Shown: piece by piece, positions 1-64,000 of the stretch
Layout: each line of letters starts with the position of its first letter
Position numbering within the stretch: the first letter of the stretch is position 1
The notes under the pieces: model-generated
The model's input: the letters and a program-made list of their open reading frames with translations, nothing else
The model's database searches: none
Told to the model about the DNA's origin: nothing
Translations under genes and position numbers: made by a program
From: Dicyema japonicum
Lineage: Eukaryota; Dicyemida; Rhombozoa; Dicyemidae
Direction: 5' to 3'
DNA: 64,000 bases
Assembly (NCBI GenBank): GCA_011109175.1
Contig: RDEW01000005.1
Span: forward strand, 324,043 to 388,042

Positions 1-1963
1 CGAGTCCACCAAAGCGAACGGGCAAGGTTGCTTGTTCCCATCCTTGTTCGTCGAATTCGACATTAGTAATACATTCGGTCGTAGACCGGAATAGGGAATC
101 AATCGCCCCGAGTTGTTGCATTTTCAGGTAACATGGAGCTCCTCGAAGGACGTAATTTAATTTCTGCGTGGATAAAGCGTTTTTCTTGAGAAAAAGAGAG
201 GTATGTGCATCCAGCATCCCAAGGCGTAAAAAAGTTTTTCTTAGTTGCTGTTCTTTAGCCAACAGAGTGTCGTTAATTCCAGTTTCAGCCAGAGGGCATC
301 CAAGTATTTCCAAATGATCCGGCTCGATTTCCGATATTTTAGGAATAATCCCCCGAAACATTAATAGGATCCGATTCCATTCATATCGGGAGAATCCATA
401 ATTAACAATTTCGCATTTGGATGCGTTTAGCTTTAAACCAAGCGTATCCAATTGGGTTAGTAATCTCTGTAGACAGTCATATACATTGTTAGGACCTCCC
501 AGAGTGCAATAATCCAAATACCACACGTTCAGCGGAGTAGTAAGGCATCTCATGACACGGTCGACACCGAGGCAGAACAATGCCGGTCCTAGTGGGTCTC
601 CTTGTTGAACCCCACATGACGAGGGAATGAAGTATTTCCCATGTACAAGACTGGACGGTTTTCCATACGAACAATGAACATAATTATATATAGACGGGTA
701 ATGGGTAAGACAATCTTCCAAAATTACATCGCGCCGTATGGTATTGAAGGCGTTTTTTATGTCAATCTTGAGGACCACACAAGGCATGTTCGTTCTGTTT
801 CCAGTAAACATCCGAACGGCATGAACCGCCGCCTCACATTCACCAGGAGTACCGACCCCTACTTGGGTTGGTCGCAGTTGTTTAACAAGCATCGGAAGGA
901 TTGCTCTGCTCGCAAGTTTAGAAGCCAGTCGACGAAAAACAAACCCAACAGCAATAGGACGAATTCCTCCTCCAAATTTATCAAAGGCAATTAACTTGGC
1001 GGAAAACATAATATGACGGATTGCTTCTGGTAATCTTCCGGAAAGCATTCTGTTGATAAATCTCGTTATAGCCGATAATAGCCGAACGCCAGAGTTCCCC
1101 GTATTCTGATCAATTAAGTTTTTTAGGTGTCCTGGACGGAGTCCGTCAAGTCCCCCACTGCTGCTTGGGGCGAATGAGAGGATCGCATCTTTCACGTCCC
1201 CCTCAGAAATAATCAGACTAGGTAATTCTCCAGAGCAAGTAGGGATCTGTTCGTCCACTGGCGGACCAGGATGTCGTTCAACCAGTGCATCGTAGGAGTG
1301 TTCAGTTGGCTCAATTAGACGGTTATGCTCTTCTAGAGTCCTCACGGTGGCCCGGACTCCACCTTCAGATAGTTTGCGATGTATCGCTCTTCCCAATCTT
1401 TGTGTTTCTGAGGCATGGTTCTCGTGGTTTGAGGGCTTGAAGGTATATTCTCGGGAGTCACTGAACAAATTTCCGGAAGAAAACAAGCAAATATTTTCCT
1501 TTACAATAGACGTTAGCGATTCCTGATTTTTCCTCTTCTGACAGGGCATACATAGCGTGTATGGTGCAAAGTAGAATAATCGTGTCCAATCCACTGGGTC
1601 AGTCGAAGAAATTGCCCTTTCAATACAATCGTGTAAACAGTCGGCGGCAGGAACACGGGCAGCTTTTGGAATTTTGATCATGATCCTTCGTGTAGATGCA
1701 AGGTTTGCAATTGATTCAAGGGTTTTCTGGTAATCTATTGGTATTCGTTCAGGTGAATTAGGTGGAGTCGATGGTGCTTTCGTCCCAGGAAGGAGGCATG
1801 CCTGGCAACACCAGTTGGTAATGGTGGTAAGGGCTTTTTTGGTCATTCCAACACATGACATGTGAAAAACCGACGAACAAACGACACAACATATCAGCCG
1901 CTTTCTTTTGTTAATTTTATTGCAAAATTCACAAAGCTCTTCTCTTTTGTCGATCTTGTGCAT
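1..1963 (-). CDS. PHD-finger non-LTR reverse transcriptase, 3' end outside window
   Basis: Read from the ATG at 1963, 654 codons run without a stop to the window edge, so the C-terminus lies outside. Residues 11-56 form a PHD finger: CxxC at 11/14, Cys26 and Cys29, His34, Cys37, Trp51 two residues before Cys53, and Cys56. An RT domain follows. Motif A is in KIDIKNAFN near residue 410, GVQQGDPLGPALF lies near residue 450, and the LPVRFGGL motif sits at the very end. This is a non-LTR element with a zinc finger upstream of the RT; nine or more broken relatives lie elsewhere in this window. Box C reads WYLDY at codons 482-486 (509-520), so the second catalytic Asp expected in this box is Tyr (codon at 509-511). 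The frame is otherwise intact. The upstream neighbour on the same strand is a cut R2-like element. Family assignment is firm; activity is doubtful because of the missing Asp. Confidence 0.85.
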   Translation of the reverse strand, partial: MHKIDKREELCEFCNKINKRKRLICCVVCSSVFHMSCVGMTKKALTTITNWCCQACLLPGTKAPSTPPNSPERIPIDYQKTLESIANLASTRRIMIKIPKAARVPAADCLHDCIERAISSTDPVDWTRLFYFAPYTLCMPCQKRKNQESLTSIVKENICLFSSGNLFSDSREYTFKPSNHENHASETQRLGRAIHRKLSEGGVRATVRTLEEHNRLIEPTEHSYDALVERHPGPPVDEQIPTCSGELPSLIISEGDVKDAILSFAPSSSGGLDGLRPGHLKNLIDQNTGNSGVRLLSAITRFINRMLSGRLPEAIRHIMFSAKLIAFDKFGGGIRPIAVGFVFRRLASKLASRAILPMLVKQLRPTQVGVGTPGECEAAVHAVRMFTGNRTNMPCVVLKIDIKNAFNTIRRDVILEDCLTHYPSIYNYVHCSYGKPSSLVHGKYFIPSSCGVQQGDPLGPALFCLGVDRVMRCLTTPLNVWYLDYCTLGGPNNVYDCLQRLLTQLDTLGLKLNASKCEIVNYGFSRYEWNRILLMFRGIIPKISEIEPDHLEILGCPLAETGINDTLLAKEQQLRKTFLRLGMLDAHTSLFLKKNALSTQKLNYVLRGAPCYLKMQQLGAIDSLFRSTTECITNVEFDEQGWEQATLPVRFGGL

Positions 1964-2021
1964 ATCGCTTCTGGTTACTTCTTTCTCAATTACACCACTT
2001 ATTACACCACTACTATTTTAT

Positions 2022-3248
2022 TCAGTGTTTAATTAGTTTTAGCCATATTGTCGACGACTTAAGGTCGACATGTGGGTTGTCCAATGCTCTGAAAAGGACC
2101 TTATGAATGCTTTTTAAGTTGATCTTTTCCATCAAATTATTATATTGTAATTCGATCAACGCCTTCACATTTACTAGCCCACCATCATCAACACCATACT
2201 TAGCAGACAAAAAAGGTCTGATAGTGCCTAGGTGGGTTGCCCGTGTTTTCTCGGTCGTTATTATGGCGTGCTTCCTAGCAGACACACTTGACCCAGCTAT
2301 CAGGGTGTCGTGCATTCGCATTAGGATACGCTCACTTAGTTGGACTACTCCACACAGTCCACGGCCGAATTTATCACGAGGTAAATATAGTCTCTCCTTA
2401 TTGGCTGCCAACACATGGACATGGTTCTCTCTGAGTACTCCACGGATCATAACATCCATCTCATCATACTCTTTGGGGTCAAACTCCACAACACCTATGT
2501 AGTAGTTTAGCAGCGAGACACCATACTCATTTAATGCTAGGATCAAATTCCTTGCATTTAGAGACGTCTTACACAATAACGCTGCTCTTTTACAGATGCC
2601 TTCAGTAATTTGTCGCTTTGTCTCAGGCATTATAAGGGACTTTGGAGATTCGGTAACACCCAGATACTTATATCTCTCGTGTTCCTCTAGGACTCTTACT
2701 AACTCGCTACATACTTGCGTGTTAGTCGCAGACTTTGAATAATTCAAATCTAGTCCTAAACTCTCAAAGAATTCCCTGGCACAGACCCCCATGGAGTAGA
2801 GCTCCTCTGCTGTTCGAGCATGCATCTTCAGGTCATCGATAAAAAGATGGTGATTTGTACTGAAACAAACCCCCTCACAATGAACTGGTATTTGCTCAAA
2901 CCGGTCATTGAGGTGGCGACTCAATGGCTCCAAACAGAGAACAAAGAGCAGCGGAGACATGCTATTCCCCTGAAGGATCCCCCTCTTGAGTTTTACCTCG
3001 CCTATCCAATGCCTATTATAGTTCAGATGAATACTCCACCTATTCATCACAGCCACTACAAAGCTGATGAACCACACAGGCATACACAGACTGTGTAGGC
3101 ACTCGACGAAATAAGAATGATCAACTGAATCGTAAGCCTTCTTCACATCCACCCACATAAACAAAAGTGAGTTTCCGTGAGACACAGAAAGGCATTTGTT
3201 GATCAAAGCCTGCTCTTTTGCCCCCTGAAAATTTCGCACAGTACCCAC
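2022..3248 (-). pseudogene. R2-like reverse transcriptase, open fragment
   Basis: A 408-codon open frame holds the RT catalytic core of R2-like copy 1: VDVKKAYDSVDH (motif A), LQGNSMSPLLFVLCLEPLSR (motif B), FIDDLKMHA (box C with both Asp) and the thumb region. Its last few residues are non-homologous sequence beyond the truncation at about 2036. The matching protein in copy 2 continues for about 130 more residues with a zinc knuckle and nuclease, so this one lacks both. The upstream frame (3278 onwards) encodes the preceding fingers region and is offset by a frameshift between GILSENQ and VGTVRN. Confidence 0.8.
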
Positions 3249-4860
3249 CTGATTCTCAGAAAGAATCCCATTTGCTTCTACAAACTCTTGACCTCACTAG
3301 CCACCAATTTGGTCATCAGTTTATACAGGGTTGGCATGCAGGTTATCGGTCGATAATCTGCAGCAGACTGGGGGTTGTCCAGCTTTGGGATCAAATAAGT
3401 TGTCCCTGTGCATGCCCAATCAGGAATCGTTTCCGGATTAGTGATGCTTTTCTGTAATACACGACACATAGACTCGTGTAATGAAGTGCATCTTTTGATA
3501 AAGAAATTATAAACTTTATCGACCCCGGTCGTTTTCCAATCAGGGAGATGTCTCACTACCGCCTCAAATTTCTTGCGAAAAACGAAAATTCCGCAAGATT
3601 CCGCCAAGAAAGGAGCGGCGCTGTACGGGACATTCCACGCATTTCCTCTGCGTGGTTTAGCCTCCCACATACTACCCCATGTGGAAAGCATTTCCGCGTC
3701 CTGCTGGGAACATACACTATGGCCATTGTCATGTAGGCGACGGTAAAACAATCTGCGATTAAACTCAAACAGATTATTTTCTCTCCTTCTCTTACACCGA
3801 CTTTCATGTGTATAGAGTTTCCTCTTATACACCATTATTGCTCCCTCTAACTCCACCTTTGCACTCCTCAACTCTTTGAGGTCCCATTTGGGAACACGGA
3901 GTTTANTGGGAACATACACTATGGCCATTGTCATGTAGGCGACGGTAAAACAATCTGCGATTAAACTCAAACAGATTATTTTCTCTCCTTCTCTTACACC
4001 GACTTTCATGTGTATAGAGTTTCCTCTTATACACCATTATTGCCCCCTCTAACTCCACCTTTGCCCTCCTCAACTCTTTGAGGTCCCATTTGGGAACACG
4101 GAGTTTACTAATTAGCCCCTTTACTATAGCCGGTGCTTTTTCTAACCCCTCTCGCCACACTACTTATGTTCCCCTCCAGTGCTTCCAGCTCAGTCTGTCT
4201 CCAAGCAATCTTGGCACAGATCTGCTCCCTCCATTTACTGGGTGGTCTGGGCTTGTCTGTCAATTCCTCATAGGTGATCTGTGCTGCATACAGCACTAGG
4301 GAGATCTCACCCAGTGACCCTACTGGCTTAGCCTCCACCGCATAAGCCACAGCCTTATTGATGCAGGTTAACACTACACCGTTAACCTTACATTAGGAAT
4401 CTTGCGGGTAAATCTACGGTCCTCGAGTGGACATCTGCCGCTGCAGCGAGATTCCGCGCGAAGACCTCATAAACATGCTTGAGCTGCAACGTATCACAGC
4501 TCTGGTGCTCGTGCTCTCTTTGACAGTTGTGGTCACCTGGTCCCCGCCCCTTTAGACCAGTACCCTCTTTGCCTACAGCCATCTTCTTGAGTTCACTCAC
4601 AGATATAGCAGTACTGAATCTGTCACTGGAGAGCTCCGCCAAGTATGGCTAACCATTCCAGGGCATTCGAGATAGCCTGCTACGTACCTGCAGGACTACC
4701 TGCCTCACCCATTCTTTTGGGTCATCTGCCACAACGCTCTTCGATATGGCAAGAATTACATTCATACAATCAGGTAACCCTTCTCCTTTTTCCTTTCAAC
4801 ATTTTTCCCAACTCGAGAGAGTTTTAACGCCACCGAATCGAAAGCAAGTTGCATGTTTTA
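2036..4860 (-). mobile_element. R2-like non-LTR retrotransposon, copy 1 (3' truncated)
   Basis: This copy encodes an RT of the restriction-like-endonuclease (R2/HERO/NeSL-like) class, in pieces. In minus-strand order there is an N-terminal region (4642-4108), then the fingers and palm with YRPITCMPTLYKLMTKL, LKRGILQGNSMSPLLF and box C FIDDLKM (about 2818-2843). It is almost identical to the copy at 23690-25898 but stops at about 2036, before the zinc finger and endonuclease, where unrelated sequence leads to the PHD-RT ORF. The reading frame is broken at about 3250-3278, at the N at 3906 and at 4108, and the N-terminal part shifts frame again near 4380. The 5' limit is uncertain. Confidence 0.8.
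3705..4107. repeat. 201-bp tandem duplication flanking a single N
   Basis: Positions 3705-3905 are repeated at 3907-4107 with two visible substitutions. The two copies are separated only by the N at 3906. The duplicated piece encodes part of the R2-like N-terminal region, which therefore appears twice. The most economical reading is two overlapping contig ends joined with a gap symbol, not a biological duplication. Confidence 0.85.
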
Positions 4861-4929
4861 ATTTATTAAAGGATAATTATACAGTTAAACGTAAATGAGA
4901 TTAGATAACTTATAAAATTAATTTAATAT

Positions 4930-5200
4930 TCATTTATTTTTTAAAAATTGTTTTACAATATGGCGAACCTATAAATACATTATTAAATTATTTGGCGTGC
5001 AGTTGCCACGTTGTTGTGTCTCTTCTTTGTTGTTCATTATTTTGTCTTTTCTTTTGATCTTATATTGTAATATATTTTTTTTCAATATTGTATATTTTAA
5101 TGGATTCATCAAATAATGTTGAAGGTTGTTATCAAAATGTCTAATATATATTTCGGTAACCTATAAATATGGATTATTCTTTACTATTTGATTTGTCCTG
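4930..5200 (+). repeat. Left arm of a long inverted repeat
   Basis: This AT-rich stretch, including TACAATATGGCGAACCTATA and, further right, GAAGGTTGTTATCAAAA and TTTCGGTAACCTATAAATA, matches the reverse complement of 10840-11095 with many small differences. The arms lie about 5.6 kb apart. No long coding frame is visible in either. They may be the ends of one large element or two inverted copies of a non-autonomous one. Confidence 0.6.
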
Positions 5201-5399
5201 AAAGAGAATATTTGTTATCAAGAAAAGAAAACATAATTGTCAAAACTATTACTGTCCTGTTCTATTATCAACCTTCTTCACTATCATAAAACCTCCTTCC
5301 TTCTTTTTGATGGATTTTCATAATTCTTTTCAATTGAAATTGGTCTATTTCTATTATCATTCCTTTAATACTTATCGTTGATTGAACCGTTTTCTGATT

Positions 5400-5785
5400 T
5401 TATTGATATACTCAATGCACATGAACCGTGACCACCAGTGTACTTAGAGAACATATTCTCAATAGGATTCAAAAATAGGAGAACACGGAGGCAATACTTT
5501 TAGTTTGCTATTGTTTTGATCAAAATTTTACTTTATCAAAGCTCTTTTATGAAATGGAACATTATCGCAGATCACCACAATATTTTGTAATTTTTCTTCA
5601 TTTACCAAATATTGGAAAAGATCATTTATATATGCCATGAAACTTTCCGTGCTATATGGCTTTATTGAAATTTGTAAAATATGATCCCCGATTTTGACAT
5701 TGCACAGCACACACTAATATTCCTTGATCTGATTGATTTAACCACTAAAGTCGGCGTTTGGCCATTTTTAGCTCCAGAGTACCCA
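5400..5785 (-). pseudogene. DDE (IS630/Tc1-like) transposase fragment
   Basis: Minus-strand frames read GYSGAKNGQTPTL, then SRNISVCCAMSKSGIIF, then FMAYINDLFQYLVNEEKLQ and IVVICDNVPFHK. The last is the second catalytic Asp motif (DNxxxH) of DDE_3-type transposases. The fragment ends soon after it, so the third acidic residue is not visible. At the N-terminal side it abuts a LINE 3' fragment at about 5780, sharing a stretch like GGGTACTCTGGAG with it. The frames are shifted and the copy is dead. It lies just inside the left inverted-repeat arm and may belong to the same element. Confidence 0.55.
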
Positions 5786-5789
5786 CAGC

Positions 5790-6070
5790 TTTCCTGTATC
5801 GACGACTGAAGAGGTGGGTTTCTTTTCCAAATTTACGTGTATTTGAGGATTCTAGTCTTGAATAGAAACGACTTGTTTTGTGATCACAGACCGATGAAAC
5901 CGGAACCGATGAACCGGAATGATTGGGGCGTGGTCAAGCATTTGGGGAAAAAGATTGGCAGATAGATTCGTTAGACGTACCAATTTGGCTATAGCGAATT
6001 GATATTGTACAAATTTGATATTGAAACTCAATAAGCCCATGAGGCACAAGCATACTCAACCGTTGGTTTT
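5790..6070 (-). mobile_element. LINE C-terminal fragment (same family as 40780-41370)
   Basis: The reverse complement parallels 40940-41240 closely: the GGTTGAGTATGCTTGTGCCTC stretch, then CCAAATTGGTACGTCTAAC, the Thr-Pro-rich segment and the TCGATACAGGAAA tail. It encodes the C-terminal part of a CR1/Jockey-type RT protein in broken frames. Confidence 0.65.
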
Positions 6071-6441
6071 AAATGTTGATTGTGGTTAAATTTTTTTGAA
6101 AAAAAGATTAATTTTTGGTGAGAGGGTCCCTTCCCAACAAACCAGTTTTGAGAACGATTTTAACTATATACTTTTTCCACTACATATCCATACTGTATTC
6201 AGCAACATTTCAAAGTGACATGCAATTAATTCAGCTTTTTCTTCTTGGTTACTCATGTACTTTTTTTCTTTGTCAGTGATTCCTCTTTCTTCGAAAAAAA
6301 ATTTCCACTTTTACACAAACAAATATTTACCCAGTATTTTATTAGATATTCGCTCATAAAACTTTCTTCAGACGCAACAAGATTAATATTTTTTTCGGAA
6401 TTTTACAATACGTGTAAATTATATTTAAACAATAGAAGTCA
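6071..6441. other. No gene recognised
   Basis: AT-rich sequence. A plus-strand frame begins at 6245 and runs into the dispersed repeat at 6442-6555, but it is low-complexity (Phe/Leu/Ser rich), has no recognisable motif and is probably chance. Confidence 0.4.
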
Positions 6442-6555
6442 GGTAGTTGCCGCCCTCACTGCGTGGCTGTTCCCACTCAAAATTGCGAGCGAAATTCGCT
6501 CAAATAGCCAGCGGCGTTCACGGAGATCTTCAGTGCATGAGGTGATCCGGTTTCC
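6442..6555 (-). repeat. Dispersed hairpin-bearing repeat, copy 1
   Basis: About 110 bp, found again at 18850-18962, 23458-23565 and 36500-36590. Read on the minus strand it has the order TGCAC..GAGATCTCCGTGA, CGCTGGCTATTTGAGCGAA, a perfect hairpin GAGCGAAATTCGCTC, then GGGAACAGCCACGCAGTGA and an AT-rich tail. No coding frame is shared among copies. Confidence 0.65.
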
Positions 6556-6599
6556 AAGACGTCCGAAAAACTCTACCTTTCAAAATAGTAATAATCTTC

Positions 6600-6745
6600 A
6601 TATCAATTGTTACACTCAATGTCTTTGATCATCTGTGGAATGGGATGCCGACCTTGTTTAATTTCAAGGTTCCCAATTTTTTTGTCCGAGGTAAATAGTG
6701 ACGTAGACAACTTTCTGCATTCACCACGAGGATAGATGATAACGG
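6600..6745 (-). mobile_element. Jockey-like LINE RT fragment
   Basis: Minus-strand translation gives LFTSDKKIGNLEIKQG, matching the VTTLFTSDKRLGRR segment just after box C in the LINEs at 11480 and 29030. Only this short piece remains. Confidence 0.5.
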
Positions 6746-7080
6746 TGTATTTTTGATGTAATTTGATTTAAAATCTTTTTATTCGTAAAAATTTTGGAAT
6801 TGATAGTCACCATCTGTGAATGGTTTCCCATTTTTGATCTCATGACTGAAGATTAAGCATTTAATATTAGTAATCCTGGCAGACGAACTTTCAATTTTAA
6901 TATTTTTTTTCTTCCACAGCTAGTTTTCGTGCATCGCCAATTGGACATTTTCTTGAAAAAACTTTTAATTAAACTGTTTCTCCAGATTAGATTTTTTGGG
7001 GGGTTTTTCAACGTGACTAGGAATGTGTAGAAATTGTTTTTCCTGGTTTCCAATTGATTTTTAACCAAGTTTGGTGATTT
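6746..7080 (-). pseudogene. Possible hAT transposase relic
   Basis: Minus frames contain IKCLIFSHEIKNGKPFTDGD, which resembles the I-A-K-x-G-K-P-F-T-D/E-G segment of GTF2IRD2/ZBED-type hAT transposases, preceded by a short Cys-bearing segment (WRCTKTSC). Frames are broken. The assignment rests on one motif. Confidence 0.4.
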
Positions 7081-7685
7081 GAATTAGGATCCCCACAAAA
7101 TAATTAGTTGTGGGAATCTACGACATCCGGTAGTGAAAGTCTAAATTTTTTAAAGCAGGAGTGGTGGGGTTACGTAAAGCTTAATATTGAAAAGTTACCC
7201 GTCCGTATTAGTATCAAGGTGCAATGAATTCAACGGATAATTCGAGGTTGTCGTATTTCGGATTTTGGAGTAAGGGATACTTTTCATGAAAAAAGTGATG
7301 ACACCCCATCCATGGACAGTTGATCGGTCTCGTCGGATGCTATATTTTGTAACGACAGGGGGTGGGTGAGATGGAGAGTTTAGTTTCTCGTAGGACGAAT
7401 ATGTTTACATTGTGTTTCTAAGGAGATTTCTGAGTCCCAACATTTTCCCCTTCACATCGTTATTTGCAAATGTATGCCCTGGACGACCTCATCATGTCAC
7501 CACATGTAGTCATGACGTAACATACCCATCATTTAGAGGCCAAATGATCAAAGATACTTACCTTGACTACAAATGATGACACATCTTCGATCCACTTCAA
7601 AACAGATTCCAGTCTTGAGGGTATATAATACATCAAGGTGCATTGTTACCATAGTTTAAACACGTTGTTGAAGATTTAACATCAA
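7081..7685. other. No gene recognised
   Basis: About 600 bp without a coding frame or repeat that I can recognise. Base composition is like its surroundings. Confidence 0.4.
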
Positions 7686-7689
7686 CACG

Positions 7690-8045
7690 GGGGTAGCCCA
7701 TTCCTTGAAGAGGACTGGGTTAAGGGCTTTTGAGCTGATCTTTTTAATAAGGTTTAATTGCGTAACTTGATCAACTTCTTCATATTCCTAACCTCACCAT
7801 TATTGACGCCATACAAGTATGCTCGTATAGTGCCTAAGTGAATCCCCCAGGATTTGTATATTTAATATGGCACATTTCCTGTAAGACAAACCAAACCGCC
7901 AGGATCTTAAGGAAAATGCGGTCGCTCATGTTAGTTAATGCAGACAACTCCAGACCGAATTCAACAAGTAGTAAATAGAGTTTTCGTTTATTCACAGATC
8001 GGACATGGACGCGGTTGCCCCTCAGTACTTGTGTGATCACTAGGG
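7690..8045 (-). pseudogene. R2-like relic, thumb region
   Basis: Minus-strand frames align in order with the R2-like protein of 23989-25608. VLRGNRVHVRSVNKRKLYL corresponds to VLRENHVHVLAANKERLYL, then LSALTNMSDRIFLKI to VQLSERILMRM, then GTIRAYLYGVNNGEVRNMKK to the GTIRPFLSAKYGVDDGG segment. It is clearly diverged and frameshifted, so it is older than the two near-identical copies. Confidence 0.7.
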
Positions 8046-8089
8046 CGATTTTTATTTTGACTTTATAAATCGGAAATTTTGATTTTTTT

Positions 8090-8400
8090 GACTATGATAA
8101 ATTTATCTACAAATTTTTTTAATATAAAGAAAAACTAATCAAAATCTTTATTAAAATACAGAATAGTGTATTTCAAAACGTTTTCAGGTTTAAAATTTCT
8201 GTCTTTAGATAGTAATTTTTCCAATGAAGAAAAAGTTATCTCAACAAATGTGGAAGGACACCTTTTCAAATAGTTGTATACATATGGAGAAATATGTTGT
8301 TTTTCCACTTTTGTGATAGAAAGCACTTGATTGACAATTAATCTTGATTTCAGTACTTCCTGATTCCACATTAATCGTCTCCGAAATGAAATCTCTGAAT
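8090..8400 (-). pseudogene. hAT transposase C-terminal relic
   Basis: A 78-codon frame reads STFVEITFSSLEKLLSKDR, then FKPENVLKYTILYFNKDFD. This is the hAT C-terminal dimerisation pattern (FVExxFSxLKxxLxxxRxxLxxEN...YFN). A second, more eroded copy of the same end lies at 56385-56560. Confidence 0.55.
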
Positions 8401-8494
8401 GTATTCAACAGCGTCTTCGCGATCTATCGCAAAATCACTTAGAACATCTTCATTCATCTGACAGATAATCACTGATCATAAAGTAAATGCCACC

Positions 8495-9037
8495 GTGCTC
8501 ACACGACTTGAAGTCTACCACCCCCACGTATCCGGCTGTTCTTCTAGTCAGACACATCAAATCTCCATACGGGAATTGGTTGCTGAATTTAAAAATAATT
8601 TCCGGACCGATTTCTCAAAAAAATACAAAAACACATTCATCCATGGGCCGGAGATTTTCAGCAGACGGAGAGAACAGTTTTATCTCATAATGAACACAAG
8701 GTGATTTGTAATAAAATAAATCTTCATTCGAAAAAGTGTACTGTTCAAAGAAGTGATCCCTGGTAGTAAGGTTTCGAATCCATGGCTCGCAGCTGAGATA
8801 TATGAGGTTGAAGAAAAATGTTTACCAGACTTCTTAATTTTGATATTCAGGAGAAATTTGCCTAGTGCTGGAATAGCTAAGAGAAACATCTTGAACTACA
8901 TTCTCCCGTGGGCCAGCGTGAAGTTTTCCAGAGGAGTTCCCCTAGGCATTTCTTCAAATCCGATTGCTGAAAGAGGTCGGGATCACCACAAGTTAAATTC
9001 GCAGTTTATGTTACATGAGACTATTTTTAGTGGATAA
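8495..9037 (+). other. Unassigned open stretches
   Basis: Two frames (8495-8704 and 8753-9037) are open for about 70 and 94 codons. The second includes SKVSNPWLAAEIYEVEEKC. I recognise no family, signal peptide or membrane segment. They may be exons or part of an unknown mobile element. Confidence 0.25.
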
Positions 9038-9169
9038 TTTTTTATATAACTACTTTTAAATTGTCTTATCAAACCTAAAGGGATTGAATGACCTAAAATA
9101 TGTCATGTGCGTAATTATAACATTTATTGCTAAAAAGCACTCTCGAGAAAGTATAATATTAGGTAAGTT

Positions 9170-9415
9170 TTCCTTGTGTCGTATTAATACCTTCTGCCTC
9201 CACTATTATCCTTTGTTACGCGCTAGTTCTCTTAGGTAGTCCAACCGCCGATAGGTCTTCGTTCAAGATAGTCGGAAATGTCGTTCTTTACCTTCCACGG
9301 AATGCGGCTACTGTGTGTGCTAAGTATCCATTGCGACATTTGCGGGGACCTGGTCATTTAGACGAAACACGTGGCCAAAAAGGCTTCATCTTGATTTGAA
9401 AATATCATTTTGTCT
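9170..9415 (-). mobile_element. RTE-like LINE C-terminal tail relic
   Basis: The minus-strand frame reads FRGRxRTTFPTILNEDLSAV, the same segment as ARTTLPVVLDEDLSWIG in the RTE element at 42591-42785. Only the tail remains. Confidence 0.55.
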
Positions 9416-9499
9416 TTGAAGAATCATCAAAGAGCAGTTTGCAATTAATAAATTAGAGTTATGAGAAGGAAATTTTAAAAAATTTTTAGATATGTTAAA

Positions 9500-9810
9500 C
9501 CAGTGGTTCTCAACGAGGGCGATCGTCCACGAGGAGCCATTGTCATTTGAAAAATTAAAGAAGGATAAATAATCGAGTCTTATACTATAAATCTTCGAAA
9601 TCTATTGAAATCCTTTGCAATGTGGAACAGTGTTTTCCAACGCGCTTAATCGAACTTAAACCTAATCATCCAAAGCAACTCAATTGGAAAAAAACAGAAA
9701 TTTTTTTTGAATTAAAAAAGAATTATGAAAATAAAAACACTTTTCTTTATAATAAAAGTATATTTCAAAATGTTTCTGTAATATTTTATTCATACAAGTT
9801 GCATAGATAA
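9500..9810 (+). pseudogene. hAT element 5' end with BED-region relic
   Basis: CAGTGGTTCTCAAC at about 9501 is a typical hAT terminus and resembles the termini at 19012 and 31965. Downstream, a frame at 9622-9810 contains PKQLNWKKTEIFFELKKNYE, matching the region after the BED zinc finger (KPSKLxxHLxxKHP...FFExKKxxYE). No downstream transposase core is recognisable. Confidence 0.45.
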
Positions 9811-10838
9811 TTTCAAAAACTGGGTTATTTTATTTGTAGGTAATCCCCATTCGATAGCAGTGTTATTCGCCCGTGTTTAGATTATTCACGAAATTTTATA
9901 AAAAGATTCTTCAAACATACAGAAAAGCTAAGGATCTGAGGCATGTAAAAACAATAGGTGGATTAATACTAAAAAAGCTTTGCAAATCAATTTTCATTAG
10001 TAACAAATTTTGAAACTTTAGAATAACGTTCTTTGCTCTTGAAAGTGCTTCTTTATAATAATAACTGCCTTTTCTCCTATTTTGAAATGTTGTCTGTTCA
10101 TTTTCAAGCTTAAATTAACTCAATTTTAGGTAAAAACATTCTATCGGATATTATGAAGAAAAAGTTATCTCAACAAATAATGATATTTTGTTATACCATA
10201 CAGAATAGTTTTAAATATTGAGAAAAAGCGTTCTCTGCCAAAATGATTTAAATTGTAAGCCTAAAATTAATCTGAACGATTTAGTTACTAATGGATTTGA
10301 GTTTCAATTCTATATCTTCATCACAAAATAATCGTAACTTGTAGCCCTTGCTGCAATTATCATTTGGCTTCGCTGTTGAAAGCTTTTTCAATTGAAGAGG
10401 CATCTATTAACATTAATAATTCTCATAGCTATAAAACATCCGAAAATGAACGTTATCACAACTTCTGATAATGAGAGTCAAATTTAACAAACTAGAAGGT
10501 TAAATCATACAATAAAATAGATTACTCAACATTCACTACCCTCGTTGACATTTGGGTTATTCAATACAGGTCTGATCGATTTGCCGACAATCAATAAAGT
10601 TTCAATGAATTTCAGAATTGAGAATAGATTTTCCACAAAAATTCAAACTGAGCAAATGTTAAAGCAATTTCTCGAACGAGGATAGTTATATCGGATCAGC
10701 ATCGTAAACAATCGGTTGTAAAGATTAGTTTTTCTTGAAATATAATAGTAAATTTACAAAATATTGATAGAAAAAATTATCCACTAACGATACTTTCTTC
10801 AAATAAGCTATAAATTTGGAACAATAAATATCGAAAAA
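9811..10838. other. AT-rich stretch with hAT-like scraps
   Basis: No gene seen. A 25-nt block near 10166-10190 is identical to one near 8227-8252 inside the hAT relic, on the same strand, suggesting another worn copy there. Confidence 0.4.
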
Positions 10839-10839
10839 T

Positions 10840-11095
10840 CAGATAGTGGAGAATAGCACATATTTGTAGGTTACCAAAATATATATATGTTAGCCTTTTT
10901 GATAACAGCCTTCAGCACTATTTGATGATCCAATAATATAATATTAAACAAAATATATGGATATACAACTGGAAAACACAATAAAATACAAAAGTAAGAA
11001 AGGACCACAACAAAGTTGCAACTGCACGCTGTACAATGTATTATTGTTTTAAAAGGTTTGCCATATTGTAAACAATTTTTAAAAATAAATTAATT
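10840..11095 (-). repeat. Right arm of the long inverted repeat
   Basis: Reverse-complement match of 4930-5200, ending outward in the same TTTTTAAAAATTGTTT run. A Jockey-like LINE begins within about 50 bp of its outer edge. Confidence 0.6.
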
Positions 11096-11140
11096 AATAA
11101 ATCTATCTATAATATCTGTTTTTCTCTCTCTATCGCTACA

Positions 11141-12075
11141 GAACAAAAAAGCAATTCAAGATCCCTGGAAAGTTCAAACTCTGGCTAGCTAACTTCCTTA
11201 GTGGTCGGAGGGGACGCGTCTGCATTGGTCAGTCAAGGTCTATTTCACGGCTTCTCCCTAACGGGGTTCTCCAAGGATCCCCTTTGTCTCCAGTTTTATT
11301 CAGCCTATTCATGACGGACTTCCCCACTCCAGACTCCGAAAATGATATTATTCTAACTTATGCCGACGACATCGTCATTACCTCACGCGATCAGGACATC
11401 CAGATTGCCACTTCGAAATTGCAAGAAAATCTGGACAAGCTTGACAAATGGCTATCAAAGAATCGTCTAACTACTAGCAGTGAAAAGTCCGTCACAACCC
11501 TATTTACTTCAGACAAGAGACTGGGAAGACGGACGGTCGAGCTAAAGGCAAACAATGAAGCTATTCCTTACAGAAAATCCCAAAGGATCCTTATGGTGAC
11601 TTTTGACATGCATATGTCATTCTCGCCCCATGTTAAAAGCGTAATTACGGAATGCGATAGAAAACTAATGTTCTGAAATGCCTCACAGTCCTATGGAAGA
11701 TCGGAAAGCAATCTGTTTTGGGAACTGTATATAAACAATTTATTGAACCATGCATATCTTATGCATGCGGTATATGAGTCCACTCATCTCTTGGACGAAT
11801 ATCTTGAAGATCAAGGCTAGCCGGAGAAGAGCCCCCAAAGTCACGGAACGCTAGATTTCTAGAGAACTCCAGCCACCAATGCCTCTTGAAGTCTTGATTA
11901 GAATGAACCACGGATCGCGCCGTCGTGATTGCGAAGGTCCAGTCACTCGAACGATACGTCCTTGCGAGCGACGAGGGAGGAGCATCGGGCCAAGATGAGG
12001 TCCTTGCTAGAGCGTGCTGGGATCACGTGATTATTAAGTTTGTGTGATCGTGGTCTCTGGTGTTGTTATTATTAT
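11141..12075 (+). mobile_element. Jockey/CR1-like LINE, 5'-truncated
   Basis: This encodes the second half of an APE-type LINE RT. LPNGVLQGSPLSPVLFSLFM is motif B, LTYADDIVITSRD is box C with both Asp, and a thumb region runs to 11676. After a frameshift come VYKQFIEPCISYACG-like sequence and a 3' UTR ending in GGGATCACGTGATTATTAAG (about 12019) and a (TTA)n tract. The family recurs at 27900-30815, where the 3' UTR is about as similar. No promoter or 5' half is present. Confidence 0.75.
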
Positions 12076-12079
12076 TAAT

Positions 12080-13340
12080 AGTCGATATTTCATTGTTTGA
12101 ATGTTCTGTGAGTCCGATGTTTTTGATCGATTTGTGGAAATTTTTGCAATAGAGGATTTGGTGATTTTTTCGATTTCAAGCCAGAGCAACAGATGTCTAA
12201 GGGGATCTCTGTGTTCCTCTCCGAAATCGAAGGGATTTGATAGTCCCTGAAAAGTAAGGATGTAGTTAGACTGTAGACTGATTCACAAATTCTAAATATT
12301 AGGGCATATTTCCATACACGTCTCCATGATATTGTCTTTTCGTAGACAATTGAAGGCGTTTTTGATCTCCAATTTGACAAGGTCATCCCCCGGGAATTTT
12401 TTATACTGTGGTTTAGGAATTGCTCATTGAATGGACAGAGGCTCGTATTCTAGGCCAACACCGACGCCTACTTGAAGTGGGTTCATGAATCGTGTGATGA
12501 GTGGAAAAGTTTGTCTGGAAGCAATCTTAGTAGCTAGTCTCCTGAATACAAATCCGACCACAACCAATCGTACTCCACCACCCTACTTATCAAATTGGTG
12601 GAAAACAGGACGTGGCGGAACTTCGGTATGTAGTCAGGTAGAATCCGGCTCATAAGTAAGGTAATTGAGCTTGAAAACGAAATCCTTGGTATCCTACTAA
12701 AAAGAGGTTAGTTTTTTTAGATGGCCAGGTCTCATTCCTTCAAGTTCGTCACTGCTACTAGAGGCAAATTTCGTATTGCGAAGTTCATAGTTTGATTCAG
12801 TCAGCGGACTCACTCCAAATGGGGGAGCGACTAAACGTAGGTTGTGAGGTGACAGAGAATGATTGTTTAGTAAGATATTGTAGGCGTTGAGAGTCGTTTT
12901 TTCAGTCCACCTGAGAAAAGTGCCTACGCGGGTACCAGATTCGATTAACTTTTCTTGAGACAGAACACTTCCTTGTTCGAATCATGTGTCTCCCGCGTAT
13001 GGTTAGAAGATGTGGGGCAATTGGGGTTTTGATTCCTCCCTTAAAAGAACCAATGTTGGTCCTCATGGCGGTACCGAGAGACTCCTTTCTGTGATCATCT
13101 CAATCAAGTCCCAGTGCGTAAGGCGCAAAACTGAGTAGGCGCAACCAATCCTGTATAGGAAAGGGCCTCTGCAGCGACAAGGTTTACGGCCTTGGGGATC
13201 TTGACCGGAATAGTCCGTGATGAGGTGTAAGAATGTTTCGGGTCCGTTGTTGATTGGTAATTAACGGGATAGTTAACAGTGGTGCGGGTACGGGGAACCT
13301 CCCTGCATAGGCCGAGGCTGCATTTTTGGTCTAATTCGTT
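12080..13340 (-). mobile_element. PHD-RT family relic
   Basis: The minus-strand frames run parallel to the intact ORF at 1-1963. SRTIPVKIPKAVNLVAAEAL corresponds to STRRIMIKIPKAARVPA, VVVGFVFRRLATKIASRQT to VGFVFRRLASKLASRA, then come PLQVGVGVGLE and VKLEIKNAFNCLRKDNIMET (motif A). Beyond motif A the QQGDP region is degraded to HRDPLRHLLL. There are many stops and frameshifts. Confidence 0.75.
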
Positions 13341-13589
13341 TACTGTTTAGCAAAAATAATTGAGGTTTTCATCGGATGAGAAAAAAAGCAAACTATTCTG
13401 GCATACGTTGGGTTTTCTTAATATTAGGCGGAGCATAACTTATTTCATTTTGGCAGAATAGGGATCTTAATGCAAAGCACCAACTTGGTTAAAAAATAAG
13501 TCGGTAGATACCAAGGAAAACGAAATGCTACCTATTCTGAGAAACCTAGTCATCTTGAACAACACCCTGTAGAATACCAGAACATCTTC

Positions 13590-14500
13590 CAAATCAAACG
13601 ACAGACGCCGGAAAACCCAAGGACTCTAGGGGCGTACAGGCCAATTTCCCTTCTATGCACATCTGCGAAAGTAATAGAAAAGTTCATCCTGATACGAATT
13701 CAACCATACCTTGATCCCATTCTAACCCGAGATCAAGGAAGGCTTCTCTACGATTACCCATCTTACATGTCTATTAAAATTCATCTCAGAGGGTCTTCAT
13801 TGAAAACCGTCATGAAAATTCTCTGTATGCTTTGTCCACATTCAAAATGCTGACGACATAATCGTCGCATCTAAGGATAATTACGTTGAGAGAATCTCCG
13901 GACTTTGCAAGCCTAACTAGACCTTCTGAGCATTTGACTTGAGAAGAATTTACTATTGGCAAGCTCTGAAAAGTCCTATACAACATTATCTACTTCTGAT
14001 AGAAGATTACATAACTGCACCGAGCCTAATCCTCAATAATGTATCCCTACCTTTAATTGTAAAGATTTTGGGGGTCATGTTCGACTCACGACATTTAGCA
14101 ACAAGTCACCAACACCATATCTTCCTCTAAAGAAAACTAAATTGTGCAAAGGCTCTTGGGTCACTATGGAAGTTCCTTCAACTCATTAATAAACTCACTC
14201 TACACGTAACAGCTTTACCCTTTTACGTCTGACATCATTCGTGGTCCTTCCAAAAGAACGGGCACTAAAATGATACTACCGAAGCACTGGTGTGTTCCAC
14301 GAGTCTATAGAAAGTGCTTTGGGTCGTGTGGAACACATAATAACAAAAAGTCAATTAAGGTTATTTTGTGCCTCGTCAACCACCCTTTGTACCAGTCTCA
14401 TCTAAAGTCTCTTCTTTTTCGCAAGTTCACTTACTTCATAAAGATTGTCAGCCGTATTTAGTTTTCTGCCGACGCCCTTCAACTTTCATTTACATGGAAA
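13590..14500 (+). mobile_element. Jockey/CR1-like LINE RT relic
   Basis: Plus frames read NPRTLGAYRPISLLCTSAKV, then IEKFILIRIQPYLD, then SSEKSYTTLSTSDRRL and a weak ILGVMFDSRHL. These are fingers, palm and post-box-C segments in the right order, with the palm core and box C largely deleted. Confidence 0.65.
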
Positions 14501-14589
14501 TTAATATTCTCATCCTCTTACTCCATAACAATTTGGAAAGGCCATGTTCCCCCAATTATAAATTAGGATGGCTACGATAAAGGATTTTT

Positions 14590-14930
14590 TATATCTTTAG
14601 CTTAACCTTTCCATTGAGCTTTCTACCGGAACGTTGAAAGCAACAGAGGCAAGGATTTTCCGGCAAGCTACATCTTCCACATCCTCCAAGAGCGATTTCT
14701 CAACGCAGCCTCAAGAATAAATAACGAAATGAGTAATGACAGAGAGTCTCCTTGTGGAACACCTAGAGTGGTTTCAAACAAGTTAGATTAAAATTTCCCA
14801 ATTTGACTGCAAAATGAATATCTCCGTTTCAAAATTTTATATAGTCAGCGGTAGATCTTCCTTTTCTAAATCTATTTTGTACAGGTAATAATAATTTGTT
14901 GAGTTTAAGATAATTGGTCTTAGGTAACTT
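14590..14930 (-). mobile_element. RTE-like LINE RT relic
   Basis: Minus frames contain QNRFRKGRSTADYI (motif near the RT palm) followed, after a deletion, by ETTLGVPQGDSLSLLISLFI and LEAALRN. The latter matches TTIGTPQGDPLSSILF..LEAALRD in the element at 43296-43493. Confidence 0.65.
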
Positions 14931-15345
14931 GTGGGACGTGAATCTTTCGCCGTACTCTTTCATTTTTGTTTTCTTATTACTTTTTCATGTCAAATCTTTA
15001 AAGGTTTATACAAACTTTCTAAAAAAATCGAGTGATCACTGGACGTTTCGAGACCATCATAAGATCTCGAGTTTTTATAAGACTTTTGTTAGTTCTTCAA
15101 CACAAGATATAGTCCAGTTGGTTGTATATTTTAATCAGGTTTTTATTTTGTCATTTCTTGAACCAGTCCAAGTGATATCAAAAAATTCTATTGACTCTAA
15201 TATTCTCCAAAATTTTGATTGTCAAAATAAATATTGTAGTATTTTTTGTATTTTAAATTATTATTTGATATCAAACCAAAAATTCTTAAATTATCAATTA
15301 ATTTGTTAAACCACAAAATAATCAGTTTGTTAGTTAAGAAATCCA
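14931..15345. other. No gene recognised
   Basis: A 131-codon plus-strand frame (14914-15309) crosses this AT-rich stretch. It is Phe/Ser/Leu/Asn rich with no motif, and its distribution of residues looks like translated AT-rich noncoding DNA. Confidence 0.4.
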
Positions 15346-15349
15346 ATAA

Positions 15350-16882
15350 TTAGTATTCAAGGTCGTCGATGAAATTTTTTATCAATTCAAAGGCTGCCGC
15401 AGGTTGATCAGTTGGAACCAAATGTCCTGCATTTCTAACCACAATTTGCTTGAAATTTCCAGACGCTCGAACATATCCATTAACTCTCTTGGGATGTTTT
15501 AGAATACCAATTTGCTGAGGGGCATCGTTGAATACAGCTTTTCCATTCCATTCTAATTTTTCATATATTCTGAAGTCGATCCGGGGGGTACAATAGTATC
15601 CAGCTGGCCATTGAAAAGGAGAGTCTTGGATGTTGAAATAAGACAACCTTATATCCAGAATTTAGAAGATATGTAAAATTCTGAACTATTGATTTCATTA
15701 AATCAACGGCCATAACAGCATTCATTACCAACCATTTTTTGCTGAACTCTACGTTACCTGCGTTTACTTTTTGGGAATTTCGTCGAAGAAACTCTGGAAA
15801 ATAATAAACTTGCGGCTAAAACTGAGCACTCAATCAAACTGCATCATATCGATAGTTGTTAGGGCTAGAAAGACCAGTCATGTTGGTGTAGAAAGTCGGA
15901 TATACAAAATTGTCTGATTCGATAAGTTGATCAAAAATCTATATGTTAAGCCGAAATCACCCAAGCACTTTCTACATATTCTTCTCTCATAATGGATTCT
16001 TGAATGGCATCTCTATATTTATCGAATTTTTCGATTTGGTTGTCGAAAATAAGTCCCTTGTAGTAATAATTGATTCCGTAATCGAGCGACTACAATAAAT
16101 AATAATCTTGCATTGAAAGGATCAATCCAAGCACCACCAATGGCCATTCCTTTCAGATTCATTGGGTGTACGTTTTTTTTATTCCACTCATCGATCGCAT
16201 AAAGTGCAGCTGGAATGTATTTCCCTGCATAAGAAAGTCCACTAAAGTAAAGATGATTCGGTTTCAATTCAGGGAATAGAATATAAAATTGTCGCATGCA
16301 TCTAAAATAGCATTTACTATCTACTCTGATAAGAAACGACCAATCATTTCTTCAGTGGATAAGAAACATTCTTCTCCGAAAAACTGAATCCAACTCCTAC
16401 CTGACAGTAAAATTACTAAAACTGGATTATCAATGAAAATCAAATTGTATTCTCTCGACCACGTGATTTCTCTTTTTGTAACTAAAAATTTTAAATGAAT
16501 TGTACCTGTTAAATCTTCATTAACGTAGTATGGACCGATTTGCGCAAAAACTCCTGTCATTGAAGAAGATCCAGGTCCACCATTAAGCCATACTATAACT
16601 GGTGCAGAGGCATTTCCATTCTTTAATGATTATCTCAAAATATTACTTCTGCTTTAAAATACCAGAAAAACATATTTCTAACACAGTCATCACTCACTCT
16701 GAAGAATCCAGAATAACTCTCAACATCTCCGACAAGTGGTTCGACATAGCTTAACTGTCTTGCCAGCTCAAACTCCCCATTGTTCAAATTAGTCTGTGAG
16801 TATTAAAGGTTCGCTTTTGTCAGGTAATGCATTTTGCACATAATTGATTAAACAAAATGAAAGAAAACAGAAAGAATCCCAT
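15350..16882 (-). CDS. Serine carboxypeptidase (CPVL-like), spliced
   Basis: Peptidase family S10; such enzymes remove C-terminal residues in lysosomes or outside the cell. The start ATG at 16880-16882 opens a hydrophobic leader MGFFLFSFILFNQL. After splicing come VIVWLNGGPGSSSMTGVF (oxyanion hole), IDNPVGVGFSF, the nucleophile motif GLSYAGKYIPAALY, NGQLDTIV (catalytic Asp) and RNAGHLVPTDQP (catalytic His), ending at 15350. Introns at 16621-16646, 16482-16505, 16401-16422, 16302-16324, 16090-16111 (GC-AG), 15939-15960, 15816-15839 and 15625-15647 are 22-26 nt, and each restores the family sequence. Oddities: Leu replaces the usual Glu before the Ser; the frame breaks in the C6 run at 15583-15588 and twice between 16790 and 16840. 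It may be intact with sequencing errors, or a young pseudogene. Confidence 0.85.
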
Positions 16883-17440
16883 TTTAATTGCGAATTTTTA
16901 AAGAATTTATTATAATAACTGTATTAGGTTTAAAGTTCTAAAAATATTTTTTAAATCTAATTTAATAACTAATTTAAATTTCATTATTTTTTATCTCAAA
17001 TTTTTTGAAATTTATAATTTGTTAAAAATTTTTCTATTTATTTTTATTCGTCAATACACGAAAAAAAGACATTCCAGTTCTACCATGCTGAACATCCGCC
17101 TCGAAGCCTGGTAGACAAAGACGTTCTCCAGCTTCTTACATACCTATATCCGTGAAAATGCTGTCTCCCATGCACCATGGAAAAACTCGTTATGTGAAAG
17201 ATCCTTCCTGACCAGCTATGTTTCAGGCTCCAACATAGCTCCAAAGTGGATCTGCCCACCACTACTCATTTGGATTTTTAAGTCAGTTTATTACCGAGGG
17301 ATTTAGCACACTCGTCGTCATCTTCGGACTGTTATTTAAGAAGCCTTCACTCAGTGTCCAGAAAAATACTGACTAAGAAGTTATTCTACATTAACATTAA
17401 AATGAAATTATGGAATTATAATTTACTTAATGGATGCAGA
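16883..17440. other. No gene recognised
   Basis: Upstream of the carboxypeptidase: about 170 bp of AT-rich sequence that may hold its promoter, then 17080-17280 with more even composition. A 60-codon minus frame there (17080-17262) has no family resemblance. Confidence 0.35.
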
Positions 17441-18650
17441 AGACAAGTTTCCGTTCGCTCTTTGAAATCAGGATCTGGTATATGATCAAATACAAAAGGA
17501 TCAAAATGACCAAAAAATGCGACAACGAAATTCAGTAGCTCTTCTCGCTCTCCGGGAAGTGTGATGGCTAACTACTTCACGGTAGATGACAAGACGTCGT
17601 GCAACACTGAAGTGGCTAAACCTGCAGACGAACCCACGAAAGCCGATTTAACAGACAACCCGTCCTTACTGATTTTAGTCGAAGATCGATACGTCCTGTA
17701 CCTCTACGACCAGTCCGGATATATGAGAATGAGCTACAGAGGATCGAGATCCTTCCGGTTTAGATTCCACAGCAACTTCGACAAGATGGCCTTTATGGAA
17801 GCATGAATGACACTTGTCCCTTTGGACCGGAATGGCACCGGTGCAAAGCGTTAAACTCAAAACCGTTGGAGATTGTCATTAAGAACCTGCCCTTCTGGGT
17901 CGAGGAAAACGACCTTCTGGATTACCTACAGGAGATGGATCCTTCAACCACGAAGGTCACTAGAATGTTCAGAGGAGAACGGAAGATGCCAATGGCGAAA
18001 AAGATAATCAGCAACAAATCAGAGGCCCGTTGTGGCTTCTCCATTGTAAGAAACGCGATGGATGAAGAGAGGACCGCTGATCTGCTACAGCTGCCAGCAA
18101 GTCGGGCATTTTGCATACCAGTGTAAGGAAAAGAAGTGTTTCCCATATGCGGGAGAACATGATATCTCTGAATGTAAAGTGGACCTGGTACTCAAAACTA
18201 ATTGTGTTAACTGCGGATCTTCCAAACACGGCGCCATATACGGAGGATGCCCCTTGCTATTGGAAGCCAAACATAAACTTGATCAAGGCAGAAGGACAAC
18301 CAACATTGAAATCAACAAGGTGGAACCAACAGATCGAAAAAGAATAATCGGCCCTCGAATTATCAAATATGAACCAGTTTGAAAGGCACCCAAAGTGATA
18401 TGTCTGAGAAGATCTCAAAAGAACTAGAAGAGATAATCTCAAGGCTAAAAGAACTGTGCAATCTACTTGGTGTGGATTTACTAAAGATGGTGAACCTGGC
18501 GATGGAGAGACCAGGCCACCTAAAAGCAAATTGAGAAGAAGTGCTGGTGAATGCCCGATCCTTGAGGAAGAGGCAACATGACCTAGCACTACTTACTCTG
18601 AGTGTATAATCAGACTGCATTTCTAATAGTTCCAACGTTAGTATATAATG
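17440..18650 (+). mobile_element. LINE ORF1 (Gag-like, CCHC zinc knuckles), frameshifted
   Basis: Three overlapping plus frames give one Gag-like protein: 17561-17806, then 17803-18126 with LEIVIKNLPFWVEENDLLDY (an RRM-like Gag fold is likely), then 18062-18382 with CYSCQQVGHFAYQC and CVNCGSSKHGAIYGGC zinc knuckles. This is the ORF1 architecture of Jockey/I-type LINEs. Two frame changes and stops near 18380 show it is not functional. It may be the first half of the LINE whose remains continue at 20560. Confidence 0.7.
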
Positions 18651-18849
18651 GCTAGCGTAAAGTCTAGACGTATGAACTTTTTCTGACCAAGTAGAACGCT
18701 CATAACCGCGGCATGTCAATTTGACGCCATTGACAGAATCCACTGCTTTTTTTCTGATGGTTTCATTTTAATGACGCTTTTCCGTCACAACGTCGTCGAC
18801 TGTATAACAATCCTTTTTTGCAGGCCGCGCGTTTGACATCCCTGATCTA

Positions 18850-18962
18850 GGGGATCGGATTTCTACATGCACAGGAAATCTCTGTAAGCGCTGCTGACTA
18901 TTTGAGCGAACATCGCTCGTCATCCTGAGAGGGGATAGCCACCCAGTCAGGGCAGCTACTGT
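18850..18962 (+). repeat. Dispersed hairpin-bearing repeat, copy 2
   Basis: Same repeat as at 6442-6555 (opposite orientation). The stem GAGCGA/TCGCTC is kept, with a different 3-nt loop (ACA). CAGCCACGCAGTGAGGGC of copy 1 reads TAGCCACCCAGTCAGGGC here. It is followed about 50 bp later by a hAT terminus. Confidence 0.65.
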
Positions 18963-19011
18963 ATGATGATCAGTTGATGCTTCTCTTAATAAATAGAGTA
19001 TTATAGAACAG

Positions 19012-19480
19012 TGTTTCTCAACGATGTGCCATTTTAATCAATATGATTTACTTAAGTTTTTGTGTCTGCTATGTTGTGTGGATTTATGAAACGAAATGAT
19101 GGAACCATCTCGCTTATTAGAACACGTAAAACGAAAGCATTCTTAATCACTAGGAAAAAATATTGAAGTTTGTAAAAAACCTAAGGCCAAACAATGACTA
19201 CTTCCCTGTGTAGATATAACATATTCTGGAAAGGAATCTTTCAAATTACTAAAAAACTATTCTATTCAGTTGCGATTCAATGTGAATAAGAATAGACAAG
19301 ATGCCCCAAGACCCCGAGCAATCATAAGTATTTTTCTCGAAAAACAGCCCTCCGATAAAGAGTAGATAATGTTTACATTACTTAAACCTCATCTGATGCA
19401 AAAATGACACTCTATTTTAAAAAGTAAGACAGTAATTTTATGTAATCCAAAGTATTTCCAAGACATTGAAAGTACTCTTG
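19012..19480 (+). pseudogene. hAT element 5' end, BED-finger relic
   Basis: The terminus CAGTGTTTCTCAACGATG is followed by a frame with EMMEPSRLLEHVKRKHS, the end of a BED finger (MKPSKLLRHxxxKHP), and by poorly conserved sequence with stops. No catalytic residues can be placed. Confidence 0.45.
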
Positions 19481-19490
19481 ACTTCTTGTT

Positions 19491-19805
19491 TTGAAGAATT
19501 ATAATTTCCATCAGAGATTAATGTTTTTGGGACGTTTTCTTCCTTATTTCCTCTTTCAGGAAAGCATAGAGATTCTAACAAACTTATTGCCGAGTCTATT
19601 GAAAAAATTTCAAATATTGGTAAAAGTCATTTTTAGGACAAGGGTTCCATTCGTTGCTGCAGCTTTTCCAAAAAATGAGGATTTCGAAAATTATAGAGTT
19701 TTTCGGTTTATGATTACTGCGTATTTACGGTCCAATGGTGTGCCTATGCAAATGGAGCATATTTTTTGCTTAATTGGCATTGAACCTAAGGAGTTTGTAT
19801 ATTAA
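19491..19805 (+). other. Unassigned 104-codon open frame
   Basis: An open frame rich in Phe/Leu with no motif I recognise. It lies between a hAT 5' relic and an R2-like relic, and could be part of either or chance. Confidence 0.25.
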
Positions 19806-19889
19806 TCGTGCTAAACATGTGAGAGGACTTGTGTTGGAAAGAAACTCCAGCATTAGCGGGTCCTTAAAACTAAGAAAACACATATGACA

Positions 19890-20455
19890 CAATCGCAGGA
19901 TTCCTTGCTTTCAAGTACAAGATGAACCCAACCCAAATAAGCTTTATCAAAGACTATCAACAAAAATCCCTGTTGGATAGTATCAGGAGAAAGTCAATCC
20001 AATATAATTTATGATTGTTGCAAAGATGAGAATATTGATGTTGGATCCGCTGGGTGGTTGGTCAGTGGAAACAATTATCGGAGATCCGAGGCTTTGTTTT
20101 GTCTTCTTGAAGAGAGGAATCTGTTTTTACGGATAAATATTCAACATGTAATCACTGTAAGAAATCAAAAAAGTCGGTGGATCATATGGCTACATGTTGC
20201 AATAGGATGCTTAACAGCGACTACATTAGAAGGCATGAGATGCATAGTGGTTGGATGCATACATTCGCACTTGTGCAGAATGTACGACGTCAAAATGTCA
20301 GAGACCAAAGATGCATTCTGTCATTTTTGAAACAAACTGAAGTAGAAAAGTTGCATAAGTACGATTTATTGGCTGGAGAGCTCAGTCTACTGTATGGTAC
20401 TCCAGTCAAAGTCATACCTATTGTTTTCGTGTCGTTTCAAAGTGATTGAGATTGC
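19890..20455 (+). pseudogene. R2-like element C-terminal relic (divergent)
   Basis: Plus frames follow the R2-like protein in order: FLAFKYKMNPTQISFIKDYQ, NNYRRSEALFCLLEERNLF (compare SPRSEALYTYMQDRNIFW), then the zinc knuckle CNHCKKSKKSVDHMATCC (compare CPHCKSRSMSVDHLATRC), then VEKLHKYDLLAGELSLLYGT. The PD-(D/E)XK part between knuckle and last motif is mostly lost. Divergence is high, so this is an older lineage of the same class. Confidence 0.7.
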
Positions 20456-20559
20456 TTATAAATTTCACTTGGGAGCCTATCTTAATCGATGCACCAATTA
20501 GAACATACATTCAATCTGTTTTGCTAAAGAAGATGTGGCTATTAAAGTCCGAATCCCAG

Positions 20560-21690
20560 AATTTTAATAATATTGGTTAACGCAAATCTCCCGCCTTTGA
20601 GTTCTTGCTCCTCCAAGATCCATTGTGCCCATGACAAAAGGGGAAAGATGCTAATTGAGGACTTTCACAGTCTCTGCATACTCAACGATCCGGCTTTCCA
20701 TACAAGAACACCTACTCGACGTACCAATAAACCCTCATCCATTGACATCTCACTGTCATCTCTATCCCTGGCCTTTCTTTTTGACTGGTCAGTGAAATAT
20801 GTCACCAGGAGTGACCACAATCCAAAATTTTTGGAGGTCAAACGAGGTCACGGATAAAAGGACCCGACGATAATTAATTACAGCCATGCGAACTGGAGAG
20901 GATTCAAGGAGTACTCGATACTTTCATTTGACTCTTGAATTTCCCCACTCCTCCCTCCGTCGAACAATTAGTGAAATGATTCAACTCCACCATAAATGCT
21001 GCGAGAAAAAAGAACATTCAAATAACAGGCAACCTACGTTTCAACAAAAAGACGAAACGTTTGATCAGAGAACGAAATAATATAAAGAAGCTGAAATCGC
21101 CAACAGAAGAAAACATTAGAAAAATACAAGAACTGAACAGAGAGATCAACAAGAGCATTAGAAGATCCTCCCCAGAGACGAAAGGCGAATTCTAAATCCA
21201 ACCCGAAAGCCTGATAAAATATTATACGTCTATCTCCTACAGGGAGTTTTCAAAAGAACGCCAAGTATTCCTATAAAAGATTGAATTGAAACACTCCGAT
21301 GACGGTATCCTCTCTACTAGCCAGTATCTCCAGCCTCTTAAGGACAGAAGCATTCAATCAGTGACTCAGTCCTCCCAACAAATGCTTGACAAGCTGAACT
21401 ATGACTCTCGAAACGGAGGCTCGAGACAACATCAACAAAGTCCTCTGTTACGCAGTTTTCAAAGACAGCTCTGTGGCGAACCAAAAATCATTACAAAGAA
21501 CAAGACTATTCCTATTAACAAAACACTGAAGATTCTGGAGGTCACCTTTGGCCAGGGACTCTCTTTTATCCGACATGTTGCTTCTGCTCTGAATAAAATG
21601 AGAATCCTAAAAAATGCTCTCAAAAACACTTAAAGACCAAACTGGGCCCTTGCCACAATTTATGAACAATTTATCTGACCCACAATGGCG
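20560..21690 (+). mobile_element. Jockey-like LINE relic with internal deletion
   Basis: The endonuclease C-terminus is seen at 20573-20857: IEDFHSLCILNDPAFHTRTP, SSIDISLSSLSLAFLFDW, and SDHN, the catalytic SDH. RT C-terminal segments follow at 21286-21633 (TKNKTIPINKTLKILEVTFG) and LATIYEQFI near 21655. The fingers, palm and box C are deleted. Confidence 0.65.
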
Positions 21691-21734
21691 TATGAAGTCT
21701 TTCGTGGACAATGCAGATTTCAGGTTTCGACTCT

Positions 21735-21800
21735 TAAATCCGATAATCATGTTCTACTCTTTTATGCGGATGATTTTGTTTTGATTTAACTTTAAATTTT
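21735..21800 (+). mobile_element. RT box C fragment
   Basis: A short frame reads LLFYADDFVLI, the catalytic YxDD box of a reverse transcriptase, with little recognisable around it. It separates two longer LINE relics. Confidence 0.4.
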
Positions 21801-21959
21801 AGCGTGGCGTTATGTGGTTCACCGATTCACTAATTCTTTAGGTTTTGGTAACGCCCAGAGGGCACCTAATGTCCCTCCAAAGACAACCATTAAACATTTA
21901 CCTCCGAGAAAACTGTCTCCAAGGCGGCAGGCACTACTATCCTCATCTACCCGGAAAGA

Positions 21960-23115
21960 GCCCCTAGCCCACCCAAAAGAAACGGACCACGGGTTCTTCA
22001 ACTAAATATCAATGGAGTAAGGGGGAAAATATTGGAACTGCGCTCTCTCCTGGCGGAGCTGAAGATCGACGTGGCTTTGATTCAATAGACGAAACTGCCT
22101 ATAAACAGTTCTATCCCAGTGTTCCCTGCATACAAGTCAATACGGACTAACTGGACGAAGAAGTGGGATAGTGACCCACTCATTTATATTGGAAAGACGT
22201 TAAATGTGTGGACATCACTTCAGTGGTAAAGAAAATTTTGGGAGACGACGATCTTACTGAAATCAACGCAATCTCACTTGGAACAAAAATGCAAAATTTC
22301 TTTTGTGGACATTTACGCGCCTCCACCTCACCTCTCTCTCCCCTGCTCTTCAACCTGTACACCAATGTCCTTCCACCAATGACGATCCCGATACATTAAT
22401 ACTCTCATACGCAGATGACATTGTTCTTTCGACAAGAGACTCTAACTATGAGAAGGCAGGAATAAAACTTCAAATCGACTGGAAATTTCTACAAAAAAGT
22501 CGTTTTATAACAAATTTCTCTACATATAGAAGATCATTATACTCTCCCAAAATCATATTGTTTGGATATGAAATTCCTATGAATAAGTCTCCAACAATAC
22601 TAGGATAAAAGTTGGATACTCTCCTGACATTCGGCCAACACGTCAATGACGTTATTACCAAAGTCAGAAAAGGACCAACATATTGAAAATTTTGTCCCGA
22701 TCACCAATCGGGCACAACACCTTTTTACTACAGAAAATTTACAGACAATACATACTGCCAGTAATCGAATACGCATGTCCCTCCTGGAGCTCAATGGTTT
22801 CTGAATCGTCGTCTCAAAATTAGAAGCCGCACAACTTGCTGCCTTGAAAATAATAAATAAGAAAACTGTGGATAACGTATTGAATGTTAAAGAACACCTA
22901 AGGTGGAGAGTGAAGTCATTTCTACAGTGGGCAATAAAAACCGGCTGTCCGCTTTCACTCTCTATATCTGATCATCTAGAAAATGCAGGAAATCTATGGA
23001 GAATGAGACCGTCTCCGTTTCTACCAATTCTATTGGATCTTCGAAGACCTCGAACGAGAGCCAGAACCCGGAAAACCGGGATCACTTAGTTAGTAGTTAA
23101 CTTTTAACTTTTACT
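21960..23115 (+). mobile_element. Jockey-like LINE, EN start joined to RT end
   Basis: LQLNINGVRGKILELRSLLA at about 22000-22060 is the N-terminus of an APE endonuclease; the catalytic ETK is replaced by stop-TK at 22088. After a deletion, SPLSPLLFNLYTNVL and ILSYADDIVLSTRD (about 22400) give RT motif B and box C. The C-terminus runs to about 23090. The 3' end carries GGGATCACTTAGTTAGTAG at 23078. Confidence 0.7.
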
Positions 23116-23119
23116 AATC

Positions 23120-23300
23120 CGGTGATCGTGGGGTAAAAAATAGTAACAATCCTTTAGTCCACATAATCTCGATAGGTTGGGGATATAGGAAGTGTTAAAT
23201 GACCTCTGGGGAGGGATATAGATTCTACAAACGTGGGAATTGGGTATTAGCAAAGGTAAATATTAGCAATTGGGTATTAGCATAGGAAAAACGTGGGAAT
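23120..23300 (-). mobile_element. LINE endonuclease scrap
   Basis: The minus frame gives IYIPPQRSFNTSYIPNLSRL, which corresponds to NVYIPPQGSCSTSYIFNL in the LINE at 58830-58880. Short direct repeats (AATTGGGTATTAGCA-like) occur at 23237-23285. Confidence 0.45.
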
Positions 23301-23457
23301 TGGTAGGTCACCCATCTGAAGGTCGTAGAATAGTAAGGAATGTCAAAAGGTTCTTTTCTATGCAGAACACTGAGCGCCACCACAACAAAGGTGAACCGCA
23401 TGAAGCCACGTTAGTTTTTTTTTCTTGCGCCTGCGAGGAACGAATTCTTGAGTCGTC

Positions 23458-23565
23458 TAGGGAATCGGGTTTCTGCACGAACAGGAGATCCCATGAGCGC
23501 TGCGGCTATTTGAGCGAATCTAACACGCCATCCTTAAGGGATCACCACGCGGTCAGGCCGTCTGT
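23458..23565 (+). repeat. Dispersed hairpin-bearing repeat, copy 3
   Basis: Same repeat as at 6442-6555. GGCTATTTGAGCGAA is kept but the 3' half of the stem is replaced (TCTAACACGCC), so this copy has lost the hairpin. Confidence 0.6.
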
Positions 23566-23689
23566 TGCGTTATCTTTTTATTTATTTTATTCTATTCATA
23601 TTTAAAATAAAAAATATCTAAGAAAGTCACTTAGACATGGACAACTTGATAAATCTAAATTAACCCCACTTTATTTAACCAACAATAAC

Positions 23690-25898
23690 AAGTTAATATT
23701 TAATAATCAACAACCTTCCTCGCTTGCCTGTTCGTCAGCCTCAGGCAGGTTCGATTATGGTTGCTGAAACAACTCCGAGAGCGCCTTGTCCAATTGAACC
23801 CTCTGCCCATATGGCATCTCCGGGCTCTGCCTCCTATACTCCAGTGTCAAGCTCTCTAGGGTCAGTGAACTGTAGATAGGCCTGGATAGCCCTTGTGGTA
23901 CTTTGCTGCAATTCCTGCCTAAGTCATTACTATCGGAGTAACGAGTACATTGCAACCAAGCATCTGCCCCATCTCGTTTGCAAGAAAGTTATACTTTTTT
24001 TTCCTCCACCTCCACAGTCTCCAAACGGTCTTGAGACGTGATGCCAACTTCTATGATAAGGACTTGGCCAGACTCCTTATCGTGTACCACAATGTCCGGT
24101 TTATTGTGCTTGACTAGAACCGAGGTACGGATAGCACTGTCTACCTTAATTTGGACCCTGGTGTTCTCTACTCCAGATTGCACCTTATGAGTCCGCAACT
24201 TTCTGCTGTGGCGAATACCATACTTATTGCATAGTAGAAGATGAAGACTCCTTACTACCTCGTTATGCCTCCACACATAGTCGTGGCAGAGCATGGATCC
24301 ACATCGAGTGGCTAAATGATCAACCGACATGCTCCTTGACTTACAGTGGGGACATATATTTGTTGATCGACCCCAAAAAATATTGCGGTCTTGCATATAC
24401 GTGTACAACGCCTCCGATCGAGGTGAGTTGTCACCGTATTTTAGCCATATTGTCGACGACTTAAGGTCGACATGTGGGTTGTCCAATGCTCTGAAGAGGA
24501 CCTTATGAAGGCTTTTTAAGTTGATCTTTTCCATCAAATTATTATATTGTAATTCGATCAACGCCTTCACATTTACTAGCCCACCATCATCAACACCATA
24601 CTTAGCAGACAAAAAAGGTCTGATAGTGCCTAGGTGGGTTGCCCGTGTTTTCTCGGTCGTTATTATGGCGTGCTTCCTAGCAGACACACTTGACCCAGCT
24701 ATCAGGGTGTCGTGCATTCGCATTAGGATACGCTCACTTAGTTGGACTACTCCACACAGTCCACGGCCGAATTTATCACGGGGTAAATATAGTCTCTCCT
24801 TATTGGCTGCCAGCACATGGACATGGTTCTCTCTGAGTACTCCACGGATCATAACATCCATCTCATCATACTCCTTGGGCTCAAACTCCACAACACCTAT
24901 GTAGTAGTTTAGCAGCGAGACAGCATACTCATTTAATGCTAGGAACAAATTCCTTGCATTTAGAGACGTCTTACATAATAACGCTGCTCTTTTACGGATG
25001 CCTTCAGTAATTTGTCGCTTTGTCTCAGGCATTATAAGGGACTTTGGAGATTCGGTAACACCCAGATACTTATATCCTTCGTGTTCCTCTAGGACTCTTA
25101 CTAACTCGCTACATACTTGCGTGTTAGTCGCAGACTTTGAATAATTCAAATCTAGTCCTATACTCTCAAAGAATTCCCTGGCACAGACCCCCATGGAGTA
25201 GAGCTCCTCGGCTGTTCGAGCATACATCTTCAGGTCATCGATAAAAAGAAGGTGATTTGTACTGAAACAAACCCCCTCACAATGAACTGGTATTTGCTCA
25301 AACCGGTCATTGAGGCGGCGACTCAATGGCTCCAAACAGAGAACAAAGAGTAGCGGAGACATGCTATTTCCCTGAAGGATCCCCCTTTTGAGTTTTACCT
25401 CGCCTATCCAATGCCTATTATAGTTCAGATGAATACTCCACCTATTCATCACAGCCACTACAAAGCTGATGAACCACACAGGCATACACAGACTGTGTAG
25501 GCACTCGACAAGGTAAGAATGATCAACTGAATCGTAAGCCTTCTTCACATCCACCCACATAGACAAAAGTGAGTTTCCGTGAGACACAGAAAGGCATTTG
25601 TTGATCAAAGCCTGCTCTTTTGCCCCCTACAATTTCTCACAGTACCCAACTGATTCTCGGAGAGAATCCCATTTGCTTCTACAAAGCTCCTGACCTCATT
25701 AGCCATCAATTTGGTCATCAGTTTATACAGGGTTGGCATGCAGGTTATCGGTCGATAATCTGCAGCAGATTGAGGGTTGTTCAGCTTTGGGATCAAATAA
25801 GTTGTCTCGTTGCAGGCCCAATCAGGAATCGTTTCCGGGTAAGTGATGCTTTTCTGTAATACACGACACAAACTCGTGCAATGAAGTGCATCTTTTGT
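23690..25898 (-). mobile_element. R2-like non-LTR retrotransposon, copy 2 (5' truncated)
   Basis: Nearly identical to 2036-3510 over their shared part and extending further 3'. It begins at about 25898 within the fingers region and runs through RT, zinc knuckle and restriction-like endonuclease, with a 3' UTR to about 23690. There is a frameshift near 25610. Downstream of the main ORF, one frame continues as YNFLANEMGQMLGCNVLVTP, a TAG at 23923-23925 follows VMT, and homologous residues resume after it, so the C-terminus is degraded. 5' truncation is the usual outcome of target-primed reverse transcription. Confidence 0.85.
23989..25608 (-). CDS. R2-like RT with zinc knuckle and PD-(D/E)XK endonuclease
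   Basis: A 539-codon open frame. RT motif A is VDVKKAYDSVDH, motif B is LQGNSMSPLLFVLCLEPLSR, and box C FIDDLKMYA (about 25220-25245) has both Asp. The C-terminal knuckle is CPHCKSRSMSVDHLATRC. The nuclease has KPDIVVHDKESGQVLIIEV, i.e. PD...E with the acidic residues in place, followed by a short frameshift. In this class the protein nicks the target DNA and primes cDNA synthesis from its own RNA. No rDNA target is nearby. All catalytic residues I can place are intact, but the N-terminal DNA-binding region is missing because of 5' truncation. Confidence 0.85.
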   Translation of the reverse strand: MINKCLSVSHGNSLLSMWVDVKKAYDSVDHSYLVECLHSLCMPVWFISFVVAVMNRWSIHLNYNRHWIGEVKLKRGILQGNSMSPLLFVLCLEPLSRRLNDRFEQIPVHCEGVCFSTNHLLFIDDLKMYARTAEELYSMGVCAREFFESIGLDLNYSKSATNTQVCSELVRVLEEHEGYKYLGVTESPKSLIMPETKRQITEGIRKRAALLCKTSLNARNLFLALNEYAVSLLNYYIGVVEFEPKEYDEMDVMIRGVLRENHVHVLAANKERLYLPRDKFGRGLCGVVQLSERILMRMHDTLIAGSSVSARKHAIITTEKTRATHLGTIRPFLSAKYGVDDGGLVNVKALIELQYNNLMEKINLKSLHKVLFRALDNPHVDLKSSTIWLKYGDNSPRSEALYTYMQDRNIFWGRSTNICPHCKSRSMSVDHLATRCGSMLCHDYVWRHNEVVRSLHLLLCNKYGIRHSRKLRTHKVQSGVENTRVQIKVDSAIRTSVLVKHNKPDIVVHDKESGQVLIIEVGITSQDRLETVEVEEKKV

Positions 25899-25899
25899 T

Positions 25900-26130
25900 G
25901 ATAAATCTACAACAGGAGTTATTTAATAAAACATAACCCATATTTCAAACTTTCGAAATTATAAATAATTTTCAATAATTCTCTTATATTTCTAAAAAAT
26001 ATAATTAAAATATTTAATTGTTGGTTAACCAATTATTATTTTCACGTTGCATTTAATTTTGTGACGTCTTTAGTCTAGTCCAGTGTTTTTTATCATTATT
26101 GTTGGCGCATATGATTACTTTTTTCCCCGA
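25900..26130. other. AT-rich spacer, no gene recognised
   Basis: AT-rich sequence adjoining the 5' truncation point of R2-like copy 2. Nothing is recognised. Confidence 0.4.
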
Positions 26131-26138
26131 CTTAATTC

Positions 26139-26492
26139 TTGATGAATTTAGTTTATGATGCGCTGATAAAATTAAACATTTCGTTTATAGTCATTTTTCA
26201 TGTATCTAAGACGAGAGTTGTGCATGGCTCAGATCATCCCCATGCACCTTCCTGGACGCTACTGGAGGACGAAATCGCGAGAATATGGGTTTTTGATTTC
26301 TTTCAAGTGGATGTTTGTGCGATCACTAATGTAGACGTGGAGGAATGGTATACGTTAATGGGATTCACATTTCCCCTGCCGGAAGAGGTAGAAAGGAGTC
26401 TAAGGAATATAGTCATCAACAGAGTTATCTTGTGGGGACTCGAAGCTACCGTATTCCCGGTTCTATGTCTAATTCTTGTGACTCATGGATAG
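26139..26492 (+). other. Unassigned 117-codon open frame
   Basis: Open from 26139 with a hydrophobic end (LWGLEATVFPVLCLILV). It overlaps another open frame at 26345-26536. No family is recognised. It lies 3' of and convergent with the YrdC gene. It could be an exon or an unknown repeat. Confidence 0.25.
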
Positions 26493-26781
26493 TTAATCAC
26501 GACTATGTTACTTTTGGACTGGTAAGACGTCTCTAACGTGATCATCAATGAAATTTGAGATACAGCTACGAAGGAATTCTATGACTATCGTTAACAGAGA
26601 ACTCCCCTGAATCGTTATCATCTGCGGCAATGCTTAATATCTCTAGGCAGCTGAAACCTAATGAAAGTTTAGTTTAACGACCAATGTGCTCAGAAAAACT
26701 AATATGTCACTAGAAAATTTCACAAAGTCCAAATTCAAGTAGAATAAGCTTAGTTCTCTCCAAGGCACTGAAAGTATAAAA

Positions 26782-27424
26782 TTAACCAAACCTCCCATTT
26801 CGAATAATTTTGAACATATTTGGACGACTTAGATCAACCACTGTGGATCCGGCTCGCATTTCCTCGGTACAGTGCAATCTTCCTCCATCAACTATGAGGT
26901 CAAGTCGAGGCCACAAGATTTCAAAGTCCTCAAATGAGCAACTCAACTACCTCCTTGCATAAGGGACTCATATCACCACTTATATTAGCACTCGTCAGCA
27001 AAATAGGACTCCCTAGTTGTTTCACAATTTGAACCACCAACGGGTAATCAGGGATTCTGAAGCCTATGAGTAAACTTCCAACATTCAGATGAGAAAAATC
27101 AGTCACAGTTCTTTCAAAAAGAAGGGTCACTGGTCCCGGAAGCAGTTTGTTCAATAATTCAGAGGAAACCGTAACTTTTGCAAAACTAAAATTTATTTTT
27201 GAATGAAACTCTGATATTTGATCAACTGAACTGATGGCTATCGACAAAGGCTTAGTGTAGTCTCTTCCTTTGATATCATATATTTTATCGAATGCCCTAG
27301 AACTAGTGAGGGATCCTGCTATTCCATAAATGGTGTCAGTAGGGATGGCTATAATTCCTTCGTTGATGAGAGCACAGACTGACTTATTTATGACTGAGGA
27401 CGCGGAAGCCAAAAGTATATTCAT
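26782..27424 (-). CDS. YRDC: YrdC/Sua5-type threonylcarbamoyl-AMP synthase
   Basis: This enzyme makes threonylcarbamoyl-AMP for the t6A37 modification of ANN-decoding tRNAs. Exon 1 (27424-26951) carries IPTDTIYGIAG, KGRDYTKPLSIAI (KxRxxxKPL motif), LPGPVTLLF and SPILLTSANISG (SANxSG). A 22-nt intron at 26929-26950 joins it to an exon encoding DLIVDGGRLH, STVVDLSRPNMFKIIRNG and a stop at 26782-26784; without the splice the frame stops at once. The product of about 205 residues fits the single-domain YRDC form, without the Sua5 extension. A short N-terminus without a long targeting peptide is visible. The gene appears intact. Confidence 0.9.
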
Positions 27425-27499
27425 TTATTTGAGTAAAATTGTGGTTTTTATTTTAAAATAACATTAAAATTAAAAAATCGATTTATTTAAAAAAATAAG

Positions 27500-27815
27500 A
27501 TTAAAATTATATCCGAATCAAAATTGTGGAGGAATTCCGAAGAGTATCTGCAACATTCAAATGAAGGCAAAAAACCTACTAAGGTAATATTCCCGTGTGG
27601 AAATCCTGCCCAGAAACCTAGAAAATATGATAGAGGCGACTGGAACAGTGCCCCTGCGAAGGACTCGAGTATGCGGACCCCGTCCATATCGGAAATGCGC
27701 AGGAACGCAGTCGGAACACCGAGAAAAGGTGCGGAGACTGTTGAGGGAGGCCGGGATCACCTGAATTTTGTTTATTTTGGATATGATGGTGGTTTTCTGG
27801 TTCAACAATAATAAT
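27500..27815 (+). mobile_element. LINE 3' end
   Basis: The C-terminal coding end of a LINE (MRRNAVGTPRKGAETVEGG region) is followed by the 3' UTR, with GGGATCACCTGAATTTTG at 27753 and a (TAA)n tract at about 27807. The same UTR occurs inverted at 47303-47510. Confidence 0.55.
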
Positions 27816-27899
27816 AATAATGCGTTGGTAGGCCACCCTTTTAGAAGGGTAGGGAAATTCGAATGGTTCTCTTCCTTGCAGAAGGTTTTCTAGTTCAAT

Positions 27900-29162
27900 A
27901 ATAATCTGACCGGAAGAGGAAGCGGGGTGGTGGTCTATCCATTTTATATCGGAAAGATCTTAAATGTGTGGACATCACTGATATCGACTTGGTCAGTCAC
28001 TTACAACTCAAGAAGTGACCATAATGCCATCCTTTTGAAGATCAAGAGAGAAACGTCAACTAGGAGGAGGTCCCCAGAACAATTCAACTACAAACGCGCA
28101 GACTCGAGACTTTACCGTACACCCATAAAGACCATAAGAAGTCAAATGTATCCCCGAAATATTTCAGTAAACCGAAAAATGAACCGGATACGATTCACTT
28201 CACTGAAAACGACGTGAGATATGCATTGAAAGCCATTAAAACAATTTATTCTAACGGACCGGATAAGATCCCAATGATCCTCCTAAAGAATCTGGGAGAC
28301 TATGGAATCGCTGCATTAACGAGGAGATTCAACCACTCTATTAACAAAAATTCTATTCCTGCCTTATGGAAGCTTACCCACCTACGTCCAATTTTGAAAC
28401 CCGGTAAAGTGAAGAAGGACCCAGCTTCGTACAGACCGGTCGCTTTATTGTGTACGGTGTTGAAAATTCTAAAAAGACTGGTTCTTCCGAAAATCAAAAA
28501 TTTCTTCCCGGACTTGTCATTTCAACATGGTTTTAAAAAGGAGAGCTCTACTTCAACCCACTTATCTGCATTGACTAGCTTTATACGATATGGTTTCTCG
28601 CACAGTCCGAGACACATGAAGACTGTACTTTGCTCCATAGACGTCCACAAAGATTTTGACTCTGTGTCAAGGAGGATTCTTACTTGGAAAATTTACTAAA
28701 CTAGATCCCTCAAAGCTCAAACTCTAGCTAGCTAACTTCCTTGGTGGTCGGAGGGGACGCGTCTGCATTGGTCAGTCAAGGTCTATTTCACGGCTTCTCC
28801 TTATGGGGTTCCCCAAAGATCCCCTTTGTCTCCAGTTTTATTCAATCCACTCATGGCGGACTTCCCACTCCAGACTCCGAAAGTGATATTCTAACTTATG
28901 CCGACGACATCGTCATTGCGTCACGCGATCAGGACATCCAGATTGCCACTTCGCGCATGCAAGAAAATCTGGACCGTTTTGACGAATGGCTATCAAAGAA
29001 TCGCCTAACTGCCTGCAGTGAAAAGTCCGTCACAACCCTATTTACTTCAGACAAAAGACTGGGAAGACGGTCGAACTGAAAGCAAATGAAATGCCTGACA
29101 GGCTTATGGAAGATCGAAAGCATACTGTTTTGAGCACTGTATATAAACAATTCATTGAACCA
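27900..29162 (+). mobile_element. Jockey-like LINE, 5' part of an interrupted copy
   Basis: An endonuclease end with RSDHN is followed by RT fingers and palm at 28214-28699 (SYRPVALLCTVLKILKRLVL; CSIDVHKDFDS is motif A). After a frameshift, 28741-29079 has LTYADDIVIASRD. At 29162 the sequence breaks where another LINE is inserted. The 3' UTR resumes at about 30486 and ends at 30815. It is related to 11141-12075. Confidence 0.75.
28214..28699 (+). pseudogene. LINE RT fingers/palm fragment
   Basis: A 161-codon open frame includes NGPDKIPMILLKNLGDYGIA, ASYRPVALLCTVLKILKRLV, FQHGFKKESSTSTHLSALTS and CSIDVHKDFDSVSRRIL. This is the first half of a Jockey-like RT. A stop and frameshift separate it from its own box C at about 28900. 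Confidence 0.7.
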
Positions 29163-30485
29163 TGAACCCGACGGAGCTGATCCCGAGAAGAGAGAGCTTA
29201 AAAAAACTTCTTACTTATTTCCCCGGACGATCTCAAATGCTAATATAAAGATAACGACAGAGGACGTCGTGATTGCCATTAGAGCATGCAAAGCTAACGC
29301 CCTGGACATGACCAAGTTATCATGAGAATGTTAAAGGAAGGCACAGATGATCTGCTGCTCGTGCTGAAGAATTTTATTCAACGCGAGCATAGATTATGGT
29401 ATGTCCCCAAACGCTTGGAAAACCTCGATGATCCTGAATCCGGGAAGTCGGAGGGACCCTCTCAACTATAGGCCGATCAGCCTCATCTTTTTCCAAGATT
29501 GTTGAGCGAATTATCTTCAAGAGTATAAACGAGCACATAGAAGAACGTCGTTTCCTCCTCGCAAAACAATGTTGCTTCAGACCTGGAAAATCCTGCACGG
29601 ATTGCATCCACCACATGCATTCGGTGGTATTGAGAGGTCTGGAATTCAATAGACAAGTTAACCTGGTATGTTTGGACCTGTCCAAGGCTTTCGATAGCAC
29701 ATGGCATGGAGCCCTGCTATCAAGGCTAGCGGCTGCTAACATCCAAAGGAAACTTTTCATATGGATAAAGTACTTCCTAACAGGACGGACTTCCCGAGTA
29801 CGTGTTGGGACGAGTATGTCAAAAGATATCCTACTGAAGAGGTTGCGTTCCACAGGGCTCTGTCTTGAGCCCGCTTCTGTTCAATATGTTTCTATCAGAC
29901 TTTCCAATTCCCCCGGGTACGAACACCAAACTATATACGCAGACGATATTCTAATTACAGATGTCTGGGAAGTCAACTTATCGGAAAGAGTCATTCATTG
30001 ACCAAGTGCAAGATTGGTGCTCAAAGAGGGATGAGACTCTCTACGGAGAAGTCCAGCTACTTGAGAGTTATCCGTCTACGGAACACCGTACTCAGCTACT
30101 CACTTGATATTCCAAAAGTAAACTCACTCCGCTACCTCGGGATAGTTATTGATGGAGAAAGCTCCTTCATGGAAGATATCAGACGAAGAGCAAGTTGTTC
30201 GTAAGCTTGGAAACTTTTTGTTTATCTTCAGGAGGATCATTCTACCAGAGTTACTATACGGGTATGAAGCGTGGTTTTTCTCTCGTCAAAAGGATAGGAT
30301 AATGTTACTCATGGAAAAGTCGAGAAGGTCAGCAATAAAGTTGGCACTGGGGAAAAAGCTGTTTGATGTCCTAAGTACGGAAAAAGACAAGATTCTTGCA
30401 CCGGTTAAAAATATTGTTGAGAAGAGGATCAAGGGGATCCAACGCTAGGACGACTTCCTGTTGAATAAAGTGTTTTCGGTTTTGT
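29163..30485 (+). mobile_element. CR1/Jockey-like LINE nested in another LINE
   Basis: A different LINE lineage. It has RRFLLAKQCCFRPGKSCTDC, NLVCLDLSKAFDSTWHG (motif A), a frameshifted motif B and TIYADDILITD (box C, about 29935), then a C-terminal segment to 30448. Flanking sequence joins cleanly if it is removed: CATTGAACCATG on the left and ATGCATCTCTTATACATG on the right match the uninterrupted relative at about 11740-11770. A relative lies at 50390-51640. Confidence 0.75.
29615..30001 (+). pseudogene. LINE RT palm fragment (nested element)
   Basis: A 128-codon frame with NLVCLDLSKAFDSTWHGALL and YADDILITDV. The expected QGSxLSP motif between them is lost to a frameshift near 29840. The frame is open but not a complete RT. 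Confidence 0.65.
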
Positions 30486-30815
30486 TTTCGGTAATGCATC
30501 TCTTATACATGTGGTATATGGGGCCCATTCATCTCTTGTACGAATGTCTTGAAGATCGAGGCTAGCCTGAAAAGAGCCTTCAAAATCACGGAACGCTGGA
30601 TTTCTGGAGAGTTCCAGCCACTTGAAGCCTTGATACGAATGAACTATGGAACGCGCTGTCGTAACTGAGAAGACCCAGTCATTCGACCGATACGTGCTTG
30701 TGTGGGGTCGAGGGAGAACATCAGGCCAAGATGAGGTCCCTGCTAGTGCGTGCTGGGATCACGTGATTAGTTAGTTTGTGTAACCGTGGTTTATGGTGTT
30801 ATTATTATTATAATA
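30486..30815 (+). mobile_element. 3' UTR of the interrupted LINE
   Basis: Collinear with 11750-12075. It includes CTCTTGTACGAATGTCTTGA, GAGGTCCCTGCTAGTGCGTG and the terminal GGGATCACGTGATTAGTTAG at 30755, then a (TTA)n tract. Confidence 0.7.
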
Positions 30816-31112
30816 GAGAAATCCCAAAATATGGATTAATGTTTTTATATAGTATTTCGTTACTAGTGGCGAATTTTCCTTCGATCTCAGCTTCCTGGAC
30901 AATGCACTTTCGATCACTGTGATTAAATGAGGCTCTATTAGAACACATCGAGATCAAATTAAATTTATTGAACAAGAAAATCACTGTCATAGCCAGAATG
31001 GAAAAAATCAGTCTTTGCATGCTCATAATTGAAGGAGGTGCCGTCTATGGGAACTCCTCTGGATGGTTGTTGACTAATGGTCCTGTTTGAATAAAATTTA
31101 GGATAAAATCTG
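30815..31112 (-). mobile_element. LINE 3' end (pair of 47303-47622)
   Basis: On the minus strand the block ends in GGATTTCTC. It contains CCTCATTTAATCACAGTGAT and GACCATTAGTCAACAACCAT, shared almost base for base with 47303-47622. It stands tail to tail with the LINE to its left, so two (TTA)n-type tails meet at about 30800-30815. Confidence 0.6.
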
Positions 31113-31206
31113 GCGCCAAGTGGCATCAAGGATAAGTTAGTTTTATTTTAACGTTGGTTTTTTAAATAATTTAATTATTTCGCTCTATTTTATTTTTTTA
31201 AAATCT

Positions 31207-31790
31207 AAAACAATTCACTATCGCCAAAAACTAACAATTAACAACTGATGGATGCTCTCATAATTGAAAACGCATCTCCCCTTACGATTTGCAAGGAAAT
31301 GCGCTCAATGAGCCAGCTCCTTTCTCTCCTATTTTTTCTTCTTCGCGATGAGCGAGCCGATCCTGTTTAGCAGGGTCAGCGACCTGCTTCCAATTATTCT
31401 TATCGTTTCGTCTGCCACTGGTTCGAAGGTGAATTATTCTCTAGACATCCTTATTTTTTATCTTTAGTGTCTCAGTTTTCTAGGAAGCTGAGCCTGGATC
31501 AATTGCTGTGTTGAGAGGTTAGAGGGAGAGAGGCTATCGACACAGGTGGCGTCTCAGGCCATGTATTTACCACTCTCCCATGAGAAGAGAGTGGTTCCGT
31601 CCGGTCTTCGATTGGCTTGAGCAAGTCCAACCGGCTCCAATTGGACAGGAAATCCGGCAGCCTCAAATCCCCTAGCATTAACTCCATTTATTATATATTG
31701 GTTAGAATCGAACCGACTCTGTCTGTTGAGAAATCTTCCTATACAATTTCTCAATCGATTGAATAGAGATTTGGATGTTATGTTATGGAA
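31207..31790 (-). mobile_element. PHD-RT family C-terminal relic and 3' end
   Basis: The minus frame reads RGFEAAGFPVQLEPVGLAQA, NRRPDGTTLFSW and, after a stop, DATCVDSLSPSNL. This is the conserved C-terminal region of the PHD-RT family. The 3' UTR (31207-31300) has GATGCGTTTTCAATTATGAG, as at 49180-49220. Confidence 0.65.
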
Positions 31791-31794
31791 ATCT

Positions 31795-31964
31795 TATCCC
31801 ACAAAACTGAAACCCTATAATATTGGGGGTGGTGTTTGATCCATTATTATCGTTTTCTCAAATTTAAAAAAAGGCTTTGATTAGCGGGTCTCATAAATGA
31901 ATTACATAAAAGCGCTATTTTCTTTTCTGTTCCAACTGTTTCTGAATGTTCAGTTCTTCTACAC
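31795..31964 (+). mobile_element. LINE fragment left of the hAT insertion
   Basis: LTLGVVFDP-like sequence (ATTGGGGGTGGTGTTTGATC) marks the thumb region of a Jockey-like RT. The 8-bp sequence TTCTACAC at 31957-31964 is repeated to the right of the hAT element, after which the LINE frame resumes with NQLLKPIAEYTRALW. Confidence 0.55.
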
Positions 31965-33224
31965 CAGTGATCCCAACCTTAAGGTGCTCTTGAACCCTTT
32001 TGGGCTAATTTATTTTTTGCGGAACCCTTCCAATTCAATTGTTACTATTTTCACTTAAAACATAATCGTAATAATCAAAAACAATTTTAATGTGAACATT
32101 GGGGTAACTTTTTATTATAACATCCTGTAAAGTTAGTAGTTACTGTTGACAACTGCATCCATATAGCGGAAGCATTGAGTTTATTTATATATTGTTTTGG
32201 TAAATGTATATATTGAAAACCCAGACTCGCATAAGTAAATGGTTGGAAAAAAATACTGTATGTATAGTCTTTCCTAAGATATCATGATATTTTGAAATGT
32301 ATGTTCTCAAAAATTAAAAAAGGATTCATTTTATATATCTGATTTGACGTTGACTCTGATGTCAATAAGATGCTCAAATTCAATTGATTTTAGATTTGCT
32401 GGTATTACTTTAACTTTGAATAGATTTTGAACCCAATCGTCATCAAATTTATCCGGAAAATATTTCGCAATGTTATCATCAAAAATTACCAAATGATCTT
32501 TGATGTCCTGAAGTAATGTATTGTCCAATGTGCATTCTTATTCATCAAGATACTCTTGCAAATGGCAAAGCATGTAATGTTATTTTATTTAAGTATGACC
32601 GCCAAAATTCAATTTTCCGTTTTAAGGCCATCAGTTTATCGTTCAAAATAAAAACAGATTGATATTTTCCTTGTAGAGATAATGTAAATTTATTCAGTTT
32701 ATAATAAATTGAAACCAAATGTACAATTCTCTGTAAACATTTTTTTGTAAATTGGAAAATTTCGTTTCTTGAAATACACAACAAGGTCGTTTCGTAATTC
32801 GAACAAACGTTCCAATACCCTTCCACATGACAATCATCTTACTTCTGTACGGATGATCTTTTTTGAACATGGCTTTATAAGATTTTCGCAATTGTATTTG
32901 CTTTTCCAAAACATGCTACAAGAAAACTCACCTGCTTAATTAAAATAATTCTATACTTCATAAGATGCTCTGTTCTATTTTAAGTTGTCGTTTTTTCGCA
33001 AAATTGGAGCACCTAGTAGATACATTCAATATTTTTTTGAATCTCATGCAATTATTGCTTCTCATTAGAAATCTTATAAAATTGACTAACTAACCAGAAA
33101 CAAGATAAACGTGATGTTTAATATATTTTAATAATTAAATATTATATAACAAATTTCGCGGAACCCTAAAACTGGCTCTGCGGAACCCTGGGGTACCCCC
33201 GGAACCCAAGTTGGGAAACCACTG
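31965..33224 (-). mobile_element. hAT DNA transposon, 1260 bp, internally decayed
   Basis: The termini are CAGTGATCCCAACCTT (left) and CAGTGGTTTCCCAACTTGG (right, reverse complement), imperfect inverted repeats. The element is flanked by the 8-bp duplication TTCTACAC (31957-31964 and 33225-33232), the size expected for hAT. Minus frames at 32909-32545 and 32528-32331 match ZBED/FAM200-type transposases: TLSLQGKYQSVFILNDKLMA, then LQDIKDHLVIFDDNIAKYFP. The BED finger and the catalytic C-terminal dimer region are not found, so it is non-autonomous now. Confidence 0.8.
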
Positions 33225-33600
33225 TTCTACACAATCAGCTTCTTAAACCGATTGCCGAGTATACACGTGCGCTCTGGGCTTTCGACTTTTCATAAACTGG
33301 ATGAATATCTGAGGTATACTTCCTTCCAAAAAAATTTATCAGCTACCTTTGCATTCCGATCTGGGGCTTCCGAGGCTGAAGATACTAGAGGAGAAAAAAT
33401 CACTGACTGACATACAGATTAAGAGAGTACTCGTTTTTAAGATTTTTAATAACGGTGGTCAGAACATAACTCAGCTTCGTCAACAAGTTATTTCTTTACG
33501 CAATCCTCTTGACATTAGATGGACTATTCTTGTATATATTTTTCTGAGTATTTTTGGATCGGGTCCACCGCGTTTACCGTCATAACCGATAAAGCTCACC
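33225..33600 (+). mobile_element. LINE fragment right of the hAT insertion
   Basis: This continues the frame interrupted at 31964: LLKPIAEYTRALWAFDFS, the usual post-thumb segment with a Tyr-rich core, then a 78-codon frame at 33349-33585 beginning MHSDLGLPRLKIL, and no clear 3' terminus. Confidence 0.5.
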
Positions 33601-33639
33601 ACCCGGTTGCAGGTTGACGGACAACAACTGAAGGATATG

Positions 33640-34800
33640 ATCACTGTCTTATAGAACAATAGGAATATCCGTCAGTTCGGTAAGAGTGGGAGAAATTGGA
33701 AAAACACTAGTATGTCTCTCAGTACCCAGAGAAGTAGTTATCATCTTTTTATGTAAGGATTTTCTGAAATCATCTTCAAAAGTTTTCAATTTTTGCATCA
33801 AGTAAATATCCTTAGAGTTTATATCACCCCCTGGAATCGCACACTCATCACTTAAATTATCAAAGTCATAATGTGATATACAATGAATTATTGAATTTAT
33901 TCCCTTAATATCTTTCGAAAGGACTTTCGTTAGAAAATGAATGGACCGATATAACTGTAGACAGCACTTTCTAATTTATCAAGCCACTTTTTTCACTGTT
34001 ATCCAGCATTTTTGACAACTTCCTCGTGATCGTCTGATTAAATCTTTCGACAATTCCTTGTGCTCGTGGATTGTTAGGCTTCCGTGAATTTGCTTAATGT
34101 TAAAATCTTCGCAAAGTTTTGTTATTTCTTGATTTTTAAATTCAGAACCTTATCAGACTTATTATAGAGTGGTTGTACAAAAGCGAATCTCTATAAATTA
34201 AAAAAACCAACCTACTATATATGTCAATGACCGTTAAAACCCATTTGAAATTTTCATTTAATGTTAAAACTTTTCAGGTCTATTAGATCTACCTGAAAAC
34301 GTTCATTTGGAGAAGAAGCAAACACATGGTGATTTATATCTCCAATCTACAATTATAAAAATCACGAACTTTTAAAGGACGCGAAAATTTGCAGACTTCA
34401 CAATTTCGAATGACTTTTCTGACAATCTCATTCTTTACAGTGAAGTATCTTTGTCGACATTCATACTCAATTTTATTGACTCTCCGTGTGAAAACTCGTG
34501 CAACGATTTAGCAACATGCTCCATTTCGGTTCATTATCCAGGGATATGACTAACTTGGAATCAGTTGATTTAAGATACAGTCTAAAATTATTGCAAATTT
34601 ACAATACCTGTCATTGATAATGGAAAAATTCTCAATCTTCTTTACAAGCCTATGTTTTTGGTGCCTCGGAAGATTTTCGGGAAATTTATCATGCAAAGCA
34701 TCTTTTAAAGTTTGATATCAACGCAATCTTTCACAAAACCCTTGTAAGAAGCAATTGCAACAAAATAATCTTCCATGCTATAAATCACGCTAAATCTAGG
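33640..34800 (-). pseudogene. Integrase relic (DDE, Gypsy/Ginger or KRBA2-like)
   Basis: Minus frames show VIRKVIRNCEVCKFSRPLK (end of the HHCC finger), NFKWVLTVIDIYSRLVFLI (first catalytic Asp) and PNNPRAQGIVERFNQTITRK (third catalytic Glu). The segment with the second Asp is disrupted. Frameshifts lie between each. No LTR or primer-binding site was recognised, so a Ginger-type DNA transposon and an LTR element both remain possible. Confidence 0.6.
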
Positions 34801-34929
34801 TTTACCGATATAAAAAAAATAAAATCTTTATAATCATAACATTTATGAATAAAAACTAATTTAACAGAATTAAATCACGATATAAATCGGATATACAAAA
34901 TTAAATGTCAAATAATCAAAAGACCTTTT

Positions 34930-35790
34930 CAAGGTCGAAAAAATGTAACAGGCTGCCCATGCGTTACGACAGAGATTAACCTCTTCGAATGGGAAAATTG
35001 TGACTCCATCTCCTCTGTTCAAGCCAGCAGGTTCAAGTATGAAGGGTATCCAGCAGACTCTAGTGCTCGCTTAACAATTCCGTTGATCGCCTTATGTCTT
35101 GGGAATCGTCCTGCGCTTCTTCGACAAAATATGGCATGGTGTCCATAACAGTCGATGTTATCGCCACATCGGCATTTGTGAGTGTGGCAAATCTTCAGTC
35201 AGTCTAGTGGAGATGCCGATGCGGAGAGTGTCGTCGTCAAGGTGGGTCTCGAAACAACAAACGGGGAGGGCATTGATACAAGCGCCACTCCCTTCGCATC
35301 TTTCAGTGACTAGACAAGCACGTCTGTGTTGGTTTGATTGTTTCAGAAGCCTCTCATGTTTATCTTCACAGATGGTCTGTAACGGTCTTTCTGCTACGTA
35401 TCTTCACTTTCAAAGGCTCCGTATCTGTGATTTCAGACTATTCTGTTTGGGGTTGGAGAATCAACCTGATCAGCAGTCGGCTAAAGCACAAAGAGGACAG
35501 ATACTGTGGGCAAGCCAAATCCTTAGGTGAAAGGATTTCCAGTCCACCAAGGTTAACATGTAGGGTCGATTGGTCCTATGCTCGGTCGTTAGATTTAACA
35601 TTGGTGATACGTTCAAAAGTGGTCTAGAAGAGGGAATCGAAAGTATCGAGCTGTTGTATTTTCAGGTAACATGGTCCTCAAAGAACTTAGTTCAATTTTA
35701 GTGCTGATAAGGCGCTTCTCAGCAGAAATAGTAGAAAGTTTATGTGCGTGAAATTTGGTATCACCCAAAAAAATTTACCACATGAAGAAA
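34930..35790 (-). mobile_element. PHD-RT family C-terminal relic
   Basis: The nucleotide stretch 35530-35740 parallels the window start (2-210): TCCACCAA, GTTGTATTTTCAGGTAACATGG, TCTGCGTGGATAAAGCG-like. Translation passes through NLGGLEILSPKDLACPQYLS, the GGLG motif (Glu for the second Gly pair). It shows where the intact ORF at 1-1963 would continue. There are many stops. Confidence 0.65.
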
Positions 35791-35843
35791 TTGGTTTGAA
35801 GCTGTAGAATATTATTATTAAAATATTAAAAAAAAAAAAAAAA

Positions 35844-35916
35844 TACCCCGACTGGGAATTGAACCCAGGACCTTTCGCGTGTAAAGCGAACGTGATAACC
35901 ACTTCACCACCAAGGC
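35844..35916 (-). tRNA. tRNA-Val (anticodon UAC)
   Basis: The D arm is GTGAAGTGGTTATCAC. The anticodon arm is TTCGC-TTTACAC-GCGAA with anticodon TAC, and the T arm is CTGGG-TTCAATT-CCCAG. A run of 15 or more T follows the discriminator A directly, a good Pol III terminator. The acceptor stem GCCTTGG/TCGGGGT pairs throughout but four of seven pairs are G-U. The internal promoter boxes are intact. It is probably functional, although the wobble-rich acceptor stem is unusual. Confidence 0.85.
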
Positions 35917-35924
35917 ATTTGAAG

Positions 35925-36353
35925 TTAACAACTATCCTGAACGCTTTCACTATGTCGATATTCGTTTTGAACTATCTACACTGCTAAGACAGACTGATCT
36001 ATTTAGAGCGACAAGCTCTTACGACTCTGTCTTGGTTGGATCACTCTAAATCAAATTAAATTAAAATTATTTCCCATGACCAAGTAACTAAACTAACTAA
36101 CTCCTCGATCCTGACTCGTTTAAGCATTCCATAACTTGTCATCAGGCAACGATGTTGTCCCCGGTGAAGAGTTGTTGGATCCTCTTGATGCCGACCAGGC
36201 ATTACGCGCCTCCTCAGTAAGATGGATACATGACGCCATCGGAAGGAAGGAAAATAACTATGACAAACTATCCACGTAGCACCAATAACAAGCTATTCAC
36301 TTAGCACCACATGGCGCCACGCGATTTTGTTATACTCTTAACTTGTTAAACCC
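35925..36353. other. No gene recognised
   Basis: Nothing with coding signal. Short similar sentences such as AGCACCA...AACAAGCTATTCACTTAGCACCACA occur at 36278-36310. It holds the 5' flank of the tRNA gene. Confidence 0.35.
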
Positions 36354-36709
36354 AGCACAAACAGTCACAAATTTAGATATTTAAGGAAACCCAGAAAGCT
36401 TTGTAATTAAGAGGTGTGTAAGAAACTATTAATATAACTGTTTTGTACAAGATTATAATGATTTTATTAAATCAAATAAAAAAAGGACAAAACATCAATA
36501 GCTGTTGTTGCTCTCAGAATTGCGAGCGATAATTGCTCAAACAGCCAGGGGCGTTCGCGGAGATCTCCAGTGCATGAAGGTGAGAGGGTAGTGCAGATTA
36601 TAGCACAAACAGTCACAAATTTAGATATTTAAGGAAACCGAGAAAGGTTTGTAATTAAGTGGTATTTGTAAGAAACTATTAATATAACTGTTTTGTACAA
36701 GATTATAAT
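36354..36709. repeat. 106/108-bp direct repeat around a dispersed-repeat copy
   Basis: 36354-36459 and 36602-36709 share the order AGCACAAACAGTCACAAA, TTTAGATATTTAAGGAAAC and GTTTTGTACAAGATTATAAT with few differences. Between them lies the hairpin-bearing repeat. It could be an LTR-like structure or a segmental duplication. Confidence 0.7.
36500..36590 (-). repeat. Dispersed hairpin-bearing repeat, copy 4
   Basis: Minus-strand match to 6442-6555. The stem GAGCGA has one mismatch in its partner (GAGCAATTATCGCTC read on the minus strand). The 3' segment is shortened. It is bracketed by the direct repeats at 36354 and 36602. Confidence 0.6.
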
Positions 36710-36719
36710 TGAAAGAGAA

Positions 36720-37250
36720 AAGTGAAATATTAAGTAGAATATTGTTGCGTTCACTTAAAGACCATGCTGAAAATGATGGAGAGCATCCATAAATTCTACC
36801 CCAATCGTATTTCCGAAATGTTGACGACTTCTTTATTTATTATTTCATTCGCCAACAGTGTAGACGAGTCAGGTTCATACGGATGTACCTTGGTAGAATA
36901 GATCTCTATTTAAAAAAAATAGAGTCCTCCAGTTTCCACAAACAGAATTTACGAATTCTTTTCAAGCATACGTTTATCTATATCCGCCATTGTGAGAATT
37001 CCTTCACTGGAATAGGGAAGAGATAAATCCCTTGGACAGGTGTATTTCATGGCGATTCTTAGGAATGGAAGAAGCCAAAGAACGGAAAGGAATCCTTCGA
37101 TCAGGTAGGTAGTGGTGTGGGGAATAAACTACAGCCATTATGATTCAAAGGACAGCAATGACAGGGATACCTGGTCTAATAGCCACTACAATACTTGCTA
37201 TATATTTGATTTGTTGGTTTTAATTGGCAATAATTATGTACTCTTAATTC
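36720..37250. other. Upstream flank of the glutamate receptor; unassigned frames
   Basis: No gene is certain. On the minus strand ATG at about 36991 opens MADIDKRMLEKNS, and splicing a GT...AG stretch of 26 nt would continue it as TLFFLNRDLFYQ; downstream a second frame (EIYSTKVHPYEPDSSTLLAN) is open. This may be the start of a divergent gene, but no family is recognised. Confidence 0.25.
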
Positions 37251-40020
37251 ATGAAATCAATGAGAAATCATATACCGACAAGATCGGTTTTACTAATGAT
37301 TTTGTTTATTTTGCTTCACTTTTGTAATCCACATGCTATTTCCCTGGATGTAGGACAAAAATATATATTTGTGTATGATTATTCCGTGCTTTGTGAAAGT
37401 AGTGGTTGCCACAATATTTCTCAAAAACAAATTCAAGTTAAACTCTTCAATATTTCCAGGAATGACTTGAACAGTGCAATAAATATTTCTAAAAATGTGA
37501 ACAGTCATTTAGCGGCAAATCAAAATTTGTTCATTCCTGTCTTCTTTTTTGGGCAACTAAAGGATTTCAGATTTGTCATTGCTACACTGAAGCTATCCCA
37601 CAAAAACATTATGATTTCTCACATAATTGGAGATAGGACGATCTCATCAATAAATGTAGAATTCCCCAAAGACTAATTTTAGGACAGAACTCTAATGACC
37701 AATTATCCCCCATCAAGATATTCCCTGGGAGTCCAATTATTTATGAACAACCACCAGATATTTCAAATATTTATTATTGTGAGTATCGAACTCTCTGCTG
37801 ATGGATTCGTTTCATCAATTTTAGCCTATTGCAAACAAAAACGGATATATTCCCAATTAATAGTCATCGACAACCTTAAAAACATGATCAAAGAAAATAA
37901 AATAAATTTTGGAATCATCATTGATGTGATTAATCCTTTGGTGGTGTTTTATGTCAATCGCGTTGACTTTCCAGTAATCCTTTGTTATCTTCGGAATAAA
38001 TATCACAGAAATAACATAATTTATATTAACGGACTCGGAAATTTCACTCACACAGAAGTCTACTGTGCACAGAACGTGATTGTAGTCGAGAATTTACAGG
38101 CCAATACATTTTCAGACACAATTTTCACGGATATCGTGAATTCCGTTAACGGAACTGCTAATAGAAACAGGTAGACGCGGATAAATAAGATATAGTATTG
38201 GGAAGGCAGTTTCGGAGTACAAAAATAAAAACCAGTTAGTTTTGTTCATTCAGAGATTTGTTTTCTATAAACTTGAGTCCGTGTTGTATGGTTTTGTCAA
38301 TATGAGCACAAATCCCCCAAAATTGAATCAAATGAAGAGTCTAAACCAAATCAATAGATTTTCGTTACCTTTCCGCGTTGTTGTCCAAATCGACGAACCA
38401 TTTGTGATGATAACTGACCTCAGATATGTTAAATTTTGTTATGCAGGAGTGGTTTGTCTCAAAATTCTACAAACTGACCCAATGTATATTAGCAAGGCTT
38501 TCTCAGATTATTCCACAGATCAGAAATTGGTGGGAACTGTTTATGAAGTTTACTGCTGTCATGGACTTATAATTCAGATTCTAATGGAACTTACAATAGG
38601 AAACCATCTAACGTTGATATTCTGATGATTTTAGAAATTTGGAGGTTTATATTCTCGCGGATCAAAATTACGGAGTTTTTAAAGACGGAAAATGGAACGG
38701 ATTGGTAGGCGAATTGGTTGAATACCGAGCAGATCTGGCTGCGGCTACCTTAACGATTTCTAGTGAGAGATTGGAGGTAAAACAATCATTTTCAGTTAAA
38801 AGTACATCAATTTTGTCTCCATTGGAATAAAAACTATTAATTCTCTCATCTCTGTTAAAAAGAACTTGGCTCCTCAAATTGGAATAATATTTAGTCCTCT
38901 AAAGGTGGACGTTTGGATACTCGTAGTGTCCTTCATATTTATGCTAATATTCATTACAGCAACGTACGAATGGCTGAGTCCATATGGAAGGAATAGTTCA
39001 GGCAAAAAAGAACAGGTTTATGCTATTGGTAGTTCAATGTTTGTAATTTAAAGGATCTGCCTTCACTACTGTTATTTCAGTGTTGACAATGAATTCCCTG
39101 CAAGCTAAAAGTCCAAAGTCGGTCTCTGCAAGGATGTCTGCAATCATTTTGGGCCTTTTCTGCGTTTATTCTGGTGGCCTACTACACGGCATTTCTCGCA
39201 GCTATTATGTCATCGGAAGAGTCGACAGATGTTGATATTGTAAAAATACTGGTAAAGATCTATGATTACACAGAACAACCCAAATTATAAAATCGGAATA
39301 CAAGCGGGGAGTCTTCAACTCTCGACAATCATAATGAACAACTACAGCTCTAATAATCTCATATTTTATCACAACACCAAGGAGGCATTTTCATTTCTAA
39401 GGTTTTGAAGATCTAATATTAGAAATGGAGAAATTGATTATATTTTTGATGAAGAAATCTATACTCGAATACCCAGTATAAACTCCTTCTGTGATCTTGT
39501 TTTAAATGGCCAGTTTGGAAAATCAACATTTGGATTTGGAATTCCAAAACATTCAGTTTATCAAGTTAACTTTACTCAACATATTCAAGGAAAGCATGCA
39601 GGAAGTGATCACGAGGTTAAAGGAATCGAACAGTCTTTCTACACTTTTTGGTAAATATTTTGTGGACGAACACTGTGTTACGGACATTGAAACGAAAGTG
39701 GACAAGATAACCCCGAGTCACCACATTGGAAGCTATATTTTACTGGCTGTAGCTATTTTGGTGTCTTCGGTGATTTGCCTCGCCGAGATTTTCATGCACA
39801 AATACCTCATTGTGGTGTTTAGAAGTTTACCCCCAAATAGTATTTGGAAGAGCTCCAGAATATACTTTACTAGTCAGGTGTATATTTTAACTTAAATAAG
39901 AAAATTTATCAGCTTGTGGTGTCTAGTTTTGATTCTTCTGTGTACTATAAAAATCAGGCGGGTTACTTCCGAATTATCGGAAAAGTTCTTGAGTTTAAAA
40001 GAAGAATAAGCCAAGTCTAA
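37251..40020 (+). CDS. Ionotropic glutamate receptor subunit (iGluR), spliced
   Basis: A ligand-gated cation channel subunit of the plasma membrane. A signal peptide (SVLLMILFILLHF) precedes an extracellular amino-terminal domain. S1 is RVVVQIDEPFVMITD to GKWNGLVGELVEYRADLAAA with TLTISSER, the Arg that binds the ligand carboxylate. M1 is VWILVVSFIFMLIFITATYE. M3 contains AYYTAFLAA, for the usual SYTANLAA. S2 is GIQAGSLQLS to FDLVLNGQFGKSTFGFGIP-like sequence, and M4 is GSYILLAVAILVSSVICLAE. Nine introns (37656-37682, 38171-38195, 38613-38634, 38777-38802, 39043-39080, 39252-39273, 39402-39422, 39565-39589, 39878-39900) join the exons; eight are 21-27 nt and the fifth is 38 nt. The frame is otherwise broken only at TTTT 39147-39150 before M3, probably a one-base indel. 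The stop is at 40018-40020. Confidence 0.85.
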
Positions 40021-40780
40021 AAATATTTTCATTTTTAGAGAGTTTCCTTAAGAAAAATGAGGGAAGCCTCGATCACGGAAGCTCAAGAAAATTAAATTAT
40101 TAACAATTTAATAAATTTTACTGATTTTCATTTTAACAAATAGTTTTTGTGTTTAAAACTAATTTATAGCACTATTAAAGTGACTAATGTATTCCAAACC
40201 TAACTGACAGAATGCAACAACGAAGTGAAGTATGCCACATTGAGATTCGCACTGTCAAAGCCAATACCGATTAGTTCACTATAGAGGTCAACTCTTGTAT
40301 GACGGCAGTGCATGTTTATGGATCAATCCTCTACTCATGGAAGATACGACTCTCAAATAAGGAGTTTGATTCCTCCGTTTCAGTGAAGAAGGCAGAAGCC
40401 AGCATCTCCTATCTCTTTCCCGAGCAAAGAATATAATAATGCCCTTTATAACTAACTTAAAACCCCGGGACTAAATAAATCAATGCCGATCAAAGATAAA
40501 CTTGACAGGCGCTGATTTGACATCGAAGACCTCAAATATGTTTATATCTGTTTTAACCTTGAAAAATAACGTTCACAACTACAAATTGAGTAGTCAAAGT
40601 TTTCAGCGTTGCCAATAGAAAACGGAGATCGTTAGCAGTCGATCTTCTCTATGAAGAAAAAACAAAAAACAAGTGAGTATAGCTTAATAACGTGAACTAT
40701 ATGGCTTATGTCTGCTACAGCGTCCTGCCTCGAGCGGATGCCCCTATGGATCCCTTTAGGCTTTACCTTTACAGATTCAT
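40021..40780. other. No gene recognised
   Basis: 3' flank of the receptor gene. A frame near 40240-40440 reads RTVKANTD and TAVHVYGSILYSW, of unknown origin. Otherwise AT-rich. Confidence 0.3.
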
Positions 40781-41370
40781 CCAACTATTCTGGGAGTTGC
40801 TATCCACTCTTTGATGACATTTTTTCAACAGATAAAGAATGTTGTGTCAAAGGGTCTCAGAAAACTGAATATAATGAAATCGTTCTTAAAGTCCAGACAG
40901 TCACGGGAATACGCTGTCGTCTTGTACAATCAACTTTTAATACCGACGGTTGAGTATGCTTGTGCCTCATGGGCTTATAGAGTTTCAACATCATTTTTGT
41001 GCAAGATCAATTCTTTAACAGCCAAATTGGTACGTCTAACAAATCTACCTGCCGATCTTTCCCCACAATGCTTGACCACGCCTCAATCGGAAAACAACGA
41101 CTCCGGTTTCATCGGTCTGTGTGGTCACGAAACAAGTTGTTTCCTCCATTCAAGACTAAAAGCCTCAAATACAAGTAAATTGGGATAAAACCAATCCCTC
41201 TTCAAATTTTAATGAAAGGTGATCGTTGTCGATACAGGAAACTGGTGGGTACTCTGGAGGAACATAGAAAAACCTCTCGATCCTTTTGAGGTGTACCGGG
41301 ATCACTTAATTAGTTGGTTTACTCCTTCTTTATTGGTGTTCCCTTTTCGGGGTTATTAAATAAATAACCA
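40780..41370 (+). mobile_element. CR1/Jockey-like LINE C-terminal end and 3' UTR
   Basis: Frame 40811-41188 encodes GLRKLNIMKSFLKSRQSREY, VLYNQLLIPTVEYACASWAY and AKLVRLTNLPADL, the C-terminal half of an RT protein after box C. The 3' UTR runs to GGGATCACTTAATTAGTTGG (41298) and a short AT tail. A piece of the same family lies inverted at 5790-6070 and another tail at 49295. Confidence 0.7.
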
Positions 41371-41439
41371 GGAAATCGTTTAGTTTCCTAAAGAAACTGG
41401 GACGAATAACTACAGTAAAAAGCCACGACGCACGTGAGA

Positions 41440-42060
41440 CTCGGTGGATTCTCCCTTTGATATCTGTTGCAATCGTGAGAGGCAATCCATGCCGTTGTGG
41501 ATCTGTTGTGGACTGCAAAGGACTTCACCCGCTCTCTTGCCGTCTCAGCAGAGGCCGGTTCCCGAGACATGCTGCCATCAACGGGTTGTAAACCGTTCTC
41601 TTGAGGCGGCTGGATTCTCGTCATCTCTAGAACCGGTGAGCCTAAATCGTGGAGATGGAAAGCGCCCAGAGGGAGTAACTGTCTTCCTTTCAGGGGGAAT
41701 GCTTGATTTGGGATAGGGCCTGTACTAACAGCTTTTCTTAGTCGACACTTGTTGGTTACGAGATAATAGCTAAGAAAGCTGCTCGGGCTTTCGAGAATTT
41801 CAAGATAAAAAAATACTAGTTTCCATCAGATTCTATGTACAGTCGTCGAAATGAGCAGAGTCTTCCGGCTCAAGACGTTCTTTTTTCTAAGATTACCTTG
41901 TTCAATGATATCTAAGGTAAGTTGACCGTCGGAAACGGAGTGACTGTTCCAAAGGATTTCTCTACAGTTGTCAAGAAAAACAGCAATTCATCCAATCAGC
42001 TGGATTATTTTGATTGTCAATATTACGTAATAAATTGTTTTTGATAATTAATTAAATTTT
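41440..42060 (+). mobile_element. PHD-RT family C-terminal relic
   Basis: CRCGSVVDCKGLHPLSC, RFPRHAAING, a stop, then RSLEAAGFSSSLEPVSLNRG, DGKRPEGVTVF and SFRF-like sequence. This is the conserved C-terminal Cys-rich and SDGKRPDG region of the PHD-RT family. Its tail (41810-42060) is homologous to 51950-52210. Confidence 0.75.
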
Positions 42061-44033
42061 GAGGAGAAAATTATTTCTGACAATTTTGTTTTATATTTTT
42101 GATCTAAACATATTAAAATAGAATTATTATTAACCCAAGAACACCAATAGTTAATTTAATTACTGAATTAATTAAGTAATCTCGAAGGCCTCAATTAGAA
42201 TTCTCATTTTCTCCTCGTGCACCTTCTGAAATCCAACACAACTTCTCTGTGGTTTCGGGAATAGGAATTGGAGAGGGGTGATGCATACCCTTCTCATAGG
42301 ACACATTGTGACTGTGTATTGTTGAGAGTTGCATTACTTGCACAGGGTAGCAAATCCCTTTCCATTTTTCTGATAAGGTCTTCAAGTGATGAGTGTATAG
42401 TTTCCCTATATTACTAATAGTAGTGGCTGTTAAGGCCTGAATGTCCCGGATTCTTTGTTTGTTCGTCCAGGAGAGATTGATTCCCCATGACGTACAGGCA
42501 TAGCAGAGTACAACAATTGTATATTATAGGCACGTACGCAATGCCAAGATCATGACAAAGCATGTGCAACACGAAAAGTTAACAATCTAATTAACGTCCC
42601 CATCTTTTTCGATCCGTTGCCATGTTCCGTAGCATATCTATATCGTCCCCATCTTTAAGGCACTTTCCAATCCAACTGAGATCTTCATCTAGAACAACCG
42701 GCAGTGTTGTCCTCGCCCGGCCGCGGAAACGAGAAGCTTCTAAGACAAAATACTCCTCCATTGATATGTTGACAGGGGTCCCCATATCGTGGCGTAGTAT
42801 GTGTCCAAAGAGCCTTCATCTTGAATCAGTACTATCACATGATATTGGCTCAGTTCCTGTTCTCTTGTATAAGACTTCGGATGGCATTTTGAAAAAGCTT
42901 CGGGAAGAAAGGAGTGCTCGGAGATGATTTCTGTGAAAAGAATTCAACTATTCGAGTTCCTGCCCTGTACATTCCCATGTACTGGACTTATATAATAGGA
43001 TTGGCCTCACTAGGGCATTGTAAAGTCTCATTCGAGTTTTAGGGTCAAGCCCTTTTTGCAGAAGCCAGGTTTTCTTCATTTTGTTGAAAGCGACATTAGT
43101 TAGTGTCTTCCTTTGTGTTATATCTTCGGTGTCACAGAGAAGGGATCCTAGTTTTTTGATATACGCCAGTGCTCGTCGGTCCTTTCCTCACTTCTTTTTA
43201 TCTCCGTGATTTCGGTTTTGTTTGTGTTTACTTTTAATGACCACTCTGCCATTTTATCAGGCATTTTCTCCAAAAGTGCAATTAACTCTTCTTTGTTATT
43301 CGAAATAAAGTCCACTTCGTCCGCATATGCTCGTTCCTTCTCTGATATGAGGCTTCAAGTCTCGTAGAGCTGCCTCCAGATAAATAATAAACAAAATCGA
43401 GGATAATGGATCTCCTTGAGGGGTACCAATTGTCGTTTCAAATGTCCTCGATAAAGCTTTCCCAGTCCTGACCATCAAACTCGTGTCTGTCAAGAGTGTC
43501 TGACCATCCTAATCGTTGAGCCTCCAAGAAGTGCTCCAGAATTTGCAGCAGTTTGTTCCTGTTGACGGAATCAAACGCCTTTGACATATCAATCCCCAGA
43601 ATGGTTTTCGTTATTTTAAATTTTTGAACAGTCGCACATCTCTATTTGTGGCACCATATAACATCTGACGTTAATCTTCCTTTGCGGAAGCCACTTTGAT
43701 AAGCCGACAAGTACTATTCTAGGCGTCCCTCCATTCTTTGAAGCGTAATATTGTCTAATATCTTCCGCAATGTGTTGGTTAAGATCACTGGTCTTAGGTT
43801 CCCAACTTTCCCCGCTTTTTTGTTTGGCTTCTGTACTGGTATCGATATTCCTTTTCCAAGTAACAAGGTGGCTCCTTTACTGTACGTTTCGTTTTAAATT
43901 CAGGCAATTATCTTGTATAGTTTTTGCGTTCCATATTTGAAAATTTCATCATTTAAGCGATCTGGGCCGGGACTCTTATTGTCCTTTAGTTTGAAACTTG
44001 CTGTCATCACTTCTTCCAAAATTATTTTTTCCT

Positions 44034-44411
44034 CTAATTTTTCCTGATCTTTGTTAATTGTGAGTTTTTTGCAATTTTTGATACGAATTGTGCTTCAAAA
44101 TAGTCCGCTATAAGTTCTGCAACTTCTTGTTGGTTAGCAATATGTTTTTCTTCTTCATCTCGTAAAGTCAGTGTTTTCCTTGGTAGTTTTCTGATTTGGC
44201 CGACAGCTTCATAAAACTTCGCATTGTCTTTAAGGCCTTCAATTTTCTCTATTTTTGTTATTGTTTCGTTCTTTAATATCCGACGTGCAGCTTTTCTTAT
44301 TTTCTTTTTGATGACTGTTCTTTCCTTTTGTAGCCGCTGTTTCGTATTTTTGTCATCTGTATTTAGACATTGTATCCATATCGCCTTTTGTTGATTAGCA
44401 AAGAGTTTCAA
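44034..44411 (-). pseudogene. RTE-like linker between endonuclease and RT
   Basis: A 125-codon Lys/Glu-rich frame (KKIRKAARRILKN, KFYEAVGQIRKLPRKTLTLR). This is the usual helical spacer upstream of the RT fingers in this family. It is separated from the endonuclease by a stop at 44412. Confidence 0.65.
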
Positions 44412-44416
44412 AGCGG

Positions 44417-45184
44417 TTATTTCTTCAGTGGTGTATTAGTTACGTAGTCCTCTTTTAGATATATATCCGCAGCAATCATGATCTTCTGTTTGACCAAGGT
44501 CCACGCAATTTGCGGTGCCAAATCTACTGATATTTCTTCCAATCCCTCATCCAGGTATTTTCTGAATTCCTCTCCCTGGATAGTATTGTTCTTTAGATGG
44601 TCTAAAACGTATCCCTTCCCCCGCAGTTCCGTGTGTCCATTGCACTTTCTTTTCATCCCTTGCAAACCCATAAGTTTCTTTAAGGACATTTTGGCAATAA
44701 CCATCTTGTGATCGCTGTCAATTATAGACCCTCCATAAGCACGGGCATCAGTGACAATACTGCGGTCTTTTTGTCTGCAAATAATGTAGTCTATTTGATT
44801 GTAGATTTTCGCAATGCTTCCGTCAGACTTCGTTCTATTGCCTGACCAAGTTGTCCTGTGTCTTGCCGAGTGCATAAAGGCCGTGTTACAAAGGAATAGG
44901 TTATTTGCTTGACAAAAGCTGGCTAACAAAGTTCCTGCAATGTTCCTTTTTCCCCTTACATGTCTTCCAATGAATGATTCTTCTATAGTGATTCGATTTC
45001 CAACTTTTGCATTAAGATCATCGGCAATCAATATTAATGTGGAATTTTCATAATTGGAATAAACATTAGACAGATTCGCATAAAAGTCGTCAATTTCCTC
45101 GGGTTTCTTATTGATCCATCTACTATGTGGAACATATGCGTTAATAATAGTAAGATAACTCTTCGGAGAGTCATGATTGTCCAA
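44417..45184 (-). pseudogene. RTE-like endonuclease domain fragment
   Basis: A 255-codon frame holds most of the APE-type endonuclease: TIINAYVPHSR, LILIADDLNAKVGN, FCQANNLFLCNTAFMH, YNQIDYIICRQKDR and DSDHKMV. The N-terminal strand with the catalytic ETK lies in another frame (45495-45280), separated by a break near 45200-45280. Confidence 0.75.
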
Positions 45185-45617
45185 TGTTATTTGTAAAATC
45201 CCAATCCTTTCATTGATTGTCCAATAACGGTATATGCGCGGAGTAGGTCCTTTCTTACAGCAAATCCGAGTCCGTAATGTTATGATCCCCCAGAGAGAAC
45301 GATTAACTGAAACTTTCCATGTTGTTCTTCAAACTCTTTCGATATTTTTGTCTCTTGGAAACATCCGACTGATATCTTGTATTTTGAAAGGTCTTCACAA
45401 AGTTCTTTTCTTTTCCATGCACTAGAGAGTCCTCTGACATTGAACGTTAAAAGAGAGAAGTCATTTAGGTTGCAATTTTCGTGTTTTTCAGACATACTTT
45501 TCCAAGATTGAATAAAAAATAAATATAATTTAACAAATTTTTATTTTTATAAATATTTATTTAAGTGGTTAACCGAATTTTAAATTAAATATATCTTGTC
45601 GAAATTTCATTTGCTGT

Positions 45618-46272
45618 ATGGACCTTGCGACATTTTATTATATAATGCAGCCATTAGACAAAGTACAACCTGGGGGTTACATGTGGGATTTCTTACTCCA
45701 AGAATACCTCCCTCACATTCAGACCAATACACTTGTTACATATGGTTGGACCAGCATTAGCGCTTTAAATTATTTTATATTTGATAATATTTAGTTATCT
45801 CGTTCTCAGAGATCCCTACAAATGCCAGAACAACCACATGTATTGCAATAGCTGCCTCTATAAATGGATAATATCTGCTAACCGTCAAAGTCTGAACTGC
45901 CCTCTATGCAGGGTAATCGGACCGTTTGACATGGCTTCCGAAGTCAAAACAGAGCTAGATGCCCTTTATGTTCAATGCTCCAAAGACTCATGCTGCTGGA
46001 ATGGGAAGTTGTCTGAGTACTATAAGCACGTGCATGGTCAGGAGGAGATGAGAAAACGATGTGTTCCAGATTTGTTGAAGACCTATTACCAGGAGGAATA
46101 CAAGAAGTCGAGGAGGATAATAAATTCAAATGAGTACAGGAACATATTCAATGTGAATGCTGTAGATAGAACAACCCAGACGCGTGATTCCCTTATCTCA
46201 ATGTTAGTGGTTCGTTATGTTACCGAAGGTTTTCCGACTTTTCATAATAGAACAACGGATTCACATTTTTAA
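45618..46272 (+). pseudogene. RING/TRAF-like zinc-finger gene, N-terminal finger half missing
   Basis: Frame 45781-46272 shows the second half of a C3HC4 RING: YKCQNNHMYCNSC, then NCPLC. It continues with TRAF-type Cys/His (LYVQCSKDSCCWNGKL, YYKHVHG), as in NRDP1-like E3 ubiquitin ligases. The first CxxC pair is not encoded just upstream. A separate open frame from ATG 45618 (MDLATFYYIMQPL) may be an upstream exon, but no 20-30 nt intron joins it convincingly. Either a distant exon exists or the gene is broken. Function would be ubiquitin transfer. Confidence 0.5.
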
Positions 46273-46274
46273 AA

Positions 46275-46858
46275 AATAATTTTTGTTTTTTTTTCATTAT
46301 ATCTATAAAATGTTATTTTTACATTATTCTGCGGAAATGACTGATAAAAAAGTTAATAAATAAATGGTTGTTGTCTCATTGTACAGCCGGGTGTTCACTT
46401 TCCGTCAACAATTCATGCTCACTTCAATTGCTATGGAATCGGTGGCTTCCGTGAAGACCAACTATCTTACTCATAGATCTGAATAAAGATTTCTCAAGAT
46501 TGTGCCTGAGGAGGATCTAGATACAGTAAGGACCAAGGCGAGTAATAGAAAACGCTGAATGTGAATAACACAACGGTTAGCAAACGAATGTGGCACAAGA
46601 GTAATTGGTCGAAGGATTTCCTTCTCTTTTTGCATTTTCCAATTCTTAGAGACATAATGGGATACGCCTAACTTGGAAGACTACCAATTCCTGATCATCA
46701 TACAAAAGGATCGTTCATATTTCAGTGGAGGGGTTCCCATGATGACGAATACTCGGAAAGGATGCGTTTCATTCAGACCGTGGAGACTGGATATATCTTA
46801 ATAGAAACGGCAGTGGTTAATTGGTGGGAGGTTGAGCTATCGACGTAACTCTGAAGCA
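46275..46858. other. No gene recognised
   Basis: AT-rich after the RING fragment, then a stretch of mixed composition to 46850 with short open frames and no recognised family. It may be part of the RTE-like tail that follows. Confidence 0.3.
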
Positions 46859-46859
46859 C

Positions 46860-47095
46860 TATGGAATGGTTCTACTACAGTAAATATCTTTACCTCCCCA
46901 ATATACAACCTCTCTGTGCGTCCAGACCTTCCATCAGTAGAACATACTTTACGCTATGGGGAAGAGCATTCGGTGGAAGACCAAGAACTACACTACCATC
47001 TATTTTGAACCAGAGAGTAATTGTGTTTTTCGACATATTGATTCAATTTTTGAAGTTCTGTCTCCCCCTCTTAGATAAGGTATAATTATCCACGT
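46860..47095 (+). mobile_element. RTE-like LINE tail relic
   Basis: GRAFGGRPRTTLPSILNQ corresponds to the RGRARTTLPVVLDED segment in the element at 42190-45500. It is short and followed by AT-rich sequence. Confidence 0.5.
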
Positions 47096-47302
47096 TTCTA
47101 TAAATCCAACAACAATCTTGTAACTGTTGAATAACTCACTCCATGCACGGTTGAGATTTCTTTGGGGTTATTCCATCTAAGGTGTTCTTTGCAATAGAAA
47201 ATCAGTCAGCTTGATTTCTTTCGAAATACTAATAAATAAATGGAATAATGTTTCATACCATTACTAATAATGCTGATTAATAATGCTAATGACTTTCTAT
47301 AT

Positions 47303-47640
47303 TAGAGAAATCCCAAAATATGGATTAATGCCTTTTATAGCATTTCGCTACTAGTGGTGAGCTCTTCGATCTCAGCTTTTCGGACGATGCACTTTCGATC
47401 ACTCTGATTAAATGAGACTCTATTAGAACACATTAGGATCAAATTTAATTTACTGAAACAGAAAAAGAACGTCATAGCCAGAATGAAAAAATTCAGGTGA
47501 TCCTGGCCACACTCAGCAGTCTTCACATGCTCGGATTTGAAGGAAGTGCCCTCCAGGGAAAACTCCTCTGGATGGTTGTTGACTAATGGTCCTTTTTGGA
47601 TATAATTTAGGATTAAATCTGGCTCCACAAGAGATGATGA
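47303..47640 (-). mobile_element. LINE 3' end
   Basis: Shared with 30815-31112. The terminal box (TGGCCAGGATCACCTGAATT on the minus strand, about 47495-47506) and the following UTR match 27753-27800 on the other strand. Confidence 0.6.
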
Positions 47641-47689
47641 ACCACCATGACGCACGCTAACAATTAAAGCTCTTTGGAGACAAAAGAGA

Positions 47690-48110
47690 AGTGGTGGAAC
47701 AGAAGAAAATACAAAAATTCTTCAATTCAAGTAGCCACATAACACCACACTAACGTTGTCGCCACATGGCATCAAGGATTAGTTAGTTTTATTATTATTA
47801 GCAGTTTCACGAGAGCCATAATATTTATAGTCCCGTATGGGCAGCAAAAAAATATAAGAGAAAGAGATAGCTTGTTCCAGGTTTTCTGTTCTTAATCAGA
47901 TCCCTCAGTGTGTCGGGTCCAACCTCAGGACATGTCCAAAGAGTCTCCAACGAGAGCTTATGATCTCAAGACTTATTGGTGTACAGCCACACATATTGTA
48001 CAGTCTTTTCTTGGAGATCTTGGATGGGCAGGACATTCCAGTTATGTTTCTTAGATGATTCCTGTAAAACGAATATGGCATCTCCAATTCCTTTTTCGAG
48101 GTGGCCCAGG
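47690..48110. mobile_element. Mixed LINE tails
   Basis: Plus: GGCATCAAGGATTAGTTAGTTTTATTATTA near 47770, the same 3' tail as at 31118. Minus: a 60-codon frame 47905-48087 with ISLEIISSRWRLFGHVLRLD, the end of an RTE/CR1 protein. Both are short. Confidence 0.45.
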
Positions 48111-49230
48111 TCCCAGAGTTGTTGATTTTTTAAATAAATTTATTAAGACATTAAGAAAATCAGCCGAAGCGCTTCTAAACATCCACTTTGACGTGGAATG
48201 CAAGCTTCCTACACCTACGTGTCTCAAGTCGGCGCTGGAGATCGGCTTTTCAGCATATCTGTCATTGCTCTCAAGTGGAATTCTTTTGGTTTAAGATATC
48301 CTACGTTTTCTAACCGGACTTTCTTGGGACAGTTTTCGACGAAGCTCGTCGCGAATGGCGTGAAACTGGTTTGGATATGCCGAACGATCCTTCGAGGCAA
48401 CGCGACTGGGATGAAATCTCCTCCAAGAATATCTTCGACGTGCTAAAGTCTGAGGCCAATCAGCATCGTCTTGCATGCCTCGTGTCCGCCGCCAACCATG
48501 GGAGTGAGCATTGCTGGATGTACGTATTCCTGTGTTCCTCTCTGGGGACCCTTTTGGACGAAGACTGCATTCGGATTGGGATCGTACAGCACCAATTTCG
48601 TTGTGGAGGGATTGTCGATGCCAAAGGGCTGCATCCGCTTTCGTGCAAAAGGAGTGCGGGCAGAGCACCCCGCCACGCTGCTATGAACAACATTGTCATG
48701 CTTGCTCTTGAAGTTCAGACTTCCCCGCATTGCTGGAGCCCACGGTATTAGACTGCGGAGACGGGAAAAGGTCGGATGGGTTAACAATCTTTTTGTTCTC
48801 TGAGGGAAAATCGTTAGTATGGGACTGGATTGTTTAAATTCTCTTTCTAACCCAATGATGCTCACTTTAGCGCATTCTGCTGAATCGGCAACCGATCTTG
48901 CTGAGTAAATCAAGATAAAAAATTATGATGGAATTGGAGACCGTTTTCTTTTTGTAGCGATGGCAATCGATACGTCTGGTACTATCACAGCTTTTGTCCT
49001 GAAGGAAATCGGGGGGGGATTGGCCCATCGTAAGAAAAAAGTGCAGAAAGCGGTCTGCAGAGGCAACGAATTGCAGTTGTCCGCGGAAACGCTTACTCCA
49101 TAATGTCAGCAGCTGCAATTTCCAAAAACTACCCTAACTGCATTTTTCTCATTTTGTTTTAATATAATAAAATGCAAATCGTCACGGGAAATGCGTTCTC
49201 AATTATGAGAGCAGTCAGCAGTTGTTAACT
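48090..49230 (+). mobile_element. PHD-RT family, C-terminal half and 3' end
   Basis: The best preserved C-terminal half. RGGPGPRVVD stands in for the GGLG motif. Frame 48371-48751 reads RQRDWDEISSKNIFDVLKSE, TLLDEDCIRIGIV, then CGGIVDAKGLHPLSCKRSAG and RAPRHAAMNN. After frame changes come IGDRFLFVAMAIDTSGTITA and FVLKEIGGGLAHRKKKV. The 3' UTR (49160-49230) is shared with 31207-31300. There are several frameshifts. Confidence 0.8.
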
Positions 49231-49294
49231 TATTTTTTGCATTAAAAATATAATAAAATTGAAAATTTAATTATTTTGCTGTGGTATTATGGAG

Positions 49295-49390
49295 AAGTAT
49301 AGAATAACCCCTCGATCCTATTGAAATCTACCAGGATCACTTAATTAAATGGTTAACTCCTTTCTTGGTGTTCCCTTTTTCGAGGTTGAT
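49295..49390 (+). mobile_element. LINE 3' tail
   Basis: CCCCTCGATCCTATTGAAAT and AGGATCACTTAATTAAATGG (49333) match the 3' end of the LINE at 40780-41370. No coding part remains. Confidence 0.55.
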
Positions 49391-50385
49391 TAGTCCATTC
49401 TCAGAGAAGTTGCAGGCAACTGTGCCATAACTTTGTAACCACGAAAAACGTTTCTTAGTCAATCTATGTTTTTGCTAGTCAAAGACAAAAATATTTCATT
49501 ATTTGTGATTCTCGAATAACGTGATCTATCCAAGCCTATAGTGTCTTGACTGGAATAGTAGGCGGTAGTCTCGAAAATGAAAATTTAATGTTAAATGTTT
49601 TTAGATTATTTATTAGCAATCATAACTAATGTTAGTATTGTTAATTTTCTAAATTTCGTGAGATAACATTTCTTGTCTTTTTCCAGCAATCTTTAGGTTG
49701 TAGAAGTAGTCATTCGAAATGTTTCGTTTGCCAGAAAAATAAAATTAAAATTAACTGTATGAAAGATCATGGCATTTGTCAAATATGCCGATAATTTCCT
49801 CAACGTTGATTACCTTCAATTTAAGTGTATCTACAAGATCAATGTTATGAAGTATGCAATGTAGTATTGAAATTGCATCAAGACATTCCAATTGGCTGAA
49901 TTCCGCAATGAATGCAAAACATATTATTGTTACTACAAAATAATATTTATATAATATACCAAATAGTAAATGCTGCATCGTTTCTCCAATCATTCCACAT
50001 ATTTATAGTCCATCGTCTTGATTTAGTGACAGTAAACTACTATTTATATTATTATTTTCTTTTATATTTATTTTTAGCAAATACCAATTAATAGTCAATT
50101 AATAAATCTTTTAAGGTCAAGCTAATAACATTAAATAAATTTAACCAAAAATTAAAGTATTAAATCTGCAAATTAAAGGTATTAAAGAACCCTTAAAGAA
50201 AAAAATATAAGCTTAGGAGGACAGTTTGATTTCAAACCGATGAAGCCAAAAGAGTGCGTTCACTTTTACGATTTTATGTAAATGTGCTAAATAGGCCATC
50301 CGTATTTTCAGTTGTCTCTCCCAGATGACAAGTATAAAAAGCGATTTGATTCTTAGAATCTTTATTTTGACTTTAAAACACGATT
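49391..50385. other. No gene assigned; possible membrane-protein exon at 49751-49993
   Basis: AT-rich. An 80-codon minus frame at 49751-49993 has a hydrophobic core (YYFVVTIICFAFIAEF) and a C-terminal LKLKVINVEEIIGIFDKC. It could be an exon of an unknown gene, but no splice partners or family are recognised. Confidence 0.3.
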
Positions 50386-50389
50386 TTAT

Positions 50390-51640
50390 TAAACACTATT
50401 TTTACTCGGGTACCTGCCCTCGTGGTTCCTATCCTCAAATGAGAGTTTTATGCCAAACACTGTCAAAAGTTTAGAAATATCTAGGCATAACAAGTTCACC
50501 TGCCTTCAACTATCAATGACCTTCTGAATTTCTAAATTTAGATGGTAAAAACAGTCTGCACATGACCTTCCAGGACGAAGGTCCAATTGGGAAGGGGGCA
50601 AAAAATTAGTTTCTTCAATATGCTGACATAGACGCTTGAATATAATCTCTCGATGATCTTCCAAGTAGAACACACCAGACTGATTGACTATAGCCCATCC
50701 TCACTATAGACCTCTTCATAAGAGTGGGATAAAATCAATCTTGAGACTCATTAAACAATCATTAGCGAACAAAAAGCTTCCGGTCTTCCTTGAACATCTT
50801 CATGCCAATCGAGTCAAATCCCGGTGCGTTGGACTTGCATTTTTAATAGCCATCTTGATCTCCCTCATGATGATATCCTCCTAAACAGTCATGAGTCCGC
50901 CCAAAAAATAATTAATAAGTTCAAAGGAATCCTTTTTTCGATCGTCAGGAATCAAGCTATGGGCTCGATTACCTGGATATTTTCCAGTTGATTCTTAAAT
51001 ACTTATGAATATTCTCTAATGAGTAAGTGACCCCATCTGGATTATTCAGAGAATCTCGCTTGTTTCTGTCCTGGGACAAGTAAGCTTCTTGTAAATTTTC
51101 CAAAAGGATGTTTTTGACGTCCACTTTAATTGTTCGTTTCTCCATCTCTGTGCCACTAACATCTTCCATTTCTTTTCTGTCACCTTCGTTTTTATCTTAC
51201 AACCGCATATCTTTAGATTGATATATTTGAAATTCTGGTAGACAACCTGTTCTAGTCGTTCGGTTCTAAGCATATAAATTTTACTCATTCTTCTTTTTTA
51301 TGTGAATTTTGTTTTGTCTCCCAAGTAGATCTGATGAATTTTCTATTAGATGTCCCAAGAACGCTTGCTTCTAAAATTAGGTTAGTCTTTCCTATATAAA
51401 TCACTTCTATCCTCCGTATATCGTTCTGAGTTTTTTCATTGCTGCTTCTAATTATATTGATAATGGTAGATGGGAGAGTAATTCTCTTAGATAAGTAGTC
51501 GTATTCAAAATTTTCTTGAGTAGGTCTTTCATACTCTCACAAAGAATTCTTCATTGGAGACTAAAATTCTCATCATTCTTATACGACTTATCCAGAAATT
51601 GTTCCAGTACCTCCATTATGGCCATTAATCATGTCAAAAG
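50390..51640 (-). mobile_element. CR1/Jockey-like LINE RT relic
   Basis: Minus frames read CQHIEETNFLPPSQLDLRPG, RSCADCFYHLNLEIQKVIDS and NLLCLDISKLLTVFG (motif A, damaged). They are homologous to HIEERRFLLAKQCCFRPGKS of the nested element at 29163-30485. The N-terminal side (51000-51640) carries only weak Lys-rich frames. Confidence 0.6.
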
Positions 51641-51945
51641 ATCTTGGTAATTTTATTCCCAGAATGTTAGCAACACACCTTGATTTGTGACTCAAGACTA
51701 CTTTAGCTGTAGATTTTTAAGGAAAACGTACCATTAACTAGCATTTTATTTTATCATATTGTCAAGCCCATACTTCAACAATAATTGGGTAATGTACGAT
51801 GGATGATCACCCTACTGATGGTCCAGGACAGTGACCGCAAATAGTAAAAAAATTTAACAATAAAAAAAATTTATTAAATAAAATATACAACCATGATTCT
51901 TTTCACAATATTTATTTTGGAGGCAACGAGAGTATTCGAGAACTC
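51641..51945. other. No gene recognised
   Basis: AT-rich spacer without recognisable features. Confidence 0.35.
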
Positions 51946-51949
51946 TAAA

Positions 51950-52210
51950 AGAAGAAAATAAAATAACCCCTCCACTAGATTCCATGTGCAGCCAATCGTC
52001 CTCGAGATGAGTGGAATCTTTGGGGCAAGACTGTCTTTTTTCTGGTCAATCACATCGAAAGTGACAAATGAGCGTCGGGAAATCGAATGGCTGTTCCAAT
52101 GGATCTCTGACAGTTGTCAGGGGACATCCAATCCATTCTTTCGGCTGGATTTATTTGATTGTTTGTTACGTAAGAAATTGTTTTTGCGAAATAAATTAAT
52201 TAACAATAAA
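51950..52210 (+). mobile_element. PHD-RT family C-terminus
   Basis: STRFHVQPIVLEMSGIFGAR, LSFFWSI and WLFQWISDSCQG are the last conserved part of the PHD-RT protein. The nucleotide sequence is collinear with 41810-42050. It ends in AT-rich UTR. Confidence 0.6.
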
Positions 52211-52295
52211 AAAATTAATTTAAATTTATTTTGTTAAAATATTCAAAAAATAAGTAATGTTGAACAACACTTCAAAAAATCTGTACAAAATGATG

Positions 52296-53398
52296 TTAAA
52301 GTGGAATCAGTTTCACCAGAAAAGCATTTGTTTTACCAAGGGAAAGATGATAACAACGCACGGGACTAAATAAAGTTGAAGAAATTATAGCATCTTTCCA
52401 GTCAATATTACACAAAATGACAGCCCTCCCACTCTCGCGTAAAACGTCATGAGCCATCTGCAAAAATCTTTCTAGAAATTCACTGGGAGTTAATTTGTCC
52501 GGGATTTCAAAATTTAAACCGAATGGGAGATCACATAAAATAACGTCAACAGACTTTGCCACCAACGGGAATCTAAGAACATCCCAAGCAACAAAATCAG
52601 GAGACATTTGGTATCCTAAGGCGGTGGATGCTTCAGTAAGAACCGCTTTATTTGAATCTCCACCAATCAGGAAAACTGAATATGGAAGGGTCGTAGAAGA
52701 TTCAAAAAGGATAGATCCAAGTCCACACATTGGATCAATGCAGATATCTCCCTTACTAATATCAGCCAGTATGGCCATAGCAGAACAAACAGTAGAGCGG
52801 AGCCCCTGTTTTCTCGGACGTTCAGCAAATGAAGGACTGAAATTGTGAATCCCTATAAGCAAGTGATGGTCGTTATATTGGACGAATACTTCGATTTGAG
52901 GGTTTCTCAATTCCACCTTCCAGCCAAGATCCACCAAAAACCGAGATATAATTCGACTGGCAGTCTAACACCCTAATAATTAGCAATAACCCTTAAATTT
53001 ATATAACTTCTGAACTGGGATTGGCATTTAAATGAAATTCTAAAGCTTGTGGCGTCTGTGGAAAATAAATTTGCATATTTCCGCCACGTCTCAGGTAATA
53101 CACGTTTTACTTTGTTCGTGAGTTGTCGTTTCCCTTGAAATTAATATAAACATAACAATTGCAAAATGACAGATTTGTTTGAGTGTCGTATAAAATTGCT
53201 CCAAAAAGTCTCTCGAATACTTTAATTTTTTTGTACATAATGTACGGGGATAAGGCAGACGAGAAAAAAACTTTTCCCTTTATGAAGTCTAACTAAATTT
53301 TTATTTAATATCGAAACATCATAAGCGCCTAATTTATTTGATATCTCTTCTACAGAAATTTCCTCAAGACCTGCACTAACGGTAATAAAGTAGCGCAT
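52296..53398 (-). CDS. THUMPD3-like tRNA (guanine-N2)-methyltransferase, spliced
   Basis: A THUMP-domain plus Rossmann methyltransferase of the COG0116/THUMPD3-TRMT11 group, which methylates a guanosine in tRNA. The start ATG at 53398 gives RYFITVSAGLEEISVEEI. The catalytic part in exon 52296-52937 has QGLRSTVCSAMAIL, DPMCGLGSILFESS (SAM-binding motif I), IGGDSNK and VDVILCDLPFGL (motif IV, DLPFG). Introns: 53090-53110 (21 nt) and probably 52965-53007 (43 nt). The frame is continuous from exon to exon except at the A7 run 53226-53232 (minus), where a one-base deletion would restore VQKIKVFERLFGAI. About 350 residues, shorter than human THUMPD3. Confidence 0.8.
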
Positions 53399-53639
53399 TT
53401 AATTTTAAATAATAATGATAAATCAAAAATTATAAAATTAAATAAAATCGGGTTTATAAAAAAATAAATATAAATTGGTCCGACTCTTGTTGATTCTGTG
53501 GCTCTTGAACACTATGTGTGGAAAACGCGGAATTCATGGACTAGACTTCTCCCATGAACTTTTAATACCACGTGGCTTTCCAGTACTTAAAGAGATGTTA
53601 ACTTTATGAGGACCTCTCAAGATACAAAATATCTCTCGG

Positions 53640-54480
53640 ATGCCTTCAATAGACAAATTTCACCAACCGGATAGAAGCACAACAAGAAGAGTTCAGACTA
53701 ATCTTCCTGTCAGATCCAGACACTATGGACTGGGATTTGCTGTAAGGAATGGCTTAGTCCCGATAATTTACCATTATTTTATAATAAAAAACAGAATTGT
53801 GATACTAAAAATAAAATTGGACAGTTTTAACTCCACCAAGATTTACCTAACCATCATAAACACATATGCTCTTCCACAACGGACGGTAAAGGACCTGAGG
53901 AGGTCGAAGACCTATATATAATCAGTCGGCTGTCTACGCTGAACTTGCACATTCATCATTAATAATGATGTGGGAGACCTAAACGCGAAAGTGGGTGCTC
54001 GGGTTACCACCGAAGAAACATTAATTGGAAGACACGGCAGAGGAAGAAGCCTGTCGGACCCTACTAGCTAACTTACGCCAGGTAAACAATCTATTCATCC
54101 GGCAGACACAAGACAACTTGGTCATATTTCAATCATTTTTGGTCATATTTGTGGTTTCCTTACTCATGACTGTTACCTTACCATAGATTTCTTGGACATA
54201 TACTTCGTCTGGACTTGGGACCCTTGTGAACAATCATGGAGGACTACTTTGTTTTGGTCGATCGAGGAGAACTTTCATGTAGCGCCAAGTGCCAGGGTTG
54301 AACGAAAAGGTGACCAGTACTACCGCTATTCTACATGGCCAAATTCTACCAATATTGATCTTTGCAGGCAGTGTTAAATGAATTTATTACAAAAACTATA
54401 AGAAAAAACAAGAACTGATACCTTCAACTTTGATCGATATTTCTACATTAAACTCACTCAAGTAAGTGATCAGTGGCAAA
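53640..54480 (+). mobile_element. RTE-like LINE relic, endonuclease joined to tail
   Basis: HYGLGFAVRNGLVPIIYHYF, KIYLTIINTYALPQR and VGDLNAKVGARVTTEE, IGRHGRG give the endonuclease. After a deletion near 54100 the frame RFLGHILRLDL continues with TIMEDYFVLV, matching the tail before ARTTLPVVL in 42190-45500. It is the same family with the RT domain lost. Confidence 0.65.
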
Positions 54481-56380
54481 CAAGGTAACGAACACGCTGG
54501 CCGTTTATACGAATCATTGATTCTAGAGGTACTGGTGACGGGCGTTTCTTTTGTGATCAGCTGTTTCGTCATTCAATACACTCTTTATTGGATAACTTTG
54601 ATCTTCTCGACAGTTTGTTCAGGATTTTGATTGACTCAATGAGGCCATAACTCGATAACCTTTTGTATATTGATTCTATAAGAGGTTTTCTGATCTTTTA
54701 TGGAGAGAAGTTGTTCAGTAGAAAGTCTTCTCTCATTTTGGTAATACATTATCGACGTGCCACAAGAAGCACATGTGCGTATAGAAGGTTACGCATATAA
54801 TTTTTGTGTTTACCTTCGATTGGCTGTTTTTTGCCCAGTCTCTTGTCCGACGTGAAAAGTGAGTTGATGGAGTTTTCTCTCACTTAGTTGATTGTCTCTA
54901 AACCAAATTTGTCTTTAGTCTTTGTTGCATTCTTGTGGTGGCTGCATGAATGTCTTGGTCGACTGAAGCCAGAACGATATCATTGGAGAAACAACGAGGA
55001 TATCATTTTCAGTTCCCGGTTTAGAAAGGTCAGCCGAGAATCAGTTAACTGTAATGAGGGTAGCATTGATTTCCTGGTCGACATTATTTGGGAGAAACTG
55101 AGTTGATTTTAATTTGTCAATGCAGATACATCCCTTAGACCGCTATGTTTAATAATCTGAGTTTGAAATTTCTATTGATTCCCGCTTGAAAAAATCACAA
55201 AGTGAGATTCTTTCTTTGGACTGAGTCGAATATCACGTGGATATCGCTAAAAAAGAACACATTTTTCAAGTTTCTGAGAGAACAGATGGAATAAGTTAGG
55301 GAGGCAATATGAATGATGTCAACCATTTTCCTAAAGACAATGATGAATTAACATATTGTGAAGGATTTATTTGATTTTTAAAAGGATTAGCATCCCATGA
55401 GCATTGGAAGTCGAACAAAAAAGCGAGACAGGCTTATATTAAGGCTATATTTTCGGTTTTCTTATTTTCAGAATTTGATGGATGCGTTAAGTTTCTATAA
55501 TTTTTGTTAATGGTTGTAGATTTTTGTCAAGGTTAATATTTCCTGTTTACCATAATTTTTAGAGGTATTATTATTAGGGAAATATGACCCAACACTTACC
55601 CGTGTCGTTTTCAATTTGACTCAAAATGAGGATTTCCGTTTTCTTAAGCTTTTTGAGGGCGAATATACAGTAATATTTTTTCAAGTTGTACGGAGCGGTT
55701 AATACAGGTTAATACACCTGGGGTTAAAACTACCAAAATAGAGATTTCCCAGGCATCTTTCAGTAAATGTACTCAAGTGTACTCAGTTGGGAAATTTTTA
55801 TTTGTAATACCACGATTTATCCCCCAAACGGAAATGACACTCTTGATCGTTAATAGTATAAGGTTATAATCACTTCCAGTGTCGTAAATGATTGATCACA
55901 GGAGGAGGAATATAGTGGCACGTCTTGTGAGGTTAGTTGATCTGTCAAATATTCTTGTGTTTTTGAGAGAAAATTGATGATCGTCAGTGAAATGATTGAT
56001 AAAAATGAGGGTATTTTGTAATTATGTCCCCGTGCATATAATTTCATCAAAGTCAAATAGATTACTGTTCACGATGCATATTTTGTTCGTTTGTGGTTCC
56101 AATGTATATTTTTATACTCAACGAATTTGTCATCAACTTGATGTATTCTTTCTGATTAGAGGAACCTATTTAACGTTTCTCTAATTAGAGGTTCCTTGTT
56201 GTTGTGTTAGACAAAGAGAATTGTATCACAGGTAGCGAATAGTCTCCCCGTGGAACAGGGCAAATGGTTTTTTGAAGTTCTTTAAGTGAACTATAACCGC
56301 ATCCGGAACTGACAATACTTGTCAACCAAGGATGCCACGTTAAAATAATGAGATCTCAGTCATGCAATATTTGATTTATG
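54481..56380. other. Long stretch without recognised gene
   Basis: Almost 1.9 kb. Frames such as 54888-55106 (LRPVFVAFLWWLHECLG-like) show no family. No tRNA, repeat array or transposase motif is seen. The base composition is close to that of its neighbours. Confidence 0.35.
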
Positions 56381-56384
56381 ATCA

Positions 56385-56560
56385 CTAAAACTATTTTTTG
56401 ACTTTATGAAAAATTTATTTACAATTTTTTTAAATATGAAAAAAACTAATCAAAAACTTTATTAAAATATAAAATAATTAAAAATGTTTTCAGGTTAAAA
56501 CTTGGGTCTTTTATAATAACAGTCAGAGTTTTTTCAATGACCTTCCTGATTTGAATGCGG
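56385..56560 (-). pseudogene. hAT transposase C-terminal scrap
   Basis: The nucleotide sequence is similar to 8095-8240 (AAAACTAATCAAAAACTTTATTAAAATA). Minus frame: FNLKTFLIILYFNKVFD, the end of the hAT dimerisation region. Confidence 0.45.
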
Positions 56561-56659
56561 CGTAACAGTCGATGACACGTTAGTATTTTATTCAAATCAA
56601 AGATCCTAATAAAAATATGCAGATATTGCTTTTAAAATTTCTAAATAAAAAATTGACTG

Positions 56660-56970
56660 GCAGTTGTAACGTCAACAATAGGGATATTCAAAAATGAATA
56701 ACTTTAGCTACCGAGCCTGGATAAGACGTTAAAGCAAACAGTCGAGTCACTACTGAATTTACGTTTTGACGAGCTGAATTTGACAAAATCCAAACTTGTT
56801 TCTAGCTTCGGAGGAGCTGGCATAAGATCAGCTTACAGATCACCCTTCCGGCATACATATCGTCGCTTTCGAGCCAAAATCATCTCGTCCGTTTTATATC
56901 CAACCTCCCCCTAAATCCCTCATTTTGTCCTTCCACATATATAGAGGGACGGTGATCTGATAGATAATGT
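56660..56970 (+). mobile_element. PHD-RT relic, GGLG region
   Basis: SFGGAGIRSAY and, in the next frame, QITLPAYISSLSSQNHLV: the family's GGLGxRS motif followed by LPAYLSSL. It adjoins the 3' end of the ubiquitin-like/S27a gene on the opposite strand. Confidence 0.55.
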
Positions 56971-57008
56971 TCCCTTTTTGTATCCCAGTCCCTGACATTA
57001 AGTGATGA

Positions 57009-57453
57009 TCATATTATCAATATGTAATAGTGAGCCATCATTGAAACTGGTCCACAGTCAGTGTTCGGGCACTTTTGTCTCAGTAAGGTGATTTCTCCAT
57101 CATTGCCAACCTTGTAAAATTTGAGGGCTGCCAATGGGACCTTTTTGCGCACGTGCTTTATTTTCTTGGGGATTGTGTGTTATTTGGACTTTTTTCTTCT
57201 TTCCACCCAAAAGTGGCACAAATTGCTGCAAAGTCGAGAATTCCTTGATCCCACATCGTCCAATTGGAGACTCGTAGTCTAATGTCAGGCCGTTGTAGCT
57301 CAAGCACGTGGTATCACAAGGAACCCCTGATAATTAGAATAAAAAACTTAACCAATTTTTATGGAGATTTGCTTGAGTAATCTAAATTGCAATATTAATT
57401 CTCACGTCGCAGCAGAGAGATTTTCCAGTAGGAGTTTTGACGAATATTTGCAT
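57009..57453 (-). pseudogene. Ubiquitin-like domain fused to ribosomal protein eS31 (RPS27A-like)
   Basis: The start ATG at 57453 gives MQIFVKTPTGKSLCCD. Micro-introns at 57382-57405 (24 nt) and 57327-57347 (21 nt) lead to LSYNGLTLDYESPIGRCGIK, EFSTLQQFVPLLGG, a ubiquitin-like fold of about 69 residues ending in GG. The eS31 part follows in another frame: KHVRKKVPLAALKFYKVG, NDGEITLLRQKCPNTDCGPV. Normally the GG is cut to free ubiquitin and the ribosomal protein. Here the Ubl is far from ubiquitin, with GRCGI like FUBI. A frameshift and an in-frame TAA lie at 57183-57200, and the second zinc-ligand pair is missing before the stop at 57009. It is flanked on both sides by LINE sequence. Decayed gene or error-containing assembly. 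Confidence 0.7.
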
Positions 57454-57489
57454 AAAGCTCACACTAGAGATCAAACATAACGTGAAAAT

Positions 57490-57912
57490 TCAAACACAAT
57501 TGAATAAATTTAAAATTATTTTTATAATTTTCCGTAAGTGTGTTTTCATGTTGAAGCCGTCAGTAATAAACTGGGAGATAGAACCCAAATGAGTCGTTGT
57601 AGAACGGTCTGCCCTAAAACCATGTTGGAACTCTGGTAGATGTAGAAAAGAATAGATGCGCATTAACACAAGCTTTTCCAGTACTTTTGATAAAACACAA
57701 GTTATTGAGATGGTAAGAATAGGGAACGTCTTTTGGTTTATGGGCTTTAGGATTGGCGTAATCAGGGAGTTTTTCCATATATTAGGTAACGTATGGTAGT
57801 TGATAGAGTCGTTGTACAGTCTTGATAGTATGGCCCGTGCCTGAGGTCCAAGATGTTTGAGGTGAATAGTGCAAATACCGTCGGGACCACAAGCACGAGT
57901 GGGACGTAGCAA
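57490..57912 (-). pseudogene. Jockey-like RT fingers fragment
   Basis: A 140-codon open frame with TRACGPDGICTIHLKHLGPQ, LPNIWKNSLITPILKP, the SLTCVLSKVLEKLVL helix and FQHGFRADRSTTTHLG. The protein is cut before motif A and closes with unrelated codons and a stop at 57490. Confidence 0.65.
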
Positions 57913-59330
57913 TTTAATAGCTTTTTCAACATCATCGGGAGTGAAGAAGGTGGAATATGGTTCTTGTTGAGGGCGGCGCCGTTCAACAAGTGTAGAACAA
58001 GAAAAACTTTATGGCTGATCGATACGTAGTACTTCATAATCTTGTTTGCGAGTTTGCGTGCGGGTTCCGAAGCGTTGCGGGCAACGGCCTCAGCTCCGCG
58101 GTCCTCCTCATTGATAAGGCTATTGATCCTTTTAGTGTTTTCCAAAATGTGGCACAAGAGTTTTTGTGACATAGTCGTCCAACTAGGCGGCTCCATTTGA
58201 GTCTGTTGTTAGTTCGGATATTTGGTATTCAGTGAACTATATGGAGTAGAAGGAGTTATTTGTCTGTGTTCTATTCCTCTTCAGCGCATCTCGTTTTTGA
58301 TGAGTGACACTATTTGTGATGATAATCTTGGATTGAACTTCTTGTAAGAGGCGCTAAATATAAATAGTTTATCAGCTTTTAGAATGATAGCGGACATAAT
58401 CTTGGCCGTCTCCTCTACTGTGCAAGTAATCATAGTAAGGTCAAGGAGACTATTGTCCACATTCGTCCTGAAACCTTGCCACTCGGCTTTCAAGTAATTT
58501 TTGAACTTTGTAGAACAACACGGTAAACAAATAGGCCTTCTAAGTCTCAACACAATGGAGTTATGGTCGCTTGAGAAACCATAACGAACATTCCATGAAA
58601 TTCATCCAGCCATAGAGGGAGAGCAGAGGGACAGGTCCGGGGATGTTGGACTGTCCCTTCTGCGGGACGGGGTCCTTGTGTGGGTGTCCGGATCATTAAG
58701 GATAGTCAGATCATTGAGCAGGAAAGGATGTATTCGCCGCGACTGTCGGCTGATTGATTACGGAGCCAGAGTGGATATTTCGCGTTTAGGTCTCCGCATA
58801 GTAGCTGATCATTTGTCCACACAGGCTCAATAGGTTGAAGATGTAGGAAGTACTACATGACCCCTGAGGCGGGATATAGACATTACACAGTGTAAAACAT
58901 CTCGTCGAAGAAAAGGGAACTTCAATAGAAATCTGTTCCAGAATAAGATCCCCTTCTCAGAGAGAAGATACAGAATGGGTGACATCCGTGAATTTAAGTC
59001 CATCCTTAACGATAGTAATAATCCGCCTCCGAGACGTCTTGTTCGGTCCAAATTATTAATTAGTTCTACCACGTGGATTAGAATACTGATGATTTTAAGT
59101 GGTAAAATAAGTATTTTATGACATAGTACCTTCATTGTTAGTTATTCGTAATGCCTCAGCATCAATTTTTTCGTGTTTATTAATAAATGTCCTACGAGCA
59201 TGCCTTTTGTGGCTTTTTATTTTTAGGGAATGTTTGTTCTGTCTGCAATACCCAGTCTTTCCGTGTAAATGTACGGTTCCATAGCTATTCCCTTTAGTAT
59301 GATCTTTGATAATAATTGCGACAGGATTTG
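57490..59330 (-). mobile_element. Jockey-like LINE with EN and RT fingers, truncated
   Basis: Minus order: NVYIPPQ-like endonuclease start, CGDLNAKYPLWL, DPDTHTRTPSRRRD, PDLSLCSPS and SSDHNSIVLRLR (catalytic SDH), then the RT fingers at 57912-57490: ACGPDGICTIHLKHLGPQA, ISITCVLSKVLEKLVLMRIY and FQHGFRADRSTTTHLGSIS. It ends before motif A, just upstream of the ubiquitin-like/S27a start. Frame breaks within the endonuclease. Confidence 0.75.
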
Positions 59331-59519
59331 TTAACCAAACGGTAGTTAAGGTGGTGATGTACGTTACTTCTTTCTTGACTCGGGGATGTCAGAGGTAAAT
59401 GTCTGATGTACGTACATCCGGATTTGAATTCTGTCTGTTCAATATTGAAGGAACTTAAAGGATCATCTGTGAAGGTGCACGCATGTTACTAATAACAATG
59501 TCGTTAAACTGAATAACAA

Positions 59520-59805
59520 ATCAATAAATCCAATGACATATTACAACCTTATGACAAACGACGAGCTCTACAGAATTTCTCAAACAACACAGATTGGGAA
59601 TAAAGTGACTTTGGCGAAATGGAAGCTCGTTGGACATATTATAAGAGCTTCGGAAATGGCACCGGCCAATCAGGCCATGTAATCATACTTCTTTGTATTA
59701 AACAAAACAACGTATCGAGATCGACAAAAAACGTTGCCGTCGACGCTCGACAAAGAACTCACTTGCATGGGAAGAAAACTGAAAACAGGAGAGGAACTGG
59801 ATAAT
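59520..59805 (+). mobile_element. LINE C-terminal tail (LxxIG...GHIIR type)
   Basis: NDELYRISQTTQIGNKVTLA, KWKLVGHIIRASE and TCMGRKLKTGEEL form the typical basic tail of APE-type LINE proteins (RRWRWLGHVLRM). No RT domain precedes it here. Confidence 0.55.
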
Positions 59806-59889
59806 CAATTCGTTTGCATGAAACAGGGCAGGATGGAAACGCCTTACAGCGCGTATCTAGAGATGCATGGCAAAAGTGGAATCTCAAAT

Positions 59890-60060
59890 TAGTTAACTTT
59901 TCTGGTTCCGCGGACATTGCTATTTACAGCATTGTAGAATGCCCAGCTACTTCAATTGCAGTGGAACAAACTTTTTCCCGATTGAAAAAAACAGATGTTT
60001 TAAAGATTGAAATATTTTTCAATTATAATTTCTCTAAAAATGGATAGTTTTAGTTAATTT
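59890..60060 (+). pseudogene. hAT C-terminal dimerisation relic
   Basis: VECPATSIAVEQTFSRLKKT matches the PATSxxxERxFS motif of the hAT dimerisation domain. No upstream transposase is visible. Confidence 0.5.
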
Positions 60061-60129
60061 CCATATAAATTGTCCTAAAATTATTACTTAGATTGGTTAT
60101 TTTCAAAATAATTTAGGAGGCTTGGAAGG

Positions 60130-61475
60130 GTTACCTGGCAATATTAAGGACCTTACGTCCACTTCACCTTGGAAGTTGGACGCTGTTTTGTCATTACGGA
60201 CCTAATCAGAAAAATAGTTATCGGCAACATCTCAGAATATGCCAGATAATTGCTCTTTTTCGCAAGGTTTCTTGCTTTTAAAAAACTAAATGGGGGAATC
60301 CTTCCCATAGCGGTCGGGAACTGATTCAGAAGAGTTGCCGCAAAGGTAGCATCGACCCTGGTTAGCAGACAACTTGGAGAGGAGTTTATTCCTAAACAAA
60401 TAGGTGTTTGTATCCAGAATTGTTGTGAGGCTGCTTTCATGCAGCAAGGCGTTTTTTCACAGAGAAATATTTCACATAAATGCATTGGAATCAGGTTGGA
60501 CATAACGAATGCATTCAATTCTCTCAGAAGAAATAAAATTATGAAAACATTTGGTAAAGATTTTCCCTCTTTTCAAATTCGGCGGAGGTTGCACCCGGCA
60601 TATCTATCGTCTTTTTCAATTTGGCACGGCAAGTCCTTCTTCACACTATTGGACTTTGCTGGAATGAGTCATTTGACGAAGCTTGTCGGAAATGGAACGG
60701 GTCAGGACTCAAAATCCCCGAAGACACAACAAAGCAACGTAATTGAGAAATTTGGAAGCAAATAAACATCGTCTGGCTTGTTTGGTGTCAGTTTAAAGTG
60801 GAGGGAGTAAGCATGGCTTGGTGCAATACCTTGCCCAATCCTAGGGACTCTTTTGGAAGACGAATATTTGAGGATTGGAATCGAACAAAGGCTAGGACTA
60901 GACGTTTGCCAGGAGAACCGATGCTGATGCGGAAAAATAGTCAATGCGGAAAGATTGCACCCGCTGTCCTGCAGAAGAAGCGCCGAAAGAGGACCAGGTT
61001 ACGCTGCTCTGAACGCTGCTTCCTATCACAGCATGAATCAGTGGGTTTCGATTGAGGACATGGAAAGAGACTTGAAGGAATGACCCTTTTTTCTTACATA
61101 TCCGGAAGATCTTTGGTCTGGGATGCAACTTGTGTTGACATAAATTCAAGAATGAATTTTTTTCAGATCGGTTCAGACACCTGGAGCTGCTGCTTCAACT
61201 GCAGAAAACCTAAAAATCAAGAAATATTCTTGCTTCGGGGACCGGTACAGATTTACTCTTGTTGCAATTGAGTCATCAGGAGCCGTTGTCCAATGACGGC
61301 TGAGTTATTGCGTGAACTTGGAGGAATGCTTGCCAGAAAGAAAAAGGATCAACGAGAAAGGTTCTGGCTAAGACAAATGATTGAAAAGGCCATACTCAGA
61401 GTAAACTCGTTTTGCGATCCACACAGCCGGCTTCCTCAACTAACATTTGTTTCTTTGTTGAAAAAAGAATAATTT
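60130..61475 (+). mobile_element. PHD-RT family relic, RT plus C-terminus
   Basis: In order: LPIAVGN, FRRVAAKVASTLVSRQLG, IGVCIQNCCEAAFMQ, IGIRLDITNAFNSLRRNKIM (motif A), a deletion, then HPAYLSSF, TLLEDEYLRIGIEQRLGLDV, CGKIVNAERLHPLSCRRSA, WDATCVDINS, FGDRYRFTLVAIESSGAVV and a tail to about 61475. It covers most of the family except the PHD finger and box C. Many frame breaks. Confidence 0.75.
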
Positions 61476-61479
61476 AATG

Positions 61480-62155
61480 CCAAGATTAAGTATTTTCGAT
61501 ATTTTGTTCACAGAAAACGCGAAAAATACAAAATAATTTGAAAATTAAAAATAATAATAAAATTGTCTATTTTTTCTTAAGATGTCAAATTTGTACTTTT
61601 TTATTTAAAATGTCCTTAAAAATGTCCTATTATTTCCGCGCTAGTAATCACCCTTCTCATGGAATAAGAGTTTTTCGACAACTCACTTTTATTCCGCATC
61701 TCCACATCAGTGTCGGTCATTATATCTGCTACAATTCAATAGAATGCTTCATATGCAAGCACATGGCAGCTCTACAAGCTGGTCTGAAGCAGAGGTAAAC
61801 TCTTCATCGGGGACCTTCATCCCGTACTTGTGTTCAATTAGAATGCGTTCGAGAGTCCTGTTTTACCAACTGATTAGAATTAAGTCCTCGTTGTTCCTTC
61901 ACTATATAGTTATCCATATAATTCTTGAAGCATCTATCCCACATCTTAACCAGGGATAATCCATACTTGACAGTCTTAAAAAAGTAAAAGGTCTCCCGCA
62001 TAGGAGATCATATTTGTGCTACTTCTCACCTCAACATGTTTGATACGATCCTGAGAAGTAATCTTACATTATGGTTATTTAGTTTTGACTTGTTGTTACC
62101 AAAATGTCAAGTTTGTTGACCTTGGTTTAAGTCATTATCGACACAAGTCGTATTT
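61480..62155. other. No gene recognised
   Basis: AT-rich to 61620, then a stretch with a minus-strand frame containing NRTLERILIEHKYGMKVPDE. No family is recognised; it may be mobile-element coding. Confidence 0.3.
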
Positions 62156-62159
62156 CCGA

Positions 62160-62690
62160 GTCGATATTATTGACTAACCAAGTGCCTCTTCCTCCTTTTT
62201 TAACTCCGTACATTCTGCAGAGATGCAAATGTACACTGCCTCCGGACATAATCAAAATTTTCGCCTCAAGTATTTATTTTGCCAACAATGGCATGAGACG
62301 GCAGGACGTGTCAAAGCTTGTAGCGATTTCCAATTTATCTTCAACCAGGCCTTTCGCAAGATTAACATACTGAAAGTTGTGTCGGCCACTCATTTGGCCA
62401 AAGCAAAAAAAGGCCTAACCATTATAAACAATTCATCAAACCACAATTAGCCATGCATTTCTTTGTTGGTTAACCTCTTGCTCCCTTTTTTTCTATCGAA
62501 AAAAATACAAAAAGTCTAAATATCGCTCTCAGAACAATTACTAGATGTCTCAGATGATCATCTACAGTGGGAATCGAAGATCCTTCCAATTGGAGAAAAT
62601 TTGATAATGAGAACTCTACAGTTCCTCTCCAAAGCATATAGCCTTAAATTCAAATCAATGCATTTTAATGTCTGTAATTTTTTGGGCCAT
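62160..62690 (+). mobile_element. Jockey-like LINE C-terminal relic
   Basis: FIFNQAFRKINILKVVSATH, NIALRTITRCLR and DDHLQWESKILPIGENLI are the thumb and post-thumb segments (compare NKVLKxLAGSTWG, ALRTxTGC and HLHxETKxLPVxEH of this class). Frameshifts between them. Confidence 0.6.
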
Positions 62691-62999
62691 TTTTTGAGAT
62701 TAAATTAATAATTTTTTTAACTGTTAAATTTACAAAAGAAAATTAATTTATTTATTATTTAATATTTCACGATTTTTGACAACACCTCTTGGAAAGCAAT
62801 GATTCGATGTCTGGATTATGTTCTTTTAAAGTTCCCAGCCTTAATAATGTAAATGTTCATCTGTCAGTCTTGATCTGAAAGAGGAATTATGTAATTTCAT
62901 TGTTGAAAAAAATTGTAAGTACAGGCAAACGTTGCATAGATTCGTAGGGATAAATCATGTAGTTGAGGAAATCTATAAATGGAAAAAATTTATATAATA

Positions 63000-63520
63000 T
63001 GGAATTTCAACTTCATGTTTTTCTTTCAAGGGGGTCTCATTCTGAAGTTCTATCTCCATTTGAAATGCTTTAGTAACGACTTCAACTTTTATTGACATTG
63101 GAGTGGTAAAAATATTATTCGAATATTTCCTCACCTTCAATGGAAGCAGATCTAATAATTCTTTAATAACATCAAAGTATACTCCACGAATGAATACAGC
63201 ACAAAAAGAAATGTCTTTAATACACGTACTTTCATAAAGTGCAAGATAAAAATTTTCAAAATCTTTGTAGTATTTGAAAAGCTTGGAATAGCAATTGTGT
63301 GATAATTCACTGCTAGCAACAATATTTGGTGATAAGCTAAGATTTTTTTGAGAGACAAATTATTTCACTGACTTTTAAAAGACAGTCTTTAATAAAATTT
63401 CCTTCTGTAAATGGTTTTGACGAGACTTTGCCATCACTCCACTTACAACATAATTGTATCACATTCTCAGTCGAATTATTCATATTTTTGAAAAAATTTC
63501 ACTGATTTAATAAAACGATT
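63000..63520 (-). pseudogene. hAT (GTF2IRD2/ZBED-type) transposase relic
   Basis: Minus frames: SKPFTEGNFIKDCLLKVSEI, ICLSKKS, then a weak middle, then TTPMSIKVEVVTKAFQMEIE and LQNETPLKEK. These follow the order GKPFTxGExIKxCxL ... NPFxVxVExxPxxxQxELIELQ of hAT transposases. Stops in between. Confidence 0.55.
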
Positions 63521-64000
63521 TTAGTTTTTGTGTTTTTCGTATCGCAATCGTCCACAGACATTTTTCTAAAGACATTTTTCTTGAATAACAAAAAACAAAT
63601 TAAAAAGCATGACTGTCAAAACTATTTTAATTCAAAATAAATAACATAATCTAAAAAATTAATATAATTTTTTAAATAAACACAGGGAAACACAGAAACT
63701 GACCCGTTCTTCATACCTTCTCACCCCAATGACCGGAGTTGATTGAAACAGATAAACGGTTATGTTTTAAGAGAACCATCCGAAGACTCGATGATAATAA
63801 AATACTACACCTGTCCCCTCCTCCAATTAACCAATCAGAATTTTATCTTCCGAGGGACGTCCGGGTTAACTTAGCTCGTATACGATTTGGGCAGCACCAC
63901 TATCTACCAACGTACGATGTCCTCTCTCTATTTTGCAACCTCTACATGTTGACAACAAATTACTTGTTTGAATGTCATGAATTAGCACAACGTTAATCCA
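63521..64000. other. No gene assigned
   Basis: AT-rich to about 63690. Then an 85-codon plus frame at 63739-63996 (DDNKILHLSPPPINQSEFYL) that runs near the window edge. No family recognised. Confidence 0.3.

Follow-up and report, generated by a model that had tools for sequence, protein, structure and literature searches.

How short can a spliceosomal intron be, and what would recognise it? The window analysed here, a stretch of DNA of 64,000 nucleotides, raises this question because a first-pass annotation claimed that five of its genes are split by micro-introns, mostly of 21-27 nt, whose removal restores conserved motifs, and that the organism is probably a dicyemid. Dicyemids are minute worm-like parasites of octopus kidneys. 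We therefore asked whether these introns are genuine, in what organism they occur and which machinery would remove them.

Micro-introns of the carboxypeptidase gene

Using profile-guided spliced alignment, in which the location of the gene was supplied and the intron positions were not, we examined a serine carboxypeptidase gene with a profile built from 114 of the best 120 of 1389 matching proteins. The alignment regained all seven introns listed for this gene by the first-pass annotation at identical coordinates, and placed an eighth, with GC-AG ends, that was absent from that list.

15351..16822, minus strand: serine carboxypeptidase gene (Pfam S10, CPVL-like) with eight micro-introns and three frame breaks; the upper limit is where the profile alignment begins, and the true gene start may differ
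16621..16646, minus strand: micro-intron of 26 nt, GT-AG, phase 0
16482..16505, minus strand: micro-intron of 24 nt, GT-AG, phase 1
16401..16422, minus strand: micro-intron of 22 nt, GT-AG, phase 0
16302..16324, minus strand: micro-intron of 23 nt, GT-AG, phase 2
16090..16111, minus strand: micro-intron of 22 nt, GC-AG, phase 0; the additional intron
15939..15960, minus strand: micro-intron of 22 nt, GT-AG, phase 0
15816..15839, minus strand: micro-intron of 24 nt, GT-AG, phase 0
15625..15647, minus strand: micro-intron of 23 nt, GT-AG, phase 0

With the introns removed, the gene scores 279.6 bits over positions 8-419 of Pfam S10, while the unspliced sequence matches as three separate pieces of 61.1, 50.8 and 42.1 bits. 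Three frame breaks, near 16791, 16370 and 15560, are left after intron removal. The gene is CPVL-like, of animal type, and the sole copy of the family that was tested as CPVL.

The genome holds about 17 S10 carboxypeptidase loci (43 exon matches, grouped by us). Two fragmentary loci, C159b and C185 (scores 371 and 320), were excluded, leaving 15 that were counted, among them one (C170c) truncated by the end of the extracted stretch. These 15 loci contain 115 introns at eight common positions, with 114 of the 120 locus-by-position cells filled. The median length is 24 nt, 100 of the 115 introns fall within 21-27 nt, and the mean for introns of 18-40 nt is 24.4 nt; 111 have GT-AG ends and four GC-AG, the GC-AG pair at the 16090-16111 position recurring in two further loci (C137b and C62). 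Although the 115 introns comprise 105 distinct sequences, they are not independent, because the 15 copies are related. Nine more introns in the same loci (21, 23, 26, 32, 38, 39, 50, 58 and 181 nt) lie outside the eight common positions and were left out of this count. After intron removal, four full-length loci are without break or stop; frame breaks over the 15 loci total 24.

Micro-introns in the other genes of the window

We then compared the remaining four genes with their claimed introns. Evidence for each stretch is given in brackets.

26929..26950, minus strand: YrdC/Sua5 micro-intron of 22 nt (joined protein spans the whole Pfam domain)
37656..37682, plus strand: glutamate receptor micro-intron of 27 nt (sequence and frame)
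38171..38195, plus strand: glutamate receptor micro-intron of 25 nt (frame; the gene finder chose the same)
38613..38634, plus strand: glutamate receptor micro-intron of 22 nt (frame; two P0121-guided runs picked a 97-nt stretch)
38777..38802, plus strand: glutamate receptor micro-intron of 26 nt (four of four homologue-guided runs)
39016..39053, plus strand: glutamate receptor intron of 38 nt as first annotated, or of 22 nt at 39032-39053
39252..39273, plus strand: glutamate receptor micro-intron of 22 nt (frame)
39402..39422, plus strand: glutamate receptor micro-intron of 21 nt (NMDA receptor match spans the join)
39565..39589, plus strand: glutamate receptor micro-intron of 25 nt (one of four homologue-guided runs)
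39878..39900, plus strand: glutamate receptor micro-intron of 23 nt (sequence and frame)
53090..53110, minus strand: UPF0020 methyltransferase, GT-AG stretch of 21 nt (frame only; upstream of the conserved domain)
57382..57405, minus strand: ubiquitin-like/S27a gene, GT-AG stretch of 24 nt (frame)
57327..57347, minus strand: ubiquitin-like/S27a gene, GT-AG stretch of 21 nt (frame)

Three of the five genes show clear restoration of conserved sequence: carboxypeptidase, YrdC and the glutamate receptor. Joining across the single YrdC intron, as claimed, lifts the Pfam score from 111.7 to 130.2 bits and extends the match from positions 3-134 to 3-178 of 178. The joined receptor, which is of animal type, rises from 20.9 bits for one exon piece to 48.7 bits against Lig_chan (positions 2-144 of 146). 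Since its introns had been annotated without individual coordinates, comparison was limited to their count, and eight GT-AG stretches of 21-27 nt do lie between 37656 and 39900; homology backs part of them, and the reading frame places the others. The ab initio gene finder had its training swamped by transposon frames and showed low coding contrast, and no count was taken from it.

Within the receptor, the homologue-guided runs differ over the 39016-39053 region, one of four giving 22 nt, one 25 nt (39029-39053) and two 80 nt. Spliced with the 38-nt intron, the gene aligns with NMDA receptors; this intron may instead be 22 nt long (39032-39053). For 39252-39273, the single run that resolved it agrees on the 3′ end and moves the 5′ end to 39240. 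The intron at 39402-39422 was placed by none of the four runs, which chose longer stretches, but an ungapped NMDA receptor match crosses its join. A 22-nt GT-AG stretch at 39111-39132, which would bridge a frame break near 39143, was rejected as an intron: it reads as conserved coding sequence, and chance GT-AG pairs therefore do occur.

For the methyltransferase and S27a genes, the GT-AG ends stand, and the claimed restoration of motifs gains no support from the Pfam matches. The methyltransferase scores 63.2 bits as an open frame and 61.1 bits when joined, in a version that included an extra inferred 43-nt intron, and both S27a stretches precede the Pfam-matching parts; in both genes the frame is what places the stretches. 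These two genes also have frame breaks (by reading only). Frame breaks in several genes went unmentioned in the first-pass annotation.

Splice signals and the reality of the micro-introns

Micro-introns were also found in other genes tested well away from the window, namely the carboxypeptidase copies, Prp8 and U2AF2. Prp8, aligned with a profile built from 17 animals, which the gene fits, contains 35 introns, every one of 20-26 nt (mean 23.2 nt), and its joined frame has no stop; one frame break adjoins a run of five T. The Prp8 intron interiors are 95.1% A+T, compared with 67.2% in the exons. In the U2AF2 gene, gaps of 22 and 23 nt acquire GT-AG ends when shifted by at most 3 nt. Alignment penalties differed between the spliced-alignment runs.

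When gaps were placed blind to splice signals, GT-AG ends appeared at 73 of 112 carboxypeptidase gaps (expected 5.0, maximum 12 in 300 draws) and at 34 of 36 Prp8 gaps (expected 1.6, maximum 7). Beyond these ends the signals are sparse. The 5′ sites are weak, with G at +5 nearly absent, and the long polypyrimidine tract is absent, as had been claimed, T rising only mildly toward the 3′ end. Pairing of a branch site to U2 shows a slight excess in Prp8 introns, reached by seven of 200 shuffles, and no excess in carboxypeptidase introns, where 113 of 200 shuffles reach the observed value. Lengths that are multiples of three are not depleted (31 of 115 carboxypeptidase and 11 of 35 Prp8 introns).

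Could the stretches instead be sequencing errors and inserted sequence in genes that have decayed, with GT-AG ends by chance? Frame breaks do exist, in the window carboxypeptidase and across the 15 counted loci, in the receptor and Prp8 (one each), and in the methyltransferase and S27a genes, and the rejected receptor candidate is a GT-AG pair of just this kind. As to homopolymer errors as a possible cause, breaks lie near a homopolymer run of five or more in seven of 30 cases in the carboxypeptidase loci, a count taken without a control; with an earlier aligner prone to false frame breaks, the figure was 15 of 75, compared with roughly 10% at control positions. Some of the frame faults here have a cause other than an intron, and intron calls made from the reading frame alone can be misled by frame breaks, a lesson for annotation. 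Against decay and error as a general explanation, however, the eight positions are common to 15 loci whose intron sequences mostly differ, four full-length loci are clean once the introns are gone, and GT-AG ends occur at signal-blind gaps about 15 times (carboxypeptidase) and about 21 times (Prp8) as often as expected. We consider this explanation extremely improbable; judged from their sequences, the micro-introns of the window, of about 22 to 26 bases, are genuine.

Placement of the organism

A dicyemid is the best reading of the organism, in support of the first-pass annotation. Along with short uniform introns, the genome is small and AT-rich, with 37.0% GC and 64.7 Mb (36.7% and 67.5 Mb in the published Dicyema japonicum genome), and carries several S10 carboxypeptidase copies; vitellogenic carboxypeptidase is in print as one of ten multi-copy clusters of D. 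japonicum. A tree of Prp8, one gene in 29 rows (28 chosen from the best 120 of 3140 matching proteins, without any dicyemid comparison row), places the gene of this organism on a long branch among bilaterian animals, beside flatworms, with an SH-aLRT of 91, below the 95 mark; no clade at or above 95 contains it. No dicyemid-named row was among the matches listed in the protein searches.

Another eukaryote with micro-introns, such as the ciliate Paramecium or an orthonectid, is a highly unlikely source. PMC12862383 gives a median intron of 24 nt for Paramecium bursaria, and orthonectids are likewise described as reduced parasites with short introns. The orthonectid median is reported as 57 nt, however, far from the lengths found here, and Prp8, grouped with bilaterian animals, stands apart from Intoshia linei, the only orthonectid included, which is itself placed with weak support. 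Against a ciliate, of which the tree held none, the 17-animal profile fits Prp8 and gives a joined frame without a stop. The animal-type receptor and CPVL also count against such a source.

Major and minor splicing machinery

We next asked which machinery is encoded. U2 snRNA is represented by 25 matches, 22 of them above the cut-off, and has the usual branch-site-pairing sequence. None of 11 U1 matches exceeds the cut-off, the best scoring 69.0 bits against a gathering score of 69.5; of three U1 copies read, two have the usual 5′ end and the other differs from it by one change. There are also exons that match U2AF2, SF1 and Prp8, the U2AF2 pieces falling under the family cut-off, as expected of single exons. 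Thus the major-spliceosome snRNAs and proteins that were looked at (U1, U2, U2AF2, SF1, Prp8) are encoded, and GT-AG, rarely GC-AG, ends lie at positions that restore conserved protein in carboxypeptidase and Prp8. These are very probably U2-type introns in a dicyemid genome, reduced in length to about 23-24 nt. The ordinary major spliceosome would likely remove them by intron definition, a micro-intron amounting to roughly a 5′ splice site plus an AG some 22-25 nt on, and little else. Because +5 G is nearly absent, the branch-site signal slight and a pyrimidine tract lacking, recognition would probably depend largely on the A+T content of the introns and on their short, uniform length.

Alternatively, the micro-introns might be recognised by a dedicated factor, for example SPF45/RBM17, in place of U2AF. 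They have no polypyrimidine tract, and in human cells, according to PMC8363638, SPF45 takes over from U2AF on short introns whose tracts are truncated, so that the two systems share splicing with a reduced tract; the human model intron there is 56 nt. Here, however, U2AF2 is present and SPF45 was not recognised: a human SPF45 UHM query (approximate sequence) matched two places only, one (41.4 bits, 51% identity) read as PUF60-like, with two RRMs and a UHM, and the other U2AF2 (29.0 bits). We regard such a factor as unlikely and favour the ordinary major spliceosome. An SPF45 gene could be hidden by intron splitting or by an assembly gap.

Unexpectedly, U12 and U6atac snRNAs are also present, so minor introns may survive here, and the question arises what form they take where major introns are 23 nt. 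U12-type introns have the consensus TATCCTT at the 5′ site and TCCTTAAC at the branch site; no intron with this consensus occurs within the DNA of the loci examined. A minor-intron survey of over 3000 genomes excluded introns below 30 bp in every species; its shortest average, in Blastocystis, was slightly below 42 bp. That exclusion could have hidden minor introns of very small size. It is conceivable, if doubtful, that the dicyemid keeps a working minor spliceosome, with U12-type introns miniaturised beyond precedent or present as rare long exceptions. If so, dicyemids would be a test case for the minimal intron of each spliceosome.

Relation to known short introns

That dicyemids have micro-introns, with weak 5′ sites and a missing branch-site signal, is already known; Ogino 2010 is reportedly a further paper on them. 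The micro-introns are in print in PMC2222250 (Aruga 2007), PMC2483917 (Irimia and Roy 2008), PMC6543705 (Zverkov 2019) and PMC6736024 (Lu 2019), and this literature describes a 5′ boundary weaker than any other known and the lack of a branch-point signature. The value of our results is therefore confirmation and sharpening. The present genome resembles published dicyemids in its very short uniform spliceosomal introns with weak sites, and in genome size, GC and several carboxypeptidase copies. The lengths in print are 24.93 (table row D. acuticephalum), 26.2 ± 1.9, a median of 27 and a mean of 38.2, compared with our means for Prp8 and for carboxypeptidase introns of 18-40 nt.

Beyond dicyemids, the introns of Paramecium bursaria are similarly AT-rich and GT-AG, but this is a ciliate, and no U11/U12 snRNP is reported in PMC12862383 for the ciliates it covers, whereas U12 and U6atac occur here. 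Nucleomorph introns of Bigelowiella (18-21 nt, as cited in PMC2222250) show likewise extreme shortening in a reduced genome; they are even shorter and belong to a vestigial nucleus, not to an animal. Set beside these, the narrow spread in Prp8, a single conserved gene with all 35 introns in 20-26 nt, bears on the minimum size of a spliceosomal substrate, as such lengths leave little room between the 5′ splice site, branch site and AG.

Introns of the window genes

The short GT-AG stretches that interrupt genes of the window are real spliceosomal micro-introns. The window spans positions 324043-388042 of contig C137. The first-pass annotation had proposed them, mostly at 21-27 nt, in five genes, which we re-assembled, judging the introns on homology, beyond the reading frame alone. 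For the carboxypeptidase, we aligned to the DNA a profile built from 114 homologues of 430-500 aa (taken from 120 listed matches), permitting introns, frame breaks and gaps and supplying the gene's location and strand without the proposed intron coordinates. This profile-guided spliced alignment recovered all seven proposed introns at their exact coordinates and added an eighth at 16090-16111, of 22 nt and with GC-AG ends. Named homologues of the gene include CPVL and venom serine carboxypeptidases, and the closest homologue among the matches listed shares 40% identity over 98% of the query.

Removing the proposed YrdC micro-intron completes the domain. For the glutamate receptor, whose product matches NMDA receptors, exon joining lifts the Lig_chan score from 20.9 to 48.7 bits; since it shares 28% and 27% identity with its distant homologues and four homologue-guided runs agree at 38777-38802 and conflict elsewhere, the reading frame is the basis for most of its introns. 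In the methyltransferase and S27a genes, frame makes the introns plausible, but the domain score is not restored. Further frame breaks were seen in these two genes by reading alone; others were located by alignment.

Frame breaks located by alignment
16791, 16370 and 15560, minus strand: window carboxypeptidase, three breaks, spliced alignment
near 39143, plus strand: glutamate receptor, homologue-guided alignment

Frame breaks without an intron explanation, in genes of intact appearance, may represent either decayed copies or assembly errors.

Carboxypeptidase copies across the genome

In the genome (191 contigs, 64.67 Mb), we sorted 43 exon matches into 17 carboxypeptidase loci, 15 of which entered the intron count. 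At eight intron positions common to the copies, an intron is present in 114 of 120 locus-by-position cells, one of them holding two, for a total of 115 (111 GT-AG and 4 GC-AG); nine more introns (21 to 181 nt) lie off these positions and were left out. The median length is 24 nt, with 100/115 at 21-27 nt and 108/115 at 20-30 nt, and the other seven measure 16 (two), 32, 33, 34, 35 and 152 nt. The 105 distinct sequences among the 115 indicate that positions are retained while sequences diverge. Because the copies share ancestry, their introns are non-independent draws. Four full-length loci (C115a, C170d, C115b and C159a, named by contig) and the truncated C170c contain no break and no stop; frame breaks summed over the 15 loci amount to 24. 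Three loci lie on one strand within ~10 kb of contig C170 (484810-494557), forming a tandem cluster.

GT-AG ends were evaluated at gaps positioned without regard to splice signals, scored within 6 nt, with expectations from random places in the same genes (300 draws). GT-AG occurs at 73/112 such gaps at the eight shared positions, versus 5.0 expected (maximum 12), and at 2/43 off them, versus 1.6 expected.

Introns of Prp8 and U2AF2

Prp8 was chosen as a test outside the carboxypeptidase family. Spliced alignment to a profile from 17 animals yields 35 introns of 20 (one), 22 (ten), 23 (nine), 24 (eleven), 25 (three) and 26 nt (one), with a mean of 23.2 nt (s.d. 1.2), and the joined frame is stop-free. 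Splice-blind gaps carry GT-AG at 34/36, versus 1.6 expected (maximum 7 in 300 draws). Of two frame breaks in the alignment, the break at profile column 235 probably reflects an additional intron, and the second, next to five consecutive T, appears genuine. A U2AF2 gene contains two gaps, of 22 and 23 nt, that are GT-AG once slid by at most 3 nt.

Prp8 intron interiors are 95.1% A+T versus 67.2% for exons, and G stands at +5 in 1/35; carboxypeptidase interiors are 77.2% A+T, with G at +5 in 19%. Mean matches to CAG/GTAAGT, excluding GT, are 3.1/7 for Prp8 and 2.6/7 for the carboxypeptidase set. Branch-site matches show a weak excess over shuffles in Prp8 (reached by 7/200) and none in the carboxypeptidase set (113/200 reach the observed value). 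T increases mildly 3'-ward from first to last third (53% to 58%, and 39% to 50%), and C is scarce.

Splicing machinery

U2 snRNA gives 25 matches, 22 above cut-off, and the usual GUAGUA is present in all four copies read. U1 gives 11, none above the Rfam gathering score (best 69.0 bits); of three copies read, two carry ACUUACCUGG and one ACUUACUUGG. In these copies (L040-L042, stretches from contigs C23, C62 and C126), the 5' end is mostly kept and the body has diverged. Exons matching U2AF2 and SF1 were found, as was a gene that we read as PUF60-like, and the genome search recognised no SPF45 gene.

Minor-spliceosome snRNAs
L044:1501-1629 (contig C68): U12 snRNA, one copy, 85.4 bits
L045:1501-1598 (contig C34): U6atac snRNA, one copy, 37.0 bits (cut-off 33)

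From these two snRNAs, the minor spliceosome is probably retained alongside 23-nt introns; the DNA stretches scanned, part of the genome, yielded no U12-type introns. In the main text of the open-access papers listed by our literature searches, we found no mention of U12 in dicyemids; the dicyemid passages of a paper that names both are silent on it. A large minor-intron survey dropped introns under 30 bp, and its main text does not contain the word dicyemid.

Origin and other features of the window

The dicyemid origin suggested by the first-pass annotation is very probable. GC is 37.0% over the window and 21 further stretches, most picked for carboxypeptidase genes; the published account of Dicyema japonicum, based on both Illumina and PacBio data, gives 36.7% GC and 67.5 Mb and counts vitellogenic carboxypeptidase as one of ten multi-copy clusters. 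In a Prp8 tree that contains no dicyemid, the organism sits on a long branch beside flatworms within the bilaterians (SH-aLRT 91), and no clade supported at 95 or more includes it. Micro-introns as a kind are already known; what this analysis adds in detail is the narrow Prp8 length set, the examples with GC-AG ends, and the presence of U12 and U6atac snRNAs.

The sole RNA gene called in the window (ARAGORN, and Rfam at gathering scores) is a tRNA-Val (TAC) at 35843-35917, minus strand. Two minus-strand frames, 2022-3248 and 23989-25608, share 98% identity (1146/1170 aligned letters), and the former scores 68.6 bits against RVT_1, the Pfam reverse transcriptase, which together suggest a recently active retrotransposon.
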